A DNA stretch of 64,000 nt from Rufibacter roseolus (GTDB taxonomy: Bacteria; Bacteroidota; Bacteroidia; Cytophagales; Hymenobacteraceae), in the NCBI RefSeq assembly GCF_017916365.1, contig NZ_JAFMSU010000003.1, forward strand, positions 1,054,001 to 1,118,000, in the 5' to 3' direction. The position numbers were made by a program, and so were the translations under genes. The notes beneath the pieces are model-generated. The model had not been told where the DNA came from. It did no database searches and was given only the letters and a program-made list of their open reading frames with translations. The first letter of the stretch is position 1. Every line of letters starts with the position of its first letter. Below, in pieces: positions 1-64,000 of this stretch.

Positions 1-1
1 A

Positions 2-844
2 CCCAGCACCGCCACCGTGGACGGCGACGGCGGCTTAGGTCTGGTAGTAGCACCCAAAGCCATGCAGATTGCGCTGGAGAAAGCCAAAGTAGCCGGCAGC
101 GGCTGGGTGAGCGTGAAGAACTCCAACCACTTCGGGATAGCCGGTTACCACGCCATGAAAGCCCTGGAGCACGACATGATTGGCATGGCCATGACCAACG
201 CCAGCCCGCTCGTAGCCCCTACTTATTCGCTGGAACGATTGCTGGGCACCAACCCCATCGCCGTAGCCATCCCGGCCAACGAGCAGCCGCCCTTCGTCGC
301 TGATTTGGCCACAACCACCGCCGCCAACGGCAAACTGGAAATGCTGCAGCGTAAGAACCTGGAAGCACCCCTCGGCTGGATTCAGGCGGTAGACGGCTCC
401 CCTTCCACCAACCCCAACGAACTGAAAGACGGTGGTGCCCTGCTCCCGCTTGGTGGTGATACCGGTAGCCACAAAGGCTATGCGCTAGGCGCCGTGGTAG
501 ACATTTTCTCAGCGGTGTTGTCCGGCGCCAATTACGGGCCGTGGGTACCACCGTTCGTGAGTTTCCTGGCGCCGCCCGCAGATCCGGTGGGCGAAGGCAT
601 CGGGCACTTCTTCGGGGCCATGCGGGTAGACGCGTTTCGCCCCGCCGAGGACTTCAAGCACCACATGGACAACTGGATTACCCGCTTCAGAAGCTCAAAA
701 GCCAAAGAAGGTCACCAGGTCCTCATTCCAGGCGATCCGGAACGCATCTTCACCGAGCAACGGATGAAAGAAGGTATTCCGCTGCTACCCCCGGTAGTGA
801 AAGATCTGGAAGGCTTGGGCGAGAAGTTTGGGGTGATTTTGTAA
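2..844 (+). CDS. Malate/L-lactate dehydrogenase family protein (5' end outside the window)
   Basis: NAD(P)-dependent 2-hydroxyacid dehydrogenase of the Ldh_2 (malate/L-lactate/sulfolactate) family, a cytoplasmic enzyme that interconverts 2-hydroxy acids and 2-oxo acids. The frame is open from base 2, so about 280 C-terminal residues are visible; the family is usually about 350 residues, so roughly 70 are missing upstream. Visible family motifs are NSNHFGIAGYHA, which carries the conserved catalytic His, an ADLATTTAANGKL segment, and GDTGSHKGYALG, the glycine-rich nucleotide-binding loop. The GTG at 17 is an internal Val, not a start. The exact substrate cannot be told. A palindromic repeat follows 6 bases after the stop. 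Confidence 0.88.
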   Translation, partial: PSTATVDGDGGLGLVVAPKAMQIALEKAKVAGSGWVSVKNSNHFGIAGYHAMKALEHDMIGMAMTNASPLVAPTYSLERLLGTNPIAVAIPANEQPPFVADLATTTAANGKLEMLQRKNLEAPLGWIQAVDGSPSTNPNELKDGGALLPLGGDTGSHKGYALGAVVDIFSAVLSGANYGPWVPPFVSFLAPPADPVGEGIGHFFGAMRVDAFRPAEDFKHHMDNWITRFRSSKAKEGHQVLIPGDPERIFTEQRMKEGIPLLPPVVKDLEGLGEKFGVIL

Positions 845-850
845 GAAATA

Positions 851-886
851 GTTTCGGGCCTGTTTTGCAGAAGATAGGCCCGAAAC
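851..886. repeat. Intergenic palindrome, copy a
   Basis: Perfect 11-bp arms GTTTCGGGCCT (851-861) and AGGCCCGAAAC (876-886) around a 14-base loop, starting 6 bases after the dehydrogenase stop. It belongs to the dispersed palindrome family described in the findings and may also act as a weak terminator. Confidence 0.75.
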
Positions 887-947
887 ACTTTCTTCAACTA
901 TCTATTTCTGTAAACTATTCTTTTTACTTTTGATCTAATTCTCTAAA

Positions 948-955
948 TACTTTTG
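948..955 (+). promoter_or_regulatory. Candidate Bacteroidota -7 box (TACTTTTG)
   Basis: Matches TAnnTTTG 39 bases upstream of the ATG at 995. An identical TACTTTTG lies at 925-932, so there may be two alternative start sites. No well-spaced TTTG -33 box was found for either, so this is a motif match only. Confidence 0.45.
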
Positions 956-994
956 CCTCTTAGAAACTATTTACCCTTTAACATTTTAGCTTTA

Positions 995-1609
995 ATGAAA
1001 CACATTTTACTCCTATCTCTTTTTTATTTAATCTTTTTATCACCTTCATTAGCCCAAACCCAATCCGGGCCAGCAGAAAAGAAAATAACTGAGAATATCT
1101 GTGGCTGTATGACCAGCCTCGATTATGAAAAGATAACTGATAAACAAAGTGCGCAGCAAGCTTTTGTTGATTGCTTTTCTAAACAATCAGGTTTGTTAAT
1201 TCAATTAGCAGAAGAGAGAAATATAGAGTTTACTGACGGTCCAGCAATGAAGCAATTGGGCATTGATGTTGGAAAGAACCTCATGAAAGACAACTGTGAA
1301 GCTTTCATGAAATTATCAGTACTCATGGCAAAGGAAACAGAAGAAGGAGCTTCAACAGGATTTGCAGAAGGCAAACTAAAGCGGATTGACTCTAAAGACT
1401 TCAACTACTTTATCTTGACTGATGGTAGCAATAATGAAAAGTCTTTCATTTGGCTTAGACAGTTTACAGGATCAGATAAATTCACTTCTAATTCCAGCAA
1501 GTATATCAACAGTAAACTCAAAATCAAGTGGCAGGAAATTGAGGTATATATTCCTTCGGCCAAGAATTATTACAAAATAAAAGAAGTAGTGGGGATAGAA
1601 GTTTTGTAA
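995..1609 (+). CDS. Small secreted protein with four cysteines, function unknown
   Basis: 204-residue protein that I do not recognise. The ATG at 995 is chosen because it gives a clean type I signal peptide (hydrophobic residues 4-20, cleavage near SLA|Q); an in-frame TTG at 953 would add 14 unlikely residues and lies inside the -7 box. The mature part has Cys36-x-Cys38, Cys60 and Cys101, which could form two disulfides. The C-terminal third is polar and beta-like. Base composition is clearly more AT-rich than the flanking genes, which suggests recent acquisition or weak expression. It is transcribed alone and ends at the strong hairpin 1659-1706. Confidence 0.6.
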   Translation: MKHILLLSLFYLIFLSPSLAQTQSGPAEKKITENICGCMTSLDYEKITDKQSAQQAFVDCFSKQSGLLIQLAEERNIEFTDGPAMKQLGIDVGKNLMKDNCEAFMKLSVLMAKETEEGASTGFAEGKLKRIDSKDFNYFILTDGSNNEKSFIWLRQFTGSDKFTSNSSKYINSKLKIKWQEIEVYIPSAKNYYKIKEVVGIEVL

Positions 1610-1658
1610 AACGCCATATACTCTTTAAGCTATTTGAAGCATCTGCTTCACCCTATTA

Positions 1659-1706
1659 CCAAAAAGCAACGGCCACTTTCCTGAGAAAGTGGCCGTTGCT
1701 TTTTGG
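1659..1706. terminator. Bidirectional terminator, 22-bp perfect stem
   Basis: Arms 1659-1680 and 1685-1706 are exact reverse complements with a CTGA loop. The stem begins CCAAAAAGC and ends GCTTTTTGG, so both strands give a U-tract. It separates two convergent genes. Confidence 0.9.
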
Positions 1707-1735
1707 CTTATTTTCAACAAAACAGGCTAAAAACA
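1701..1735. repeat. Intergenic palindrome, copy b
   Basis: TTTTGGCTTATTTTC and AAAACAGGCTAAAAAC form the two arms. It overlaps the right arm of the 1659-1706 terminator and lies just past the 3' end of the CPBP gene. Confidence 0.6.
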
Positions 1736-1745
1736 TTTTCGCTTT

Positions 1746-2537
1746 CTACCGCAGCCGAGAAGCTTTACTTATCCTTCTGCCCACCCAGTAATTTACCACT
1801 GCAAAAAGAAGAACAAAGATGGTCAGTTCCCAAAGGCCTGAAAAGGTGGAGGGTCCTTCTTTCACGGTAAGCACATCCTGCCCCAATCGGTAGACAATAT
1901 TACCGGCCCAGTGCGCGCCTACGGTGTACCACAGATTTTTGGTATAGACCAGCGGAGTCGCCAGCATGATGCCCAGCGCAAACAGATACGCCAACGCAGC
2001 GAAACCATCATCAAGGGAGTAGAGGTGGTTCAGGACGTAGACCGCGGAGGACACCAACACAAACCCCCACCTGCTCAGCCGGCCTTGGAGGTGGCCAAAA
2101 AGGTAACCTCTGGTGAGAATGTCCTCGGCTAGGGAAGGGAGAAAGGTTCCTGCCGCGAAGATCAAGGTCTGGGTTACCAAAGTAGAAGAATCGGGTACAA
2201 AGGTGACCACCTCTATGCCCATCCACAGCCGAAGGGCAAAAGCCAATCCGTTTAACAGTAAGCCCAGCGCAAATCCCAACAGCAGCAGGAGCGCATACTT
2301 CTGGTTAAACTGCATGCCCCAGGCTCTCAGGCCCCGGAAGCCCTGCAATCTGGCCACCAAATAGGCCACCGGCACCACGGCCAGCATCAACCCCAGGAAC
2401 AGCGGAATATGCTGATGGAAACGCATGGCGTACTCGGCTGCATGGTACGTCAGGGCCAAGGCCAGGTAACCTGCTACAATGGCCAGCCAGGAATGTTCTC
2501 TGGTAAAGCTCGGCGAAGTGGTTTGGACAAGCGGCAT
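1746..2537 (-). CDS. CPBP family intramembrane glutamic endopeptidase (CAAX protease-like)
   Basis: 263-residue polytopic inner-membrane protein of the CPBP/Abi family (Rce1-like). About seven hydrophobic segments are visible. The three family motifs are present: Glu138-Asp139-x3-Arg143 (usually EExxxR, here ED), Asn170-His171 in VLNHL, and His209-x3-Asn213 in GAHWAGN. These place the active-site Glu and His inside the membrane. Family members process prenylated or peptide substrates or take part in bacteriocin immunity; the role here is unknown. It is monocistronic and converges on the upstream gene. A TATATTTG -7-like box lies on the minus strand at 2581-2588, 44 bases before the start. Confidence 0.85.
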   Translation of the reverse strand: MPLVQTTSPSFTREHSWLAIVAGYLALALTYHAAEYAMRFHQHIPLFLGLMLAVVPVAYLVARLQGFRGLRAWGMQFNQKYALLLLLGFALGLLLNGLAFALRLWMGIEVVTFVPDSSTLVTQTLIFAAGTFLPSLAEDILTRGYLFGHLQGRLSRWGFVLVSSAVYVLNHLYSLDDGFAALAYLFALGIMLATPLVYTKNLWYTVGAHWAGNIVYRLGQDVLTVKEGPSTFSGLWELTIFVLLFAVVNYWVGRRISKASRLR

Positions 2538-2580
2538 CTTTTACAAGAAATAAGAAGTTGCGTTCAGTTCGGTTTCACTG

Positions 2581-2588
2581 CAAATATA
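2581..2588 (-). promoter_or_regulatory. Candidate -7 box (TATATTTG)
   Basis: TAnnTTTG on the minus strand, 44 bases upstream of the CPBP protease ATG. No good -33 box is visible. Confidence 0.4.
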
Positions 2589-2735
2589 GAGGTATTTAGA
2601 TATTGCTTCTAGCCACGGTTTCAGCGCCTAAGCATGATAACCAGAGGAGATAAGCTTAAACATAGCCTTGCCCCTATGTTCTTAATTCACTACCTTATCC
2701 AGCTCATTCCGTTTCAGGCTTACTTTCTCAAAAAT

Positions 2736-5168
2736 ATGCGCAAAACGCTACTCCCCTTTCTCTTCGCTTTTCTGGCATTTTCCCAGATCTGGGCCCAAAA
2801 CAAACCCGCAGGCATCGCCGGTAAAACCGCGGGCATGCAGAAGTTCAGCGGTTATTTCCCGTTTTACTGGGACGAGGCCACCGGCCGTATCCTGCTGGAG
2901 ATTGACAAACTGGACCAGCAATTCCTATATGTGAACTCCCTGGCCGCCGGGCTGGGCTCCAACGACATCGGGTTGGACCGCGGGCAGTTGGGCGGCGAGC
3001 ACGTGGTGTATTTCCACAAGGTTGGCCCCAAGGTGCTGCTCATTGAACCCAACCAGGGCTACCGCGCCATGAACGGCAACCCCGCCGAGGAACAGGCCGT
3101 GGCGCAGTCTTTCGCGCAGTCGGCGCTGTGGGGATTTAAGGTGGAGGCCACCGAGGGAGACAGAGTACTGGTTGACGCCACCGAGTTCCTCCTCCGCGAT
3201 GCCCATGACGTGGTGGGCAGCATCCGCCGCAGTCGCCAGGGCTCTTACCGCCTGGATGGCAACCGCTCAGTTATGTACCTGCCCCGCACCAAGAACTTCC
3301 CGCAGAACTCAGAATTTGAGGCCACGCTCACCTTTGTGGGCGGTGAGGACGCTGGCGGTTTCGTGCGCAGCGTCGCCCCATCGGCGCAAGCCATCACGCT
3401 GCGTCAGCACCACTCATTCGTGCAACTGCCAGACAAAAACTATACGCCCCGCGCCATGGACCCCAGAGGCGGCTACTTCGGGATTGAGTACTTTGATTTC
3501 AGCACGCCCGTGGAACAGCCCATTGTGAAGCGTTTTATTGCCCGGCACCGCCTTCAGAAAAAGAACCCGGCCGCTGCCGTCTCAGAAGCCGTGGAGCCGA
3601 TTGTGTACTACGTGGACCATGCCGCGCCGGAGCCCATCAGAAGCGCGTTGCTGGAAGGTGCCCGCTGGTGGGCGCAAGCGTTTGAGGCCGCCGGTTACAA
3701 AGACGCTTTCAAAGTAGAGATTCTGCCTGTAGATGCTGACCCCATGGACGTGCGCTACAACGTGATCCAGTGGGTGCACCGCAGCACTCGGGGCTGGTCT
3801 TACGGAGCCACCGTCTCGGACCCCAGAACCGGTGAGATCATCAAAGGTCACGTGAGCCTGGGTTCGCTGCGCGTGCGCCAGGATTTCCTCATCGCCGAAG
3901 GGTTGCTGGCGCCCTATGAACAAGGCAAACCCGCCAATCCCGAGATGATGAAAATGGCGCTTTCCCGCCTACGGCAACTGTCGGCGCACGAACTAGGGCA
4001 CACCCTGGGCATCATGCACAACTACGCCGCCAGTGTGAGCAACCGCGCCTCTGTAATGGATTATCCCCACCCTACCGTTAAACTGACCGCGGGCGGCGAG
4101 ATTGACCTTTCTGATGCCTACGCCGTGGGCATAGGTGAATGGGATAAAGAAGCCATAAAATTTGGTTACCAGCATTTCCCCGCCGGCACCAATGAGGCCC
4201 AGGCTCTGGATCAGCAACTGCGCGAGGCCCACAAACGCGGCCTGCAGTTTATCTCTGACCGCGATTCCCGCGCACCCGGCGGCGCGCATCCGCAGGCGCA
4301 CCTGTGGGACAACGGCGCCAGCGCCTCTGAAGAACTGAAGCATGTATTAAGTGTGCGGCAGAAAGCCTTGGAGCGTTTCGGGGAGAATAACATCAAGCCC
4401 GGCGTGCCGATGGCGATGCTGGAAGACGTGCTGGTGCCCATCTACAACTATCACCGCTACCAGGTAGAGGCGGCCGCCAAACTAGTGGGTGGCGTGAACT
4501 ACACCTACGCCTCGCGCGGCGATGGACAGTTGGTAACCGAGTTCGTGCCCGAGGCCGAGCAGCAGAAAGCCCTGGATGCCTTGCTCGCCACGCTTCAGCC
4601 TAACGTGCTGGTGCTGCCGGAGAAAATCATCGCCGCTATTCCGCCCCGGCCCGCCGGCTGGTCTCCTACCCGCGAGCTGTTTGACAAACGCACTGGCCTA
4701 ACCTTTGACCCACTGGCCGCCGCCGAGGCCTCGGCAGATTTCACGCTTTCCTTCCTCTTCCACCCAGAGCGCGCCACCCGGTTGGTGGAGCTGAAAGCCC
4801 GGGGCAACGAACTAGGTTTGGATGAGGTCCTGAACCAGATCATTGACAAGACCTGGGAAAGCAAAAGCGCTTCGGGCATGAACGGCCAGGTGCAGCTACT
4901 CACCCAGCAATTGGTTTTGACCCACCTCATGGCTCTTTCCCAAAACGAAGAGGCCTCTTACGCAGCCCGCGCCGCAGCCCTACTGCAACTGAACCAATTG
5001 GAGAAGAAAGCCAAGAAACTGGCCAACTCCTCTAACGATGCGGTGAAAGCCAACGCTCTCCTGGCCCTGGACCGCCTCAAAAAACCACAGGAAGCCAAAC
5101 CGCAACTCCACAAAGACCTTCCGCCCGGCGCCCCCATCGGCTCCCTGGACATGATCGGTTGTGAATAG
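2736..5168 (+). CDS. Secreted zinc-dependent metalloprotease (metzincin-like, DUF5117/DUF4953 type)
   Basis: 810-residue exported protein. The ATG at 2736 is chosen because it starts a typical signal peptide (hydrophobic residues 5-18, cleavage near IWAQ); an upstream in-frame ATG at 2634 adds 34 residues without signal character. The zinc site is the metzincin form H418-E-x2-H422-x2-G425-x2-H428 in HELGHTLGIMH, followed by a Met-turn at Met441 in SVMDYP. The large N-terminal region (about 25-300) matches the Bacteroidota DUF5117-type prodomain, and the C-terminal third is mostly helical. Acts in the periplasm or outside the cell; substrate unknown. Monocistronic, ending at a palindrome and then a terminator. 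Confidence 0.88.
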   Translation: MRKTLLPFLFAFLAFSQIWAQNKPAGIAGKTAGMQKFSGYFPFYWDEATGRILLEIDKLDQQFLYVNSLAAGLGSNDIGLDRGQLGGEHVVYFHKVGPKVLLIEPNQGYRAMNGNPAEEQAVAQSFAQSALWGFKVEATEGDRVLVDATEFLLRDAHDVVGSIRRSRQGSYRLDGNRSVMYLPRTKNFPQNSEFEATLTFVGGEDAGGFVRSVAPSAQAITLRQHHSFVQLPDKNYTPRAMDPRGGYFGIEYFDFSTPVEQPIVKRFIARHRLQKKNPAAAVSEAVEPIVYYVDHAAPEPIRSALLEGARWWAQAFEAAGYKDAFKVEILPVDADPMDVRYNVIQWVHRSTRGWSYGATVSDPRTGEIIKGHVSLGSLRVRQDFLIAEGLLAPYEQGKPANPEMMKMALSRLRQLSAHELGHTLGIMHNYAASVSNRASVMDYPHPTVKLTAGGEIDLSDAYAVGIGEWDKEAIKFGYQHFPAGTNEAQALDQQLREAHKRGLQFISDRDSRAPGGAHPQAHLWDNGASASEELKHVLSVRQKALERFGENNIKPGVPMAMLEDVLVPIYNYHRYQVEAAAKLVGGVNYTYASRGDGQLVTEFVPEAEQQKALDALLATLQPNVLVLPEKIIAAIPPRPAGWSPTRELFDKRTGLTFDPLAAAEASADFTLSFLFHPERATRLVELKARGNELGLDEVLNQIIDKTWESKSASGMNGQVQLLTQQLVLTHLMALSQNEEASYAARAAALLQLNQLEKKAKKLANSSNDAVKANALLALDRLKKPQEAKPQLHKDLPPGAPIGSLDMIGCE

Positions 5169-5204
5169 CGTTTTACCCCCGTTTTCCTGAAAACAGCCCA
5201 AAAT
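5168..5204. repeat. Intergenic palindrome, copy c
   Basis: GTTTTCCTGAAAAC core at 5181-5194 with outer GCGTTTT and CCCAAAAT flanks. It starts at the stop codon of the metalloprotease and runs into the terminator that follows. Confidence 0.65.
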
Positions 5205-5232
5205 CCTACCTCCACCAGAGGTGGGATTTTTT
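5201..5232 (+). terminator. Rho-independent terminator after the metalloprotease gene
   Basis: Twelve-pair stem AAATCCTACCTC / GAGGTGGGATTT with one wobble pair, a 5-base loop and a following T run. Confidence 0.8.
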
Positions 5233-5253
5233 ATGGATTCTAATTTATAGCAC

Positions 5254-5426
5254 GCATATCGTCTCCCTTTGAAGGGGGTAGTGGGATGACTACTCATGCA
5301 GATTAAGCATTCCCGAAGTGTAGGGGCAATCCCTTGTGGTTGCCCATGCTCTTAGCAGAAGGTATTGGTTCTTTCAACGGCCTTTGTCATCCCCCTACCC
5401 CCTTCAAAGGGGGACGGAATGCATGC
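5254..5426. repeat. MITE-like element with about 37-bp imperfect terminal inverted repeats
   Basis: The left end (5254-5290) contains CCCTTTGAAGGGGGTAG and GGGATGAC. The right end (5386-5426) is its imperfect reverse complement. Between them is a small hairpin, GGGCAA to TTGCCC, around 5323-5344. There is no open reading frame of note. The layout fits a non-autonomous mobile element or dispersed intergenic repeat. Confidence 0.7.
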
Positions 5427-5535
5427 ATAACAACAAGTTCCGCAGGCTTCTATATAGAAAATAACCGATACTATTTCCTTGCAAAGGCGCCTGAAATTCT
5501 TATATTTAAATAACTAACCCTTAACTTCTTCCACC

Positions 5536-7167
5536 TTGAAAAGACGCGATTTCCTTCAACTTTCCGGCCTTGGGTTTGGTGCCCTCATGCTGCCGATTCC
5601 GCTATGGGGCAATGATATTGCTCCGGAGGCGATGCTTAATCCCCTGGAAGCAACCGTGAAGAAACAGATTGCCGATGCGGCCCTCAATGCCGCCAAGTCT
5701 AAAGGTGCTTCTTACGCCGATGTCCGGATTGGCCGCTACCTGAACCAGTACCTCATCACTCGCGAAGACAAGGTGGAGAATACCGTGAACACTGAGTCTT
5801 TTGGTTTGGGCGTGCGGGTGCTGGTGAACGGCACCTGGGGCTTCTCGGCCATTGATGAGGTCTCGCCCGCCGGGGCCGTCAAAGCTGCCGACTTGGCGGT
5901 AGCCATCGCCAAGGCGAATTCAAAACTGCAGACCGAGCCGGTACAACTAGCGCCGCAACAGGGCTACGGTGAGGTAAGCTGGAAAACACCTATAGAACGC
6001 AACGCATTTGAGGTGCCGCTCAAGGAGAAAGTGGACATTCTCCTGGGTGCCAATGCCGCCGCCATGCAGAACGGCGCCAACTACGTGAATTCAGCTTTGT
6101 TTTTGGTAAATGAGCAGAAATACTTCGCCTCCACAGATGGTTCTTACATTGACCAGGACGTGCACCGCATCTGGCCCGTGCTCAACGTCACGGCCATTGA
6201 CCAGAAAACCGGCAAGTTCGAGACACGGCAATCATTGAGTTCTCCCGTGGGCATGGGCTTTGAGTACCTCAGCGGTCGGCCCGCTGATAAATACAAAGGC
6301 ATTACTACACGTTACGGCAGAACCTATGACATGGTGGAAGACGCCACTGCTGCGGCCAAACAGGCCAAAGAGAAACTCACCGCCAAATCTGTGCTGGCGG
6401 GCAAGTACGACCTGGTTTTAGATCCATCTCACCTGTGGCTTACCATCCACGAGAGTGTGGGCCACCCGCTGGAACTGGACCGTGTATTGGGCTACGAAGC
6501 TAACTTCGCCGGCACCTCCTTCGCTACGCTGGATAAGTGGCAATCCAAAAACTTCAAGTACGGCAGCCCGCAGGTAAATCTCTTCGCCGATAAAGTTCAG
6601 CCCGGCTCGCTGGGTGCGGTGGGCTATGACGATGAAGGCGTGAAAACCAAACGCTGGGATCTAGTGAAAGACGGTACGCTGGTGAACTACCAGGCCACCA
6701 GAGACCAGGTGCATATTCTGGGAGAAACAGAATCGCACGGGTGCTGCTACGCCGATAACTGGAGCTCAGTGCAGTTCCAGCGCATGCCTAATGTGTCATT
6801 GGCCGCTGGCAAGCAGAAGCTTAGTGTGGATGACATGATCAAGAACGTGGAGAAAGGCATCTACATCATAGGCGACGGTTCCTTCTCCATTGACCAGCAA
6901 CGTTACAATTTCCAGTTCGGCGGTCAGCTTTTCTATGAGATCAAGGACGGCAAGATTGTGGGTCCGCTGAAAGATGTGGCTTACCAAAGTAACACCCAGG
7001 AATTCTGGAGCTCCTGCGCCGCCATTTGCGACGAGAGTGACTATCGCCTGGGCGGCTCCTTCTTCGACGGGAAGGGCCAGCCTACCCAGGTAAGCGCCGT
7101 CTCCCACGGCTCCGCCACCACCCGCTTCAACGGCGTGAATGTGATCAATACCGGTAGAAAGATCTAA
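5536..7167 (+). CDS. tldD: TldD family metalloprotease with Tat-type signal
   Basis: 543-residue TldD/PmbA family protein, the catalytic partner of a TldD-TldE protease that degrades unfolded peptides or matures modified peptides. The catalytic HExxxH is H305-E306-x3-H310 in HESVGHPLE, with further metal-site cysteine and histidine residues in SHGCCY downstream. The TTG start is supported because it immediately precedes KRRDFLQLSG, a twin-arginine motif followed by a hydrophobic stretch, which predicts Tat export. This differs from cytoplasmic E. coli TldD (about 480 residues). The inactive partner gene follows 122 bases downstream. Confidence 0.88.
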   Translation: MKRRDFLQLSGLGFGALMLPIPLWGNDIAPEAMLNPLEATVKKQIADAALNAAKSKGASYADVRIGRYLNQYLITREDKVENTVNTESFGLGVRVLVNGTWGFSAIDEVSPAGAVKAADLAVAIAKANSKLQTEPVQLAPQQGYGEVSWKTPIERNAFEVPLKEKVDILLGANAAAMQNGANYVNSALFLVNEQKYFASTDGSYIDQDVHRIWPVLNVTAIDQKTGKFETRQSLSSPVGMGFEYLSGRPADKYKGITTRYGRTYDMVEDATAAAKQAKEKLTAKSVLAGKYDLVLDPSHLWLTIHESVGHPLELDRVLGYEANFAGTSFATLDKWQSKNFKYGSPQVNLFADKVQPGSLGAVGYDDEGVKTKRWDLVKDGTLVNYQATRDQVHILGETESHGCCYADNWSSVQFQRMPNVSLAAGKQKLSVDDMIKNVEKGIYIIGDGSFSIDQQRYNFQFGGQLFYEIKDGKIVGPLKDVAYQSNTQEFWSSCAAICDESDYRLGGSFFDGKGQPTQVSAVSHGSATTRFNGVNVINTGRKI

Positions 7168-7176
7168 GGATTTTTC

Positions 7177-7241
7177 AGTCCTGAGTCCATAGTCCATAGT
7201 CTTGAGTCAAATTTCCCAACTCAGGACTCAGAATTCAAGAC
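7177..7241. repeat. Nested inverted repeats built on GACTCAGGACTCA-like units
   Basis: AGTCCTGAGT (7177-7186) pairs with ACTCAGGACT (7219-7228), and AGTCTTGA (about 7198-7205) pairs with TCAAGACT (about 7235-7242). A direct repeat of GTCCATA lies between. It fills most of the tldD-tldE gap and could fold or attenuate transcription. Confidence 0.6.
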
Positions 7242-7289
7242 TCAGAACTTTCAACAAGCAGTTTCAACTTACATCAGACGTATCTATCC

Positions 7290-8624
7290 ATGGCAATATA
7301 TACCCAAGAACAAGCACAGGCCGTCCTGAAAAAAGTGATGGCGTTAAGTAAGGCAGATGAGTGCGAGGCAAACCTGAATGGCAGCAAATCCGGGAATGTG
7401 CGGTACGCCCGCAACTCCGTGTCTACCGCCGGGGAGGCGCACACCACATCCTTGGTGGTGCAGTCCTCCTTCGGGAAGAAAGTGGGCACCGCCACCATCA
7501 ATGAGTTTGACGATGCCTCGCTGGAGAAAGTGGTGCGCCGCTCAGAGGAACTGGCCAAACTAGCCCCGGAAAACCCAGAGTACATGGGCGTGCTGGGTCC
7601 GCAGAAATACATGACCACCAACCCGTACGTGGCGGCTACGGCGGCTATCACCCCAGACAAACGGGCCGAGATGGTGGCGCAGAGCATATCGGCCGCAAAA
7701 GCCAAGAACCTTACGGCCGCCGGTTACCTCCAGGACATTGTGGGGTTCCAGTCCATGATGAACAGCAAGGGCTTGTTTGCCTACAACACAGACACCGGCG
7801 TAGATTTCTCGCTGACCGTGCGCACGCCAGACGGCACTGGCTCTGGGTACGTTTCCCGGGGATTCAATGACGTTTCCAAGCTGAACACGGCCACAGCCTC
7901 GGCCATTGCGGTGAACAAAGCCACGGGTTCTATGAACGCCAAGGCCCTGGAGCCGGGCAAATACACCGTGATCCTGGAACCGGCTGCCGTAGCTGTGATG
8001 CTGGAGAACCTGTTTTTTAACATGGATGCCCGCTCCGCCGATGAAGGCCGCAGTTTCCTGAGCAAACCCGGAGGAGGCAACAAAGTAGGCCAGAAACTGG
8101 TGGACGAGCGCGTGACCATCTACTCAGACCCGTCGCACTCAGAACTGCCTACCTCGCCCTGGGCGCAGGACGGCCAAGCCCTGAACAAAGTCACCTGGAT
8201 AGACAAAGGGGTGGTGAAGCAGATCCCGGTCTCCAGGTACTGGGCGCAGCAGAAGAAAATCACGCCCGTGCCGTTCCCCAACTCCGCTATTATGCAGGGC
8301 GGCACCCAAAGCCTGGACGATATGATTAAAGGCACTACCAAAGGCATTCTGGTAACCCGGCTCTGGTACATCCGTCCGGTAGACCCACAGACGCTCCTGC
8401 TCACTGGCCTCACCCGCGACGGAACCTTCTACATTGAGAACGGCAAAATCAAGCACGCTGTCAAGAACTTCCGCTTCAACGAAAGCCCCATCATCATGCT
8501 CAACAACCTGGAAGCCATTGGAAAGACGGAGCGCGTGGTTAGCGGCGAGTCCAGCAACAACTACCTGCTGCCGCCCCTAAAAATTCGGGACTTCACCTTC
8601 AGCAGCTTGTCTGACGCGGTGTAA
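7290..8624 (+). CDS. TldE/PmbA family protein (non-catalytic partner of TldD)
   Basis: 444-residue TldD/PmbA family protein lacking the HExxxH motif; the equivalent region reads LEPAAVAVMLENL. That makes it the TldE-like half of a TldD-TldE heterodimer, which shapes the chamber over the TldD active site. The typical N-terminal modulator domain (about 1-230) and C-terminal domain (to the end) are full length. Unlike its neighbour it has no signal peptide, starting MAIYTQEQAQ, which is puzzling if TldD is really exported by Tat; either both are co-exported or the TldD twin-arginine segment is not used. Probably co-transcribed with tldD and ends at the hairpin at 8638. Confidence 0.87.
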   Translation: MAIYTQEQAQAVLKKVMALSKADECEANLNGSKSGNVRYARNSVSTAGEAHTTSLVVQSSFGKKVGTATINEFDDASLEKVVRRSEELAKLAPENPEYMGVLGPQKYMTTNPYVAATAAITPDKRAEMVAQSISAAKAKNLTAAGYLQDIVGFQSMMNSKGLFAYNTDTGVDFSLTVRTPDGTGSGYVSRGFNDVSKLNTATASAIAVNKATGSMNAKALEPGKYTVILEPAAVAVMLENLFFNMDARSADEGRSFLSKPGGGNKVGQKLVDERVTIYSDPSHSELPTSPWAQDGQALNKVTWIDKGVVKQIPVSRYWAQQKKITPVPFPNSAIMQGGTQSLDDMIKGTTKGILVTRLWYIRPVDPQTLLLTGLTRDGTFYIENGKIKHAVKNFRFNESPIIMLNNLEAIGKTERVVSGESSNNYLLPPLKIRDFTFSSLSDAV

Positions 8625-8637
8625 GTGATCTCACAAA

Positions 8638-8666
8638 GGCCCTCTCCCACCGAGAGGGCTTTTTTA
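8638..8666 (+). terminator. Rho-independent terminator after tldE
   Basis: GGCCCTCTC / GAGAGGGCT stem with a CCACC loop, followed by six T. Confidence 0.88.
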
Positions 8667-8696
8667 GGCCTACTTTCCAAGAATAAGTTCTAAAAT

Positions 8697-8855
8697 GTAG
8701 CGTCGTTACACCGTAACGACGTGGTTCTACAGGGCAAAACCGCCTCCTTACTATATAAAATAAACTGCCTTTACAACATTGTCTTGGAGCAAAGCCTTTC
8801 TGGTAGTGACGTTCTTGTTTCAAAGACACTCGTCGTTACAGTGTAACGACGCTAC
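8697..8855. repeat. 159-bp MITE-like element with palindromic ends
   Basis: The left end GTAGCGTCGTTAC (8697-8709) and right end GTAACGACGCTAC (8843-8855) are perfect inverted repeats. Each end is also itself palindromic: CGTCGTTAC, a 3-base centre, GTAACGACG. The interior has no coding potential. Confidence 0.75.
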
Positions 8856-8861
8856 TGATTC

Positions 8862-8901
8862 TATTTTAGGCTCATCTTCAGGAAAACAGCCCCAAAACGC
8901 C
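8862..8901. repeat. Intergenic palindrome, copy d
   Basis: ATTTTAGGCTCATCTTC and GAAAACAGCCCCAAAACG arms. It begins 6 bases after the MITE-like element. Confidence 0.6.
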
Positions 8902-8984
8902 TCCTTATTTAATTCATGATTCACGCCTGTCTTCCGCCACCTATCCCACAGGAAACCGTACCCTTTTAAGAGGCTATTTCTTCG

Positions 8985-8992
8985 TACTTTTG
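8985..8992 (+). promoter_or_regulatory. hscA -7 box (TACTTTTG)
   Basis: Matches TAnnTTTG 38 bases before the hscA ATG. The -33 region is only T-rich (CCTTTT). Confidence 0.5.
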
Positions 8993-9030
8993 CGGAAGTG
9001 CGCTGAAACGCGCTGCATTAACTTTGACAC

Positions 9031-10890
9031 ATGGCTAAAATAGCAATAAATCTTACCACCGCTTCCATCCAAAAGGAAGAGGTGATTGTGGGCATTGACC
9101 TGGGTACCACCAACAGTCTGGTGGCTTATATGCACCCCGAGGACCATGCCCCCATTGCCATCAATGACCAAGGCTTGGGCACCATTGTCCCATCGGTGGT
9201 GCATTTCTCCAGAGAAGGAGAAGTGATTGTGGGCAATAACGCCAAAGAATACCTGTTAACTGATCCGGCCAACACCATTTACTCGGTGAAGCGCTTGCTG
9301 GGCAAATCTTACCAGGATTTGGGCGAGCACAAGGATTTCTTCGGCTACAAGATCATTGACGATAACTCTGAGGGGCTGGTGAAGATTCGGGTGCAGGACA
9401 AATTCTACTCCCCTATTGAACTCTCCGCCGAGATCCTGAAAGAACTCCGCGCCCGCGCCGAGCACGCCCTGAAAACGCCGGTGAACCGCGCCGTGATCAC
9501 CGTGCCCGCTTACTTCAACGACTCCCAGCGCCAGGCTACCCGCGATGCCGGGAAACTGGCCGGGCTGGAGGTGCTGCGCATTGTGAATGAGCCTACCGCA
9601 GCTTCGTTGGCGTACGGTATTGGCTTGGATCAAAGCGAGGAACGCACCATTGCCGTGTATGACCTTGGCGGCGGTACGTTCGATATCTCCATACTGCGCA
9701 TCCACCAAGGCATCTTTGAGGTGCTCTCTACCAATGGTGACACCTTCCTGGGTGGCGATGACCTGGACCGTGCCATTGTGAATCACTGGTTCCAGCAGAA
9801 TCCTTCCCTGGCCACGCAGGTATCTGAGGATGCGAAACTATCCCAGGCGGTGCGTTTACAGGCCGAGGAGGCGAAGAAAGCCCTCAGCAGCCATAATACC
9901 TTTACTAGTCAATTGAATGGTGTGGAGTTAGCCTTAGACCGGTCTACGTTTGATCAACTCATCACCCCCATCGTAGACCGCACCATGGCTTCCTGCCGGA
10001 TGGCTCTGAAAGACGCCAACTTGCAGCCCGAGCAGATTGACACCGTAATCATGGTGGGTGGTTCTACCCGCGTGCCCCTGGTGTACCAGACCGTTTCTGA
10101 ATTCTTTGGGAAGCCCGCGCACAATGAACTGAACCCAGATGAGGTAGTGGCCCTTGGCGCTGCCATCCAGGCCGACGTTTTGGCCGGGAACCGTAAGGAC
10201 ATCCTGCTGCTTGACGTGACCCCGCTCACGCTGGGCATTGAAACCATGGGTGGCCTCATGGACTCCATTATCCCGCGTAACTCTAAGATTCCCACCAAAG
10301 CCGGCCGGCAGTATACCACTTCCGTGGACGGACAGGTGAACATGAAAATATCGGTGTACCAGGGCGAGCGCGATCTGGTGAAAGAGAACCGCAAACTAGC
10401 CGAGTTCGACTTAAAAGGCATTCCAGCCATGCCCGCCGGCTTCCCTAAAGTAGACGTGAACTTCATTTTGAACGCTGACGGAATCCTGAAGGTAGAGGCC
10501 ATTGAGCTGCGCTCGGGTGTACGGCAGGAAGTGGAAGTGAAACCGCAGTACGGCCTCACCGATGAGCAGGTAGAGCAGATGCTGATGGACTCCATTACCC
10601 ACGCCCGTGAGGACGTCTCCACCCGCATGGTCATTGAGGCCCGCACCACCGCCGAGCAGATGATTTACCAGGTAGAGCGCTTCGTGCAGAAAAACGGAGA
10701 GCACCTGACCCCAGAAGAGATAGAATTGACAAACCAGAACGTGCAGCGCCTGAAAGACGCCCTGCCTTCCGGGGACAAAGACACCATTCTGAAGGCGGTA
10801 GACGTGTTGGAGGAACAGACCAGCCCCTTTGCGGAACGCGTGATGCAGATCTCCATCAAGAAAGCCATGACTGGTAAGAAGATTGAATAA
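9031..10890 (+). CDS. hscA: Hsp70-type Fe-S cluster assembly chaperone HscA
   Basis: 619-residue Hsp70 ATPase. Phosphate-binding motifs are GIDLGTTNS (21-29) and DLGGGTFD (211-218), with the nucleotide-binding domain to about 390 and the substrate-binding domain and helical lid after it. It is shorter than DnaK, lacks the Gly-rich C-terminal tail, and has a 20-residue lead before the first phosphate loop, as in HscA of Bacteroidota. HscA works with HscB on the IscU scaffold; neither partner is in this window, so the HscA versus second DnaK call rests on sequence flavour. Long antisense frames over it are artefacts. Monocistronic. Confidence 0.8.
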
Positions 10891-10930
10891 ACGTTTCATG
10901 GCTGTTGTGAAGAAAATGGCCTTGAAACAG
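10891..10930. repeat. Intergenic palindrome, copy e
   Basis: CGTTTCATGGC and GCCTTGAAACA arms with a GTTGTGAAGAAAA centre. It begins on the base after the hscA stop codon and precedes the terminator. Confidence 0.6.
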
Positions 10931-10935
10931 TCCTA

Positions 10936-10978
10936 AAAAGCAGAAGGCGCAACCTAACCAGTTGCGCCTTCTGCTTTT
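10936..10978. terminator. Bidirectional terminator between hscA and ftsB
   Basis: 18-bp perfect stem (10936-10953 with 10961-10978), CTAACCA loop, and A/T tracts on both sides for the convergent genes. Confidence 0.9.
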
Positions 10979-10993
10979 ATGCCTAAAGACAAA

Positions 10994-11299
10994 TTACTTC
11001 TCTTCTTCATCTTTTTCCACAATGAGGTACAGGTCCTCAGTGGGTTTCTTCATGAGGTATTTCTCACGCGCGAATTTCTCCAGCAACGCGGGGTTACTCA
11101 TCAGTTCCTTGCGGTCTTTCTGCACCTCGGCAATCTTCTCCAGGTAATAGTCACGCTCCTCTTCCAGGATGGTGAGTTTGCGGCTGGTCTGGAACTGGGT
11201 GATGAAATCATTGGAGTCAAAGAAGAACATCCAGGCCAGGAAGGCCACGCCAGTCAAGAAATAGAAGTTGCGGAAGAATTTAGGGACGCGTGCTAACAT
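10994..11299 (-). CDS. FtsB/DivIC family septum formation initiator
   Basis: 101-residue bitopic membrane protein. A short cytoplasmic N-terminus, one membrane helix (about 12-28, FYFLTGVAFLAWMFFF), a coiled coil (about 40-70, LTILEEERDYYLEKIAEV) and the conserved region around NPALLEKFAREKYLMKKPTEDLY are all as in FtsB/DivIC. It acts at the division septum, bridging FtsL and FtsQ-type proteins. It lies downstream of eno on the same strand, as is common in Bacteroidota, but a hairpin between them implies its own promoter or partial readthrough. Confidence 0.85.
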   Translation of the reverse strand: MLARVPKFFRNFYFLTGVAFLAWMFFFDSNDFITQFQTSRKLTILEEERDYYLEKIAEVQKDRKELMSNPALLEKFAREKYLMKKPTEDLYLIVEKDEEEK

Positions 11300-11313
11300 A
11301 GTCTAAACAAAAA

Positions 11314-11341
11314 ATGGCGGCAAACTTTCGCTTGCCGCCAT
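11314..11341 (-). terminator. Terminator after eno
   Basis: ATGGCGGCAA / TTGCCGCCAT stem with an 8-base loop, followed on the minus strand by six T. Confidence 0.85.
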
Positions 11342-11400
11342 GAATTTACAAAGAATCCCAGAAGGTATCTGCACAGGAAGCGAATCAATTCTGCAAATTC

Positions 11401-11439
11401 TGTTTATGTCCTGTTTTCTGAAAAACAGATCCAAAACGG
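11401..11439. repeat. Intergenic palindrome, copy f
   Basis: TGTTTATGTCCTGTTTTC and GAAAAACAGATCCAAAACG arms, 28 bases past the eno stop (minus strand) and ahead of its terminator. Confidence 0.65.
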
Positions 11440-11467
11440 ATCATTGCTGATTCGCCTCAAAGGCTGA

Positions 11468-12751
<1,284 letters not shown>

Positions 12752-12761
12752 CTATTTTGAT

Positions 12762-13874
12762 TTATGATTTCTTTTCTTTCTCCAGCATCTCTACAAAGAG
12801 ATCAAACAGGTACTCAGAGTCGTGCGGCCCCGGAGAAGACTCTGGGTGGTACTGTACGGAGAATGCCGGTTTGTTCTTTATCCTGATGCCTTCAACGGTA
12901 TTATCGTTGAGGTTGATGTGGGTAATTTCCACATTAGGGTTATTCTTCACCGCCTCGGCGTCTACGGCAAAGCCATGGTTCTGCGAAGTAATCTCGCTAC
13001 GGCCAGTGATGAGGTTTTTAACCGGGTGGTTCAAGCCACGATGACCATTGTGCATTTTGTAGGTAGGAATACCGTTGGCCTGAGCCAGAATCTGGTGCCC
13101 CATGCAAATCCCGAACATAGGTTTCTCTACTGCAAGGATCTGCTCTACGCTTTTCACCGCCTCGGTGGTTACGGCAGGGTCACCAGGACCGTTGGAGATA
13201 AAGTATCCGTCGGGTCCCCAGGCTTCCATTTCCTCAAAGGTGGTACCGTAAGGGAACACTCGGCACTCGCAGCCTCTGATGGTAAGGTTATTCAGGATGT
13301 TGCGTTTTACGCCCAAATCCAGCACCGCAACCTTAAACCGGGTCTCGGCTACCGGTAAGTCATACTGCTGGGCAGTCGTTACCTTAGAGGAGAGCTCCAG
13401 ACCACTCATAGATGGAACCTCCAGCAACTGCTGCTTCAAGGTATCAACGTCTGTGGTCTCAGATGAGATGATGGCGTTCATCACACCTTTGTCACGCACG
13501 TAGCGCACCAGTTCACGGGTATCAATCTCGCAGATTCCTACAATCCCGGCCTTCTCAAAATACTCCTGCAAAGACCCTTCAGCGGTCTTTCTTGAAAAAT
13601 GGTGCGAAAACTCTTTGCAGACAAGTCCTTTAATCTGGATGTTGCCAGACTCTACTTCTTCCTGCTGCACGCCATAGTTACCCACATGGGAAACCGTGGT
13701 TATCACAATCTGACCATAGTAAGAAGGATCAGTGAAAATCTCCTGGTAACCAGTCATGCCTGTGTTAAAACAGACTTCGCCGCCAGTGGTTCCAACTTTC
13801 CCAAGGCTCTTACCATGGAAAACAGTGCCGTCTTCCAGCACCAATACTGCATCAGTTGTTGTATGAAGCTTCAT
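12762..13874 (-). CDS. carA: Carbamoyl-phosphate synthase small subunit
   Basis: 370-residue glutamine amidotransferase subunit that supplies ammonia to CarB for carbamoyl phosphate used in arginine and pyrimidine synthesis. The N-terminal CPSase_sm_chain domain (about 1-150; GYQEIFTDPSY) is followed by a class I amidotransferase domain with the nucleophile Cys257 in GICMGHQIL and the His-Glu pair in QYHPESSPGPHD. carB is not adjacent in the window. The start lies just downstream of the ribosomal block terminator; a TATTTTTG -7-like box is at 13893-13900. Confidence 0.96.
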   Translation of the reverse strand: MKLHTTTDAVLVLEDGTVFHGKSLGKVGTTGGEVCFNTGMTGYQEIFTDPSYYGQIVITTVSHVGNYGVQQEEVESGNIQIKGLVCKEFSHHFSRKTAEGSLQEYFEKAGIVGICEIDTRELVRYVRDKGVMNAIISSETTDVDTLKQQLLEVPSMSGLELSSKVTTAQQYDLPVAETRFKVAVLDLGVKRNILNNLTIRGCECRVFPYGTTFEEMEAWGPDGYFISNGPGDPAVTTEAVKSVEQILAVEKPMFGICMGHQILAQANGIPTYKMHNGHRGLNHPVKNLITGRSEITSQNHGFAVDAEAVKNNPNVEITHINLNDNTVEGIRIKNKPAFSVQYHPESSPGPHDSEYLFDLFVEMLEKEKKS

Positions 13875-13892
13875 TCTGTTTTAGATATGTGG

Positions 13893-13900
13893 CAAAAATA
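13893..13900 (-). promoter_or_regulatory. Candidate carA -7 box (TATTTTTG)
   Basis: TAnnTTTG on the minus strand 19 bases before the carA start, adjoining the rplQ terminator. No -33 box at normal spacing. Confidence 0.4.
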
Positions 13901-13901
13901 A

Positions 13902-13933
13902 AAAAGGGATACGAGTAATCTCGTATCCCTTTT
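13902..13933 (-). terminator. Terminator of the rplQ end of the ribosomal block
   Basis: 14-bp perfect stem AAAAGGGATACGAG / CTCGTATCCCTTTT, TAAT loop. Its minus-strand T tract suits the rplQ transcript. Confidence 0.9.
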
Positions 13934-13953
13934 CAATAATTATTGCATACTTA

Positions 13954-14478
13954 TTATTCTGCGGCTGGAGTTTCAGCTGAATCAGTAGCAGCGGCCTCTC
14001 CGGAAGTTGCAGCTGGTGCGTCAGTAGAAGCCTGCGCATCAGTTGATTTCTTACCTGAAGAACGACGTCTTGTCTTAGGCTTAGCAGCTGCGGCAGCACC
14101 GGTTGTGGTCAGCATATCCTCGTTGTAGTCAACAAGTTCAATGATACACATTTCAGCGTTGTCACCTAAACGGGTTCCGGTTTTCAAAATGCGGGTATAG
14201 CCACCAGGACGATTCGCGATTTTGCCTGCTACTCCGTCAAAAAGTTCTTTAACAGACTCTTTGTTTTGCAGGTAAGAGAATACAGTACGACGTGAGTGTG
14301 TGGTATCGCTCTTTGATTTGGTTAATAGAGGCTCTACATATTTCCGCAGTGCTTTCGCTTTAGCCACCGTAGTGATTACGCGCTTATGCAGAATTAAAGA
14401 TGAAGCCATGTTAGAAAGCATTGCAGCTCTGTGAGAAGCTGTTCTTCCTAAGTGGTTGTTTTTTTTACCGTGTCTCAT
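13954..14478 (-). CDS. rplQ: Large ribosomal subunit protein bL17 with C-terminal extension
   Basis: 174 residues. The first 120 or so are a standard bL17 core ([20 protein letters not shown], then the [13 protein letters not shown] region), which binds 23S rRNA near the exit tunnel. The last 45 or so residues are low-complexity, rich in Ala, Thr, Ser and Glu ([18 protein letters not shown] onward) and likely disordered; E. coli L17 is 127 residues. It is last in the alpha-operon-like run after rpoA, ending at the 13902 terminator. Confidence 0.95.
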
Positions 14479-14544
14479 TACATTGATTGTGCACGTGCAT
14501 ACCGTCGATCAACCTTTCGGGATCGGGAATTATGCCGTAGATTA

Positions 14545-15534
14545 TTAATCCTCTTCTAATTTGTACTTGGCGATATCCATTCCGAAAGTCAGGCCTTTGT
14601 CAGAAACCAGGTTTTCCAACTCAGTCAAAGACTTTTTCCCAAAGTTACGGAATTTCATCATGTCTGAAAGATCCAATTGCACTAAGTCACCCAAAGTTCT
14701 GATGTCAGCTGCTTTCAAGCAGTTGTACGCCCGAACAGAAAGGTCCATGTCATGCAAAGGAGTCTTAAGTACTTTTCTCATGTGCAGCATTTCCTCATCA
14801 ACCGCTTCTTCCTCTTCAGGCTTCACTGTCTCAAAAGTCATAGTGTTGTCAGAGAAAAGCATGAAATGCTGGATCAGAATATTGGCAGCTCCTTTCAAAG
14901 CGTCTTCCGGATGGATAGAACCATCTGTAGTGATCTCAAGTAAGAGACGCTCATAGTCAGTCTTCTGCTCAACGCGGGTGTTCTCAACGCTGTATTTCAC
15001 GTTCTTAACAGGCGTGAAGATAGCATCAATCGCGATCTGGCCGAAAACCTGATCTGCTGGTCTGTTCTCTTCTGCTGGCACGTAGCCTCTTCCCTTCTGA
15101 ATAGTTAATTCAATCTCGAAAGAAGACTCAGGGTCCAAGTGGCAAATCACTAGGTCAGGATTCAACACCTGGAACGAGCCAGAGAATTTATTGATGTCAC
15201 CGGCAGTGAAGGTATCTTGCTTGCTGATGCTTACGGTGATTTTATCATCAACCAGGTCACCAATTTTCTTGAACCGAACCATTTTCAGGTTCAGGATAAT
15301 CTCAGAGACATCTTCAACCACACCTTCAATGGTAGAGAACTCATGGAGCACACTAGGAACCCGGATGCTGGAGATGGCATATCCCTCCAATGAGGAGAGA
15401 AGAATTCTTCTCAGCGCATTCCCAATGGTAACACCATAGCCCTTTTCTAGCGGCTTAAATTCAAACTGCCCGTTGAAATCGTCGGATTTCTCCATTACGA
15501 CTTTCTCTGGCATTTGAAAGGCTAATATTGACAT
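14545..15534 (-). CDS. rpoA: DNA-directed RNA polymerase subunit alpha
   Basis: 329-residue alpha subunit. The N-terminal assembly domain (about 1-235; [20 protein letters not shown] and [11 protein letters not shown]) dimerises and docks beta and beta'. A short acidic linker ([10 protein letters not shown]) leads to the C-terminal domain (about 255-320; [20 protein letters not shown]), which binds UP elements and regulators. Sits between rpsD and rplQ, as in other bacteria. Confidence 0.97.
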
Positions 15535-15572
15535 GATTGCTGGTTTAAGGTTGACACTTAAATTAGAACTGA

Positions 15573-16178
15573 TTACTTAGAGTAAAGCTCGACAATCAGC
15601 TGCTCCTGAATTTTCTCAGGGATCTGATCACGCACCGGGTTGGAGATGAATTTACCAGCTAACTGGCTACCATCCCACTCTAACCAAGTGAAGGCACGAG
15701 CATTACGGCCAGCAAGGCTGGTAGTAATAGCTTCTAAAGATTTTGATTTCTCCCGTACACTTACTACATCACCAGGACGCAGGGTGTAAGAAGCGATGTT
15801 CACCACATTTCCGTTTACCTGGATGTGGTTGTGGTTAACCAATTGTCTGGCACCACGTCTGGTTGGAGCAATACCTAAACGGTACACAGTGTTATCTAAT
15901 CTTGCTTCTAACAAAGCAAGTAAGTTCTCACCGGTGATACCTTGTTTACGGGCAGCTTTGTCAAACAAGTTCTCAAACTGTTTCTCCAATACACCATAGA
16001 TGTATTTGGCCTTCTGCTTCTCCATCAACTGGATAGCATACTCAGATTGTTTTTTTCTACGACCACGGCCGTGCTGGCCTGGACCATAAGCTTTCTTAGC
16101 TAAAGCTTTGCTTGGTCCAAAAATTGGTTCGTTATATCTTCTAGAGATTTTACTCTTAGGGCCTGTGTATCTTGCCAT
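15573..16178 (-). CDS. rpsD: Small ribosomal subunit protein uS4
   Basis: 201-residue primary 16S rRNA-binding protein and 30S assembly initiator. The N-terminal part begins [18 protein letters not shown] without the four-Cys zinc site of some S4 proteins. The S4 RNA-binding domain (about 93-155) contains [20 protein letters not shown] and [13 protein letters not shown]. It lies between rpsK and rpoA in the classic alpha-operon order and may autoregulate it, as known for S4 in other bacteria. Confidence 0.97.
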
Positions 16179-16199
16179 TTCTAATACTAAATAATATCC

Positions 16200-16592
16200 T
16201 TAAACTCTTCTGCGTTTTGGAGGACGACATCCGTTGTGCGGAAGTGGAGTCACATCTTTGATAGAAGTAACTTCAATACCTACGTTTTGCATAGTCCGGA
16301 TAGCAGACTCACGTCCAGCTCCTGGGCCTTTCACAAAAACTTCAGCCTTTCTCATTCCAGCTTCGTAAGCTACTTTACCGCAGTCGGCAGCAGCCATTTG
16401 GGCAGCATAAGGAGTATTTTTCTTAGACCCTTTAAATCCCATTTTACCAGCAGATGCCCAGGAGATAACCTGGCCATTGTTGTTAGTAACAGAGATAATA
16501 ATATTGTTGAAAGAAGCTTTGATGTGTACCTGACCAACAGGCTCCACCACAACAACGCGCTTCTTGGCTTTATCTTTTCTTTTCTGAGCCAT
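16200..16592 (-). CDS. rpsK: Small ribosomal subunit protein uS11
   Basis: 130-residue S11, part of the 30S platform near the Shine-Dalgarno helix. Family segments [41 protein letters not shown] and [12 protein letters not shown] at the C-terminus are intact. Only 10 bases separate it from rpsM. Confidence 0.97.
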
Positions 16593-16602
16593 TGTCGTTT
16601 AA

Positions 16603-16980
16603 TTATTTAGATGCCTTCTTCTTGTTTGCAACAGTCTTACGCTTACCTTTTCTGGTTCTTGAGTTGTTTTTGGTTCTCTGACCTCTAACTGGTAAACCTT
16701 TTCTGTGACGAAGACCGCGGTAAGAACCAATGTCCATCAAACGCTTGATGTGCAATTGAACTTCTGACCGAAGAACACCTTCAACTTTGTGCTCAGCAGC
16801 GATAATGCTACGGATCTCTCCGGCTTCATCCTCGCTCCAATCTTTCACCTTCTTGTCAAGATCCACCCCAGCCTTCACCAAAATAGACTGTGACAACTTG
16901 CGGCCTATACCGAAGATGTACGTCAAAGCGATTTCGCCTCTTTTGTTATCTGGAATATCAACTCCTGCTATTCTAGCCAT
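16603..16980 (-). CDS. rpsM: Small ribosomal subunit protein uS13
   Basis: 125-residue S13 of the 30S head, contacting the P-site tRNA and the 50S subunit. Visible are [20 protein letters not shown] at the N-terminus, the helix-two-turns-helix region with the [18 protein letters not shown] core, and a Lys/Arg-rich tail that reaches tRNA. Follows rpmJ. Confidence 0.97.
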
Positions 16981-16989
16981 GTTTTTAAA

Positions 16990-17106
16990 TTAACCTTGTC
17001 TTTGTTTATAACGTGGATTCTTTTTGTTGATCACGTAAAGCTTGCCTTTACGTCTGATCACTTTGCAGTCTTCACTGCGCTTCTTAACTGACGCTTTAAC
17101 TTTCAT
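16990..17106 (-). CDS. rpmJ: Large ribosomal subunit protein bL36, zinc-free form
   Basis: 38-residue protein read directly from the minus strand: it begins [17 protein letters not shown] and ends NPRYKQRQG. It binds 23S rRNA in the 50S subunit. Zinc-binding L36 has a C-x2-C, Cys, His set; here only Cys14 remains, the others being Ser, Asn and Tyr, so this is the zinc-independent (C-minus) type. It lies between infA and rpsM, the standard position. Confidence 0.95.
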
Positions 17107-17110
17107 CTGT

Positions 17111-17329
17111 TTATTTGTATCTGTAAACTATTCTGCCTTTACTAAGGTCGTAAGGAGACATTTCCAATTTTACTCTATCGCCGGGAAGAATTTTGATGTA
17201 GTGCATCCGCATCTTACCGGAAATGTGAGCAATAACTTGATGGCCATTTTCTAATTCTACCCGAAACATTGCATTGGATAGTGCCTCAATGATGGTACCG
17301 TCTTGTTCGATGGAAGACTGTTTAGCCAT
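17111..17329 (-). CDS. infA: Translation initiation factor IF-1
   Basis: 72-residue single OB-fold protein that binds the 30S A site during initiation. Family signature residues are visible in [20 protein letters not shown], the [19 protein letters not shown] stretch and [12 protein letters not shown]. Normal length. Three bases separate it from map. Confidence 0.97.
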
Positions 17330-17332
17330 GTA

Positions 17333-18103
17333 TTAGTTCAGTGCTTTATCTATGTAATCAAAAGTAGTTAAAATCTCTGCTTTGCCCTTTCTTACTACAA
17401 CGGTATGTTCAAAATGAGCAGAGGGTTTCTTGTCTCTGGTACGGATGGTCCAGCCATCATTTTCCTGAACCACATGTCTTGAACCAAGATTCACCATGGG
17501 CTCAATGGCTATCACCAGGCCTTCCTGCAATTTCATGCCCTGCCCTCTTTTCCCGTAATTAGGAACTTCTGGGCCTTCATGTAAACTGCGGCCAAGACCA
17601 TGGCCAACTAATTCCCGTACCACGCCATAACCATATTGCTCTACATGAGACTGTATGGCAAAACCAATATCACCAATACGGGAACCTACTACCGCTAATT
17701 CAATGCCTTTGTACAAAGACTCTTTGGTCCGGCGAAGCAATTCAGACACTTCTGGCGCAACCTCACCTACAGCATGGGTATAGGCACTGTCACTGTGGAA
17801 ACCTTGAAAAAAAACTCCACAATCAATAGATACAACATCTCCTGACTGTAGAGCATACTTACTAGGTATACCATGAACTACTGCAGAGTTTAAGCTAATG
17901 CACAAGCTGTGCTTAAACCCGTTATACCCCTTGAAAGAAGGAGAACCACCATTGTCTCTGATAAATTCCTCAGCGACAGAATCTAATTTTAAGGTAGTAA
18001 CACCCTCAGCTACGTGCTTGGCGACTTCACCGTGCACTTGGCTGAGGATGTTAGCACTTTGTTTAATAAGCTCGATTTCTTCTTCGGTCTTATATGAAAT
18101 CAT
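17333..18103 (-). CDS. map: Methionine aminopeptidase, type I
   Basis: 256-residue di-metal enzyme that removes the initiator Met from nascent proteins at the ribosome. The metal ligands are visible in order: Asp in SIDCG, Asp in HSDSAYT, His in GHGLGRSLHEGP, Glu in AIEPMV and Glu near EHTVVV at the end. Length and lack of an N-terminal extension fit type Ia. Located between secY and infA, a common arrangement. Confidence 0.96.
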   Translation of the reverse strand: MISYKTEEEIELIKQSANILSQVHGEVAKHVAEGVTTLKLDSVAEEFIRDNGGSPSFKGYNGFKHSLCISLNSAVVHGIPSKYALQSGDVVSIDCGVFFQGFHSDSAYTHAVGEVAPEVSELLRRTKESLYKGIELAVVGSRIGDIGFAIQSHVEQYGYGVVRELVGHGLGRSLHEGPEVPNYGKRGQGMKLQEGLVIAIEPMVNLGSRHVVQENDGWTIRTRDKKPSAHFEHTVVVRKGKAEILTTFDYIDKALN

Positions 18104-18106
18104 TCC

Positions 18107-19432
18107 TTAGGAAGCAACCGCTATATTTTTTGAACGTCCTCTGAGTTTACCAGATTTCATCATGCCATCATAATGACGCATTAACAAATAACTCTCGATT
18201 TGGTTCAAGGTGTCTAATACCACACCTACCAGGATGATAAGAGAAGTACCGCCAAAGAAGGCAGCGAACTCTCGGGTGATACCAAACAACATAGCAATAG
18301 AAGGCAGAATTGCAATAATTGCTAAGAAGAGGGCACCTGGTAAAGTGATTCTGGTTAATACTTCATCAATGTACTCAGAGGTAGCAAGTCCTGGTTTTAC
18401 ACCTGGTACAAAACCACCACTTCTTTTCAGGTCATCAGAGATCTGGTTAGGATTCACACTGATGGCGGTATAGAAGAAAGTAAATACAATGATCAATACT
18501 GCAAAAGACAAGTTATACTGCCAAGAGGTGTAATCAGAGAACACATTACCAATTTCATTGGCGATATCACTCTCATTTCTCCAGAAAGAGGCGATCATAC
18601 CTGGCAAGAACATTAATGATTGTGCGAAGATAATAGGCATTACCCCAGCAGCATTCACCTTTAATGGAATAAATTGTCTTTGACCAGCTTGTAAGGAAGA
18701 AGAACCTCCAACTTGCTTGGCATACTGAACTGGAATTCTTCTGATCGCCTGGGTAAGCATCACTACTCCCATTACTACGAAGAAGAGAACAATCAGCTCA
18801 ATAATGAAGATCAGGGCGCGTCCAAGTCCTAATGCCAGAGCCTCTCCTACGATGGCACCTGGGAGACGAGACACAATCCCAATCATGATCAGCATGGAGA
18901 TACCGTTTCCAATACCTTTGTCTGTGATCTTCTCACCTAACCACATACAGAACATAGTCCCGGCGGTAAGAATGATCATGGAAGAAATTGTAAAAAGCGG
19001 GCCAGCAACAGACGGATCAATAGCTTCTGCGTTAATAGTAGCCAGGAAACCCACTGATTGGGCAAGCGTGATCACAATAGTAAGCACCCTTGTATACTGG
19101 TTGATCTTCTTACGACCAGATTCCCCTTCTTTTTGCAATTTCTGGAAATAAGGAACTGCAATGGTTAGAAGCTGTAAAACGATGGAAGCAGAAATATAGG
19201 GCATGATACCCAATGCAAAGATGGAAGCATTACCAAATGCTCCACCTAAAAAGGCATCCAATAAACCCAAGATTCCCTGGGCGCCGCTTTTCAATTGAGT
19301 TGGATCAATTCCTGGCAACACCACATAGGAGCCTAATCTGAAAATTGCGATGAATCCTAAAGTATTTAGGATTCTAACTCGCAAATCTTCAATCGCAAAA
19401 ATATTCTTAATCGTAGTAATCAGCTTCTTCAT
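18107..19432 (-). CDS. secY: Protein translocase subunit SecY
   Basis: 441-residue channel subunit of the SecYEG translocon in the inner membrane. About ten transmembrane helices can be traced. The first follows RVRILNTLGFIAIFRLGSYV, and the plug region follows soon after. The conserved cytoplasmic loop near the end reads DGMMKSGKLRGRSKN. SecE is encoded at 43604-43795. Three to four bases separate it from both map and rplO. Confidence 0.97.
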   Translation of the reverse strand: MKKLITTIKNIFAIEDLRVRILNTLGFIAIFRLGSYVVLPGIDPTQLKSGAQGILGLLDAFLGGAFGNASIFALGIMPYISASIVLQLLTIAVPYFQKLQKEGESGRKKINQYTRVLTIVITLAQSVGFLATINAEAIDPSVAGPLFTISSMIILTAGTMFCMWLGEKITDKGIGNGISMLIMIGIVSRLPGAIVGEALALGLGRALIFIIELIVLFFVVMGVVMLTQAIRRIPVQYAKQVGGSSSLQAGQRQFIPLKVNAAGVMPIIFAQSLMFLPGMIASFWRNESDIANEIGNVFSDYTSWQYNLSFAVLIIVFTFFYTAISVNPNQISDDLKRSGGFVPGVKPGLATSEYIDEVLTRITLPGALFLAIIAILPSIAMLFGITREFAAFFGGTSLIILVGVVLDTLNQIESYLLMRHYDGMMKSGKLRGRSKNIAVAS

Positions 19433-19435
19433 CTG

Positions 19436-19882
19436 TTACAGAGTCACAACCTTGCCGCCTGCTTTTTCAATAGCCTCTACTGCAGTTTGAGAGAATGCAT
19501 GCGCATGTACCTCAATGGCAGTAGTTAATTCGCCTCTTCCAAGAACTTTGATGTTATCATTCTTTGACGCTAAACCGTTGTCACGGAGAACAGCGAAGTC
19601 AATAACAGTAGATCCAGATTTAGAAGCTAAGTTCTGAAGAACATCAAGGTTAACAGCAGTGAACTCAATCCGGTTAATGTTTTTGAAACCGAATTTAGGC
19701 ACACGGCGTACCAAAGGCATCTGACCGCCTTCAAAACCTGCTTTAGAAGAATATCCTGAGCGAGATTTTGCCCCTTTATGTCCACGGGTAGAGGTACCAC
19801 CTCTACCAGAACCGGTACCACGACCAATTCTCTTCCGGTTCTTGGTAGAACCTTCAGCAGGCTTTAAATTACTTAAGTTCAT
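19436..19882 (-). CDS. rplO: Large ribosomal subunit protein uL15
   Basis: 148-residue L15, a late-assembling 50S protein. The Gly/Arg-rich N-terminal tail that threads into 23S rRNA is clear (RIGRGTGSGRGGTSTRGHKG), followed by the globular domain ending in AVEAIEKAGGKVVTL. Directly precedes secY in transcription. Confidence 0.97.
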   Translation of the reverse strand: MNLSNLKPAEGSTKNRKRIGRGTGSGRGGTSTRGHKGAKSRSGYSSKAGFEGGQMPLVRRVPKFGFKNINRIEFTAVNLDVLQNLASKSGSTVIDFAVLRDNGLASKNDNIKVLGRGELTTAIEVHAHAFSQTAVEAIEKAGGKVVTL

Positions 19883-19884
19883 TC

Positions 19885-20064
19885 TTAGACCTCCTTAACC
19901 GATACTAAATGTTGGATGCTGTTAACCATACCTGCAATCTGAGGGGTTAACTCTTTCGTTACAGTCTTATTGATTTTGCCAAGACCCAGAGCCTTCATGG
20001 TTCTTTTTTGTCTTTCAGGGCGGTCAATAATACTTTGGATCTGGGTGATTTCTACACTTGCCAT
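19885..20064 (-). CDS. rpmD: Large ribosomal subunit protein uL30
   Basis: 59-residue L30, read from the minus strand between rpsE and rplO. It starts MASVEITQIQSIIDRPERQ and ends IQHLVSVKEV, the usual short bacterial form. Two bases separate it from both neighbours. L30 is absent in some bacteria, so its presence is worth noting. Confidence 0.95.
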   Translation of the reverse strand: MASVEITQIQSIIDRPERQKRTMKALGLGKINKTVTKELTPQIAGMVNSIQHLVSVKEV

Positions 20065-20066
20065 AA

Positions 20067-20585
20067 TTACCCGTTGAATACACGTTGTAAACTGATTCCA
20101 CGCTGCTGAGCAACAACCAAAGGATCACGCATTTTGGAAAGCGCATCAAAAGTTGCTTTTACCACGTTGTGTGGGTTAGAAGAACCTTTTGACTTAGCCA
20201 ATACGTCTCTGATTCCAGCACTGTCAAACACAGCACGCATCGCACCACCGGCAATGATACCGGTACCAGCTGCGGCAGGCTTAATCAACACAAAACCACC
20301 AGAGAATTTACCTTCCATTGGATGTGGAACAGTGTGCTTAAACAAAGGAACACGAACCAGGTTTTTCTTGGCATCATCAATACCCTTTGCAATTGCATCA
20401 GTTACCTCGTTTGCCTTGCCTAAACCGTATCCTACAACACCGTTACCGTCACCTACTACTACAATGGCAGAAAAACTGAATCTTCTACCACCTTTCACAA
20501 CTTTAGCAACGCGGTTGATAGCTACTACGCGCTCTTTCAGCTCGATTTCGCTCGCTTTAATGCTTCTGATATTTAATTTAGACAT
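20067..20585 (-). CDS. rpsE: Small ribosomal subunit protein uS5
   Basis: 172-residue S5, which guards decoding accuracy and the mRNA entry region. The N-terminal double-stranded RNA-binding-like domain carries the [20 protein letters not shown] signature; the C-terminal domain includes [17 protein letters not shown]. Normal length. Confidence 0.97.
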
Positions 20586-20589
20586 GTTC

Positions 20590-20943
20590 TTAGAATTTTA
20601 GACCCGCTTCACGAGCCCCTTCTGCTAATGATTTAACACGACCATGGTACAGGTAACCACCTCTGTCAAAAACAACTTCAGTAATACCTGCAGCCAAAGC
20701 TTTAGCTGCAATGTCACGTCCAACCACAGTTGAAGATTCACTTTTGGTTGAAGTGGCTCCGCCTTCATTTACAGAAGATGAAGAACTTGCTAATGTAACA
20801 CCATTCACATCATCAATCAGCTGCGCATAAATAAACTTATTGCTTCTGAAGACAGACAGACGGGGACGCTGAGCAGTTCCAGACACCTTGTTACGGATGC
20901 TGCGACGAATTCTCAGTCTTCTTTTTGCTTTATCGAATGCCAT
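20590..20943 (-). CDS. rplR: Large ribosomal subunit protein uL18
   Basis: 117-residue L18, which binds 5S rRNA with L5. Core segments [19 protein letters not shown] and [19 protein letters not shown] are typical, as is the C-terminal [21 protein letters not shown] Ser/Thr-rich insertion ([18 protein letters not shown]) lies in the middle, longer than in E. coli. Confidence 0.97.
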
Positions 20944-20951
20944 TTTCTTAC

Positions 20952-21506
20952 TTATTTAGAAGCAGTTTTACCAGCTTTTCTTCTAACAACCTCACCCACG
21001 AAACGAATACCTTTGCCTTTGTAAGGCTCAACTTTACGTAACGAGCGGATTTTGGCAGCTACCTGACCAATCAACTGCTTATCAATACCTTCTAAGGTGA
21101 TCACTGGAGCTTTACCTTTCTCAGTCACTGCCGTAGCAGTGATTTCCGGAGGAAGAGCTACGTAGATATTGTGAGAATATCCTAACGCAAGTTCCAGGCT
21201 TTGTCCTTGGGTTGTGGCCTTGAAACCAACACCTACCAATTCCAAAGAAACCTTATATCCTGTGCTCACACCAAAAACCATGTTATTGATAAGCGAGCGA
21301 TACAAACCGTGAAGGGCTTTGTGTCTTTTCTGCTCTGTTGGACGGGTTACTGTAAGTACCCCATCCTCAATAGCAACAGCAATGTCCGTATCAACTTGTG
21401 AAGAAAGGGTTCCTTTTGGCCCTTTCACTGTAACCAGGTTATCCTGGTTAACCAACACCTCTACACCTTGTGGGAGTGTGATTGGCAGTTTTCCTATCCG
21501 CGACAT
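20952..21506 (-). CDS. rplF: Large ribosomal subunit protein uL6
   Basis: 184-residue L6 at the base of the L7/L12 stalk. Two tandem L6 alpha/beta domains are visible: [16 protein letters not shown] at the start and the signature [20 protein letters not shown] near the end. Length is normal. Confidence 0.97.
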
Positions 21507-21515
21507 TTCTCCTGA

Positions 21516-21914
21516 TTAATACACGTAACACAATACTTCACCACCTACATTAAGGCCTCTGGCCTCTTTGTCAGTGATAACACCTTTGGAGGTTGACAGG
21601 ATGGCCACGCCATATCCATTCAACACTCGTGGCATCTCATCTAGATGCACATACTTACGGAGTCCCGGCTTACTGACTCTCTCAAGTTTCACGATAGCAG
21701 ACTGCTTGGTAGCGGGATCATACTTCAAGGCAATCTTAATTGTACCTTGAACTGAACTATCATCGAACTTGTAACTTTGAATATAACCTTTCTCGTAAAG
21801 AACTTTGGTTAATTCCTTTTTTATTTTGCTAGCCGGAATTTCAACTACACGGTGATTTGCCTTGATGGCATTCCGTAGTCTAGTTAAATAATCTGCTATC
21901 GGATCTGAATGCAT
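21516..21914 (-). CDS. rpsH: Small ribosomal subunit protein uS8
   Basis: 132-residue S8, a primary 16S rRNA binder and, in other bacteria, the translational regulator of the spc operon. MHSDPIADYLTRLRNA at the N-terminus and the C-terminal GVAILSTSKGVITDKEARG are diagnostic. An 86-base gap with a TATCTTTG box separates it from rpsN, so it may have an internal promoter. Confidence 0.97.
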   Translation of the reverse strand: MHSDPIADYLTRLRNAIKANHRVVEIPASKIKKELTKVLYEKGYIQSYKFDDSSVQGTIKIALKYDPATKQSAIVKLERVSKPGLRKYVHLDEMPRVLNGYGVAILSTSKGVITDKEARGLNVGGEVLCYVY

Positions 21915-21953
21915 TAGACTATATTTTTAGATTCCGCTCTTTTTAAGGAGCCG

Positions 21954-21961
21954 CAAAGATA
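21954..21961 (-). promoter_or_regulatory. Candidate internal promoter -7 box (TATCTTTG) before rpsH
   Basis: TAnnTTTG on the minus strand in the unusually long rpsN-rpsH gap, 40 bases before the rpsH start. The -33 region is not convincing. Confidence 0.4.
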
Positions 21962-22000
21962 CTAATGTTTTCCTAACTATAATAATGATAGGAGTAATAA

Positions 22001-22270
22001 TTACCAACTAGCCTTCGTTACTCCAGGAATCTTGCCGGCAGAAGCCATCTCTCTGAAAGTAACACGAGAGATGCCAAACTTACGCATATAGCCTCTTGGT
22101 CTTCCGGTTAATTTACATCTGTTATGTAACCGTACTGGAGAAGCGTTTTTAGGCAACTTATCTAGAGCTTCATAATCGCCAGCAGCTTTTAACTGAGCTC
22201 TTTTAGCTGCATACTTGGCAACTAACTTTTGTCTCTTGAGCTCTCTTGCTTTCGCTGATTCTTTAGCCAT
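22001..22270 (-). CDS. rpsN: Small ribosomal subunit protein uS14, zinc-free form
   Basis: 89-residue S14 of the 30S head. The length and the single Cys ([12 protein letters not shown]) show the zinc-independent long form; the zinc form is about 61 residues with four Cys. The C-terminal [20 protein letters not shown] is typical. Lies between rplE and rpsH. Confidence 0.97.
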
Positions 22271-22274
22271 TTCC

Positions 22275-22826
22275 TTATTTCTTTAATGATGCGAACGGTA
22301 AACCAAATCCTTTCAATAACTCCAGGCTTTCTTCATCTGTAGAAGCAGTAGTCACGAAAGTAATATCCATACCAGCAATAGACTTGATCTTGTCAATGCT
22401 GATCTCAGGGAAAATGATTTGCTCTTTAACCCCTAATGTATAGTTTCCGCGGCCATCAAAACCTTTGTCGCTGATACCTTTGAAGTCACGTACCCGTGGA
22501 AGGGCAATAGTAACCAAACGGTCAAGGAACTCATACATTCTCTCACCACGCAAGGTCACACGGGCACCAATTGGCATTCCTTCTCTCAACTTGAAGTTTG
22601 AGATAGAGTTTTTAGCCTTGGTTTGAACCGCTTTCTGGCCAGCAATGATAGTGAGTTCATCAACTCCAATGTCAACCAGTTTTTTATCTGCCACAGCATT
22701 ACCAATACCTCTGTTGATAGAGATTTTGGTAATCTTAGGCACTTGCATTATGCTCTTGTATTGAAACTTCTCTTTCAATGCAGGCACAATCTCTTTTGAA
22801 TACTTATCTTTTAGTCTAGCTGCCAT
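22275..22826 (-). CDS. rplE: Large ribosomal subunit protein uL5
   Basis: 183-residue L5, which binds 5S rRNA and contacts P-site tRNA and S13. Family signatures are [14 protein letters not shown] near residue 30, [21 protein letters not shown], and the C-terminal [10 protein letters not shown]. Normal length; rplX ends 2 bases upstream. Confidence 0.97.
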
Positions 22827-22827
22827 G

Positions 22828-23151
22828 TTAGATTAAATTTCCAGTTTTTTTGGAATAACGTTGAAGCTTACCGTCGTTGTTCAGCTTCTTACCGGTTCTA
22901 GTGGCAACATTTGTAGCAGGCTCTACTAACTGCACATTGCTGGCATGAATAGGAGCTTCTAATTTTACAATACCACCGTTAGGGTTTTTAGCGCTTGGCT
23001 TTTGGTGCTTAGAAACCAGGTTCAAACCTTCTACTACCACTTTCTGCTTATCAGTAAGCACAGAAGTAACAGTTCCTGTTTTGCCTTTATCATCACCAGC
23101 GATCACTTTTACAGTGTCGCCTTTCTTCACATGAAGTTTATGCTTTGACAT
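22828..23151 (-). CDS. rplX: Large ribosomal subunit protein uL24
   Basis: 107-residue L24, an early 50S assembly protein near the tunnel exit. The KOW motif is at the N-terminus ([19 protein letters not shown]), followed by [20 protein letters not shown]. Located between rplN and rplE as usual. Confidence 0.97.
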
Positions 23152-23171
23152 CTTGTTTTCTCTTCTCGTAT

Positions 23172-23540
23172 TTAAATTACTTCAGGAGCCAAAGAAACAA
23201 TTTTCATAAACTGTCTTTCACGTAACTCACGGGCAACTGGCCCAAAGATACGAGTACCACGTGGCTCATCGTTGTTGTTCAATAACACCGCGGCGTTATC
23301 ATCAAAACGAATATAAGAACCGTCTTTACGACGAACTTCTTTCTTGGTGCGAACAATCACAGCTTTGTGAACAGTTCCCTTTTTTACGTTTCCTGAGGAA
23401 AGAGCAGATTTTACGGTAACAACAATTTTATCACCAACAGAGGCGTATTTTTTTCCTGTTCCACCCAATACACGGATGACCAGAACCTCTTTTGCTCCGC
23501 TGTTATCAGCAACAGTAAGTCTCGATTCTTGTTGTATCAT
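23172..23540 (-). CDS. rplN: Large ribosomal subunit protein uL14
   Basis: 122-residue L14, which forms inter-subunit bridges and is the docking site for the silencing factor Rsf[21 protein letters not shown] at the start and [20 protein letters not shown] near the end are diagnostic. Exact family length. Confidence 0.97.
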
Positions 23541-23541
23541 T

Positions 23542-23799
23542 TTATTTAGCTCTTTCTACGATTTCAACTAAGCGCCAATTTTTATTTTTGCTCAATGGTC
23601 TTGTTTCCATGATGCGTACAGTATCACCGATACCGCACTCATTGTTCTCATCATGGGCCATGAACTTCTTGGACTTGGAAACAAATTTCCCGTAAATGGG
23701 GTGTTTCACTTTGCTTTCCACAATAACAGTGATGGACTTGTCCATCTTGTTACTTACCACGCGTCCAGTTTTTTCTTTTCTTAGATTTCTCGTCTCCAT
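23542..23799 (-). CDS. rpsQ: Small ribosomal subunit protein uS17
   Basis: 85-residue OB-fold S17, a primary 16S rRNA binder. Key segments are [19 protein letters not shown] and the signature [20 protein letters not shown]. One base separates it from rplN. Confidence 0.97.
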
Positions 23800-23810
23800 G
23801 GTTTTCTATC

Positions 23811-24005
23811 TTAGCCATTGAGCTCCAGAGAGCGCAGTTGCGTCTCCAGCCTGGCGATGGTTTTTCTAGTAAGCTTAATTCTTGATGGGTTCTCAAGCGG
23901 AGAGATAGCATGAGCAAACTGCAAGTTCACCAGGTTGTTTCTCTCTGTTGTAAGTTGCTCTTTCACTTCATTGAGTGAAAGAGCTTTGATTTCAGATTGC
24001 TTCAT
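23811..24005 (-). CDS. rpmC: Large ribosomal subunit protein uL29
   Basis: 64-residue helical L29 at the tunnel exit, next to the trigger factor and SRP docking site. KQSEIKALSLNEVKEQLTTE and LTRKTIARLETQLRSLE are typical. Two bases separate it from rplP. Confidence 0.96.
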   Translation of the reverse strand: MKQSEIKALSLNEVKEQLTTERNNLVNLQFAHAISPLENPSRIKLTRKTIARLETQLRSLELNG

Positions 24006-24007
24006 GA

Positions 24008-24430
24008 CTATTTCTCAACGTAATCTCTACGTACTACAAATTTAGTTCTCACTGGTAGCTTTTGAGCAGCCAGTCGTAAAGACTCTTGAGCTACTTCTAG
24101 CGACACTCCATCAGATTCAAACATGATGGTACCTGGTTTAACCACGGCTACCCAGTATTCCGGAGATCCTTTACCCTTACCCATCCGTACCTCTGCAGGC
24201 TTTTTGGTGATAGGCTTGTCAGGGAAAATTCGAATCCATACTTGGCCTTCCCGTTTCATTGCACGTGTCATAGCGATACGAGCGGCTTCAATTTGACGGG
24301 CAGTGATCCAAGAGGCTTCTAATGATTTGATGGCGAAAGAACCAAAGGAAATTGTGCTTCCTCTGTGCGCAAGACCGGTTACCCGGCCTTTCTGCATCTT
24401 TCTATATTTGGTCCGTTTTGGCTGTAACAT
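24008..24430 (-). CDS. rplP: Large ribosomal subunit protein uL16
   Basis: 140-residue L16, near the A site and needed for late 50S maturation. [20 protein letters not shown] at the start, [19 protein letters not shown], and the [19 protein letters not shown] region, which houses the hydroxylatable Arg in some species. Exact family length. Confidence 0.97.
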
Positions 24431-24456
24431 TTCTTAAATTCCTAAAAATTGAACAA

Positions 24457-25257
24457 CTACTTGCGTTTTGGTCTGTTATCACCACCACGCTTTTGGTTGG
24501 CATCTGCAGGACGCTTGTTGCGGTTGTTGTCTCTGCGATCACCGCGGTCATTGCCTCTCTCGCCTCTTTCGTTGCGAGGACCGGCAGATTGACCACCACT
24601 TTGTTGACCAGCGTTAGGAGATAAGTCACGCTTACCGAACACTTCTCCTTTGAAGATCCACACTTTGATACCCAGTTTACCGTACACGGTCTGAGCTTCT
24701 GATAAGGCATAGTCAATATCAGCACGCAAGGTATGCAAAGGAGTACGCCCTTCTTTGTAGTGCTCAGTACGGGCCATCTCGGCACCACCTAAACGACCAG
24801 ATACTTGGATTTTGATACCTTCAGCACCTACTCTGATGGCAGAAGCAATTGCTTGTTTCATAGCTCTTCTAAAAGAGATACGCGCCTGCAATTGTTGGGC
24901 AACTGATTCACCTACCAGTTTAGCATCCAGTTCAGGACGCTTAATTTCAAAGATGTTGATCTGAACATCTTTGCTGGTGATTTTCTTCAGCTCTTCTTTG
25001 ATTTTATCAACCTCTTGGCCACCTTTTCCAATCACCACGCCTGGACGGGCAGTGTTGATAGTGATGGTAATTCTCTTAAGGGTTCTTTCGATGATGATTT
25101 TAGAAATACCTCCTTTTGGAATACGGGCAAGGATGTATTTACGGATCTTCTCGTCTTCGATCAGTTTATCAGCGAAATCCTTTCCTCCGAACCAATTAGA
25201 GTCCCAGCCTTTAACAATACCTAGTCTTAGGCCTACTGGATTAACTTTTTGTCCCAT
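24457..25257 (-). CDS. rpsC: Small ribosomal subunit protein uS3 with basic C-terminal tail
   Basis: 266-residue S3 at the mRNA entry channel. The KH domain contains [20 protein letters not shown] (GKGG loop) and the C-terminal domain includes [20 protein letters not shown]. The last 45 or so residues are a low-complexity Arg/Gly/Asn/Asp tail ([19 protein letters not shown]); E. coli S3 is 233 residues. The tail resembles RNA-binding RGG-type disorder. Confidence 0.96.
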
Positions 25258-25262
25258 TTTAA

Positions 25263-25649
25263 CTATTTGGCTTCGTTAGAGGTAGATGTTTCAACTGTCT
25301 CCACTTCCACTTTAGAATCAATCACAAGTGTCACGTGGTTAGATCTTTTTCTGATTCTGTGGCCACGACCCTGAGGAGCAGGACGCAGACGCTTCAGCAT
25401 CTTTCCTTCATCTACTCTAATCTCTTTAATATATAGATTAGCATCTTCAATGCGGGCATCTTCGTTAGCTGCTTGCCAGTTAGATAAGGCAGACAAAAGA
25501 AGTTTCTCCAGTTTAGGAGCGCCGGAATTAGCAGTGAATTTGAGTAAACCTAATGCTTGGGTAACTCTTTTACCACGGATTAAGTTCGCAACCAATCTCA
25601 TCTTACGCGGTGAGCTTGGTACATTGTTTAATTTAGCTACCGCTTCCAT
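25263..25649 (-). CDS. rplV: Large ribosomal subunit protein uL22
   Basis: 128-residue L22, whose beta-hairpin lines the exit tunnel. Family segments [20 protein letters not shown] and the tunnel-loop region [20 protein letters not shown] are intact. It ends in a short acidic/Thr tail ([15 protein letters not shown]). Its start overlaps the rpsS stop by one base. Confidence 0.97.
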
Positions 25650-25927
25650 TATCTTTTACCTTTATCTTTCTTAGCAATATGGCCTCTGAAGTTTCTGGTA
25701 GGGGCAAATTCACCTAATTTGTGACCCACCATATTCTCAGTTACATACACTGGGATGAACTTATTTCCGTTGTGTACCGCAAACGTATGGCCTACGAAAT
25801 CTGGAGAGATCATGGAACGGCGTGACCAGGTCTTGATCACCGCTTTCTTTCCAGACTCATCCATTGTCTGCACTTTTCTATCGAGCCTGTAGTCAATATA
25901 AGGCCCTTTTTTTAATGATCTTGCCAT
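25649..25927 (-). CDS. rpsS: Small ribosomal subunit protein uS19
   Basis: 92-residue S19 of the 30S head. [18 protein letters not shown] at the start and the signature [20 protein letters not shown] near the end. Stop and the rplV start share one base, suggesting coupled translation. Confidence 0.97.
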
Positions 25928-25930
25928 TAC

Positions 25931-26755
25931 TTATTTCTTCCTTCTATTAACAATCAGGTTCTCGGAGAATTTATTTTTGTTTCTGGTCTTCTTACCTTTT
26001 GCGTACAGACCTTTACGTGATCTTGGGTGACCACCTGATGACTTACCTTCACCACCGCCCATTGGGTGATCTACAGGGTTCATGGCAACACCTCTCACTC
26101 TTGGTCTGATACCCATCCATCTGCTACGTCCGGCTTTACCAAGCTTCACGTTCATGTGGTCAGCGTTAGATACGGTACCTACTGTAGCCATACAGTTAAC
26201 CAGTACCATTCTCATTTCACCGGAAGGTAATTTCAAGGTAGCGTAACGGCCTTCACGGGCTACAAGCTGTGCGTAAGAACCTGCACTTCTTGCCAGAACC
26301 GCTCCCTGACCAGGAGCTAACTCAATGTTATGAACAATGGTACCTAGTGGAATATCAGAAAGCGGTAACGCGTTACCTACTTCTGGAGCCACACCAGGAC
26401 CTGATACTACAGTAGAATCAACAGCCAAGCCTGCAGGAGCAATGATATAAGCTTTCTCACCATCCGCGTAGTACAGCAAGGCAATGCGGGCTGTTCTGTT
26501 TGGATCGTACTCAATAGCTTTTACCGTTGCAGGAACCCCATATTTGGTTCTTTTGAAGTCGATGATACGGAATTTCTTTTTGTGACCGCCGCCAATGTAG
26601 CGCATGGTCATCTTTCCGTCATCGTTGCGTCCACCAGATTTTTTCTTGGATGCCAACAAAGATTTCTCCGGCTCGCTCTTCGTGATTTCAGTGAAGGCAG
26701 GCGCTACTCTAAATCTTTGACCTGGTGTTGTCGGTCTTAGTTTTCTTAATGCCAT
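25931..26755 (-). CDS. rplB: Large ribosomal subunit protein uL2
   Basis: 274-residue L2, required for peptidyl transferase activity and subunit joining. The C-terminal signature [20 protein letters not shown] contains the conserved His near the active centre. The N-terminal RNA-binding OB-like and SH3-like domains are complete. Normal length. Confidence 0.97.
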
Positions 26756-26767
26756 TCTATTATTTGC

Positions 26768-27055
26768 TTATATTCCGCTATAGAAATCGATTACTTCCCC
26801 TGCTTTCAAAGTAACAATCGCCTTCTTAGAGGATGCTGTGCGGCCTGTAACAACACCAGACTTGGTGTTGCGAGACTTCAATTTGCCTTGGGTTCTCATA
26901 GTAGAAATCTTCTCTACTGTTACACCGTAACGTGACTGGATCGCTTTCTTGATCTCAATCTTATTTGCTTTTCTATCAACCTCAAAAGCATATTTACCTA
27001 CTTCGTTCAAAGCGGTAAGCTTCTCAGTCAATAATGGTCTTTTCAGGATACTCAT
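26768..27055 (-). CDS. rplW: Large ribosomal subunit protein uL23
   Basis: 95-residue L23 at the tunnel exit, a docking site for trigger factor and SRP. LKRPLLTEKLTALNEVGKYA and the RKANKIEIKKAIQSRYGV motif are visible. Its start overlaps the rplD stop by one base. Confidence 0.97.
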   Translation of the reverse strand: MSILKRPLLTEKLTALNEVGKYAFEVDRKANKIEIKKAIQSRYGVTVEKISTMRTQGKLKSRNTKSGVVTGRTASSKKAIVTLKAGEVIDFYSGI

Positions 27056-27687
27056 TATTTCGATGTGTAAATTTCTTCAAAAACAGAAAGAGATTCCTCT
27101 AAACAAACTACTTTGTCTGCGTTCAACAAGTCATAAGTTGTCAAAGCACCTGGAGTAGCCACCTTTACCTTAGGCAGGTTTCTGCTAGACAGAACCACGT
27201 TGGTATCAACATCTTTCGTAACGATCAATGTCTTTCTAGTGCCCACGTTCAAGCCTTGCAGTATGGCTGCGAAGCTCTTTGTTTTTGGAGTATCAATGGT
27301 GATGTTATCAACTAACACCAGACGCTCATCTTTAGCCAAAGTTGAAAGTGCTGACAATCTTGCCAGAGACTTCAACTTCTTGTTCAATTTGAAGCTATAG
27401 TTTCTTGGTCTTGGACCAAATACACGACCACCACCAACAAAAACTGGGGCTTTCAAAGAACCAGCTCTGGCTCCGCCTGTACCTTTTTGACGTTTGATCT
27501 TTTTGGTAGAACCGGCAACCTCATTGCGCTCTTTCGCTTTGTGGGTACCTTGGCGCTGGTTAGCTAAGTATTGCTTAACATCCAGATACATGGCGTGTTC
27601 GTTAGGCTCAACCCCGAACACAGACTCAGGAAGGGTTACTTTCCTTCCGGTATCTTCGCCTTTACTATTGAAAACTGATAGCTCCAT
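27055..27687 (-). CDS. rplD: Large ribosomal subunit protein uL4
   Basis: 210-residue L4, lining the exit tunnel and, in E. coli, an autogenous regulator of the S10 operon. The tunnel-loop region KKIKRQKGTGGARAGSLKAP is intact. The start at 27687 (MELSVFNSKGE) is chosen because it lies one base past the rplC stop; an in-frame codon at 27699 would overlap rplC and add four residues. Confidence 0.96.
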   Translation of the reverse strand: MELSVFNSKGEDTGRKVTLPESVFGVEPNEHAMYLDVKQYLANQRQGTHKAKERNEVAGSTKKIKRQKGTGGARAGSLKAPVFVGGGRVFGPRPRNYSFKLNKKLKSLARLSALSTLAKDERLVLVDNITIDTPKTKSFAAILQGLNVGTRKTLIVTKDVDTNVVLSSRNLPKVKVATPGALTTYDLLNADKVVCLEESLSVFEEIYTSK

Positions 27688-27688
27688 C

Positions 27689-28309
27689 TTATTTCTCAAC
27701 TACAATAAATGAATTTTTAGCGCCTGGGATAGAACCGCTAACTACAAGTACATTTTGCTCAGGCAGGACACGTAACACGCGCAGGTTTTGAACCTTCACG
27801 CGGTCGCCACCCATTCTACCAGCCATGCGCATTCCTTTGAATACTCTTGATGGCCATGAGCAGGCTCCAATTGAACCAGGGTGTCTTGCTCTGTTGTGCT
27901 GACCGTGGGTCTGCCCGCCAACACCACTGAAGTTGTAGCGTTTCACTACCCCTTGGAAACCTTTACCTTTTGAAGTTCCAACTACATCAACGAATTCGTT
28001 CTCTTCGAAAAGGTTTACATCTACTGTATCTCCCAGGGAGAAAGAGGCAACATCGTCTAATCTAAACTCTACTAATTTCTTCTTAGCAGTGGTGTTAGCT
28101 TTTGCGAAGTGTCCGGCAAGCGCCTTGCTTACTCTTTTTACCTTCTTCTCTCCGTACCCAAGCTGAACAGCGGTATAGCCGTCTGTTTCCTGCGTCTTAA
28201 CCTGAGTTACTACGCATGGTCCTGCTTGAATCAAAGTACAGGCCACGCTCTTCCCTTCAGGAGTGAAGAGGCTTGTCATTCCGATTTTCTTACCGATAAT
28301 TCCAGGCAT
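27689..28309 (-). CDS. rplC: Large ribosomal subunit protein uL3
   Basis: 206-residue L3, a 50S assembly initiator near the peptidyl transferase centre. The segment [20 protein letters not shown] includes the Gln methylated by PrmB in other bacteria. It is first in this co-directional S10/spc/alpha run of the window, because rpsJ is separated by a 408-base gap with a terminator. Confidence 0.97.
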
Positions 28310-28371
28310 TCTACTTTTTTATTTAAACAATTAAAATTAACATCCCGTAATAGGGTCTATTTTCGGGAGTG

Positions 28372-28402
28372 CAAAGTTCTATATTTAATTTTTATTTTAC
28401 AA
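28372..28402 (-). promoter_or_regulatory. Candidate rplC promoter
   Basis: On the minus strand, TTG (28402-28400), a 20-base AT-rich spacer, then GAACTTTG (28379-28372), which matches seven of eight bases' worth of the TAnnTTTG pattern. The start codon is 63 bases downstream. Confidence 0.5.
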
Positions 28403-28522
28403 GCTATCCTAAATTATTTGTTTTCAGATACTAAGGTATTTTCACCTCTGTACTTACCCTTAGGTCACTCATAAGTAGGTCGTTAACTTTCCTGCATAGG
28501 AAATGATTCCAACCTCTTGGCT

Positions 28523-28560
28523 GTTTTCAGGCTTATTTTGCGAAATCTGGTCTAAAACAC
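28523..28560. repeat. Intergenic palindrome, copy g
   Basis: GTTTTCAGGCTTATTTTG and GAAATCTGGTCTAAAAC arms in the rpsJ-rplC gap; a degenerate copy. Confidence 0.55.
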
Positions 28561-28613
28561 CTTTCTTCACTCCTTCTCACTCCATATCAAATGGAGGTAT
28601 TTCCAGGCCAACC

Positions 28614-28652
28614 TATTTTCAGGTCATTTTCACCAAAACAGCACTAAAACAG
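28614..28652. repeat. Intergenic palindrome, copy h
   Basis: TATTTTCAGGTCATTTTC and AAAACAGCACTAAAACA arms. Second copy in the same gap, 53 bases from copy g and 20 bases from the rpsJ terminator. Confidence 0.55.
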
Positions 28653-28672
28653 ATTTCCTGTTGCGGCACAAA

Positions 28673-28700
28673 AAAAGGGAGAGGTTACCCTCTCCCTTTT
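28673..28700 (-). terminator. Terminator after rpsJ
   Basis: 12-bp stem AAAAGGGAGAGG / CCTCTCCCTTTT with a 4-base loop; the minus strand continues into a run of T. Confidence 0.85.
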
Positions 28701-28717
28701 ATATTGAGTGTTGCTTA

Positions 28718-29023
28718 TCAAACTTTGATTTCAACATCAACGCCACTTGGTAATTCAAGTTTCATCAATGCGTCTACCGTTTTAGAAGAAGTAGAGTAGA
28801 TGTCTACTAATCTCTTATAGGTGCAAAGTTGGAATTGCTCTCTTGCTTTCTTGTTCACGTGTGGTGAACGAAGTACAGTGAAGATATCTTTTTCGGTAGG
28901 CAAAGGAATAGGACCACTCACGATCGCACCAGTTGCTTTTACCGCTTTCACGATTTTCTCTGATGATTTATCAACCAGATTGTGATCGTAAGATTTCAGT
29001 TTGATTCTGATCTTTTGATTCAT
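28718..29023 (-). CDS. rpsJ: Small ribosomal subunit protein uS10
   Basis: 101-residue S10 of the 30S head, also the NusE antitermination partner. [20 protein letters not shown] and the signature [20 protein letters not shown] are intact. Here it closes the str run after fusA and is cut off from the S10-operon genes by a terminator. Confidence 0.97.
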
Positions 29024-29033
29024 TCTATTTCAA

Positions 29034-31133
29034 CTATTTCGAAGTCCCTTTAATTTTTGCCACGATGCCATCTGCCAAGTTCTGCGGTACTTGCTCATAG
29101 TGCGAGAAAGTAAGAGAAGCAGTTGCTCTACCTGAGGTGATGGTACGCAAGTCTGTTACGTAACCAAACAGTTCTGATAAAGGAACATCGGCTTTCACTA
29201 CGGTAGAAGTACCTTTGGTATCCATACCTTTCATGATACCTCTTCTTCTGTTCAAGTCACCAGTAACCGGACCAGTGTACTCATCTGGAGTAACTACGTC
29301 AACGGCCATGATTGGCTCAAGAAGTTTAGGGGCACATTGCTTTCCAGCTTCTTTGAAACCTGCACGGGCGGCAAGTTCAAAAGACAATGCATCAGAGTCA
29401 ACGTCGTGGAAAGAACCGTGGAACAAACGCACTTTCATTGAATCTACAGGGAAGCCGGCCAGGATACCGTTCTTCATTGCTTCTTCAAATCCTTTCTGCA
29501 CTGGCGGGATGAATTCTCTTGGAATCACACCACCAACAATTGCGTTCTCAAACTCAAGGCCTGTCTTACCATCTTCGCGAGGACCCATGGTGAACACGAT
29601 GTCTGCGAATTTACCACGACCACCAGACTGCTTTTTGTACACTTCTCTGTGTTCAACGCTCTTGGTGATGGTTTCTTTGTAAGCCACCTGAGGAGCACCT
29701 TGGTTCAACTCAACCTTGAACTCACGTTTCATGCGGTCGATGATGATCTCCAGGTGAAGCTCACCCATACCTCTTAAGATCGTCTGACCAGTTTCCTCGT
29801 CAGTGTTTACTTGCAGGGTAGGATCCTCTTCAATAAGTTTGGCAATAGCCATACCCATTTTGTCAGAGTCAGCCTGGGTTTTAGGCTCAATGGCGTATCC
29901 GATTACCGGCTCTGGGAAGTCCATTGATTCCAGCACGATTTTCGCGTTCTGGTCGCAAAGGGTATCCCCGGTTTTGATATCTTTAAAGCCTACTACCGCT
30001 CCGATGTCACCAGCAGCAAGTCTTTCGATTTGGTTCTGCTTGTTGGCGTGCATCTGGAAGATACGGGAAATACGCTCTTTGTTGTTTGAACGGGTGTTGT
30101 ACACGTAAGAACCAGACTCCAGTACACCTGAATAAGCTCTCACGAAGCACAGACGTCCTACGTAAGGGTCAGTAGCGATTTTGAAAGCCAGACCAGCGAA
30201 TGGATCGCTTTCACTTGGCTTACGCACTACCTCTTCTCCTGTATCTGGGTTAGTACCTACAATGCTTTCTTTATCCAGAGGTGAAGGGCAAAGCGCCATC
30301 ACGTAGTCAAGCATGGTTTGTACACCTTTGTTTTTGAAAGAAGAACCGCAAAGCATCGGCACGATGGCCATGTCAATAGTTGCTTTACGCAACGCGGTCA
30401 TAATTTCATCTTCGGTGATGGTCTCAGGATCATCGAAGTATTTTTCCATCAGAGACTCATCGTAATCTGCTACTGCTTCCAGTAACTTCTCACGGTACTC
30501 AGTGGCTTCCTCCAGCATATCGTCTGGAATAGGAACTTCTCTAAAGGTCATCCCTTTGTCGTGCTCATTCCACTCAATACCTCTGAAGTTCACCAGGTCA
30601 ACCACACCTTTGAAGTCATCTTCAGCCCCGATTGGTAACTGAAGCGCTACGGCGTTGCTGCCCAGCATTTCTTTCACTTGCTTACAAACAGCAAGGAAGT
30701 CAGCGCCTGAACGGTCCATTTTGTTAACGAAACCGATACGGGCTACTTTGTAGTTATCTGCAAGCCTCCAGTTAGTCTCAGACTGTGGCTCAACACCATC
30801 AACTGCGCTAAACAAGAAAACCAGACCATCCAATACACGCAGGGAACGGTTCACCTCTACGGTGAAGTCAACGTGACCTGGAGTATCAATGATGTTGATG
30901 TGGTATTTGTCACCTCTGTAGTCCCAGTTTACAGTAGTAGCAGCAGAAGTAATGGTGATACCTCTTTCCTGCTCCTGCTCCATCCAGTCCATGGTGGCAG
31001 CTCCATCGTGTACCTCTCCTATTTTGTGGGAAACCCCAGCATAGTAAAGGATACGCTCTGTAGTTGTGGTCTTACCGGCATCAATGTGCGCGGCAATACC
31101 TATGTTTCTGGTAAATTTTAAGTCTCTAGCCAT
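29034..31133 (-). CDS. fusA: Elongation factor G
   Basis: 699-residue translational GTPase that drives translocation and, with RRF, ribosome recycling. G motifs: AHIDAGKTT (G1, about 16-24), DTPGH (G3), NKMD (G4). Domains II to V follow, ending in the SEL-type C-terminal region. Standard str-operon place after rpsG, two bases away. Confidence 0.97.
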
Positions 31134-31135
31134 TC

Positions 31136-31603
31136 TTAGAATCTGAAATGCGAGAATGCCTTGTTAGCTTCCGCCATTCTGTGAGTATCATCTTTCTTCT
31201 TCACAGCAGCACCTTCTCCTTTGGCGGCGGCGATAATCTCACCTGCCAATTTATCCATCATGGTCTTCTCACCTCTCTTGCGAGCGTAAGAGATCATCCA
31301 TTTGATACCAAGAGAAATCTTTCTATCCGGACGTACCTCAGTTGGTACCTGGAAAGTAGCACCACCTACACGGCGGGATTTTACCTCTACACCTGGCATG
31401 ATGTTGTTCAATGCTTTTTTCCAGGTCTCAAGACCGTTCTCTTTAGTTCTTCTTTCAACTAAATCGCAAGCATCGTAAAAAATCTTGTATGCCACACTCT
31501 TCTTACCGTCTACCATCAGGTAGTTTACAAAACGGGTAACCAGAGTTTCTTTGTATTTTGGATCAGGAAGAAGAATTCTCTTCTTTGGTTTCGCTTTTCT
31601 CAT
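31136..31603 (-). CDS. rpsG: Small ribosomal subunit protein uS7
   Basis: 155-residue S7, which initiates assembly of the 30S head. [19 protein letters not shown] at the start and the signature region with [16 protein letters not shown] are typical. Between rpsL and fusA. Confidence 0.97.
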
Positions 31604-31616
31604 TGTCTTAACTCAA

Positions 31617-32033
31617 TTATTTTTTCTTACCGCCTTTTCCTGCAGCAGCTGCTGGCTGACCTGGTTTAGGACGTTTTGCTCCGTACTTAGAACGGGACTG
31701 TAGACGACCGTTTACACCAGCAGTGTCCAACGCACCACGGATAATGTGGTATCTTACACCTGGTAAGTCTTTCACACGACCACCTCTGATCAGCACAATA
31801 GAGTGCTCCTGGAGGTTGTGACCTTCACCCGGGATATAGGCATTGACTTCTTTGCCGTTTGTCAAACGCACACGGGCCACTTTTCTCATCGCTGAGTTTG
31901 GCTTCTTAGGTGTGGTTGTGTAAACGCGTGTGCACACGCCACGTCTTTGTGGGCATGAGTCAAGAGCTGGAGACTTAGACTTTGATGTTAGCGCTTCTCT
32001 TCCCTTTCTTACTAATTGTTGTATAGTAGGCAT
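31617..32033 (-). CDS. rpsL: Small ribosomal subunit protein uS12
   Basis: 138-residue S12 at the decoding centre. The two lysines at which streptomycin-resistance changes occur are wild type (TTPKKPNSA and [10 protein letters not shown]), and the Asp that can be methylthiolated is present just after in the standard context. The C-terminal tail is Ala/Gly/Lys-rich. First gene of the str run, with a good promoter at 32078-32109. Confidence 0.97.
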
Positions 32034-32077
32034 TTACTAACTTTTTAAACTGATTTCTCTCTTCAAAAAATGGTTTG

Positions 32078-32109
32078 CAAAGGTATAAAATTCGCTTTGC
32101 AAATTCAAA
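32078..32109 (-). promoter_or_regulatory. str operon promoter
   Basis: Minus strand: TTTG (32109-32106), a 20-base spacer, then TACCTTTG (32085-32078). Fits the Bacteroidota consensus well, 45 bases before rpsL. Confidence 0.75.
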
Positions 32110-32135
32110 GTTTTAATTCATTAATTATTAACCGC

Positions 32136-32450
32136 TTAGGCTTCGCCAATAGTTCCCCCAAAATTGAGCGGAAAGCTTGGGGCTTCCGGCGTCTGCTTAA
32201 TAGCCCCAAAACTTTGCTCATACTTTAGGATGTTTTCCTCCAAAGCAGCCAAGAAACGCTTGGCATGCTCTGGAGTAATCACCACTCTTGACTTTACTTT
32301 TGCCTTCGGGATCCCGGGCATCAGACGGATAAAATCAATCACGAATTCACTGTGGGAGTGCGCGATCATGGCCAGATTTGCATACTCGCCCTCTGCGATC
32401 TCCTCCGTCAACTCAATGTTGATCTGTCCTTGTTGTTCTGCAGCAGCCAT
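32136..32450 (-). CDS. DUF3467 domain-containing protein
   Basis: 104-residue cytoplasmic protein of the DUF3467 family, function unknown. Typical features are an N-terminal INIELTEEIAEGEYANLAM strand pattern, an SHSEFVIDFIRLMPGI core and an RVVITPEHAKRFLAALEENI helix. Its start codon lies one base after the rpoC stop, so it is almost certainly co-transcribed with rpoBC, as I recall for many Bacteroidota. This invites a role linked to RNA polymerase, but nothing in the sequence proves one. Confidence 0.85.
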   Translation of the reverse strand: MAAAEQQGQINIELTEEIAEGEYANLAMIAHSHSEFVIDFIRLMPGIPKAKVKSRVVITPEHAKRFLAALEENILKYEQSFGAIKQTPEAPSFPLNFGGTIGEA

Positions 32451-32451
32451 T

Positions 32452-35400
32452 TTATTTCTCTTGCAGTTCGCCTTGCTTTGCTTTCACTCCAGATTGTCTG
32501 CTTGCCGTAAGAGCTTCGTACTCTTCCTTGGAGCCAACAATGATTTTTGAGTATTCGCGCAAGCCGGTACCCGCAGGGATCAGGTGACCAACGATTACGT
32601 TCTCTTTCAAGCCCAGTAATTCGTCTGCCTTTCCTTTGATGGCTGCCTCGCTCAGCACCTTGGTAGTCTCCTGGAAGGAAGCCGCCGAGATAAAGCTTTG
32701 CGTACCCAGTGAAGCCTGCGTGATCCCTTGCAAGGTTGGTCTAGACACCGCTGGCTGTGCGTCGCGCACAGTCACCAGACGCAGGTCTCTACGCTTCAGG
32801 CTAGAGTTCTCATCGCGCAGACGACGCGCCGTCACAATCATACCTGGTTTCATGGCGGTTGAGTCACCTGCATCCTCCACTACTTTCATGTCAATGATCA
32901 TGTCGTTCTCTTCCATGAACGTTACTTTGTCAACCGTTTGGTTCTCCAGGAAGCTGGTATCACCTGGGTCAATCACGTTCACTTTCTGCATCATCTGACG
33001 AACCACTACTTCAATGTGCTTGTCATTGATCTTCACCCCTTGCAGACGGTATACCTCCTGGATTTCGTTCACCAGGTATTCCTGCACTGCGCCAGGTCCC
33101 TGGATGTTCAGGATATCGTTTGGTGTGATAGCACCGTCTGACAACGGAACACCTGCACGCACAAAGTCATTGTCCTGTACCAGGATGTGCTTGGAAAGAG
33201 GTACCATGTACTTCTTCTTCACACCGTCTTTAGACTCAATGTAGATCTCACGGTTACCGCGTTTCACGCCACCGTAGGTTACCACACCGTCAATCTCACT
33301 CACTACCGCTGGGTTAGACGGGTTACGAGCCTCGAAGAGCTCTGTAACGCGTGGCAGACCACCCGTGATGTCGCGGGTTTTACCAATAGCGCGTGGGATC
33401 TTGGAGATAATCTGACCAGCCTTGATCTGCTGTCCGTCTTCTACCGTTAAGTGGGCCCCTACCGGAATGTTGTAGGTTTTAGGCTCACCGTTGGCCGGCA
33501 TGATGACAATAGCAGGGTTCTTGGTCTTATCCTTGGTCTCGATAATCACTTTCTCACGGTGACCGGTCTGCTCGTCAGACTCCTCTCGGAAGGTGATACC
33601 CTCCACAATGGACTCGTACACGATGTTACCGTCAAACTCAGAAAGGATAACCGCGTTGTATGGATCCCAGTTACACAGCTCGTCGCCTTTGGCCACGGTG
33701 TCTCCCTCGTTCACCAACAGGAATGAACCGTAAGGCACGTGGTTACTGATAAGCAGTTTGCCAGTGGTTGGCTCTACTACCTTCACCTCACCTGAACGAC
33801 CCATTACAACTTTCACCGGTTCGCCTTCTGCATTGGTGGTTTCAATTGTCCGAACATCTTCGAACTCAATCACCCCGTTAAATTTAGCACGGATAGCTGC
33901 ATCAACCGCAATGTTAGACGCTGTACCACCTACGTGGAAGGTACGAAGTGTCAACTGAGTACCTGGCTCACCGATAGACTGTGCCGCGATAACCCCAACC
34001 GCTTCACCTTTCTGCACCATGCGGCCAGTTGAAAGGTTACGGCCGTAGCATTTGGCACAGATACCGCGCTTGGTCTCGCAAGTCAACACAGAACGGATCT
34101 CCACGCTTTCAATAGCCGAGTTCTCAATGATTCTAGCTACTTCTTCGGTGATCTCGTTTCCAGACTCGTGGATCAGTTCTCCAGTGATCGGATCAATGAT
34201 GTCATGTACGTTTACACGACCCAGGATACGCTCAGACAGAGACTCCACAATGTCTTCGTTGTCTTTCAGGGCACTTACTTCCAGACCGCGCAGAGTACCG
34301 CAGTCGGTTTCATTCACGATCACGTCCTGAGAAACGTCTACCAGACGACGGGTCAGGTAACCCGCATCCGCCGTTTTCAAGGCCGTATCCGCAAGACCTT
34401 TACGGGCACCGTGGGTAGAGATGAAGTACTCAATTACATCCAGACCTTCTTTGAAGTTGGAAAGAATTGGGTTTTCAATGATCTCCCCTACTGAGCCTTG
34501 CAATGATTTCTGCGGCTTAGCCATCAGACCCCGCATACCACCTAACTGACGGATCTGCTCACGGGAACCACGGGCTCCTGAGTGCATCATCATGAAGATG
34601 GAGTTAAACCCTTGGTCGTCTTTCTCAAGACGGTTCATCAGGGTCTCGGTGATCTGGTTGTTAATACGTGTCCAGATATCAATTACCTGGTTGTAACGCT
34701 CGTTATCGGTGATCAGACCCATAGAGTAGTTCGCCCAAACAGCGTCTACGTCTTTCTTGGCCTGCTCTACCAAGATATCTTTCTCTTTCGGGATCACGAT
34801 GTCACCCAAGCCCATGGACAGACCGCCTTTGTAGGCAGACTGGAAGCCCAGGGTTTTGATGTCATCCAGGAACTGAGCAGTTCTCGCCATACCGGTTACT
34901 TTGAACACGCGGGAGATGATCTGCTGCAATTTCTTCTTTGAAAGAAGTTCGTCTACGTACCCAACTTCTTCTGGCACGAACTGATTGAACAATACCCTTC
35001 CGGCTACGGTCTCAATCAATTTAGTCTCCAGTTCGTTGTTGTCATTTAAGACTTTCACACGCACTTTGATGAAAGCGTGCTTAGACAAGCGGCCTTCGTT
35101 GATGGCGATGATTACTTCCTCAGCTGAGTAGAAAGACATACCCTCACCTTGAATTTTCTCATTCTCAGTAGAGCGCTTACCTTTGGTCACGTAATATAAG
35201 CCTAACACCATGTCCTGAGAAGGTACTGCAATTGGCGCACCGTTAGCAGGGTTCAGGATGTTATGCGAAGCCAACATCAACATTGAGGCTTCCAGGATTG
35301 CGGCCGGTCCTAGTGGAACGTGTACCGCCATCTGGTCACCGTCAAAGTCGGCGTTGAATGCTGTGGTTACTAATGGGTGCAACTGAATCGCTTTTCCTTC

Positions 35401-36768
35401 GATCAGTTTAGGCTGGAAAGCCTGGATACCTAATCTGTGGAGCGTAGGAGCACGGTTCAACAGAACTGGGTGCCCTTTCAGCACGTTTTCCAGAATATCC
35501 CATACAACCGGGTCTTTTCTATCCACGATTTTCTTCGCAGATTTCACCGTCTTCACAATACCGCGCTCAATAAGCTTACGGATGATGAACGGTTTGAAAA
35601 GCTCAGCGGCCATGTTCTTAGGAAGACCGCACTCGTGCAGTTTCAGCTCTGGACCAACCACGATTACGGAACGGCCAGAGTAGTCAACACGCTTACCAAG
35701 CAAGTTCTGACGGAAACGTCCTTGCTTACCTTTCAGCATGTCAGAAAGTGATTTCAGGGCACGGTTACCTTCTGCTCTTACAGCGTTCACTTTACGTGAG
35801 TTGTCGAACAGGGAGTCAACGGCTTCTTGAAGCATACGCTTCTCATTCCGCAGGATCACCTCTGGTGCTTTGATCTCGATCAGACGCTTCAGACGGTTGT
35901 TACGGATGATAACGCGACGGTATAAGTCATTCAAGTCAGACGTAGCGAAACGGCCACCATCCAACGGAACCAATGGACGCAATTCTGGTGGAATCACAGG
36001 CACCATGCGGATTACCATCCACTCAGGCTTGTTCTCGATTCTGGTTGCGGCATCACGGAAAGCCTCTACTACGCGCAGACGCTTCAACGCTTCTGCTTTC
36101 CGCTGCTGAGAAGTCTCGTGGGCAGCAGAGTAACGCAGGTCATAAGAAAGGTCATCCAGGTTGATGCGCTCCAATAACATCTGAAGGGCTTCAGCTCCCA
36201 TTTTCGCGATGAACTTGTTTGGATCATGGTTGTCCAACATCTGGTTCTCGCGTGGCAGCTTGTCAATCATGTCCAGGTACTCATCCTCGGTCAGGAAGTC
36301 CAGCATGTTCACGCCGTCCTCGCCCAGGATACCTGGCTGGATAACTACGTACCGCTCATAATAGATGATCTGGTCAAGTTTCTTGGTTGGTAAGCCCAGC
36401 AGATAACCAATTTTGTTTGGCAGAGACTTGAAGTACCAGATGTGTGCTACCGGTACAACCAGTTCAATATGGCCCATGCGCTCACGACGCACTTTTTTCT
36501 CGGTTACTTCTACACCGCAACGGTCACAGATAATACCTTTGTAACGGATTCTCTTGTATTTACCGCAGTGGCACTCCCAGTCCTTCACTGGCCCGAAGAT
36601 CCGCTCGCAGAACAAACCGCCCATCTCTGGCTTGTAGGTTCTGTAGTTGATGGTTTCAGGCTTAGTCACCTCTCCGTTTGATCTCTCCAGGATTGATTCT
36701 GGAGAAGCCAAAGAGATAGTAACTTTAGAGAAGTCTTGGATTAATTTTTTATTTCTTGCTAACGCCAT
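32452..36768 (-). CDS. rpoC: DNA-directed RNA polymerase subunit beta'
   Basis: 1438-residue catalytic subunit. The N-terminal zinc site is in ECHCGKYK and ICDRCG, the catalytic Mg-binding NADFDGD is residues 472-478, the bridge-helix and trigger-loop regions follow ([19 protein letters not shown]), and the second zinc site is in [11 protein letters not shown]. Full length, in the expected rpoB-rpoC order, with DUF3467 immediately after. A 123-base gap with a palindrome lies between rpoB and rpoC. Confidence 0.98.
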
Positions 36769-36848
36769 GTTATGTGTTGCTAGATATGTAAATTTCCTTT
36801 TTACTAAACGGCCCTTCTAACGCTGAAAAGGGAGATTTCAAGAGAGGG

Positions 36849-36887
36849 CGTTTTGCGCCCCTTTTCCTGAAATCTCCTCCAAAACAG
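36849..36887. repeat. Intergenic palindrome, copy i, between rpoB and rpoC
   Basis: CGTTTTGCGCCCCTTTTC and GAAATCTCCTCCAAAACAG arms, 4 bases past the rpoB stop and inside the rpoBC operon. Confidence 0.6.
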
Positions 36888-36891
36888 CTTA

Positions 36892-39800
36892 TTAGTCCAG
36901 CGTAATCTCCAAGGCCAAACCTCTGAGTTCGTGGATCAACACGTTGAACGACTCAGGGATATTTGGCTTCGGCAACACGTCACCTTTTACAATGGCTTCG
37001 TACGCTTTCGCACGACCGATCACGTCATCTGACTTCACAGTCAAGATTTCCTGCAGCACGTTAGCGGCCCCGAAGGCCTCCAACGCCCACACCTCCATCT
37101 CACCGAAACGCTGACCACCGAACTGGGCTTTACCACCCAATGGCTGCTGTGTGATGAGTGAGTATGGTCCGATAGAACGGGCGTGCATCTTATCGTCTAC
37201 CAAGTGACCCAGTTTCAGCATGTAGATAACACCTACCGTGATTGGCTGGTCAAAGCGGTCACCGCTCAAGCCGTCGTATAGATAAGAACGTCCAAATTTA
37301 GGCAAGCCAGCCTCGGCCAATTCTGCAGAAACTTGTTCTTCAGTGGCGCCGTCGAAAATTGGGGTAGCATAGGTGCGTCCCAACTTCAGACCTGCCCAAC
37401 CTAGAACGGTCTCGTAGATCTGACCGATGTTCATCCTTGAAGGTACCCCAAGTGGGTTCAACACGATGTCCATTGGTGTTCCGTCTTCCAGGAACGGCAT
37501 GTCTTCCTCACGCACGATACGGGCTACTACCCCTTTGTTACCGTGACGACCCGCCATCTTATCACCCACTTTCAACTTGCGCTTCTTAGCGATGTATACT
37601 TTGGCCAACTGCACGATACCGGCTGGTAACTCGTCCCCTACCTCTAGGGTGAAGCGGTCGCGTTTGAAACGGGCAGAGATCATGTTGCGGCGCTTGGTGT
37701 AATTTTTCACCAGTTCCAACAGCATTTTGTTTGTCTGCTCATCCGCGGTCCATCCTTCCAGAATCAGATCCTTGAACATGTTCACCTCTTCAGGAACGGC
37801 ATAGTTGCTTTCGTCCTTATAAGGGTTTTTGTCAGGGAAAAGTGCCTCAGAGATGTTTTTCTTACCAAACTTCGCACCCTTGGTCAGGATTTCGTCTCCG
37901 AAACGGTGACGTACCCCTTGGCTTGTCTTGCCTTCCAACAGTTGTACCAGCTTCTCAATCATCACGTTCTTCACGGCTTTGAGTTCAGCGTTGTACTTGG
38001 TCTTCAGGTCTTCTACCTCTTTCTTCGCTTTCGCGCGGAGGTTTTTATCTTTCTTAGGGCGAGAGAATAACTTCGTCTCAATCACCACCCCATTCAATGA
38101 TGGCGGCGCTTTCAACGAGGCATCCTTCACATCACCGGCTTTGTCCCCGAAGATGGCTCTCAAAAGTTTTTCCTCTGGGGTTGGGTCGGTCTCTCCTTTA
38201 GGAGTAATCTTACCAATGAGGATGTCACCTTCTTTCACCTCGGCACCGATGCGGATGATACCGTTCTCATCCAGGTTACGAACGGCTTCTTCGCTTACGT
38301 TCGGGATCTCAGAGGTTAATTCCTCCTCACCGCGTTTCGTCTCGCGAACTTCCAGCTCGAACTCTTCAATGTGAATAGAGGTGAACACGTCATCCCTAAC
38401 TACACGCTCAGAGATTACGATCGCATCCTCAAAGTTGTATCCTTGCCAAGGCATGAACGCTACCTGCAGGTTTCTACCTAAGGCAAGTTCTCCCTGGTTC
38501 GTGGCATATCCTTCGCACAGAGGCTGACCTTTGGTTACCCGCTCGTTCTTCTTAACAAGAGGAGTCAGGTTGATACAGGTATCCTGGTTCGTACGGCGGA
38601 ATTTGATCAGGTCATACGTCACGTACTCGGCGTCAAAGCTCACCAGTTTCTGGTCCTCAGAGAGGTCATAACGGATGATGATCTTATCTGCGTCAACGAA
38701 GTGAACATAACCGTCGCCTTCTGCTCTTACCAACGCTCTTGAGTCAAGGGCTGCTCTCAGTTCCAGACCAGTACCAACAATTGGAGCCTGTGGCTTCACC
38801 AACGGTACTGCCTGGCGCTGCATGTTAGATCCCATCAAGGCACGGTTAGCATCATCGTGCTCCAGGAACGGAATCAACGAGGCGGCCACCGATACGATCT
38901 GGTTAGGCGCAACGTCCATGTAAGTATAGCGCTCTGGCTCTACTACTGGGAAGTCACCTTCAAAACGACCTTTTACTTTGTCGTTGATGAAGTTACCGTT
39001 CTCGTCAATGATGGCGTTGGCCTGTGCAATGTGGTGGGTATCCTCTTCCTCAGCGGTCAGGTACTTCACTTCGTGGGTCACATCTACTTTACCTTCCACT
39101 ACATTGCGGTAAGGAGTTTCAATGAAGCCCATGCTGTTCACGCGGGCGTGCACGCAAAGAGAAGAGATCAGACCGATGTTTGGTCCCTCTGGTGTTTCAA
39201 TTGTACAAAGACGACCGTAGTGAGTATAGTGAACGTCACGTACCTCGAAACCAGCGCGCTCACGGGAAAGACCTCCTGGTCCCAGAGCAGACACACGACG
39301 TTTGTGCGTGATTTCTGCCAGTGGGTTGGTCTGGTCCATGAACTGAGACAACTGGTTTGTCCCGAAGAACGAGTTGATCACAGAAGAAAGCGTACGCGCG
39401 TTGATCAGGTCAACCGGTTTGAATTCTTCGTTGTCACGCACGTTCATACGCTCCTTGATGGTTCTGGCCATACGGGCAAGACCTACACCAAATTGCGCAT
39501 ACAACTGCTCTCCTACCGTTCTTACACGGCGGTTGCTCAAGTGGTCAATATCATCAACAACGGCTCTTGAGTTGATCAGACCAATCAGGTACTTTACAAT
39601 TAGGACAATGTCCTCATTGGTCAATACTTTGGCATCCCAGTTTTTGTCAAGGCCTAATTTCTTGTTGATTCTGTAGCGTCCTACATCACCCAGGTCATAA
39701 CGCTTATCACTGAAGAACAACTTCTGGATAATGTCACGGGCAGTCTCTACGTCTGGCGCTTCTGTGTTACGCAACTGACGGTAGATCTGCTCAACAGCTT

Positions 39801-40764
39801 CCTGCTCAGAGTTTGAGTTATCTTTCTGCAGGGTGTTGTAGATGATGTTGTAATCTGCGATGTTAACGTTCTCACGGTGCAGGATGATGGATTTCACCCC
39901 TGAGTCAATGATTACGTCCAGATCGTCTTCGCTCACCTCTGAGTCACGTTCCAACAGCACTTCGTTACGATCGATAGACACCACTTCACCGGTATCCTCA
40001 TCCACGAAGTCTTCTGTCCAGGTGCGCAGAACCCTCGCAGCTAGCTTTCTGCCAACCACGCCTTTCAGGGTCTTCTTATCGGCCTTCACTTCTTCAGACA
40101 ACCCGAACAGGTCCAGGATGTCTTTATCAGTTCCGTAGCCGATGGCACGCAACAAAGTAGTAACTGGGAATTTCTTCTTCCGGTCAATGTACGCGTACAT
40201 CACGTTGTTCACGTCTGTCGCAAACTCAATCCAGGATCCTTTGAAAGGGATGATTCTGGCAGAGTAAAGTTTGGTACCGTTGGTGTGCTTGCTTTGGGCA
40301 AAGAACACCCCTGGTGAACGGTGCAGCTGAGATACAATCACGCGCTCGGCGCCATTGATCACAAATGAACCCTTCTCGGTCATATAAGGAATGTTTCCTA
40401 AGAAAACTTCCTGTTCAATAGTTTCAAAGTCCTCATTATCCGTATCATTACAGATCAAACGAAGCTTTGCCTTTAATGGAACTGAATAAGTCAACCCACG
40501 GTCAATGCACTCATCAACGGAGTACTTGGGCGGGTCAACATGGTAATCTACGAATTCCAGAACGAAATTCTCTCTTGAGTCAGAGATCGGGAAGTTCTCA
40601 GCAAAAACTTTGAATAGACCTTCTTCCGTGCGGTTCTCGGCAGCGGTTTCCAACTGGAAAAAGTCTTGGAAAGATTGTAGCTGAACGTCCAGAAAGTCTG
40701 GGTAATCAATTACCGACTTAATGGACGCAAAGTTGATCCGCTCTGTCGTTTTACTTGTAGCCAA
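36892..40764 (-). CDS. rpoB: DNA-directed RNA polymerase subunit beta
   Basis: 1290-residue beta subunit. The rifampicin-binding cluster reads [19 protein letters not shown], followed by [18 protein letters not shown], wild-type in sequence. The C-terminal clamp-contact region [20 protein letters not shown] is intact. Ordered after rplL with a 154-base gap that carries an attenuator-like hairpin. Confidence 0.98.
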
Positions 40765-40862
40765 AGTTGTCTGATTTTAACGTTTAAACTTTGTCGTGTC
40801 GGGAAACAGCCTTTTCTCCGACAGAATATTCTAGAAAATCATTTCTAGGTACAAACAGGAAA

Positions 40863-40886
40863 AGACCTGACGAAATTGCCAGGTCT
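40863..40886 (-). terminator. Attenuator-like hairpin between rplL and rpoB
   Basis: AGACCTG / CAGGTCT arms (one more pair possible) with a 10-base loop, then TTTTCCTGTTT on the minus strand. A weak intrinsic terminator at the rplL-rpoB junction, a position where E. coli also attenuates. Confidence 0.6.
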
Positions 40887-40918
40887 AACCCTTAGTGGTA
40901 ATGGAAGGTAGTGTGGGA

Positions 40919-41299
40919 TTACTTAACCTCCACTTCAGCACCAGCTTCTTCCAATTGCTTTTTCAATGAATCTGCTTCATCTTTAGCAACACCTTCTTTC
41001 AATGGTTTTGGAGCACCATCAACCAATTCTTTCGCTTCTTTCAAGCCAAGACCGGTAAGTTCTTTCACTAGCTTCACAACTGCTAGTTTAGAGGCACCTG
41101 CTGACTTAAGGATTACATCAAAAGAAGTTTTTTCCTCAGCAGCGGCTCCAGCGTCTCCACCGGCAGCACCAGCTACCATTACAGGAGCAGCAGCTGCTGG
41201 CTCAATACCATACTCATCCTTAAGAATAGTAGCAAGTTCATTAACTTCTTTAACAGTTAAGTTAACCAACTGCTCAGCGAATGCTTTCAAATCTGCCAT
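40919..41299 (-). CDS. rplL: Large ribosomal subunit protein bL12 (L7/L12)
   Basis: 126-residue stalk protein that recruits translational GTPases. The N-terminal dimerisation domain (about 1-35) binds L10, an Ala/Gly-rich hinge (about 36-55) follows, and the C-terminal domain has the helix [20 protein letters not shown] that contacts EF-Tu and EF-G. Normal length. Confidence 0.97.
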
Positions 41300-41336
41300 T
41301 TTTATTAGTAATTAAAGTTGTTTTAAAATTGAAATG

Positions 41337-41864
41337 TTATTGTTCTCTCTCTGATAAAGTTTTAAGCACACCAGCCAAAGTATTGCCACCGCTCTGAAGG
41401 GCAGAAATAACGTTTTTGGCAGGAGATTGAAGTAAGCCGATGATTTCACCAACCAATTCTTCTTTGGACTTGATTTTGCTCAGGGCATCTAGTTGGTCAT
41501 CACCTACGTAGATGCTGCTGTCAATGTAAGCTCCTTTCAAGATTGGCTTCTTAGCGCCGGTCTTGCGGAAATCAAGTAATAATTTTGCTGGAGCATTACC
41601 AGTAGTAGCTTCAAATAGGATTCCTGAAGAACCTTTCAAAGCCACATCCAAAGCAGATGTATCTGTGTCTAAGGTATCAAGCGCCTTACGAATCAGAGTG
41701 TTTTTGTAAACTTTGTACTCAATGCCTCTATCAAAGCAAAGTCTTCTGAATCTGTTGATAGTAGCAACGGTCAATTCTGAAGCGTCTGTGATGTAGACGA
41801 AGGAGTTTTGAGCTAATTTCTCACTCAGGTCACGTACAATGATTTCTTTCTCTTCCCGTGTCAT
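41337..41864 (-). CDS. rplJ: Large ribosomal subunit protein uL10
   Basis: 175-residue L10, the base of the L7/L12 stalk and autoregulator of the rplJL unit in other bacteria. The globular N-terminal domain begins MTREEKEIIVRDLSEKLAQN; the C-terminal helix that binds L12 dimers ends in NTLAGVLKTLSEREQ. Confidence 0.96.
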   Translation of the reverse strand: MTREEKEIIVRDLSEKLAQNSFVYITDASELTVATINRFRRLCFDRGIEYKVYKNTLIRKALDTLDTDTSALDVALKGSSGILFEATTGNAPAKLLLDFRKTGAKKPILKGAYIDSSIYVGDDQLDALSKIKSKEELVGEIIGLLQSPAKNVISALQSGGNTLAGVLKTLSEREQ

Positions 41865-41873
41865 CTCTTCTCG

Positions 41874-42563
41874 TTAAATTGAGGTTTTGTCAACTACTAC
41901 ACCAGGACTCATTGTGCTTGACAATGTGATGCTCTTAATATAAGTTCCTTTTGCAGAAGAAGGCTTTAAACGGTTAAGGGTAGCGATTACCTCAGAAGCG
42001 TTTGCAGCAATTTGATCTGGACCGAAGGACACTTTACCAATGCTAGTGTGGATGATACCGGTTTTGTCAACTTTGAAGTCAATTTTACCAGCTTTCACTT
42101 CTTTCACCGCCTTGGCTACGTCTGTTGTTACAGTACCAGCTTTAGGGTTTGGCATTAAGTTACGGGGTCCTAAGATACGGCCCAGTCTACCTACTTTCGC
42201 CATTACAGCCGGCATGGTGATGATTACATCAACATCTGTCCAGCCTTTTTCAATCTTCTGGATATAGTCATCCAGACCTACGAAGTCAGCACCTGCGGCT
42301 TTCGCTTCATCTTCCTTATCAGGAGTGCAAAGCACCAACACACGTACGTCTTTACCGGTTCCATGAGGAAGCGTTACCACGCCTCTCACCATTTGATCAG
42401 CCTTGCGCGGGTCAACACCTAAACGCACATCAATGTCAACGGAAGCATCAAACTTAGTGAAAGTGATTTCTTTTACTACGCCTGCTGCATCTAACAGAGA
42501 GTACTCTTTTTTAGGGTCGTACTTTGCTAAGACTGCTTTTCTGTTTTTAGAAATTCTAGCCAT
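41874..42563 (-). CDS. rplA: Large ribosomal subunit protein uL1
   Basis: 229-residue L1 of the E-site stalk; in many bacteria it represses its own operon by binding the rplK leader. [20 protein letters not shown] and [16 protein letters not shown] are diagnostic. Eleven bases separate it from rplK. Confidence 0.97.
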
Positions 42564-42574
42564 TTGCTTTTTAA

Positions 42575-43018
42575 TTACTCACTCCAAGGAGCAGTTCCTT
42601 TTACTGTGATACCCATGCTACGTGCGGTACCAGCTACCAAACGCATTGCTGCCTCAACTTTGAACGCATTCAGGTCAGGCATTTTGATTTCAGCGATCTC
42701 GCGAATCTGCTCCCAAGTCACGGAACCTACTTTGTTACGGTTAGGCTCTTTAGATCCGGATTTGATTTTCGCAGCGTCCATCAACAATACTGGAGCGGGA
42801 GGAGTTTTAATTACGAAGTCAAATGACTTGTCTGTGTACATTGTAATCAAAACTGGGCATACTTGGCCGGCCTTATCCTGGGTTCTGGCATTGAACTGCT
42901 TGCAGAACTCCATAATATTAAGACCTTTAGATCCAAGTGCAGGTCCTATCGGCGGTGCTGGATTCGCGGCGCCTCCCTTTACCTGAAGTTTCAGATAACC
43001 TTTTATTTCTTTTGCCAT
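42575..43018 (-). CDS. rplK: Large ribosomal subunit protein uL11
   Basis: 147-residue L11 of the GTPase-associated centre, the thiostrepton site, needed for RelA activation in other bacteria. The Pro-rich N-terminal domain contains [20 protein letters not shown], and the C-terminal rRNA-binding domain ends with the [13 protein letters not shown] signature. Confidence 0.97.
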
Positions 43019-43030
43019 TATTATTTATTA

Positions 43031-43588
43031 CTACTGTTCTTTTTCTACTTGCATGTAGTTCAGCTCTACCGGCGTATTCCGCCCGAAGATCTTCACCATT
43101 ACATTCAGCTTGCGACGCTCTTCAAACACCTCTTCTACAGTACCAGAGAAACCGTTGAATGGACCGTCCATTACTTTCACAGTTTCGCCAACAATAAAAG
43201 GAGTCTCCAAAGTTTCCACTTGCTCATCTGTTTCGTCAACCTTTCCTAAGATACGGTTAACTTCAGACATTCTCAGCGGAACCGGCTTCTCGTCTGCTCT
43301 ACCGTTTCCAGAACCCAGGAAGCCAATAACGCCCGGAGTGCTGGTAATCAAGTGCTCTACCTCACCGTTGGAGATATCTGCAAAGATCAACACGTAACCA
43401 GGAAAAAAGCTGCGTTCTCTAACGCGTTTCTTCCCGTTCCGCATTTCATATACTTTCTCTGACGGAATGAGTACCTGCGGCACCATCTCCGTTAAATTAT
43501 GACGTGCTACTTCATTCTCCAGGTAAGACTTTGCTTTCTTCTCCTGGCCTGAAACCGCCCGTACTACATACCATTTTAAATCTGCCAT
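43031..43588 (-). CDS. nusG: Transcription termination/antitermination factor NusG
   Basis: 185-residue NusG. The NGN domain begins LKWYVVRAVSGQEKKAKSYL and contacts RNA polymerase; the KOW domain (about 130-180) has the VGETVKVMDGPFNGFSGTVE motif that binds Rho or S10. Normal length; no extra domain as in the LoaP or UpxY-type paralogues. Confidence 0.97.
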   Translation of the reverse strand: MADLKWYVVRAVSGQEKKAKSYLENEVARHNLTEMVPQVLIPSEKVYEMRNGKKRVRERSFFPGYVLIFADISNGEVEHLITSTPGVIGFLGSGNGRADEKPVPLRMSEVNRILGKVDETDEQVETLETPFIVGETVKVMDGPFNGFSGTVEEVFEERRKLNVMVKIFGRNTPVELNYMQVEKEQ

Positions 43589-43603
43589 TTTCTCCAGCTT
43601 AAA

Positions 43604-43795
43604 TTAGAACTGGTTGTAAAACCAATTCAGGGTGGAGTCGTAAACGAAATCCATAGCACCTACAATGATGGCAAACACAATGGAGCCAACCAAAACCAAC
43701 ATAGAGCTCTTCTGGAGCTCTGAGTAAGTTGGCCAGGTAACCTTGTGCTGCATCTCTTCTACAGCGTCATTGAAAAATTTTGTCAGCTTTCCCAT
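43604..43795 (-). CDS. secE: Protein translocase subunit SecE
   Basis: 63-residue single-membrane-span SecE of the SecYEG translocon. An amphipathic N-terminal helix (KLTKFFNDAVEEMQHKVTWP) with the conserved Trp-Pro is followed by one membrane helix (about 32-55). The start at 43795 is chosen over 43822 because the upstream option would run into tRNA-Trp. Confidence 0.94.
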   Translation of the reverse strand: MGKLTKFFNDAVEEMQHKVTWPTYSELQKSSMLVLVGSIVFAIIVGAMDFVYDSTLNWFYNQF

Positions 43796-43820
43796 TCCTG
43801 ATGCTATTAACTCTATTTGC

Positions 43821-43892
43821 ACGGGAGGTAGGACTCGAACCTACAACCAATGGTTTTGGAGACCACTACTCTACCAATTGAGCTACTCCCGT
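43821..43892 (-). tRNA. tRNA-Trp (anticodon CCA)
   Basis: 72-base cloverleaf on the minus strand. Acceptor ACGGGAG / CTCCCGT, anticodon stem GTGGT / ACCAT around loop CTCCAAA (anticodon CCA), and T-arm GTAGG-TTCGAGT-CCTAC. No encoded CCA tail. First in the run before secE-nusG. Confidence 0.95.
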
Positions 43893-43925
43893 AAAAAAAT
43901 GCACGCCATTCATTTAAATGGAGTG

Positions 43926-43956
43926 CAAATGTATTATTCTTTTCTTAAAAAAACAA
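43926..43956 (-). promoter_or_regulatory. Promoter of the tRNA-Trp-secE-nusG-rplKAJL-rpoBC unit
   Basis: Minus strand: TTG (43956-43954), a 20-base spacer, TACATTTG (43933-43926), 33 bases upstream of tRNA-Trp. The -33 TTG lies at the foot of the tuf terminator stem and the spacer uses its T tract. Confidence 0.7.
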
Positions 43957-43987
43957 GTCCGCCCTACATTTTCAGCAAGGCGGACTT
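43955..43987 (-). terminator. tuf terminator
   Basis: AAGTCCGCC / GGCGGACTT stem with a 15-base loop, then GTTTTTTT on the minus strand, just after the tuf stop. Confidence 0.85.
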
Positions 43988-44000
43988 ATGATTTTAATAA

Positions 44001-45188
44001 TTAGTCAAGGATTTCAGTTACCTGACCAGCACCTACAGTTCTACCACCCTCACGGATAGCGAAACGCAGACCTTTCTCCATCGCTACCTTGTTGATCAGC
44101 TCAACAGTGATAGTGATGTTGTCACCAGGCATAACCATTTCAACACCTTCTGGCAGAGTGATCACACCAGTTACGTCTGTAGTTCTCAGGTAGAACTGTG
44201 GACGGTAGTTGTTGAAGAATGGAGTATGACGTCCACCTTCTTCTTTAGAAAGAACGTAAACCTCAGCTTTGAATTTTTGGTGAGGAGTTACTGAACCTGG
44301 CTTGCAGATAACCATACCACGACGGATATCAGTTTTCTCAATACCACGCAGCAAAAGACCTACGTTGTCACCAGCTTCACCTCTGTCAAGGATCTTGCGG
44401 AACATCTCAACACCAGTTACTGTAGACTTCAGGCCTTCAGCACCCATACCTAAGATGTCAACTTGCTCACCAGAATTGATGATACCACGCTCGATACGGC
44501 CAGTAGCTACTGTACCACGACCAGTGATAGAGAACACGTCCTCAACTGGCATCAAGAATGGAAGGTCAGTCAAACGAGCAGGAATTGGAATGTAGCTATC
44601 AACAGCTGCCATCAATTCTTCAATGGTTTTAACCCATTTCTCATCTCCGTTCAAGCCACCAAGAGCTGAACCTTGGATAACTGGGATGTTATCACCGTCG
44701 AAATCGTAGAAAGAAAGAAGCTCTCTGATTTCCATTTCAACCAGCTCTAACAATTCTGGATCGTCTACCATATCCACTTTGTTCATGAACACAACAAGAG
44801 CAGGAACACCTACCTGACGAGCCAAAAGGATGTGCTCACGAGTTTGTGGCATTGGACCATCTGTAGCGGCAACCACCAGGATAGCACCGTCCATCTGAGC
44901 AGCACCGGTAACCATGTTTTTCACGTAGTCAGCGTGACCTGGGCAGTCAACGTGCGCGTAGTGACGGTTCTCAGTAGCGTACTCAACGTGAGAAGTGTTA
45001 ATAGTAATACCACGCTCTTTTTCTTCAGGAGCGTTGTCAATAGAAGAGAAGTCTCTTTTTGCGGCTAGACCTTTGCTCGCTAAAACCTGAGTAATAGCAG
45101 CAGTCAAGGTTGTTTTGCCGTGGTCAACGTGCCCAATAGTACCGATGTTTACGTGCGGTTTGGAACGATCAAATGTTTCTTTAGCCAT
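44001..45188 (-). CDS. tuf: Elongation factor Tu
   Basis: 395-residue GTPase that delivers aminoacyl-t[12 protein letters not shown] (19-27) is the P-loop, followed by DCPGH and NKVD, with C-terminal domains II and III ending in [20 protein letters not shown]. Single copy in the window; located between tRNA-Thr and tRNA-Trp, a conserved arrangement. Confidence 0.98.
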
Positions 45189-45249
45189 TTTAGAAAGTAT
45201 TTAGTTCTTGGGTGAAACGGTGTATTGTTTGTTAAAAAATACCGCTTGA

Positions 45250-45320
45250 GCCAACGATGGGAATTGAACCCACGACCCCTTCCTTACCAAGGAAGTACTC
45301 TACCCCTGAGCTACGTCGGC
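45250..45320 (-). tRNA. tRNA-Thr (anticodon GGT)
   Basis: 71 bases. Acceptor GCCGACG / CGTTGGC (one wobble), anticodon stem CTTCC / GGAAG with loop TTGGTAA, and T-arm GTGGG-TTCAATT-CCCAT. Sits 61 bases upstream of tuf. Confidence 0.95.
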
Positions 45321-45364
45321 AAAATAAAAGAATGCAGCTTTCGCTGCATTGCTCTCTTTAAAGA

Positions 45365-45436
45365 GCGGGAGACGAGGTTCGAACCCGCGACCTACAGCTT
45401 GGAAGGCTGTCGCTCTACCAGCTGAGCTACTCCCGC
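45365..45436 (-). tRNA. tRNA-Gly (anticodon TCC)
   Basis: 72 bases. Acceptor GCGGGAG / CTCCCGC, anticodon stem ACAGC / GCTGT with loop CTTCCAA, and a standard T-arm. Confidence 0.95.
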
Positions 45437-45510
45437 TTGTTACTGGTAACATCAGAAATCTTCGCGAAACAACCTGTAACCTTGTCTCAATTTCTGACCG
45501 TGTTAAGTGT

Positions 45511-45592
45511 GGGGAGAGAAGGATTCGAACCTTCGAAAGCTTACGCTAACGGAGTTACAGTCCGTCCCATTTGGCCACTCTGGAATCTCCCC
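45511..45592 (-). tRNA. tRNA-Tyr (anticodon GTA)
   Basis: 82 bases with the long variable arm of a class II tRNA. Acceptor GGGGAGA / TCTCCCC, anticodon stem ACGGA / TCCGT with loop CTGTAAC. First RNA of the tRNA-tuf unit. Confidence 0.95.
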
Positions 45593-45652
45593 AATACTGT
45601 TTCAAAGAACCCTAAAACCGAGTTGCGTTGCCGTTTTCGTTCTTAGGAGCTG

Positions 45653-45683
45653 CAAAACTAGTGGGTTTTTCTTCCATGTCAAA
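45653..45683 (-). promoter_or_regulatory. Promoter of the tRNA-Tyr-Gly-Thr-tuf unit
   Basis: Minus strand: TTTG (45683-45680), exactly 19 bases, TAGTTTTG (45660-45653). A full match to the Bacteroidota -33/-7 consensus, 60 bases upstream of tRNA-Tyr. Confidence 0.85.
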
Positions 45684-45707
45684 TATTTCTGCAAATATTT
45701 TTTTCAA

Positions 45708-48236
45708 TCAATTCATTTGGGGGCTCATAATAGAGGCTAATTTAGGGTCTTTAGCGGCCAGTTCCTGCACCTTTTGGCGACGTTCATCGGTCTCGGCCAT
45801 GAGTGTAAGCATTTGAAACGCTGCTTGTTTCACTTCGGCCATGGTCTCTTGCTCTACTACCCGGACCAAGGCTTGCCACCCCCTCTCCTGCCGGTCAATA
45901 TTTTTTTTCAAAAGGAAGGCGCCGAAGCTCTGAACGAAGTAATACAAGGCACCGCCCCGCAGTTTGGAGGCGTTTTTCAGATACCAGGCGTAAAGCTCTT
46001 CTTCCTCACTCTGGGTAAAAGCCGAGGCCAGGGCATTGACCACATCTGGGTTCTTGTATTGGAGAAAAGGCTTCAATCGGTTCAAGTCATGATCACCTTT
46101 GGTCCAGGCGAAGATGGCGGCACTCACTACCTGGTAAGAGGAATCATTCAACCTCCCTTCAATAATCTCCGGTGGCAAGCCGCTCAAGGTACTCAGCACA
46201 TAGGTAGCCGTGGCTCTTACCGCACTGTACGGATCAGTCTCAGCCATACGCTGCACCTGGGCCTGCATGCGCGGGTTCTGCATTGATTCTTTAGACACCA
46301 GCACCTCCAGGCCGGTGGCTCTTATCTTCCAGAAAGGATCCTGTAGGGCTTTCTCCAGCACCTGGTCAATCTGCGTCACAGTAGTATCTCTCAGGTGTTC
46401 CAGGGCATTCGCTTTCGCGGCATAGGCGGTACTGTTCAGGAACTGGGCTGACCACTCGGGCACAGACTTTTCATGGTCTATATTGGCTAGCAGCTTCTGC
46501 GTGGGATCTACCACCACCGCCTCTGGCACGGCCTGCATAGGAAAGGTGAACGCCTGGGTTGCTTTCTCTAGTTGCACCTGCTCCTGCTGCCATTTTCCAT
46601 TCTGGAGCAGAGCAATGGTCAGTGGCATTTTGTACACCGTAGTGCGTAGGGTATCCTGGGTTTGGTTCACCTGCAAGGTCAGGCTCCCATTTTGGTAGGA
46701 ATGGCTTACTTTCAGCTCGGGGTGACCCGGGGTTAGGAACCATTGTTGGAAAAACGGTCGCAAATCGCGCCCTGTTGTTTCTTCAAAAGCCAGGCGCAGT
46801 TTATCAATCTCCACCGGCGAGTACTTGTTCTGAGTCAGGTACAAGTGCAGCGCTGCGAAGAATGCCTCATCCCCTACCTCCTGCCGAAGCATGTGCAGCA
46901 CCCGCCCGCCTTTAGCGTAGGAGTGGCTGTCAAACATGTCTTCCTTGTCTGTGTAATGGAAACGGATCAAAGGCTCTTGTTTGGTTCTGGACTCGGCCAG
47001 GTACTCCAGCAAGGCACTTTGGTGCGTAAGGGCGGCTTCGTCGGGGCCGTATTGGTGCTCAGCCCACAGGTATTCTGAGTAATCGGCAAAGGATTCGTTC
47101 AACGGCAGGTTGGCCCAAGACTCGGTGGTGACCAGATCCCCGAACCATTGGTGGAACAGCTCATGCGCGATGATGTGGTCCCAGTTCTTGTCCAGCAGCT
47201 CGCGACGGTCCTGCTGCACAGATTCCATGAAGGTGGAGGCGGAGGTGTTCTCCATGGCCCCCGAGACGAAGTTCCGGACCACCACCTGCGCGTACTTATC
47301 CCAGGGGAAAGCCACACCTAGCTTCTGGGAGAAGAACTCTAGCATGGCCGGCGTCCGCCCGAAGGTGGCTTTGGCAGTGGCCGCGTACTCCGGCTCCACC
47401 CAGTAACTCACCTCTTTGTTCCGCCATTTATCTTTGATCACCGAGAACTCGCCAATAGCCATCATCACCAGGTACGGTGCATGTGGTTGGGTCATCCGCC
47501 AGTGATCGGTTTTAAGCCCGTTTTTAAGATTTCTGCTGGAAACCAGCGTCCCGTTAGACAGGGTCTTGAACTTGCTTTCCACCGTGATGAAGATGTCCTG
47601 GGTCATCCGCTCGTTAGGCTTGTCAATGGTAGGGAACCAGGCCGAGTTCGCCTCGGTCTCGCCCTGCGTCCAAATCTGCTGGGGCACGCCTTCCTCCTGG
47701 CCCAGAGGGTTGATGAAGTAGAGGCCTTTGTCTGACTGAATAGCCTGGCTGCCATGGGCCTTCAATTCATTTGGCTTGGCGGTGTAAGAGATGTAAACCT
47801 GGAGCGTATCGGTGCGGGTATAGGTTTTGTCTAGCTTCACCGTTAGTTTCTGCTGGTCATAGTCATAGGTCAGCGGCACGGCCTGTTTGCCTTTGAGCAA
47901 AGTCACTTTGTGGATGTCAAAACCCTTGGCGTCCAGCACCACTTGTTGCTGCGGGTAGAAGTACGGCTTTAAGGTAAGGGTGACCTCTCCCAGCAGGTGT
48001 TGCTTCGCCCAGTCAAACCGCACGTTCAGGTTGGTGTGCAACAGATCCATGAGGCGCTCGGCCGAAGGTTGGTAGGGACCGCGGCTTGTGTGGGGCATCT
48101 CCGTAACTACGGAATCTACGGCTATGGCAGCGGTTTCTGAGGCGACAGAGGGCGCGGCTGGCTTCTTCACGGCGCAGCCTGCAGCCGAGCCACACAGCAG
48201 AATGAACAAGAAGCCACGGGAAAGGATGTGATTCAT
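45708..48236 (-). CDS. M1 family aminopeptidase, lipoprotein, with C-terminal HEAT-like region
   Basis: 842-residue zinc aminopeptidase. The start at 48236 gives a lipoprotein signal with Cys21 in GSAAGC; the frame is open 150 bases further but lacks signal features. GAMEN (326-330), the zinc site H358-E359-x2-H362 and the third ligand Glu381 are all present, so it should be active. The last 250 or so residues are helical repeats (HEAT-like), as in larger M1 enzymes. Likely anchored in the cell envelope and trims peptides. Divergent from the biotin carrier gene. Confidence 0.9.
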   Translation of the reverse strand: MNHILSRGFLFILLCGSAAGCAVKKPAAPSVASETAAIAVDSVVTEMPHTSRGPYQPSAERLMDLLHTNLNVRFDWAKQHLLGEVTLTLKPYFYPQQQVVLDAKGFDIHKVTLLKGKQAVPLTYDYDQQKLTVKLDKTYTRTDTLQVYISYTAKPNELKAHGSQAIQSDKGLYFINPLGQEEGVPQQIWTQGETEANSAWFPTIDKPNERMTQDIFITVESKFKTLSNGTLVSSRNLKNGLKTDHWRMTQPHAPYLVMMAIGEFSVIKDKWRNKEVSYWVEPEYAATAKATFGRTPAMLEFFSQKLGVAFPWDKYAQVVVRNFVSGAMENTSASTFMESVQQDRRELLDKNWDHIIAHELFHQWFGDLVTTESWANLPLNESFADYSEYLWAEHQYGPDEAALTHQSALLEYLAESRTKQEPLIRFHYTDKEDMFDSHSYAKGGRVLHMLRQEVGDEAFFAALHLYLTQNKYSPVEIDKLRLAFEETTGRDLRPFFQQWFLTPGHPELKVSHSYQNGSLTLQVNQTQDTLRTTVYKMPLTIALLQNGKWQQEQVQLEKATQAFTFPMQAVPEAVVVDPTQKLLANIDHEKSVPEWSAQFLNSTAYAAKANALEHLRDTTVTQIDQVLEKALQDPFWKIRATGLEVLVSKESMQNPRMQAQVQRMAETDPYSAVRATATYVLSTLSGLPPEIIEGRLNDSSYQVVSAAIFAWTKGDHDLNRLKPFLQYKNPDVVNALASAFTQSEEEELYAWYLKNASKLRGGALYYFVQSFGAFLLKKNIDRQERGWQALVRVVEQETMAEVKQAAFQMLTLMAETDERRQKVQELAAKDPKLASIMSPQMN

Positions 48237-48248
48237 GTAATGATTTAT

Positions 48249-48256
48249 TAACTTTG
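48249..48256 (+). promoter_or_regulatory. Candidate -7 box (TAACTTTG) for the biotin carrier gene
   Basis: TAnnTTTG on the plus strand, 62 bases before the ATG at 48319, in the divergent gap. No clear -33 box. Confidence 0.4.
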
Positions 48257-48318
48257 GGAACTCAAGTTGTGAATTTATTTCACACGTACGGTAAATTACT
48301 GTCTCTAACCCCGCCAAC

Positions 48319-48813
48319 ATGCTACAGGTAAAATCGGCTGCCGCCACCTGGCAAGTAGTTCTGGAGAAAAACCAGATTCTTCTCAACGATGCTCCATTTA
48401 CCTGGGATTTGCTTCCCCTCAGCCCTACTTCCTTCCATATTTTGAAAGACGGTCGCTCCTATACCGCCGAGCTGCTGCAGGCTGACCCGGAAACCAAAAC
48501 CTTCCAGATCAAGGTCAACGGCAATGTGCATACGTTACAGGTCCAGGACCGGATGGATTTGCTGCTGGAGAGTCTGGGCATGGGTCAGGCGCTGGCGCAC
48601 AAGATCAATGACATCAAGGCACCTATGCCGGGCCTTATCATTGACATCAAAGTACAGCCGGGCCAGGAAGTAAAGAAAGGAGACTCCATCCTTATCCTGG
48701 AAGCCATGAAGATGGAGAACATCATCAAGTCTCCCGGCGACGGCGTGGTGTCTGAGGTGAAGGTAACCACCAGGCAGAACGTGGAGAAAAACCAGGTATT
48801 GATCGTATTTTAA
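48319..48813 (+). CDS. Biotin carboxyl carrier-type protein
   Basis: 164-residue protein with a C-terminal biotinyl/lipoyl domain (about 95-164). The biotin attachment motif EAMKMEN has Lys131. The N-terminal half is a strand-rich part (about 1-90) typical of carrier subunits paired with acyl-CoA carboxylases or decarboxylases in Bacteroidota. The matching carboxylase or transferase gene is not next to it, so whether it serves acetyl-, propionyl- or methylmalonyl-CoA metabolism is open. Confidence 0.85.
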   Translation: MLQVKSAAATWQVVLEKNQILLNDAPFTWDLLPLSPTSFHILKDGRSYTAELLQADPETKTFQIKVNGNVHTLQVQDRMDLLLESLGMGQALAHKINDIKAPMPGLIIDIKVQPGQEVKKGDSILILEAMKMENIIKSPGDGVVSEVKVTTRQNVEKNQVLIVF

Positions 48814-48822
48814 AGAATATTC

Positions 48823-48860
48823 CGTTTTGGGCCTGTTTTGTGAAAAGCGGGCCCAAAACG
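48823..48860. repeat. Intergenic palindrome, copy j (best preserved)
   Basis: Outer arms CGTTTTGGGCC and GGCCCAAAACG are perfect reverse complements; the centre is TGTTTTGTGAAAAGCG. It lies 9 bases after the biotin carrier stop. Confidence 0.8.
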
Positions 48861-48900
48861 TGTATAGACCCGTGTCACTAACTATTACTATTTTATAAGC

Positions 48901-49608
48901 ATGCGATTCAAAAGAATTCTATTGAAGCTCAGCGGAGAGTCCTTGATGGGCGAACAGCAATATGGGATTGACACCAACATGCTGGTGCAGTACGCCGAAG
49001 AGATTAAATCTGCCGTAGATCTTGGCGCCGAGGTGGCCGTAGTGATTGGTGGAGGAAACATTTTCAGGGGCGTGCAGGCCGAGTCTGTTGGATTGGACCG
49101 CGTGCAGGGCGACTACATGGGTATGCTGGCTACCGTAATCAACAGCATGGCGTTGCAGAGCGCGCTGGAGAAAGTGGGTATCTTCACCCGTTTGCTTTCT
49201 GGTATCAACATCCAGCAGGTGTGTGAGCCTTACATCCGCCGCCGCGCCATGCGCCACCTGGAGAAAGGCCGCGTAGTGATCTTCGGGGCGGGTACCGGTA
49301 ACCCTTACTTCACCACAGATTCTGCCGCTTCTCTGCGGGCCATTGAGATTGAGGCCGATGTGGTGCTGAAAGGTACCCGTGTAGACGGCATCTACTCCGC
49401 TGACCCGGAGAAAGATTCCTCAGCCGTGCGGTACCAGGACATCACCTTTGAAGAGGTTTTTGAAAAAGGCCTCAACGTAATGGACATGACTGCGTTTACC
49501 CTTTGCAAGGAAAACAACTTGCCTATTGTGGTGTTTGACATTAACACGCCGGGCAACCTTGCCAAACTGATTAAAGGCGAGCGTGTAGGAACCTTGGTTT
49601 CTATGTAA
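48901..49608 (+). CDS. pyrH: UMP kinase
   Basis: 235-residue hexameric UMP kinase of the amino acid kinase fold, making UDP for pyrimidine nucleotides. [11 protein letters not shown] at the start, [10 protein letters not shown], and [19 protein letters not shown] are typical. Followed by frr, the widespread pyrH-frr pair. Confidence 0.97.
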
Positions 49609-49725
49609 TTACAGGTCTTGCTGCCCCGGCAGTGGATTTTACAGAATTAAATCAGAAATTTGTGCCGCCCTTTGGCGTTTGCTACGGTGGTACCGTTTAG
49701 TCATCTTTCTAAATCAGAAAACCCA

Positions 49726-50289
49726 ATGACCGAAGAAATTAACTTTTATTTGAGCGAAGCCGAGGAGTCAATGCAGAAATCGGTGCAGCACACTAGTGTA
49801 GAATTAACCAAAATCAGAGCCGGCAAAGCGTCCCCTGCCATGGTAGAGGACCTGCGCGTAGATTACTACGGCACGCCAACCCCCATCTCGCAGGTGGCCA
49901 ACATCATGACCCCAGATGCCCGTACGCTTATGATCAAGCCTTGGGAGAAGAACATGGTGGCTGAGATTGGCAAAGCCATCAAGAACAGCGACCTGGGCCT
50001 GAACCCCATGACTGAGGCAGACGGCATCCGGTTGAACATCCCGGCCCTGACCGAGGAGCGTCGCCGCGAGCTGGTAAAGCAAGCCAAGAACGAGACCGAA
50101 AGCGGTAAAATCCGCGTGCGTAACATCCGTAAAGACGTGAACGACTCGCTGCGCAAACTGCAGAAAGAAGGCACCTCTGAAGATGCGGTGAAAGACGCCG
50201 AAGGCAAAGTACAGAAACTGACCGATGCCTACATTGTGAAACTGGATGAGCTTCTGTCTAAGAAAGAGGCCGAGATCATGACCATCTAA
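49726..50289 (+). CDS. frr: Ribosome recycling factor
   Basis: 187-residue RRF, which with EF-G splits post-termination ribosomes. Segments RAGKASPAMVEDLRVDYYG and PALTEERRRELVKQAKNETE are typical. The ATG at 49726 (MTEEINFYLSEAEESM) gives the family length; an upstream in-frame codon adds 22 unlikely residues. Confidence 0.97.
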   Translation: MTEEINFYLSEAEESMQKSVQHTSVELTKIRAGKASPAMVEDLRVDYYGTPTPISQVANIMTPDARTLMIKPWEKNMVAEIGKAIKNSDLGLNPMTEADGIRLNIPALTEERRRELVKQAKNETESGKIRVRNIRKDVNDSLRKLQKEGTSEDAVKDAEGKVQKLTDAYIVKLDELLSKKEAEIMTI

Positions 50290-50296
50290 GGTTTTG

Positions 50297-50332
50297 CGTT
50301 CCAGGTCTGTTTTAAGGAAAACAGGTTAAAAA
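50297..50332. repeat. Intergenic palindrome, copy k
   Basis: GCGTTCCAGGTCTGTTTT and AAAACAGGTTAAAAA arms around AAGG, 7 bases after frr and just before its terminator. Confidence 0.65.
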
Positions 50333-50370
50333 GAGAAGGCCCCGCACTTGACAGTGCGGGGCCTTCTCTT
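50331..50370. terminator. Bidirectional terminator after frr
   Basis: 18-bp perfect stem (50331-50348 with 50353-50370), TGAC loop, flanking A and T tracts. Confidence 0.92.
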
Positions 50371-50395
50371 TTATGGGAATTTGAAAAAGTAAGCT

Positions 50396-50800
50396 TTACG
50401 CCGGAATGGCCGCCAACCACCTTTGGGCCTCGGTCAGGCTGTCAAACACTTCGATGCCGGTGGTGTCATAGGTGAAGCGCAGGGATTTGTCTGTAGACAA
50501 CCGGCTGAACATGCTGGGCGAGTACACCCAGGCAAAAGACACCATACCGGCCTGCCGCATGCGCGGAAACCAGTCTGAGCCCACCCACTCCGCCGCACTG
50601 GACCAGATGCCCTCCACATGGGTGTTGTCATTAAGGACTTTGTAGCAATTGAATTGCGCCATGGCCTCTAGAATACGCTCGCAGCCATCCTGTACAGATT
50701 GTTTTGTCTGGAAACCAATCCAATCTGCGTTGATGTACTGCTGGTTCTGGTGATAGGTGATAGAAATATAGGTATCCTGGAAGAAGGTGATGGAACTCAT
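50396..50800 (-). CDS. Small cytoplasmic protein, possibly STAS/SpoIIAA-like
   Basis: 134-residue protein with no signal peptide. The pattern of alternating strands and helices, with WxG-type motifs (SSAAEWVGSDWFPRMRQAG) and a closing FDSLTEAQRWLAAIP helix, resembles the STAS-like proteins of Hymenobacteraceae, but this is an impression rather than a motif match. Monocistronic, converging on frr. Confidence 0.6.
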   Translation of the reverse strand: MSSITFFQDTYISITYHQNQQYINADWIGFQTKQSVQDGCERILEAMAQFNCYKVLNDNTHVEGIWSSAAEWVGSDWFPRMRQAGMVSFAWVYSPSMFSRLSTDKSLRFTYDTTGIEVFDSLTEAQRWLAAIPA

Positions 50801-51183
50801 TGTCAGGGGGTAGTCCTTCAGTTTGTCTGTCTGGGAAAGAAAGCAAATTACACTACTTTCCTGAGAGAACCAAGTACTTATACGCTAAAAAATATGGTTA
50901 TTTTAACTCATTCGTTGACTAAACCTTGTTTTAACGCCCTTTAGAATAAAAGGTTTCCCATATTTATCCACATACCGGTAAATAGCAAAAAGTAAGTAGC
51001 GTAGAAGAAACAACTAAGCACGATGCTTTCCCTTAACTGGCCTGATCTTCCACTAATCTGCGATTTTCAAGGTTTTCAAATGGCTTGAAACTCAAAAAAT
51101 TTGAAAAACAAAAACCGGCGTTCTGGGCTCCTTTTAGAAAAAGGATGCCTAAAACGCCGGCTTATGGCAATTGATTTCTTCTA
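50801..51183. other. Intergenic region, 383 bases
   Basis: AT-rich, with no open frame that looks real and no convincing promoter. Its right end holds the nadD terminator hairpin at 51115-51160. Confidence 0.7.
51115..51160 (-). terminator. Terminator after nadD, palindrome-family copy l
   Basis: CCGGCGTT / AACGCCGG outer arms with an inner GGCTCCTTTTAG / AAAAGGATGCC pairing; TTTTTG follows on the minus strand. It combines the palindrome layout with a real terminator. Confidence 0.75.
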
Positions 51184-51762
51184 CTAAATATATAGCTTCT
51201 TGGCCTGTATGTATTCCTGTACTTCTTCCTGCAGCAGGTAACGGGTAGATTTACCTTCCTTGAGACACTTCCGGATGAAAGTGGCCGAGATATCCAGGAG
51301 CGGAGCCGGAACCACGGTTATCTTGGCGTGGTTCTGCAAAGCCTCAGGAATCTTGGCGCTACCCGGTCTGGGATATACCAGTACCTCGTAGAGGTCCAGA
51401 ATCTGCTCGTAGTTTTTCCACTTGGGCAGGGTAGCCAGGTTGTCTTCGCCCATGATGAGCACAAACTGGTACTTAGGATACTTTTCCCTGAGATAGGTAA
51501 GCGTATCTATGGTGTAGCTGGGCTTGGGCATCCGGAACTCAATGTCGGTTACGCCAAGGTCGGCGTTATCGGCAATGGCCAGACGCACCATGTGCAGGCG
51601 GTCAAACTCATGCAACAAGCTGCTGCTGGGTTTGAACGGGTTCTGCGGGCTCACCACAAGCCAGACAGTGTCTAAGGTGGTATTGGCGGCCATGTAGTTG
51701 GCCAGGATCAGGTGCCCTATATGGATGGGGTTAAAGGATCCAAAGAGTAATCCTACCCGCAT
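51184..51762 (-). CDS. nadD: Nicotinate-nucleotide adenylyltransferase
   Basis: 192-residue nucleotidyltransferase that makes nicotinate adenine dinucleotide in NAD synthesis. GSFNPIHIGHL at residues 8-18 is the HxGH nucleotide-binding motif, and the second motif is in DISATFIRKCLKEGKS. Two bases separate it from gmk, the usual gmk-nadD pairing. Confidence 0.95.
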   Translation of the reverse strand: MRVGLLFGSFNPIHIGHLILANYMAANTTLDTVWLVVSPQNPFKPSSSLLHEFDRLHMVRLAIADNADLGVTDIEFRMPKPSYTIDTLTYLREKYPKYQFVLIMGEDNLATLPKWKNYEQILDLYEVLVYPRPGSAKIPEALQNHAKITVVPAPLLDISATFIRKCLKEGKSTRYLLQEEVQEYIQAKKLYI

Positions 51763-51764
51763 GG

Positions 51765-52349
51765 CTACACAATAGGCTCTTCTGGATAGATAAAGTCCCG
51801 CACCAGTTTCTCGGCACGGGCAAAAGCCTCTTCCAGGTTCTCGTTCACAATCACCTCATCAAACTGGTCTTCAAAGCTCAATTCAAATTTAGCCTTAAAC
51901 ACACGGCTGGAGATGCTGGAGGCTGAGTCTGTGTTGCGGGCCACCAGGCGCTTGGAAAGCTCCTCAATAGAAGGCGGTTTCACAAAGATGGCCAAGGCGC
52001 GGTCTTTGTAGAAGTTCTTCACGCTGAGACCCCCTTTGACATCCACGTCCAGAATGGCGTGCTTGCCTTCAGACCAGATGCGCTCAATCTCAGATTTAAG
52101 GGTACCGTAGAAAGCCCCCTCGTACACTTCCTCCCACTCCACGAACTCATCCTTCCCGATTTTGTCGCGGAACTCTTCTGGGGTAATGAAATAATAATCT
52201 TTGCCGTTAACTTCACTGCGGCCCCGGCGGTCGCGGGTGCAGGCTGAGATAGAGAAACTTAGCTCTGGAAGTACGTTTACTAAATGACGGACAATTGTGG
52301 TTTTGCCGGCTCCGGATGGGGCCGAAAAAATAATGATTTTACCTTGCAT
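51765..52349 (-). CDS. gmk: Guanylate kinase
   Basis: 194-residue kinase converting GMP to GDP. P-loop SAPSGAGKTT is at residues 9-18, and the guanylate-binding region is SACTRDRRGRSEVNGKDYYF. Downstream of the sigma/anti-sigma pair and upstream of nadD on the same strand. Confidence 0.96.
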   Translation of the reverse strand: MQGKIIIFSAPSGAGKTTIVRHLVNVLPELSFSISACTRDRRGRSEVNGKDYYFITPEEFRDKIGKDEFVEWEEVYEGAFYGTLKSEIERIWSEGKHAILDVDVKGGLSVKNFYKDRALAIFVKPPSIEELSKRLVARNTDSASSISSRVFKAKFELSFEDQFDEVIVNENLEEAFARAEKLVRDFIYPEEPIV

Positions 52350-52370
52350 CCAGGGTAGGAAAGCTTAATA

Positions 52371-52664
52371 CTAAGCCGTTTGGTGGATTTTTGATTTGAT
52401 GGAGTCTACTAGTGTAGCGGGAGTACCTGGTCTGCGCAGCGAGGCGTTCAGGAACTTTACAAACAACCGTTGTTTGTCAACGCTCTCAAAGCAGGGAGAG
52501 CATTCATCGGCTTTCTCAGACAGAAAAGCCTCATCTTCTTCTGTAGCTACACCTTCCAGCCACTTCTCAAAAACGCCCTGCACCTTCTCACAGTCTGGTT
52601 CATGGCTCTCATCTGAGGCGTTTGCGCCCATCAATTCATCAGTCATAGTAGTAGTCCCCATCAT
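52371..52664 (-). CDS. Putative anti-sigma factor, zf-HC2-like
   Basis: 97-residue acidic protein lying 12 bases after the ECF sigma gene on the same strand, which points to an anti-sigma factor. The CEKVQGVFEKWLEGVATEEDE start and ECSPCFESVDKQ segment match the zinc-finger anti-sigma (zf-HC2) pattern, but the usual His four positions before the Cys pair is Lys, so zinc binding may be altered. No membrane helix is present, so a soluble type. Confidence 0.7.
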   Translation of the reverse strand: MMGTTTMTDELMGANASDESHEPDCEKVQGVFEKWLEGVATEEDEAFLSEKADECSPCFESVDKQRLFVKFLNASLRRPGTPATLVDSIKSKIHQTA

Positions 52665-52676
52665 ATTAATTTCTGT

Positions 52677-53273
52677 TTAGCCATTATAGCCCATTGACTT
52701 CGCGTATTTTTCCAACTTCTCTTTCAAAAAATGCCGGGCCCGGTGAAGGCGGCTCCTTACTGTTCCTATGGGAATGTCCAGGATCTTGGCCATTTCCTCA
52801 TACGTGAACCCTTCAAGGTCACACAGGATAATCACGGTCCGGAAGTCTACCGGCAGTGAGTTCAGGGCACCCGCCACTTCATCGCCAATCAGGTCCTGCA
52901 CACTTTCCATGCGCAGGTCTGTAGTACCGCCAGAACTGTCCCCCTCTGCGTCCACGTCTTCTGAATTGTAGTAACCTTCCACCTCAGAGTAGTCTACTTT
53001 GGCGGGTTGTTTGCTCTTTTTCCGGAAGTCGTTTATGAACGAGTTCTTTAGGATGCGGAACAGCCAGGCCTTGGCATTAGTTCCGGGTTCGAAATAATCG
53101 AAGAAACGATACGCCTTGAGATAGGTCTCCTGTACCAGGTCATTGGCGTCATCTTCATCCAGGGTAAGACGGTACGCGAAGTTGTAGAGAGGCGAAATAA
53201 CCGGCATCAACTCGGCCTCAAACCGGGCGTCTTTCTCCTCTTTTGTCATTGAATTCGCTCTCTGTTCGCTCAT
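52677..53273 (-). CDS. RNA polymerase ECF-type sigma factor
   Basis: 198-residue sigma-70 family ECF factor. Region 2 (about 25-95) includes DLVQETYLKAYRFFDYF and KAWLFRILKNSFINDFR. Region 4 (about 135-190) is a helix-turn-helix with FTYEEMAKILDIPIGTVRS. An acidic linker (about 98-125) separates them. The likely cognate anti-sigma gene follows. A TATATTTG box is upstream at 53321-53328. Confidence 0.93.
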   Translation of the reverse strand: MSEQRANSMTKEEKDARFEAELMPVISPLYNFAYRLTLDEDDANDLVQETYLKAYRFFDYFEPGTNAKAWLFRILKNSFINDFRKKSKQPAKVDYSEVEGYYNSEDVDAEGDSSGGTTDLRMESVQDLIGDEVAGALNSLPVDFRTVIILCDLEGFTYEEMAKILDIPIGTVRSRLHRARHFLKEKLEKYAKSMGYNG

Positions 53274-53320
53274 TGGTCTTGATTTTGTACTTTTACACTT
53301 GGGATAAAAATACCTATACG

Positions 53321-53328
53321 CAAATATA
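53321..53328 (-). promoter_or_regulatory. Candidate -7 box (TATATTTG) for the sigma-factor operon
   Basis: TAnnTTTG on the minus strand, 48 bases before the sigma start; the -33 region is weak. Confidence 0.45.
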
Positions 53329-53441
53329 GAAATTAAATATACATAGGTACATACGAATATTAGGGCAGATGTTTACATTAACCGGTCCCAACGTCGTTTT
53401 TCGGGAATCCATCCACCTTCCTTTTTCTGTTTCCGCGCCGC

Positions 53442-54977
53442 ATGCCTCAACCTATTTCTGTTACCATACTCGCTAAAAACAGCCAGGAGTTGCTGCCGCA
53501 ATGCCTCAAGGCGCTTGCCCGGTTCCCGGAGGTTATCCTGCTGGACAACGACTCCACTGATGCCACCGTGGCCATCGCCGGTCAGTTCCCCAACGTGAAG
53601 GTCTTCCACTCGTCCTTTATCGGGTTTGGTCCGCTTAAGAACCTGGCCGCCTCCTACGCCTCTCATGACTGGGTCCTTTCCATTGACAGCGATGAGGTCC
53701 TGACACCGGAACTAGCCCAAACCATTCTCAGCCACCCCTTAGATAACGCCAAAGCCTACCGCTTCTTGCGCCACAATTTCTATGGGAAACGTTTAATCAA
53801 CGCTTGTGGTTGGGAGAATGATTATGTGCTACGCCTTTTTAACCGCAAAGTTACCTCCTTTACAGACCGCGAGGTGCACGAAGGAATCAAGACCGATGGG
53901 CTGGCGCTAGAGACCCTACCGGGCATCCTGAACCATTATTCTTTCAAGAACACAGACGAGTTACTCAGGAAACTGAACCAATACACCACGCTTTTTGCCC
54001 AGCAGAACCGGTTCCTGAAATCGTCCTCGGCCTTTAAGGCCATCTACAAAGGCTTCTGGACCTTCCTGCGCAACTATTTCCTGAAGCGGGGTTTCCTGTA
54101 CGGTTTTGAGGGGTTCCTGATTTCGGCCTGCAACGCCAACGGGGCTTTCTACAAGTACATGAAACTGCACGAGGCCAACCGCTCCATGACCACCAGCCTC
54201 ATCATCTCTACCTACAACTGGCCAGATGCGCTGGAAGTAGTTTTGAAGAGCGTGGCCTTGCAAAATGAGTTACCCGATGAGGTGATTATTGCCGATGACG
54301 GATCCCGCGCCGAGACCAAGGCAGTCATTGAGAAGTTCCAGGAAAGCTTTCCGGTGCCGCTGCGCCATTGCTGGCACGAGGATACGGGCTTTAGGCTAGC
54401 TGCTATCCGGAACAAAGCCATGGCCATGGCGAAAGGCGAATACATCCTTTCCATTGACGGTGACATGGTGCTGCACCCAGACTTTGTCAAGAGCCACAAA
54501 CGCATAGCGCGCGCCAACACCTTTATCCAGGGCAAGCGGGTGCTGCTGCAACCCGAGCTCACCAAGCAGATCCTGCAAAGCAAACAATGGCACATCACGC
54601 CTTTCACCTCCGGCATCATCAACCGTTTCAATGCCGTTTCCTCGGAAACACTGGCAAAGCTCGGCTCCAAAAAACGCCCCGACATCAAAGCCATACGCGG
54701 CTGCAACATGGCTTTCTGGCGCGCCGATGTGCTCCAGATCAACGGTTTCAACGAGGACATTGAAGGCTGGGGCCGCGAGGACAGTGAGTTTGCCATCAGA
54801 ATGCTGAACGCGGGCGTGGAGCGCCGCAACCTGCCCTTCGGCGGGGTAGGCTACCACCTGTACCACCCGGAAAATGCCCGCACCTCTCTCCCGGAGAATG
54901 ACAAGATTTTAGCCGATGCCATCGGGCAGAAAGCTAAATGGTGCAGGAACGGGATCAGCAAGTATCTTCAAGCTTAA
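53442..54977 (+). CDS. Double-domain GT2 glycosyltransferase (fusion)
   Basis: 511 residues with two complete GT2 (GT-A fold) units. Unit 1 (about 1-245) begins MPQPISVTILAKNSQELLPQ and has DSD at 82-84, resembling the WaaE/KdtX-type LPS-core transferases. Unit 2 starts at Met249 (MTTSLIISTYNWPDALEV), has DGD at 339-341 and a galactosyltransferase-like C-terminal part (ERRNLPFGGVGYHLYHPENA). The two types are usually separate genes, so this is a fusion without an intervening stop. No membrane helix. Likely acts on envelope polysaccharide. Confidence 0.88.
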   Translation: MPQPISVTILAKNSQELLPQCLKALARFPEVILLDNDSTDATVAIAGQFPNVKVFHSSFIGFGPLKNLAASYASHDWVLSIDSDEVLTPELAQTILSHPLDNAKAYRFLRHNFYGKRLINACGWENDYVLRLFNRKVTSFTDREVHEGIKTDGLALETLPGILNHYSFKNTDELLRKLNQYTTLFAQQNRFLKSSSAFKAIYKGFWTFLRNYFLKRGFLYGFEGFLISACNANGAFYKYMKLHEANRSMTTSLIISTYNWPDALEVVLKSVALQNELPDEVIIADDGSRAETKAVIEKFQESFPVPLRHCWHEDTGFRLAAIRNKAMAMAKGEYILSIDGDMVLHPDFVKSHKRIARANTFIQGKRVLLQPELTKQILQSKQWHITPFTSGIINRFNAVSSETLAKLGSKKRPDIKAIRGCNMAFWRADVLQINGFNEDIEGWGREDSEFAIRMLNAGVERRNLPFGGVGYHLYHPENARTSLPENDKILADAIGQKAKWCRNGISKYLQA

Positions 54978-55075
54978 TACTAACCAGAACAGCTATTGCT
55001 AACTTTACAAGAGAAGCATGAATCCAGCCGCTTTCATGCTTCTCCGGAATTTCCCTTCTGAGTCTACCTCTCTTT

Positions 55076-55164
55076 TGTCATCCTGAAAGGATCTTGTGGG
55101 CGAACTAGAAAAGCCTTGAATAAGCGCTACTACCGTTCGCTACCAAGATCTTTCCAAGATGACA
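55076..55164. repeat. Short inverted-repeat element (CATCCTGAAAGGATCTTG type)
   Basis: The left end, TGTCATCCTGAAAGGATCTTG then GGCGAAC, is mirrored by the right end, CGTTCGC then CAAGATCTTTCCAAGATGACA, as imperfect inverted repeats of about 30 bases. Total about 89 bases. Confidence 0.65.
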
Positions 55165-55242
55165 GTAATGGGGATTACTCATATACTTGGAGGTTGCGTT
55201 CATCCTTAGAAGGTGCGTTTATCGTCCCCAGAGCGGCAAAAC

Positions 55243-55278
55243 AAAACGCCCGGCTTCTTTACAGAAGCCGGGCGTTTT
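55243..55278. terminator. Terminator after ahcY
   Basis: 16-bp perfect stem (55243-55258 with 55263-55278) with a TTAC loop and A/T tracts on both sides. Confidence 0.92.
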
Positions 55279-55311
55279 TATGTTGTTTTCCGGAAAACAG
55301 GCCGGAAACGC
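55274..55311. repeat. Intergenic palindrome, copy m
   Basis: GTTTTTATGTTGTTTTCC and GGAAAACAGGCCGGAAAC arms, 6 bases past the ahcY stop on the minus strand and ahead of the terminator. Confidence 0.65.
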
Positions 55312-55317
55312 ATATGC

Positions 55318-56625
55318 TTAGTAGCGGTAGTACTCTGGTTTGAACGGTCCTTCCACCTCCACGCCGATGTAGGCGGCTTGCTCTGGAGACAGTTCTTCCA
55401 GTTCCACCCCGATTTTGGCCAGGTGCAGACGGGCTACTTTCTCGTCCAGGTGCTTAGGTAGGGTGTAAACCTTGTTTTCGTAAGCCTCGGCGTTCGTCCA
55501 CAGTTCAATCTGGGCCAGCGTCTGGTTAGAGAAAGAGTTTGACATCACGAATGATGGGTGACCAGTGGCACAGCCCAGGTTCACCAGACGACCTTCGGCC
55601 AGAATGATGATGTCTTTGCCGTTGATGGTGTACAGGTCCACCTGCGGTTTCACGGTGTCTTTGGTATGACCGAAGTTCTCGTTCAGCCAGGCCATGTCAA
55701 TCTCGTTGTCAAAGTGACCGATGTTGCAGACAATGGTTTTGTCTTTCATGGCCTGGAAGTGCTCGGCGCGGATGATGTTGAAGTTACCGGTAGCGGTTAC
55801 CACAATGTCAGCCTCAGGAATGGCATTCTCCATTCTGCGTACGGCAAAACCATCCATGGCAGCTTGAAGGGCGCAGATGGGGTCAATTTCTGTTACGATC
55901 ACGCGGGCACCGGCACCACGCAATGAAGCGGCAGAACCTTTTCCTACGTCACCGTAACCAGCCACTACGGCTACTTTACCAGCCATCATCACGTCAGTAG
56001 CTCTTCTGATAGAGTCTACCAATGATTCTTTACAGCCGTATTTGTTATCGAATTTAGACTTGGTCACGGAGTCGTTCACGTTGATAGCAGGCATCAATAA
56101 AGTGCCGTTTTTCATACGCTCGTACAGACGGTGAACGCCGGTAGTGGTTTCTTCAGACAAACCTTTGATGCCGGCGGCTAACTCTGGATATTTGTCAAAC
56201 ACCATGTTGGTCAGGTCACCACCATCGTCCAGGATCATGTTCAACGGTTTGCGGTCTTCGCCGAAGAACAAAGTCTGCTCAATGCACCAGTCAAACTCCT
56301 CGGCGTTCATGCCCTTCCAGGCGTACACCGGGATACCGACAGCAGCGATAGCAGCTGCGGCGTGGTCCTGGGTAGAAAAGATGTTGCAGGAAGACCAGGT
56401 CACCTCAGCACCCAAAGCAGTCAGGGTCTCAATCAACACGGCCGTCTGGATGGTCATGTGCAAGCAACCCGCAATACGGGCACCCGCCAATGGCTGGCTT
56501 GCGCCATACTCCTCACGGATAGCCATCAGACCTGGCATCTCAGCCTCGGCCAGTTTAATTTCTTTTCTTCCCCACTCAGCCAGGGAAATATCTTTTACTT
56601 TGTAAGGCAAATACGTTTCTACCAT
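55318..56625 (-). CDS. ahcY: Adenosylhomocysteinase
   Basis: 435-residue NAD-dependent enzyme that splits S-adenosylhomocysteine into adenosine and homocysteine. The NAD-binding Rossmann motif is [20 protein letters not shown], and the C-terminal end PFKPEYYRY carries the Lys-Tyr that reaches the neighbouring subunit. The start at 56625 ([10 protein letters not shown]) is chosen over 56655 because the promoter -7 box lies between them. No SAH or SAM riboswitch was seen upstream. Confidence 0.97.
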
Positions 56626-56652
56626 TGTAGTTAAGGTTTTACTGTAGAAATG

Positions 56653-56683
56653 CAAAGGTACAGAAAATGTTTATCTTACTCAA
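56653..56683 (-). promoter_or_regulatory. ahcY promoter
   Basis: Minus strand: TTG, 20 bases, TACCTTTG (56660-56653), 28 bases before the ahcY start. Good fit to the Bacteroidota consensus. Confidence 0.7.
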
Positions 56684-56724
56684 TTTTCTGCACTTTAGCT
56701 ATACCAGATTTGCTTTAAAGCACC

Positions 56725-56755
56725 GTGCCACCTGCCTTGATAAGACAGGTGGCAC
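56725..56755 (-). terminator. Terminator after the DUF4397 gene
   Basis: GTGCCACCTG / CAGGTGGCAC stem with an inner CTT/AAG pairing. Only a weak T stretch follows, so efficiency is uncertain. Confidence 0.65.
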
Positions 56756-56775
56756 AGCAAAGCTCAGCTCTCTGC

Positions 56776-57471
56776 TTAATTGTTCATAATCACGCCGGCT
56801 CCCAGCGTATTGGTGTTGCCAGACGGAGGGTTCAGGAACCCCTGGGCATAAACCGTGTAGATTTTACCAGCCTGCAGGTTCAGAGTGGCCGTTACGGCTG
56901 CCACGTCAGTGCCTACGGGCTGCACCTCCAAAGTATAGCTTCCGGCATTCACCGGCGTGAAAGCCGTGCCTTCCTTAAACTCGATGTCAGAGAAGAGGTT
57001 ATTCTCACCCTGCACCACAACATCCACGCCAGGCGCATCCGGCGAAAGGTGCACGAACCGCACGTGTGCCCGACCGCTGGCCGGAGCCGTCAAGTCATCT
57101 ACCAACACCACCGGGGTAAGACCAGAGAGCGGACCAGCCGCGAAGACTGAATAATTCTTGTCTTTCTCCAGCGTCACATTGGCATCTATGACCGGACTGC
57201 CCATTCCGGCCCCGGCGGCGGTCACTTTGATGTTCCTTGAACCGGCAGGAAGGGTCAGATAACCCGTATTGTTTGGGTAATTCAGAGCCGAAGTATTGGC
57301 TTTTGTTCCGTCTACATACAAATCCACTCCCGGAGCATTGGGCGAAGCATGCACCACCAGCACCCGGGCCTCCTCGGTCAGCATTTCCGAAGCGTCATCG
57401 TCATCATCGCAGCTCGTGAGGAATAGCACGGGCAAAACGGCGAGTAGGGTAAGTTTCATCCATTTCTTCAT
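56776..57471 (-). CDS. DUF4397 domain lipoprotein
   Basis: 231-residue cell-envelope lipoprotein. Signal peptide with Cys21 in FLTSC, followed by five Asp, a pattern often seen on surface-exposed Bacteroidota lipoproteins. Two DUF4397 repeats: HASPNAPGVD at 41-50 and HLSPDAPGVD at 141-150, exactly 100 residues apart, suggesting an internal duplication of an immunoglobulin-like domain. Function unknown; likely an adhesion or structural part. Confidence 0.88.
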   Translation of the reverse strand: MKKWMKLTLLAVLPVLFLTSCDDDDDASEMLTEEARVLVVHASPNAPGVDLYVDGTKANTSALNYPNNTGYLTLPAGSRNIKVTAAGAGMGSPVIDANVTLEKDKNYSVFAAGPLSGLTPVVLVDDLTAPASGRAHVRFVHLSPDAPGVDVVVQGENNLFSDIEFKEGTAFTPVNAGSYTLEVQPVGTDVAAVTATLNLQAGKIYTVYAQGFLNPPSGNTNTLGAGVIMNN

Positions 57472-57597
57472 AGCTGTACTTCACTTAAGTAAAAACTAAC
57501 TTATTTACAGATAGAACCAGTTCACCAACTCTATGTTTAAGATTTTTACATAAAACATTAAACAAACCTATTTACCCCACACCCTTCTGCAATTCCG

Positions 57598-57605
57598 TAT
57601 CTTTG
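57598..57605 (+). promoter_or_regulatory. Candidate -7 box (TATCTTTG)
   Basis: TAnnTTTG, 23 bases upstream of the ATG at 57629. The -33 region has only TTTA at 23 bases. Confidence 0.5.
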
Positions 57606-57628
57606 CCTATCCACGCCCGAGCCGTTTT

Positions 57629-58816
57629 ATGCGTATTTTCACCATTGAAGAGCAAAAGTTCATCCTGGACCACCAACAGCAAGACACTGCCCAACTCATG
57701 TTGCAGGCGAAGCGTTTTGCTCCCCTGCCGGTCCCGGAATTAGTGCAGCAGATAAAGTCCCGTCAAAAGGCGCAGCAAAAGCTCCCTACCTGGGCAAAGC
57801 ACCCGCAAACCATTTTCCCGGTTTCTCTTTCGGTTGAACAGAGCTCTTCTGAAGATACAGCTGCCTATAAGGCAACCCTGGTGCAGGGACAGACGCTGGT
57901 GGACCTGACCGGCGGATTTGGAGTGGACAGCTATTACTTCGCCAGGAGTTTCGGTCAGGTGATCCACATTGAGCAGAACCAGGAACTGCAGGAAATAGCC
58001 AGTTATAATTTCAAGTTGCTGGGCGCGGAGAACATCCAAAGCCTTTCTACCACCGCTGAAGAGTATTTGCAACGCATGGATACATCAGTGGATGTCATCT
58101 ACCTGGACCCGGCTCGCCGCGGCCAGAGCCAAGAACGGGTTCACCTGCTGCAGGACTGCACGCCAGACGTATTGGGCTTGCTGCCTTTGCTGCTGCAGAA
58201 AAGTAAAGCGGTGCTCTTGAAGACCGCCCCCATGCTGGACATTGATCTGGCGTTGCAGCAGTTGAGCCACGTTGCCCAGGTGTGGGTTATAGCCGTGCAG
58301 AACGAATGCAAAGAAGTACTCTACCTTCTGAAGCCCGAGGCCATGGAACCGCCTCTCCTCACTACCGTCAATCTCTTGGCGCACCAGGAAGCCCAGCCGC
58401 TCAGCTTCACGAAACAACAGGAAGAGAACGCTGCTGTTACCTATTCAGAGCCCCAGCGGTATCTGTATGAGCCCAATACGGCTTTGCTTAAAGCCGGCGC
58501 CTACAAGTGGCTTTCTGAGAAATACGGCGTACACAAACTCCAACGCAACAGCCATCTCTACACCTCAGAAGAACTGCAACCGGCATTTCCGGGCCGGATT
58601 TTTGAAATCATTGGTAAACCGAAGGCCAATACCAAGGAACTGCAGCTACTACTTCCCGATAAAAAAGCCAACATCACCGCGCGCAACTATCCGCTTACCG
58701 TGGCGCAGCTCCGGGATAAGGTAAAATTGAAGGAAGGCGGAGACGATTATCTTTTCGCCACCACCGATCTGCATAACAAACCCATTCTGCTGCTCTGCCG
58801 GAAAGCCGGGGTTTAG
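57629..58816 (+). CDS. Class I SAM-dependent methyltransferase with THUMP-like domain
   Basis: 395-residue protein of the PG_1098 type. An N-terminal helical part (about 1-60), a Rossmann methyltransferase with the SAM-binding DLTGGFGVDSYYFARSFG loop and the catalytic-region DPARRG at 160-165, then a ferredoxin-like linker and a C-terminal THUMP-like domain (about 320-390). The architecture points to methylation of a structured RNA, probably tRNA or rRNA, but the target is not known to me. Monocistronic with its own -7 box. Confidence 0.85.
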   Translation: MRIFTIEEQKFILDHQQQDTAQLMLQAKRFAPLPVPELVQQIKSRQKAQQKLPTWAKHPQTIFPVSLSVEQSSSEDTAAYKATLVQGQTLVDLTGGFGVDSYYFARSFGQVIHIEQNQELQEIASYNFKLLGAENIQSLSTTAEEYLQRMDTSVDVIYLDPARRGQSQERVHLLQDCTPDVLGLLPLLLQKSKAVLLKTAPMLDIDLALQQLSHVAQVWVIAVQNECKEVLYLLKPEAMEPPLLTTVNLLAHQEAQPLSFTKQQEENAAVTYSEPQRYLYEPNTALLKAGAYKWLSEKYGVHKLQRNSHLYTSEELQPAFPGRIFEIIGKPKANTKELQLLLPDKKANITARNYPLTVAQLRDKVKLKEGGDDYLFATTDLHNKPILLLCRKAGV

Positions 58817-58879
58817 TTGTAAGCTGTAGATAAATGTGTACTCAGCCATTCATGTATATTCAGTCATTCAGATAAATGA

Positions 58880-58926
58880 AAGCAAAAGCCCTCGCCGGAA
58901 ATAGAGTCCAGCGAGGGCTTTTGCTT
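58880..58926. terminator. Bidirectional terminator
   Basis: 16-bp stem (58880-58895 with 58911-58926) ending in AAAAGC / GCTTTT. Serves the convergent methyltransferase and glycosylase genes; it touches the glycosylase stop codon. Confidence 0.88.
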
Positions 58927-59552
58927 CAGACCGGGTAGACAGGCTTGGCTTTGCTCACCCAGCGGCTGCCTTTGAGGCTGAATCGCCAGGGCAGCAGCGC
59001 ATCGGCGCCAGCATAGGCCACCCCCACCCGTGGACCAGCTATAATCTGCTCCTCCGGCACAGTCACGCCCCGGTCTTCAAACCAGATTTCGTCTCCAGAT
59101 AAATCAATGCCGTTGTGCAGGGTGGAAATGCCCAGCGCTTGCGTGACCAGCCCAGGTCCGGCGGTGAGGCGAGGCTCTACTTTAGCAAGCCCTCGGCGGA
59201 GTTGCATTTCCCCTATTCCCTCCAAAGGCTCGATGGCCCTGATGAGCACGGCATCGGCAGTGCCTTCCACGTTGGCCACAATGTTGAACAGCGAATAGAT
59301 GCCGTAGATGAGGTACACGTAAGCCACGCCGCCCTGCTGGTACATGATCTGGGTGCGTTTGGTGCGCCGGCCCAGGTGGGCGTGGCAGGCGGCGTCTGAA
59401 GTACCGGAGTACGCCTCGGTTTCCACTACCATGCCGCCGGTGAGCACGCCGTCAAAAGAAGAAAAAAAGTACTTGCCAATCAGGTCGCGGGCGATGGTGA
59501 CCACGTCTGGCCGGGTATAGAAATCAGGGGTAAGCTTTTGTTGGAAGAGCAT
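58926..59552 (-). CDS. 3-methyladenine DNA glycosylase (AAG/MPG family)
   Basis: 208-residue base-excision repair enzyme removing alkylated purines. VETEAYSGTSDAACHAHLGR contains the catalytic Glu, with YVYLIYGIYSLFNIVAN and RAIEPLEGIGEM typical of the MPG fold. The start at 59552 (MLFQQKLTPDFYT) is chosen; the open frame extends to 59699 but that part overlaps the next gene out of frame. Confidence 0.93.
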   Translation of the reverse strand: MLFQQKLTPDFYTRPDVVTIARDLIGKYFFSSFDGVLTGGMVVETEAYSGTSDAACHAHLGRRTKRTQIMYQQGGVAYVYLIYGIYSLFNIVANVEGTADAVLIRAIEPLEGIGEMQLRRGLAKVEPRLTAGPGLVTQALGISTLHNGIDLSGDEIWFEDRGVTVPEEQIIAGPRVGVAYAGADALLPWRFSLKGSRWVSKAKPVYPV

Positions 59553-59562
59553 AAACAGACAG

Positions 59563-60021
59563 CTATTGGCGGATGAAGACTTCGGTGGCGCCATCGGCGA
59601 TGACGTTGCTGATGACCAGCGTGTTTTCGCCGCAGAACCAGAACTGGTAACCCACCGGCGGCAGGCTCTGCCCCACCAGCTTGAAGGATTTGCGCTCACC
59701 CTGCAGTTTGCCGTTCACGTGCTCTTCAAACTCGCCGTTTTCATAAAAAGTCAGGGTTTTGGCTTCACCTATCTGCTCCCCGGTCAGGAACTCGTCTTCC
59801 TGGGCGCCCATGTAATTGGTCTGGAGGCCGCGCAGCTCCCATTTGCCTTGTAACTGTGAGACCGCCGTAGCCGAATCTGTGGTGGTAAACTCACAAAGAG
59901 CCACCGCGGTATCCTTGTTTTCTTCTTTGGGTGAGGAGGTCTCTGCAGGTTTTTCACCGTTGCCTTGGCAACTGGCCAGAGAAGCGCCCAGTATCAGAAG
60001 CGCCGCATATATCTTTTTCAT
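59563..60021 (-). CDS. Small lipoprotein, possibly lipocalin-like
   Basis: 152-residue lipoprotein with Cys18 in SLASC, then a short Glu/Lys/Ser-rich linker and a strand-rich domain of about 100 residues beginning VSQLQGKWELRGLQT, which looks lipocalin-like. A later Cys in WFCGEN may pair with Cys43. Ten bases upstream of the glycosylase gene and likely co-transcribed with it. Exact family not recognised. Confidence 0.65.
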   Translation of the reverse strand: MKKIYAALLILGASLASCQGNGEKPAETSSPKEENKDTAVALCEFTTTDSATAVSQLQGKWELRGLQTNYMGAQEDEFLTGEQIGEAKTLTFYENGEFEEHVNGKLQGERKSFKLVGQSLPPVGYQFWFCGENTLVISNVIADGATEVFIRQ

Positions 60022-60060
60022 AGTAGGGTCAGTTTTAACCTTGGCAAGAACGCAAAAAGA

Positions 60061-60101
60061 ATAGGGGCAGCCAAGTGACCATTATCCTTGGTTGCCCCTA
60101 T
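60061..60101 (-). terminator. Terminator after the DUF4919 gene
   Basis: 15-bp stem ATAGGGGCAGCCAAG / CTTGGTTGCCCCTAT with one mismatch, an 11-base loop and TTCTTTTTG on the minus strand. The arms resemble the hairpin inside the 5254-5426 element. Confidence 0.75.
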
Positions 60102-60125
60102 CGTTATAAATCAGGAAATTCCTGG

Positions 60126-60860
60126 TTAACGCTTTTTCTCCACCGCTTTCTGGATGTTGAAGTAGACCTCGGTGAGGTTGAGTTTGTTAGGGGTCTGCAG
60201 GCTTACCAAATCATATTTGTTATCCACCAGCTGCGGCCGGCCTTTCTGCCGAAGCCCCACCACCGTGAGGAACATGTATTCATCACGGGGGGCGTTCAGC
60301 ACCACGGCGGTTTCTTTGCTGCGCCCGTTGCCGCTGGCTTTGATGGCGGCCATGAGGCCCTCAAACTTGGTGAGCCACTTCTGGCTTTCCACCTTGTTGT
60401 TCATCTCGCCGTAGGCCATGTGCATGAGGTACATCACATCCAGGTTGAAGGGATCGGTGGCCAGCAGTTTTTTGCCTGTGCTTATAATCTCTGGGAACCG
60501 CTCATATAACAGCATCTCATTGAGGGCATCTGACTTGTCGTTGGGTTTGTAGGGGTTGTAGCCAGGTTGGGTGGTCCAGCCGTAATACAGGTGCTTGTAC
60601 TCGTCCAGGGTGAGTTGGGTGTCATTGGCGTGGTAGCGCTTGAGCAGGTTGGGGTAGTACATCTTGGACTTGGGCGAACTCACCGCCGTCTTGATGGCAC
60701 TGTAGTCAACTTTGGAAACGGTCTGACCCTGCCCTTCTTTAAAAACTGATTGGGCCTGACCATTTTTAGAGGTTTGGGCTTCGCCTTTTTTAGAAGTCTG
60801 GGCCTGGCCTTGCAAAAAGAGTCCCAGGCACAGCAGGCTAAGAATAAAGAATTGTTTCAT
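60126..60860 (-). CDS. DUF4919 domain-containing secreted protein
   Basis: 244-residue exported protein of the DUF4919 family, function unknown. Signal peptide in residues 1-19 (FFILSLLCLGLFLQG). The mature start has four 8-9 residue repeats (18-50) built on GQAQTSKK. The DUF4919 part (about 50-240) is helical, with YYPNLLKRYHANDTQLT and LMHMAYGEMNNKVE. The repeat is a likely disordered, Gln/Ser/Lys-rich tether. Confidence 0.8.
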   Translation of the reverse strand: MKQFFILSLLCLGLFLQGQAQTSKKGEAQTSKNGQAQSVFKEGQGQTVSKVDYSAIKTAVSSPKSKMYYPNLLKRYHANDTQLTLDEYKHLYYGWTTQPGYNPYKPNDKSDALNEMLLYERFPEIISTGKKLLATDPFNLDVMYLMHMAYGEMNNKVESQKWLTKFEGLMAAIKASGNGRSKETAVVLNAPRDEYMFLTVVGLRQKGRPQLVDNKYDLVSLQTPNKLNLTEVYFNIQKAVEKKR

Positions 60861-60973
60861 GTGGATGATAAAGGGAATTTGAGACGATTTAGCCTATGGC
60901 AAATACAGTGCTAAAAACTACAGGCTTTGTAAAAAGTTACATCTTCATCGCGGTTCCAGCAGCACAGCACATC

Positions 60974-61012
60974 CGTTTCGGGCCTGTTCTTGCTAAAATA
61001 ACGCTGAAACAG
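60974..61012. repeat. Intergenic palindrome, copy n
   Basis: CGTTTCGGGCCTGTTCTTG and AAAATAACGCTGAAACAG arms, a degenerate copy not next to a stop codon. Confidence 0.55.
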
Positions 61013-61151
61013 AAGAATTATGCGCCACAAACCGGCTTTAAAATGACGTATCATTTTCATACTGAAAACACGTGATTTTTCCAGATGACGCCTCTAAGCA
61101 AAGCTGCTTGGCCAGAAACCAATATCAGCTCCGCCAGGAACTATGTTCCTG

Positions 61152-61191
61152 CTGTTTCAGGCTTGTTTCCCGGAAAACAGCCTAAGAACAG
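61152..61191. repeat. Intergenic palindrome, copy o
   Basis: CTGTTTCAGGCTTGTTTCC and GGAAAACAGCCTAAGAACAG arms, 50 bases upstream of the riboswitch promoter. Confidence 0.6.
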
Positions 61192-61240
61192 CCGTTTACA
61201 AAAATTCAGCGGGGCTATAGGGGCCTTGTAAAACTTCCCG

Positions 61241-61248
61241 TACCTTTG
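61241..61248 (+). promoter_or_regulatory. -7 box (TACCTTTG) of the cobalamin uptake operon
   Basis: TAnnTTTG directly before the riboswitch, so transcription would begin at its 5' edge. No TTTG was found at 19-20 bases. Confidence 0.55.
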
Positions 61249-61254
61249 CTCCCG

Positions 61255-61430
61255 ATATTGGTGACAGCCTCGGTCTTCTTCCGATGATGTCTTAAAAGGG
61301 AATCAGGTGTAAAACCTGAGCTGTACCCGCAACTGTTATCTTCAAACCCATTCTGCCCACCACACGCCACTGTCTGCTTTGCCAGATGGGAAGGCCGGGC
61401 CGAAGAAGAGAGCCAGGAGACCTGCCAACA
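61255..61430 (+). promoter_or_regulatory. Cobalamin riboswitch
   Basis: Conserved parts in order: TTGGTG (61258), CTTAAAAGGGAATCAGGTG (61291-61309), GCTGTACCCGCAACTGT (61320-61336) and the B12 box AGCCAGGAGACCTGCC (61411-61426). The layout matches the RF00174 class. It is placed between the promoter and the receptor gene, so B12 should repress expression. Confidence 0.93.
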
Positions 61431-61551
61431 TCCAATATTCACCTGGAGGCTTTCGGGAAAAAAAGCAGCAAGGATGGTGGCCCCAACGTGGGCTGGCGTT
61501 TTCGTTTATCTCTTTCTCTGCAGTCTTCCCAGGTTGGCAACCCTGAGGAAT

Positions 61552-63480
61552 ATGGTACGTCGTCTTTTTCTGTTTGCGTTGGCTACGGTGGCCACAGAGC
61601 TTCTGGCGCTGCGGGAAAGCCATGCCCAACTGAAAGATACCGTGCAGCTGGCCCCTGTCACTGTCTCTGCCCAGCGGTACACCCGCTACGCCGCGGGGTC
61701 ACGGGTGCAAACGGCAGACTCCCTCCTGCTGCAACGGCGGCCGGGCCTCACGCTGGCAGATATGCTCCAGCAGCGCAGCCCCTTGTACCTTAGAAGTTAC
61801 GGAAACGGCATGACGGCCACCGTAGCGTTCAGGGGTACTTCGTCCAGCCACACGGCTGTGCTCTGGAACGGCTTCAACATTGCCCTGCCCACCCTGGGTA
61901 TGTCAGATTTTGCCTTGTTACCCCCATCAATCAATACGCAGGTGAGCCTTCAGCACGGACCAAGCGGTGCCTTACACGGCAGCGGGGCCGTGGGAGGAGC
62001 TGTTCTTCTGGACAACCCGGTATCATTTGCCCCCCAGCAGCAGATACAGGTACAACAGGAATTGGGCAGTTTCGGGCATCAACGGACCGCCGCGGGCGGA
62101 TCTTTCTCCAACGGCCGTTTAGCCCTCACCTCCTCTTTCACCCGCACCGCCGGCGACAATGATTTCTGGTTTAAAAACACCACCGCCTTTGGGTCACCGT
62201 GGGAAACGCAGCAGAACGCCGCCTTTGCGCAAACCAGCCTGGCGCAGGAACTACACTACAAACTGGCCCCGGAACAGCGGCTCACCGTGAGGGGCTGGTA
62301 CGTGAAGACGCATCGGCAGATACAGCCTTCCATGGGCAGCGCCAACACCCACGCCCAGCAGGACGATGAGAACCTGCGCCTCATGGGCGAGTGGCAGGGC
62401 CAGTTAGCCGACGGCACCACCACCGTCCGGACCGCCTTTTTCAACGATGTGCTCAATTATAAAGACGATGGCGTCCTTTCCCTCTCCAAGGTGAACACCT
62501 ACCAGAGCCAGGTGGAGCATGAACGGGCTTTGCTGCCCAACCTGCTGCTGCAAATGGGCGGAGAAGGACAGCTGTTCAAAGCCGATGTGGGCGGCTACGC
62601 CGGGAAAGTACAGGAACAAAGATTCTCGGCTTACGGTTGGCTCCGCTATGACCCATTACCCATGCTGCAGTTGAGCCTCAACGTGCGCCAAGCCTGGGTG
62701 CAGGGCTTCAATCCGCCGCTTACGCCTACGCTGGGCGCCAACCTCCAAATCCTGGAACAGGGCGGCAATACAATAACGGCCAAAGCCAATGTCTCACGCA
62801 GTTACCGGGTGCCCACGCTCAATGACCGTTTCTGGCGCCCCGGCGGAAATCCGGCCCTGAAACCCGAGAGTGGCTGGGGTTACGAGGGCGGTCTGGTGCA
62901 CCAGCATAAAAACGGACCCTTGACGGGCACCACCGAACTGACCGGCTATGCGCTGCAGGTAAAAGACTGGATTCAATGGCAGCCCTCCGCCACCGGCGGT
63001 TACTCAGAGCCAGTAAACCTGCAGCGGGTAAAAGGCAATGGCGCCGAGCTGGACAGCAGGTGGCAGTACAGACTGGATGAAAACCGGTCCCTATCAGCCG
63101 GACTGGCTTACGCCTACACCATCTCCCAGCAGAAACTCCCCGATGAACGGGCGCAGCTACAGAGCCGGCAGCTGTTTTATGTGCCCAAGCACAAGGTGGC
63201 TACCTGGACCGAGGTCCGCTACCGCAGCTGGTGGCTTTCTTCTGATGCTACGTTCACCGGCCGCCGCTTCACAGACAATGACAATAACAACTGGCTGCCG
63301 GCCTATGCGCTGGTGAACTTCGGGCTGGGGAAAACCTTTGCCTGGCGTTCCTTTGAGACCCAGCTTATGGCCCAGGTGCAGAACCTTTCCAACACCGTGT
63401 ACCAGACCATGGCGTACCGGGCCATGCCGCCGCGCAATTTCAGAGTATCCCTGGCCCTGAGATGGGCCACCCAACCATAA
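61552..63480 (+). CDS. btuB: TonB-dependent outer-membrane receptor, likely vitamin B12 (BtuB-like)
   Basis: 642-residue outer-membrane receptor. Signal peptide in residues 1-25, TonB box near 31-40 (VQLAPVTVSA), plug domain (about 45-175; ADMLQQRSPLYLRSYG, VLWNGFNI, QHGPSGALHGSGAVGGA), then a 22-strand-type beta-barrel to the end. The ATG at 61552 gives the signal peptide; an in-frame ATG at 61474 lies just after the B12 box and gives no better one. The cobalamin riboswitch upstream and the BtuG-like lipoprotein downstream both point to B12. It lacks an N-terminal carboxypeptidase-like domain seen in SusC-type receptors. Confidence 0.85.
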   Translation: MVRRLFLFALATVATELLALRESHAQLKDTVQLAPVTVSAQRYTRYAAGSRVQTADSLLLQRRPGLTLADMLQQRSPLYLRSYGNGMTATVAFRGTSSSHTAVLWNGFNIALPTLGMSDFALLPPSINTQVSLQHGPSGALHGSGAVGGAVLLDNPVSFAPQQQIQVQQELGSFGHQRTAAGGSFSNGRLALTSSFTRTAGDNDFWFKNTTAFGSPWETQQNAAFAQTSLAQELHYKLAPEQRLTVRGWYVKTHRQIQPSMGSANTHAQQDDENLRLMGEWQGQLADGTTTVRTAFFNDVLNYKDDGVLSLSKVNTYQSQVEHERALLPNLLLQMGGEGQLFKADVGGYAGKVQEQRFSAYGWLRYDPLPMLQLSLNVRQAWVQGFNPPLTPTLGANLQILEQGGNTITAKANVSRSYRVPTLNDRFWRPGGNPALKPESGWGYEGGLVHQHKNGPLTGTTELTGYALQVKDWIQWQPSATGGYSEPVNLQRVKGNGAELDSRWQYRLDENRSLSAGLAYAYTISQQKLPDERAQLQSRQLFYVPKHKVATWTEVRYRSWWLSSDATFTGRRFTDNDNNNWLPAYALVNFGLGKTFAWRSFETQLMAQVQNLSNTVYQTMAYRAMPPRNFRVSLALRWATQP

Positions 63481-63508
63481 TTCACATTTTTACTCTTTTA
63501 CCAACTCT

Positions 63509-64000
63509 ATGAAAGTTAATACCCTTAAGAAGTACTTCCTGTATGTATTGCTGGGCAGCAGCAGCCTACTCACCACCTCCTGCGACTCAGATTCTGAAGA
63601 CTCTACTCCCAAAGGCGCCTACGAGCACGGTGTATTCATTTTGAACGAAGGACAGTTTGGCACTCCTACCGCTGAGGTAAGCTTCCTCTCTCCAGAGACC
63701 AAAACCCTGATCCCTGACTTGTTCAACAAGGTGAATAATCGCCCGCTGGGCGATGCCGCGCAGTCCATTACATTCATAGGGGACAAAGCTTACATTGCGG
63801 TGAACAACAGCGAAAAGATTGAAGTGGCAGACGCTTATTCCTTTGCCTCCAAAGGAGTCATTAATGGCCTGAAAATCCCGAGATACGTGGCGGCCCTTAA
63901 CAACAACAAAGCCTACGTAACCGAGTATGTAGGCTACGCTTTCTCTGGCTACACAGGCACCGGTCGGGTTTCTGTCCTGGACCTCACCACTAACAGCGTG
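63509..64000 (+). CDS. BtuG-like surface lipoprotein (beta-propeller), 3' end outside the window
   Basis: First 164 residues of a lipoprotein. Signal peptide with Cys25 in LLTTSC, then an Asp/Ser/Glu-rich stretch typical of surface-exposed Bacteroidota lipoproteins. YEHGVFILNEGQFGTPTAEV, FIGDKAYIAVNNSEKIEV and NNNKAYVTEYVGYAFSG look like successive YncE/DUF5074-type propeller blades. It starts 28 bases after btuB, so it shares the riboswitch. By position and fold it matches BtuG, the cell-surface B12-binding partner of BtuB known from gut Bacteroides; function is inferred. Confidence 0.75.
   Translation, partial: MKVNTLKKYFLYVLLGSSSLLTTSCDSDSEDSTPKGAYEHGVFILNEGQFGTPTAEVSFLSPETKTLIPDLFNKVNNRPLGDAAQSITFIGDKAYIAVNNSEKIEVADAYSFASKGVINGLKIPRYVAALNNNKAYVTEYVGYAFSGYTGTGRVSVLDLTTNSV

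Follow-up and report, generated by a model that had tools for sequence, protein, structure and literature searches.

A 38-bp palindromic repeat with species dialects in the genus Rufibacter, a probable double-strand DNA recognition site

To our knowledge, long sequence-specific marks in thousands of copies occur in few bacterial lineages. Such repeated marks have led to mechanisms, including uptake specificity and methylation. The uptake signal sequences of Pasteurellaceae are abundant, have intragenic copies and contain phased AT tracts, all of which also hold for the repeat of Rufibacter (Bacteroidota; Hymenobacteraceae) described here, but they belong to a different phylum and are not palindromic, unlike the Rufibacter dyad. 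Several other iterated elements are close enough to be compared. As set out in PMC3630211, the DUS of Neisseriaceae likewise reach thousands of copies per genome within one clade, form lineage dialects, occur as inverted pairs tied to terminators and have intragenic copies in permissive regions; they differ in being a short word (overrepresented 10-mers) for which pairing is not required, whereas the Rufibacter unit is a 38-bp dyad of a Bacteroidota genus. REP elements, with their GTAG and CGTC superfamilies (PMC3733652), and REPINs (PMC3116915) are also short palindromes of high copy number at gene 3' ends, some of them intragenic, and CGTC repeats are reported there from Bacteroidetes among other phyla (PMC3733652). 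The stems described in PMC3733652 measure 5-13 bp and carry an asymmetric tag, whereas the Rufibacter arms are 18 bp long, tagless and found at genus-wide places. Cyanobacterial HIP1 (PMC4390886) is a highly iterated palindrome with lineage-specific replacements, but it is 8 bp long and tied to DNA methyltransferases, whereas the Rufibacter dyad spans 38 bp with a variable centre. Among open-licence papers, judged by titles and abstract openings, we found no description of the Rufibacter repeat.

The window analysed here is a stretch of 64,000 nucleotides from Rufibacter roseolus. The original prediction placed about 15 intergenic copies of a 35-46 nt palindrome in it. All 15 are present, with the unit starting 0-4 nt from the predicted positions, but the variable length did not hold, since the copies align without gaps as a fixed 38-nt dyad, [CT]GTTTTnGGCCTGTTTTC-NN-mirror, built of four GTTT/AAAC blocks at spacings of 11, 8 and 11 bp. 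The 38-column profile holds little information past 2 nt of flank and has no asymmetry. An unfiltered covariance model scored these 15 copies and one more, at 2710-2747, at 32 bits or above on the better strand; the next match, at 8660, reached 16.3 bits. Rfam gave no gathering-level match at the dyad sites in the window. The copies are as follows.

850..887, no strand: 38-bp dyad, 5 nt past the stop at 844
1698..1735, no strand: 38-bp dyad lying 10 nt beyond the stop codon of a minus-strand gene at 1746; terminator 1659-1706 next, overlapping the dyad end
2710..2747, no strand: 38-bp dyad, absent from the earlier list, at the 5' edge of ORF 2676-5168, whose true start is possibly downstream
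5169..5206, no strand: 38-bp dyad directly 3' of a stop, terminator-like hairpin next
8660..8697, no strand: decayed copy, scoring 25 bits with the weight matrix and 16 with the covariance model
8862..8899, no strand: 38-bp dyad, 169 bp ahead of the Hsp70 gene 9031-10890; copy near this position in 10/11 species
10892..10929, no strand: 38-bp dyad, 1 nt past the Hsp70 stop, then terminator; kept in 11/11 species
11401..11438, no strand: 38-bp dyad flanked by gene 10994-11299 and the enolase gene; retained in 11/11 species
28522..28559, no strand: 38-bp dyad in spacer 28310-28717, adjoining ribosomal-protein genes
28614..28651, no strand: 38-bp dyad in the same spacer, 28310-28717; terminator-like repeat 28673-28700 between the dyad and a minus-strand ORF ending at 28718
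36849..36886, no strand: 38-bp dyad, 5 nt past the rpoB stop, in the rpoB/rpoC gap
48823..48860, no strand: 38-bp dyad, 9 nt past a stop; kept in 14/14 genomes covering the place
50297..50334, no strand: 38-bp dyad, 7 nt past a stop, then terminator; kept in 15/15 genomes covered
51119..51156, no strand: 38-bp dyad lying 27 nt beyond the stop codon of minus-strand gene 51184-51762
55273..55310, no strand: 38-bp dyad, 7 nt past the S-adenosylhomocysteine hydrolase stop; terminator 55243-55278 next, overlapping the dyad end; kept in 15/16 genomes
58584..58621, no strand: weak copy within gene 57629-58816, 17 bits here and up to 30 in relatives; synonymous-change rank 3/382 windows
60974..61011, no strand: 38-bp dyad in a divergent intergenic region
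61153..61190, no strand: 38-bp dyad in the divergent region of the 60974 dyad, ahead of a cobalamin riboswitch

By ORF and gene coordinates, ten of the 15 copies start no more than 30 nt from a stop codon (850, 1698, 5169, 10892, 11401, 36849, 48823, 50297, 51119 and 55273), as had been proposed. The order stop, palindrome, terminator, predicted for at least four, can be read in the sequence at five (1698, 5169, 10892, 50297 and 55273); the 28614 copy has the opposite order, its terminator-like repeat lying between stop and palindrome. The additional dyad at 2710 has a counterpart 39-48 bp ahead of the homologous stretch in 6/6 loci that have the gene of its ORF, and the decayed copy at 8660 is matched by a strong one at the corresponding position in R. 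hautae (L072:9551). The segment at 12.7-31 kb was ruled out as a phage, its Pfam matches being ribosomal proteins, RNA polymerase subunits and elongation factors.

The repeat is abundant throughout the genome. A 400-kb sample of the R. roseolus genome gave 218 sites of at least 12 bits, whereas Markov-1 shuffling gave none in the last of four rounds (0-2 over all of them). The anticipated hundreds of copies biased toward stops were indeed found. The genome total is estimated at about 3,000 copies, or one per 2 kb, by extrapolation from the 400-kb sample, since genome scans scored limited candidates (150 or 33 per genome). With region classes drawn by a home-made gene caller, sites occupy 42/52 convergent, 82/215 co-directional and 24/50 divergent intergenic regions, 184 intergenic sites being spread over 148 regions. 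In co-directional regions, 32/100 sites start within 12 nt past the stop, compared with 11.9±2.9 expected. Site pairs less than 200 bp apart are rare (16 vs 45.7±5.4 expected), and counts per 20 kb are even (mean 9.7, variance 5.0).

This distribution is what gives weight to a chromosome-organising, boundary or global regulatory role, in which a nucleoid-type protein would bind roughly one dyad in each occupied intergenic region, preferably at the ends of transcription units, with DNA bending, insulation of neighbours or retention of supercoils as the effect. The graded occupancy, the short-range repulsion, the even counts and the AT blocks at 11-bp steps inside each arm all agree with such a role. 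The information per site, 31-51 bits in thresholded sites and so biased upward, nevertheless far exceeds the roughly 11 bits needed to address 3,000 sites. The 15-kb ribosomal operon of the window has no strong copy, and the extra contigs are depleted (0 sites in 20 kb, 1 in 60 kb and 7 in 60 kb); these are termed accessory rather than plasmids, as a relaxase search was empty in the R. roseolus genome and in control genomes alike. We also know of no named protein family of this nucleoid or boundary kind, which counts against the role as well. We regard it as possible, though somewhat doubtful. A strict need for spacing can be excluded because sites in coding sequence show no concentration in stretches poor in intergenic DNA and because the ribosomal operon does without a strong copy; the idea that coding sites act as filler of gene-dense stretches was unsupported (p 0.37).

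The repeat is restricted to the genus, and its positions are largely common to the species. With 33 candidates scored per genome, 16/16 Rufibacter genomes gave 31-33 matches each, compared with 1-5 in 11/188 other genomes of the family; a few non-Rufibacter genomes do have strong matches (best E 1.6e-10), and loci of other genera hold one site in 1,044,502 bases of 49 loci. A scan of viral sequences returned one contig carrying the motif. Places were kept across the genus in 11/11, 11/11 and 10/11 cases in one set of compared loci and in 14/14, 15/15 and 15/16 in the other, where genomes G008 and G013 cover some of the places only. R. immobilis has a private copy (L079:8241), the only one examined for an empty site, and the spacer around it did not align.

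Shared places bear directly on a REPIN- or MITE-like family, in which a transposase would once have spread palindromes to gene ends where they are now kept or decaying, the dialects reflecting successive masters. Near-stop placement, a species-specific consensus, differing states of decay and subtypes with matched arms would fit such a history, and a RAYT-type Y1_Tnp domain (PF01797) is matched in 15/16 Rufibacter genomes. The exception, however, is G007 (best E 0.5), a genome full of the repeat, and Y1_Tnp also occurs in 8/9 genomes of the same family without an abundant repeat; a RAYT/REPIN origin was rejected because the transposase does not track the repeat. Over 202 sites, flank identity at 2-11 nt was not clearly above that of shuffled pairs, giving no sign of target-site duplication, and together with the places common to the species this led us to reject recent transposition. 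No GTAG or CGTC tag was seen at the stem end in the 38-column profile. Copies are almost all distinct (122/122 in G014 and 119/120 in G006). The placement does resemble that of the REP-like mobile element suggested at the outset, but a mobile family is unlikely.

The consensus varies by species. In R. immobilis (25 sites), column 6 is A at 0.66 and column 7 is G at 0.82; G013 (28 sites) has C at 0.93 in column 13; G014 and G007 have T in column 7 at 0.93 and 0.90 (134 and 50 sites, respectively). G000, the most degenerate large sample, keeps T4, T5, T15 and T16 at 94-97% but T6, T12 and T14 at 61-64%, a sign of constraint. TTAG/CTAA forms occur among R. immobilis copies inside genes, with amino-acid differences. 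At window site 48823, four genomes have a GTTTA form, which among them is the genome-wide consensus in R. immobilis alone; there the two arms match one another across species.

Whether the symmetry belongs to RNA or to DNA can be read from the way the arms pair. The claim that pairing stays while the sequence drifts largely failed: 73.7% of cells pair in the 15 window copies, compared with 72.6% once the 3' letters have been permuted across them, and 124/500 shuffles were as high. Arms are independent in G014 (78.4% paired vs 78.8% expected) and in G007 (74.5 vs 74.3), with some covariation in G000 (60.9 vs 57.7%), G006 (76.2 vs 72.5; column 7 z 5.9), G010 (64.7 vs 62.8%) and G012 (63.2 vs 58.5). 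The predicted compensatory changes are weakly present in these last four genomes; they do not rise above shuffles in the window copies or above expectation in G014 and G007. On transcribed strands, mismatches at 383 co-directional sites of six genomes divide 544:520 between G-U and A-C, while 80 terminators used as control gave 20:7, and the base counts of the two arms are nearly equal on the transcribed strand. Because the arms are nearly independent and G-U equals A-C on transcribed strands, a double-strand DNA site is favoured over an RNA stem.

A hairpin at mRNA 3' ends, stabilising or processing transcripts, could account for the crowding of co-directional sites just past stops, the five cases of stop-palindrome-terminator order, part of the covariation and the lean to G-U at convergent sites oriented by the nearer stop (98:70); the 23 best-paired co-directional sites gave 25:17. 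It would not account for orthologous copies that pair at just 8-12/18 positions and are still kept (two compared sites), nor for copies inside genes and in divergent regions. The 3' UTR stabiliser or processing site of the original prediction is unsupported on the same grounds and by the near-independent arms; we rejected an RNA 3'-end element mainly on the strand mismatch test and consider it very improbable.

Copies inside genes extend the argument to protein-coding sequence. Genes of Pfam identity that hold them encode two Mur ligases, TilS, ComEC and GH77. In the Mur-ligase cluster, copies of at least 16 bits lie at the same codons in 15/15, 14/15, 14/15, 14/15 and 11/15 genomes, a set that excludes G007, one site of which was read separately. 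Synonymous change is reduced at 5/7 coding sites tested (ranks 12/455, 26/436, 5/436, 10/446 and 3/382), and the other two have no synonymous constraint (265/392 and 421/498); orthologues below 80% length were dropped in part of these tests and in the shuffle test, leaving 16 and 11 sequences for the two window genes in the former. Site scores stand 8.1-13.5 SD above synonymous shuffles, compared with a control 99th percentile of 7.8, although the control began from lower scores than the targets and part of the excess may be common descent. At one coding site, scores of 18-39 in 16/16 Rufibacter genomes stand against -2 to -46 for 7/7 orthologues from the sister genus. Two of the five cluster sites fall at weakly conserved protein positions (amino-acid identity 0.69-0.70 vs 0.90 for the gene). 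Several sites inside genes are thus under constraint, which also counts against a mobile family.

Abundance, fixed length and symmetry at the DNA level are observed properties of the repeat. We consider it probable, at about 70%, that it serves across the genome as a recognition site in double-strand DNA for a predicted protein acting in trans. Of the four options first offered, the protein-binding site is the supported one, and the 3' UTR stabiliser, processing site and REP-like mobile element are not supported. A 38-bp dyad has the shape that binding by a symmetric protein oligomer would lead one to expect, and a putative trans-acting DNA-binding protein of the genus would read the copies; no such protein was found. 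If its specificity shifted in a lineage, copies genome-wide would drift to a new dialect, so that reader and dialect may co-evolve.

As to the role of this recognition site, we tentatively propose, at a little short of even odds, a signature of self-DNA akin to uptake sequences, which would spread because marked DNA is preferentially taken up and recombined; we place this before a chromosome-organising or boundary role. The excess bits per site, the rarity of close pairs, the weakly conserved protein positions at two cluster sites and the site-poor accessory contigs all point this way. With DUS, the repeat shares hundreds to thousands of copies and species dialects, and it lacks the single oriented word able to stand alone: at a half-score of 16, isolated half-sites number 13, compared with 223 in palindromes and 5 in shuffles, whereas the uptake sequences known so far are short and able to occur singly, which argues against such a role.

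The repeat may represent a self-recognition or chromosome-organising system new to the group. In its fullest form, which we offer as a conjecture with a somewhat less than even chance, it would be a code for self-recognition throughout the genus, in which a 38-bp palindromic address recurs about once per 2 kb, with dialects co-evolving with one putative reader and shaping protein sequences inside genes. If true, we would know of no earlier uptake-type or chromosome-address system of such build in Bacteroidota. The Rufibacter mark is of unusual length and symmetry, and portions of housekeeping genes are constrained by it. Its dialects in 16 genomes amount to a natural experiment through which the reader protein could be sought.

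All 15 palindromes listed by the original prediction were recovered at their places in the window, with starts off by 0-4 nt. The shared unit stood, but the variable length of 35-46 nt did not, since the copies align without gaps over 38 nt with the consensus CGTTTTnGGCCTGTTTTC-NN-GAAAACAGGCCnAAAACG (hereafter the dyad). A covariance model built from these 15 copies, and run on the window without filters, sets 16 copies apart at a score of at least 32 bits on the better strand, with the next-best match at 16.3 bits. An Rfam scan of the window placed no family at gathering level on dyad copies, and literature searches, judged by titles and abstract openings, gave no description of this repeat. 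Window features besides the listed copies are as follows.

2710-2747, additional dyad copy from the covariance model, absent from the earlier list of 15
7169-7289, spacer filled by a separate degenerate repeat of AGTCCTGAGTC-like units, unlike the dyad; the same spacer holds it in five relatives compared, and lacks it in R. immobilis
12762-28309, run of ribosomal-protein and related genes, about 15 kb long, in which no strong copy occurs; the copies at 28522 and 28614 adjoin it
61254-61432, cobalamin riboswitch upstream of gene 61552-63480, adjoining two dyad copies

The dyad is abundant and largely confined to one genus. In 20 evenly placed 20-kb stretches of the window's own 5.5-Mb genome (closest named relative by one conserved gene Rufibacter hautae, 96%), a symmetric weight matrix trained in successive rounds on those same stretches found 218 sites of at least 12 bits in its final round versus 0 in shuffled sequence. 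Abundance is thus above chance, and the sample extrapolates to about 3,000 dyads per genome. Sampled stretches of other genus genomes carry 0.3-0.7 dyads per kb (cut-off at least 14 bits in one survey, at least 16 in another). Among 204 genomes of the family, with 33 candidates scored in each, all 16 genus genomes gave 31-33 matches, and 11 of the 188 others gave 1-5, including a few strong ones (best E 1.6e-10). Likewise, ten Rufibacter/Sabulibacter loci held 94 matches in 0.21 Mb, 49 loci of Pontibacter, Adhaeribacter, Hymenobacter and Solirubrum a single match of at least 12 bits in 1.04 Mb, and 21 further loci, mostly Mucilaginibacter, 6 in 0.40 Mb (top 16.6 bits). Accessory contigs of Rufibacter genomes are sparse in dyads (G000:C4, 0 in 20 kb; G009:C2, 1 in 60 kb; G013:C2, 7 in 60 kb; loci L300-L305 and L307) compared with 0.40-0.55 per kb on main contigs. 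Two short contigs, L306 (7.5 kb, G009) and L308 (7.3 kb, G000), carry three dyads each with identical spacing, and L306 terminates in 23S and 5S rRNA. The viral contig IMGVR_UViG_2839759663_000002 (L299) also matches the motif pattern and is possibly a provirus of the genus.

Placement relative to genes was counted over 464 kb with a home-made gene caller (sites of at least 12 bits): 188 of 243 sites are intergenic, and the other 55 lie mostly within called ORFs. At least one dyad occurs in 42/52 convergent, 82/215 co-directional and 24/50 divergent regions (184 sites over 148 intergenic regions). Against random placement within the same regions, the predicted bias toward gene 3' ends was borne out, with 32 of 100 co-directional sites (expected 11.9±2.9) and 23 of 56 convergent ones (11.5±2.5) starting within 12 nt of a stop; of the 28 divergent sites, no site is that close to a start (3.0±1.5). 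Pairs less than 200 bp apart are scarce (16 versus 45.7±5.4 expected). A chromosome-organising or boundary role fits this placement about as well as the uptake-like reading set out at the end.

Many places are shared across the genus. In 11 species compared around window positions 1-15 kb (ten named loci plus the window), a dyad lies directly 3' of the Hsp70 stop in 11/11, on the enolase side of gene 10994-11299, at a distance of about 100 bp, in 11/11, and some 150-200 bp upstream of Hsp70 in 10/11; three places around 48-63 kb hold one in 14/14, 15/15 and 15/16 genomes. The genome-wide consensus, or dialect, varies by species: R. immobilis has A at column 6 (0.66) and G at column 7 (0.82; 25 sites), G013 has C at column 13 (0.93) and A at column 14 (0.77; 28 sites), and G014 and G007 have T at column 7 (0.93, 134 sites; 0.90, 50 sites). 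A single place need not follow the dialect, because at 48823 (the 14/14 place), where GTTTTGG-type or GTTTAGG-type words stand on both arms and mostly match, GTTTA occurs in 4/14 genomes, of which R. immobilis alone has it genome-wide. Among the large samples, G000 has the most degenerate copies; there, T is retained at 94-97% in columns 4, 5, 15 and 16 and at 61-64% in columns 6, 12 and 14, an unevenness which argues against even decay of a dead element.

Is the dyad an RNA stem or a duplex DNA site? The claim that pairing persists as sequence drifts was not confirmed in the window, where arm pairing in the 15 copies is no higher than in column shuffles. In larger sets, the predicted compensatory change is weakly borne out: G014 (122 sites) and G007 (43 sites) have independent arms, and G000, G006, G010 and G012 show a weak correlation between arms, chiefly at columns 1 and 6-8. 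On their transcribed strand, 383 co-directional sites from six genomes show G-U and A-C mismatches at 544:520 (p 0.48), whereas 80 intrinsic terminators of the same DNA, detected with equal penalty for both mismatch types, show 20:7 (p 0.02). Base counts are nearly equal between the arms. On the other side, convergent sites, when given the orientation of their nearer stop, favour G-U (98:70), as do the 23 best-paired co-directional sites (25:17). On balance, we read the dyad from its sequence as a probable symmetric site in double-stranded DNA.

Copies inside genes bear on whether the DNA word itself is retained. High-scoring ones occur in Pfam-identified genes for two Mur ligases, TilS, ComEC, GH77 and a cNMP-binding protein. 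Five dyads of the Mur-ligase cluster recur at the same codons genus-wide (at least 16 bits in 15, 14, 14, 14 and 11 of 15 genomes), and G007 has the first of them as well. Within these genes, R. immobilis copies show a TTAG or CTAA form, accompanied by amino-acid differences. With 13-codon windows ranked within each gene, synonymous change is low at four cluster dyads (ranks 12/455, 26/436, 5/436 and 10/446) and at that in window gene 57629 (3/382), and unreduced at two other coding dyads (265/392, 421/498); the combined p is 2e-4. At two dyads of one cluster gene, amino-acid identity is 0.69-0.70 versus 0.90 for the whole gene, so the word is retained there while the protein varies; the remaining cluster dyads (0.87, 0.89 and 1.0) are close to gene values. 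Coding-dyad scores in other genomes lie 8.1-13.5 SD above synonymous shuffles, compared with 7.8 SD at the 99th percentile for the best matches of 150 column-permuted motifs; because these controls began at lower scores, common descent may account for some of the excess. At one coding dyad, sister-genus orthologues score -2 to -46 in 7/7. The ComEC-type competence gene of the window's own genome (L037:8579-10687) contains three dyads (31, 28 and 39 bits), including the sample's highest-scoring intragenic one, which may be coincidence.

Among known kinds of repeat, a GTAG or CGTC tag marks the REP superfamilies, those with GTAG being linked to the RAYT transposase (PMC3733652); the dyad lacks either tag and RAYT distribution does not track it, and REP membership was judged unlikely. 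The RepRanger table includes Flavobacterium and Thermoflavifilum, and 'Hymenobacter' and 'Cytophag' are absent from that article's text (PMC12306157). The methylation-linked HIP1 palindrome spans 8 bp (PMC4390886), whereas the dyad spans 38 nt. For Neisseriaceae DNA uptake sequences, PMC3630211 describes eight dialects, copies in thousands and inverted pairs tied to terminators.

Shared places, duplex-DNA symmetry and a consensus shifting by species together suggest a putative trans-acting protein that would recognise the dyad. Each dyad has four GTTT/AAAC blocks spaced 11, 8 and 11 bp, a spacing that a symmetric protein oligomer would fit. Furthermore, information per site is 31-51 bits in thresholded sets, above the approximately 11 bits that addressing 3,000 sites would take, and this surplus favours a process driving copies toward consensus. 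Such a process has been proposed for uptake sequences, of which those of Neisseriaceae (PMC3630211) are an example, and Rufibacter dyads may be driven toward their consensus in a similar manner.
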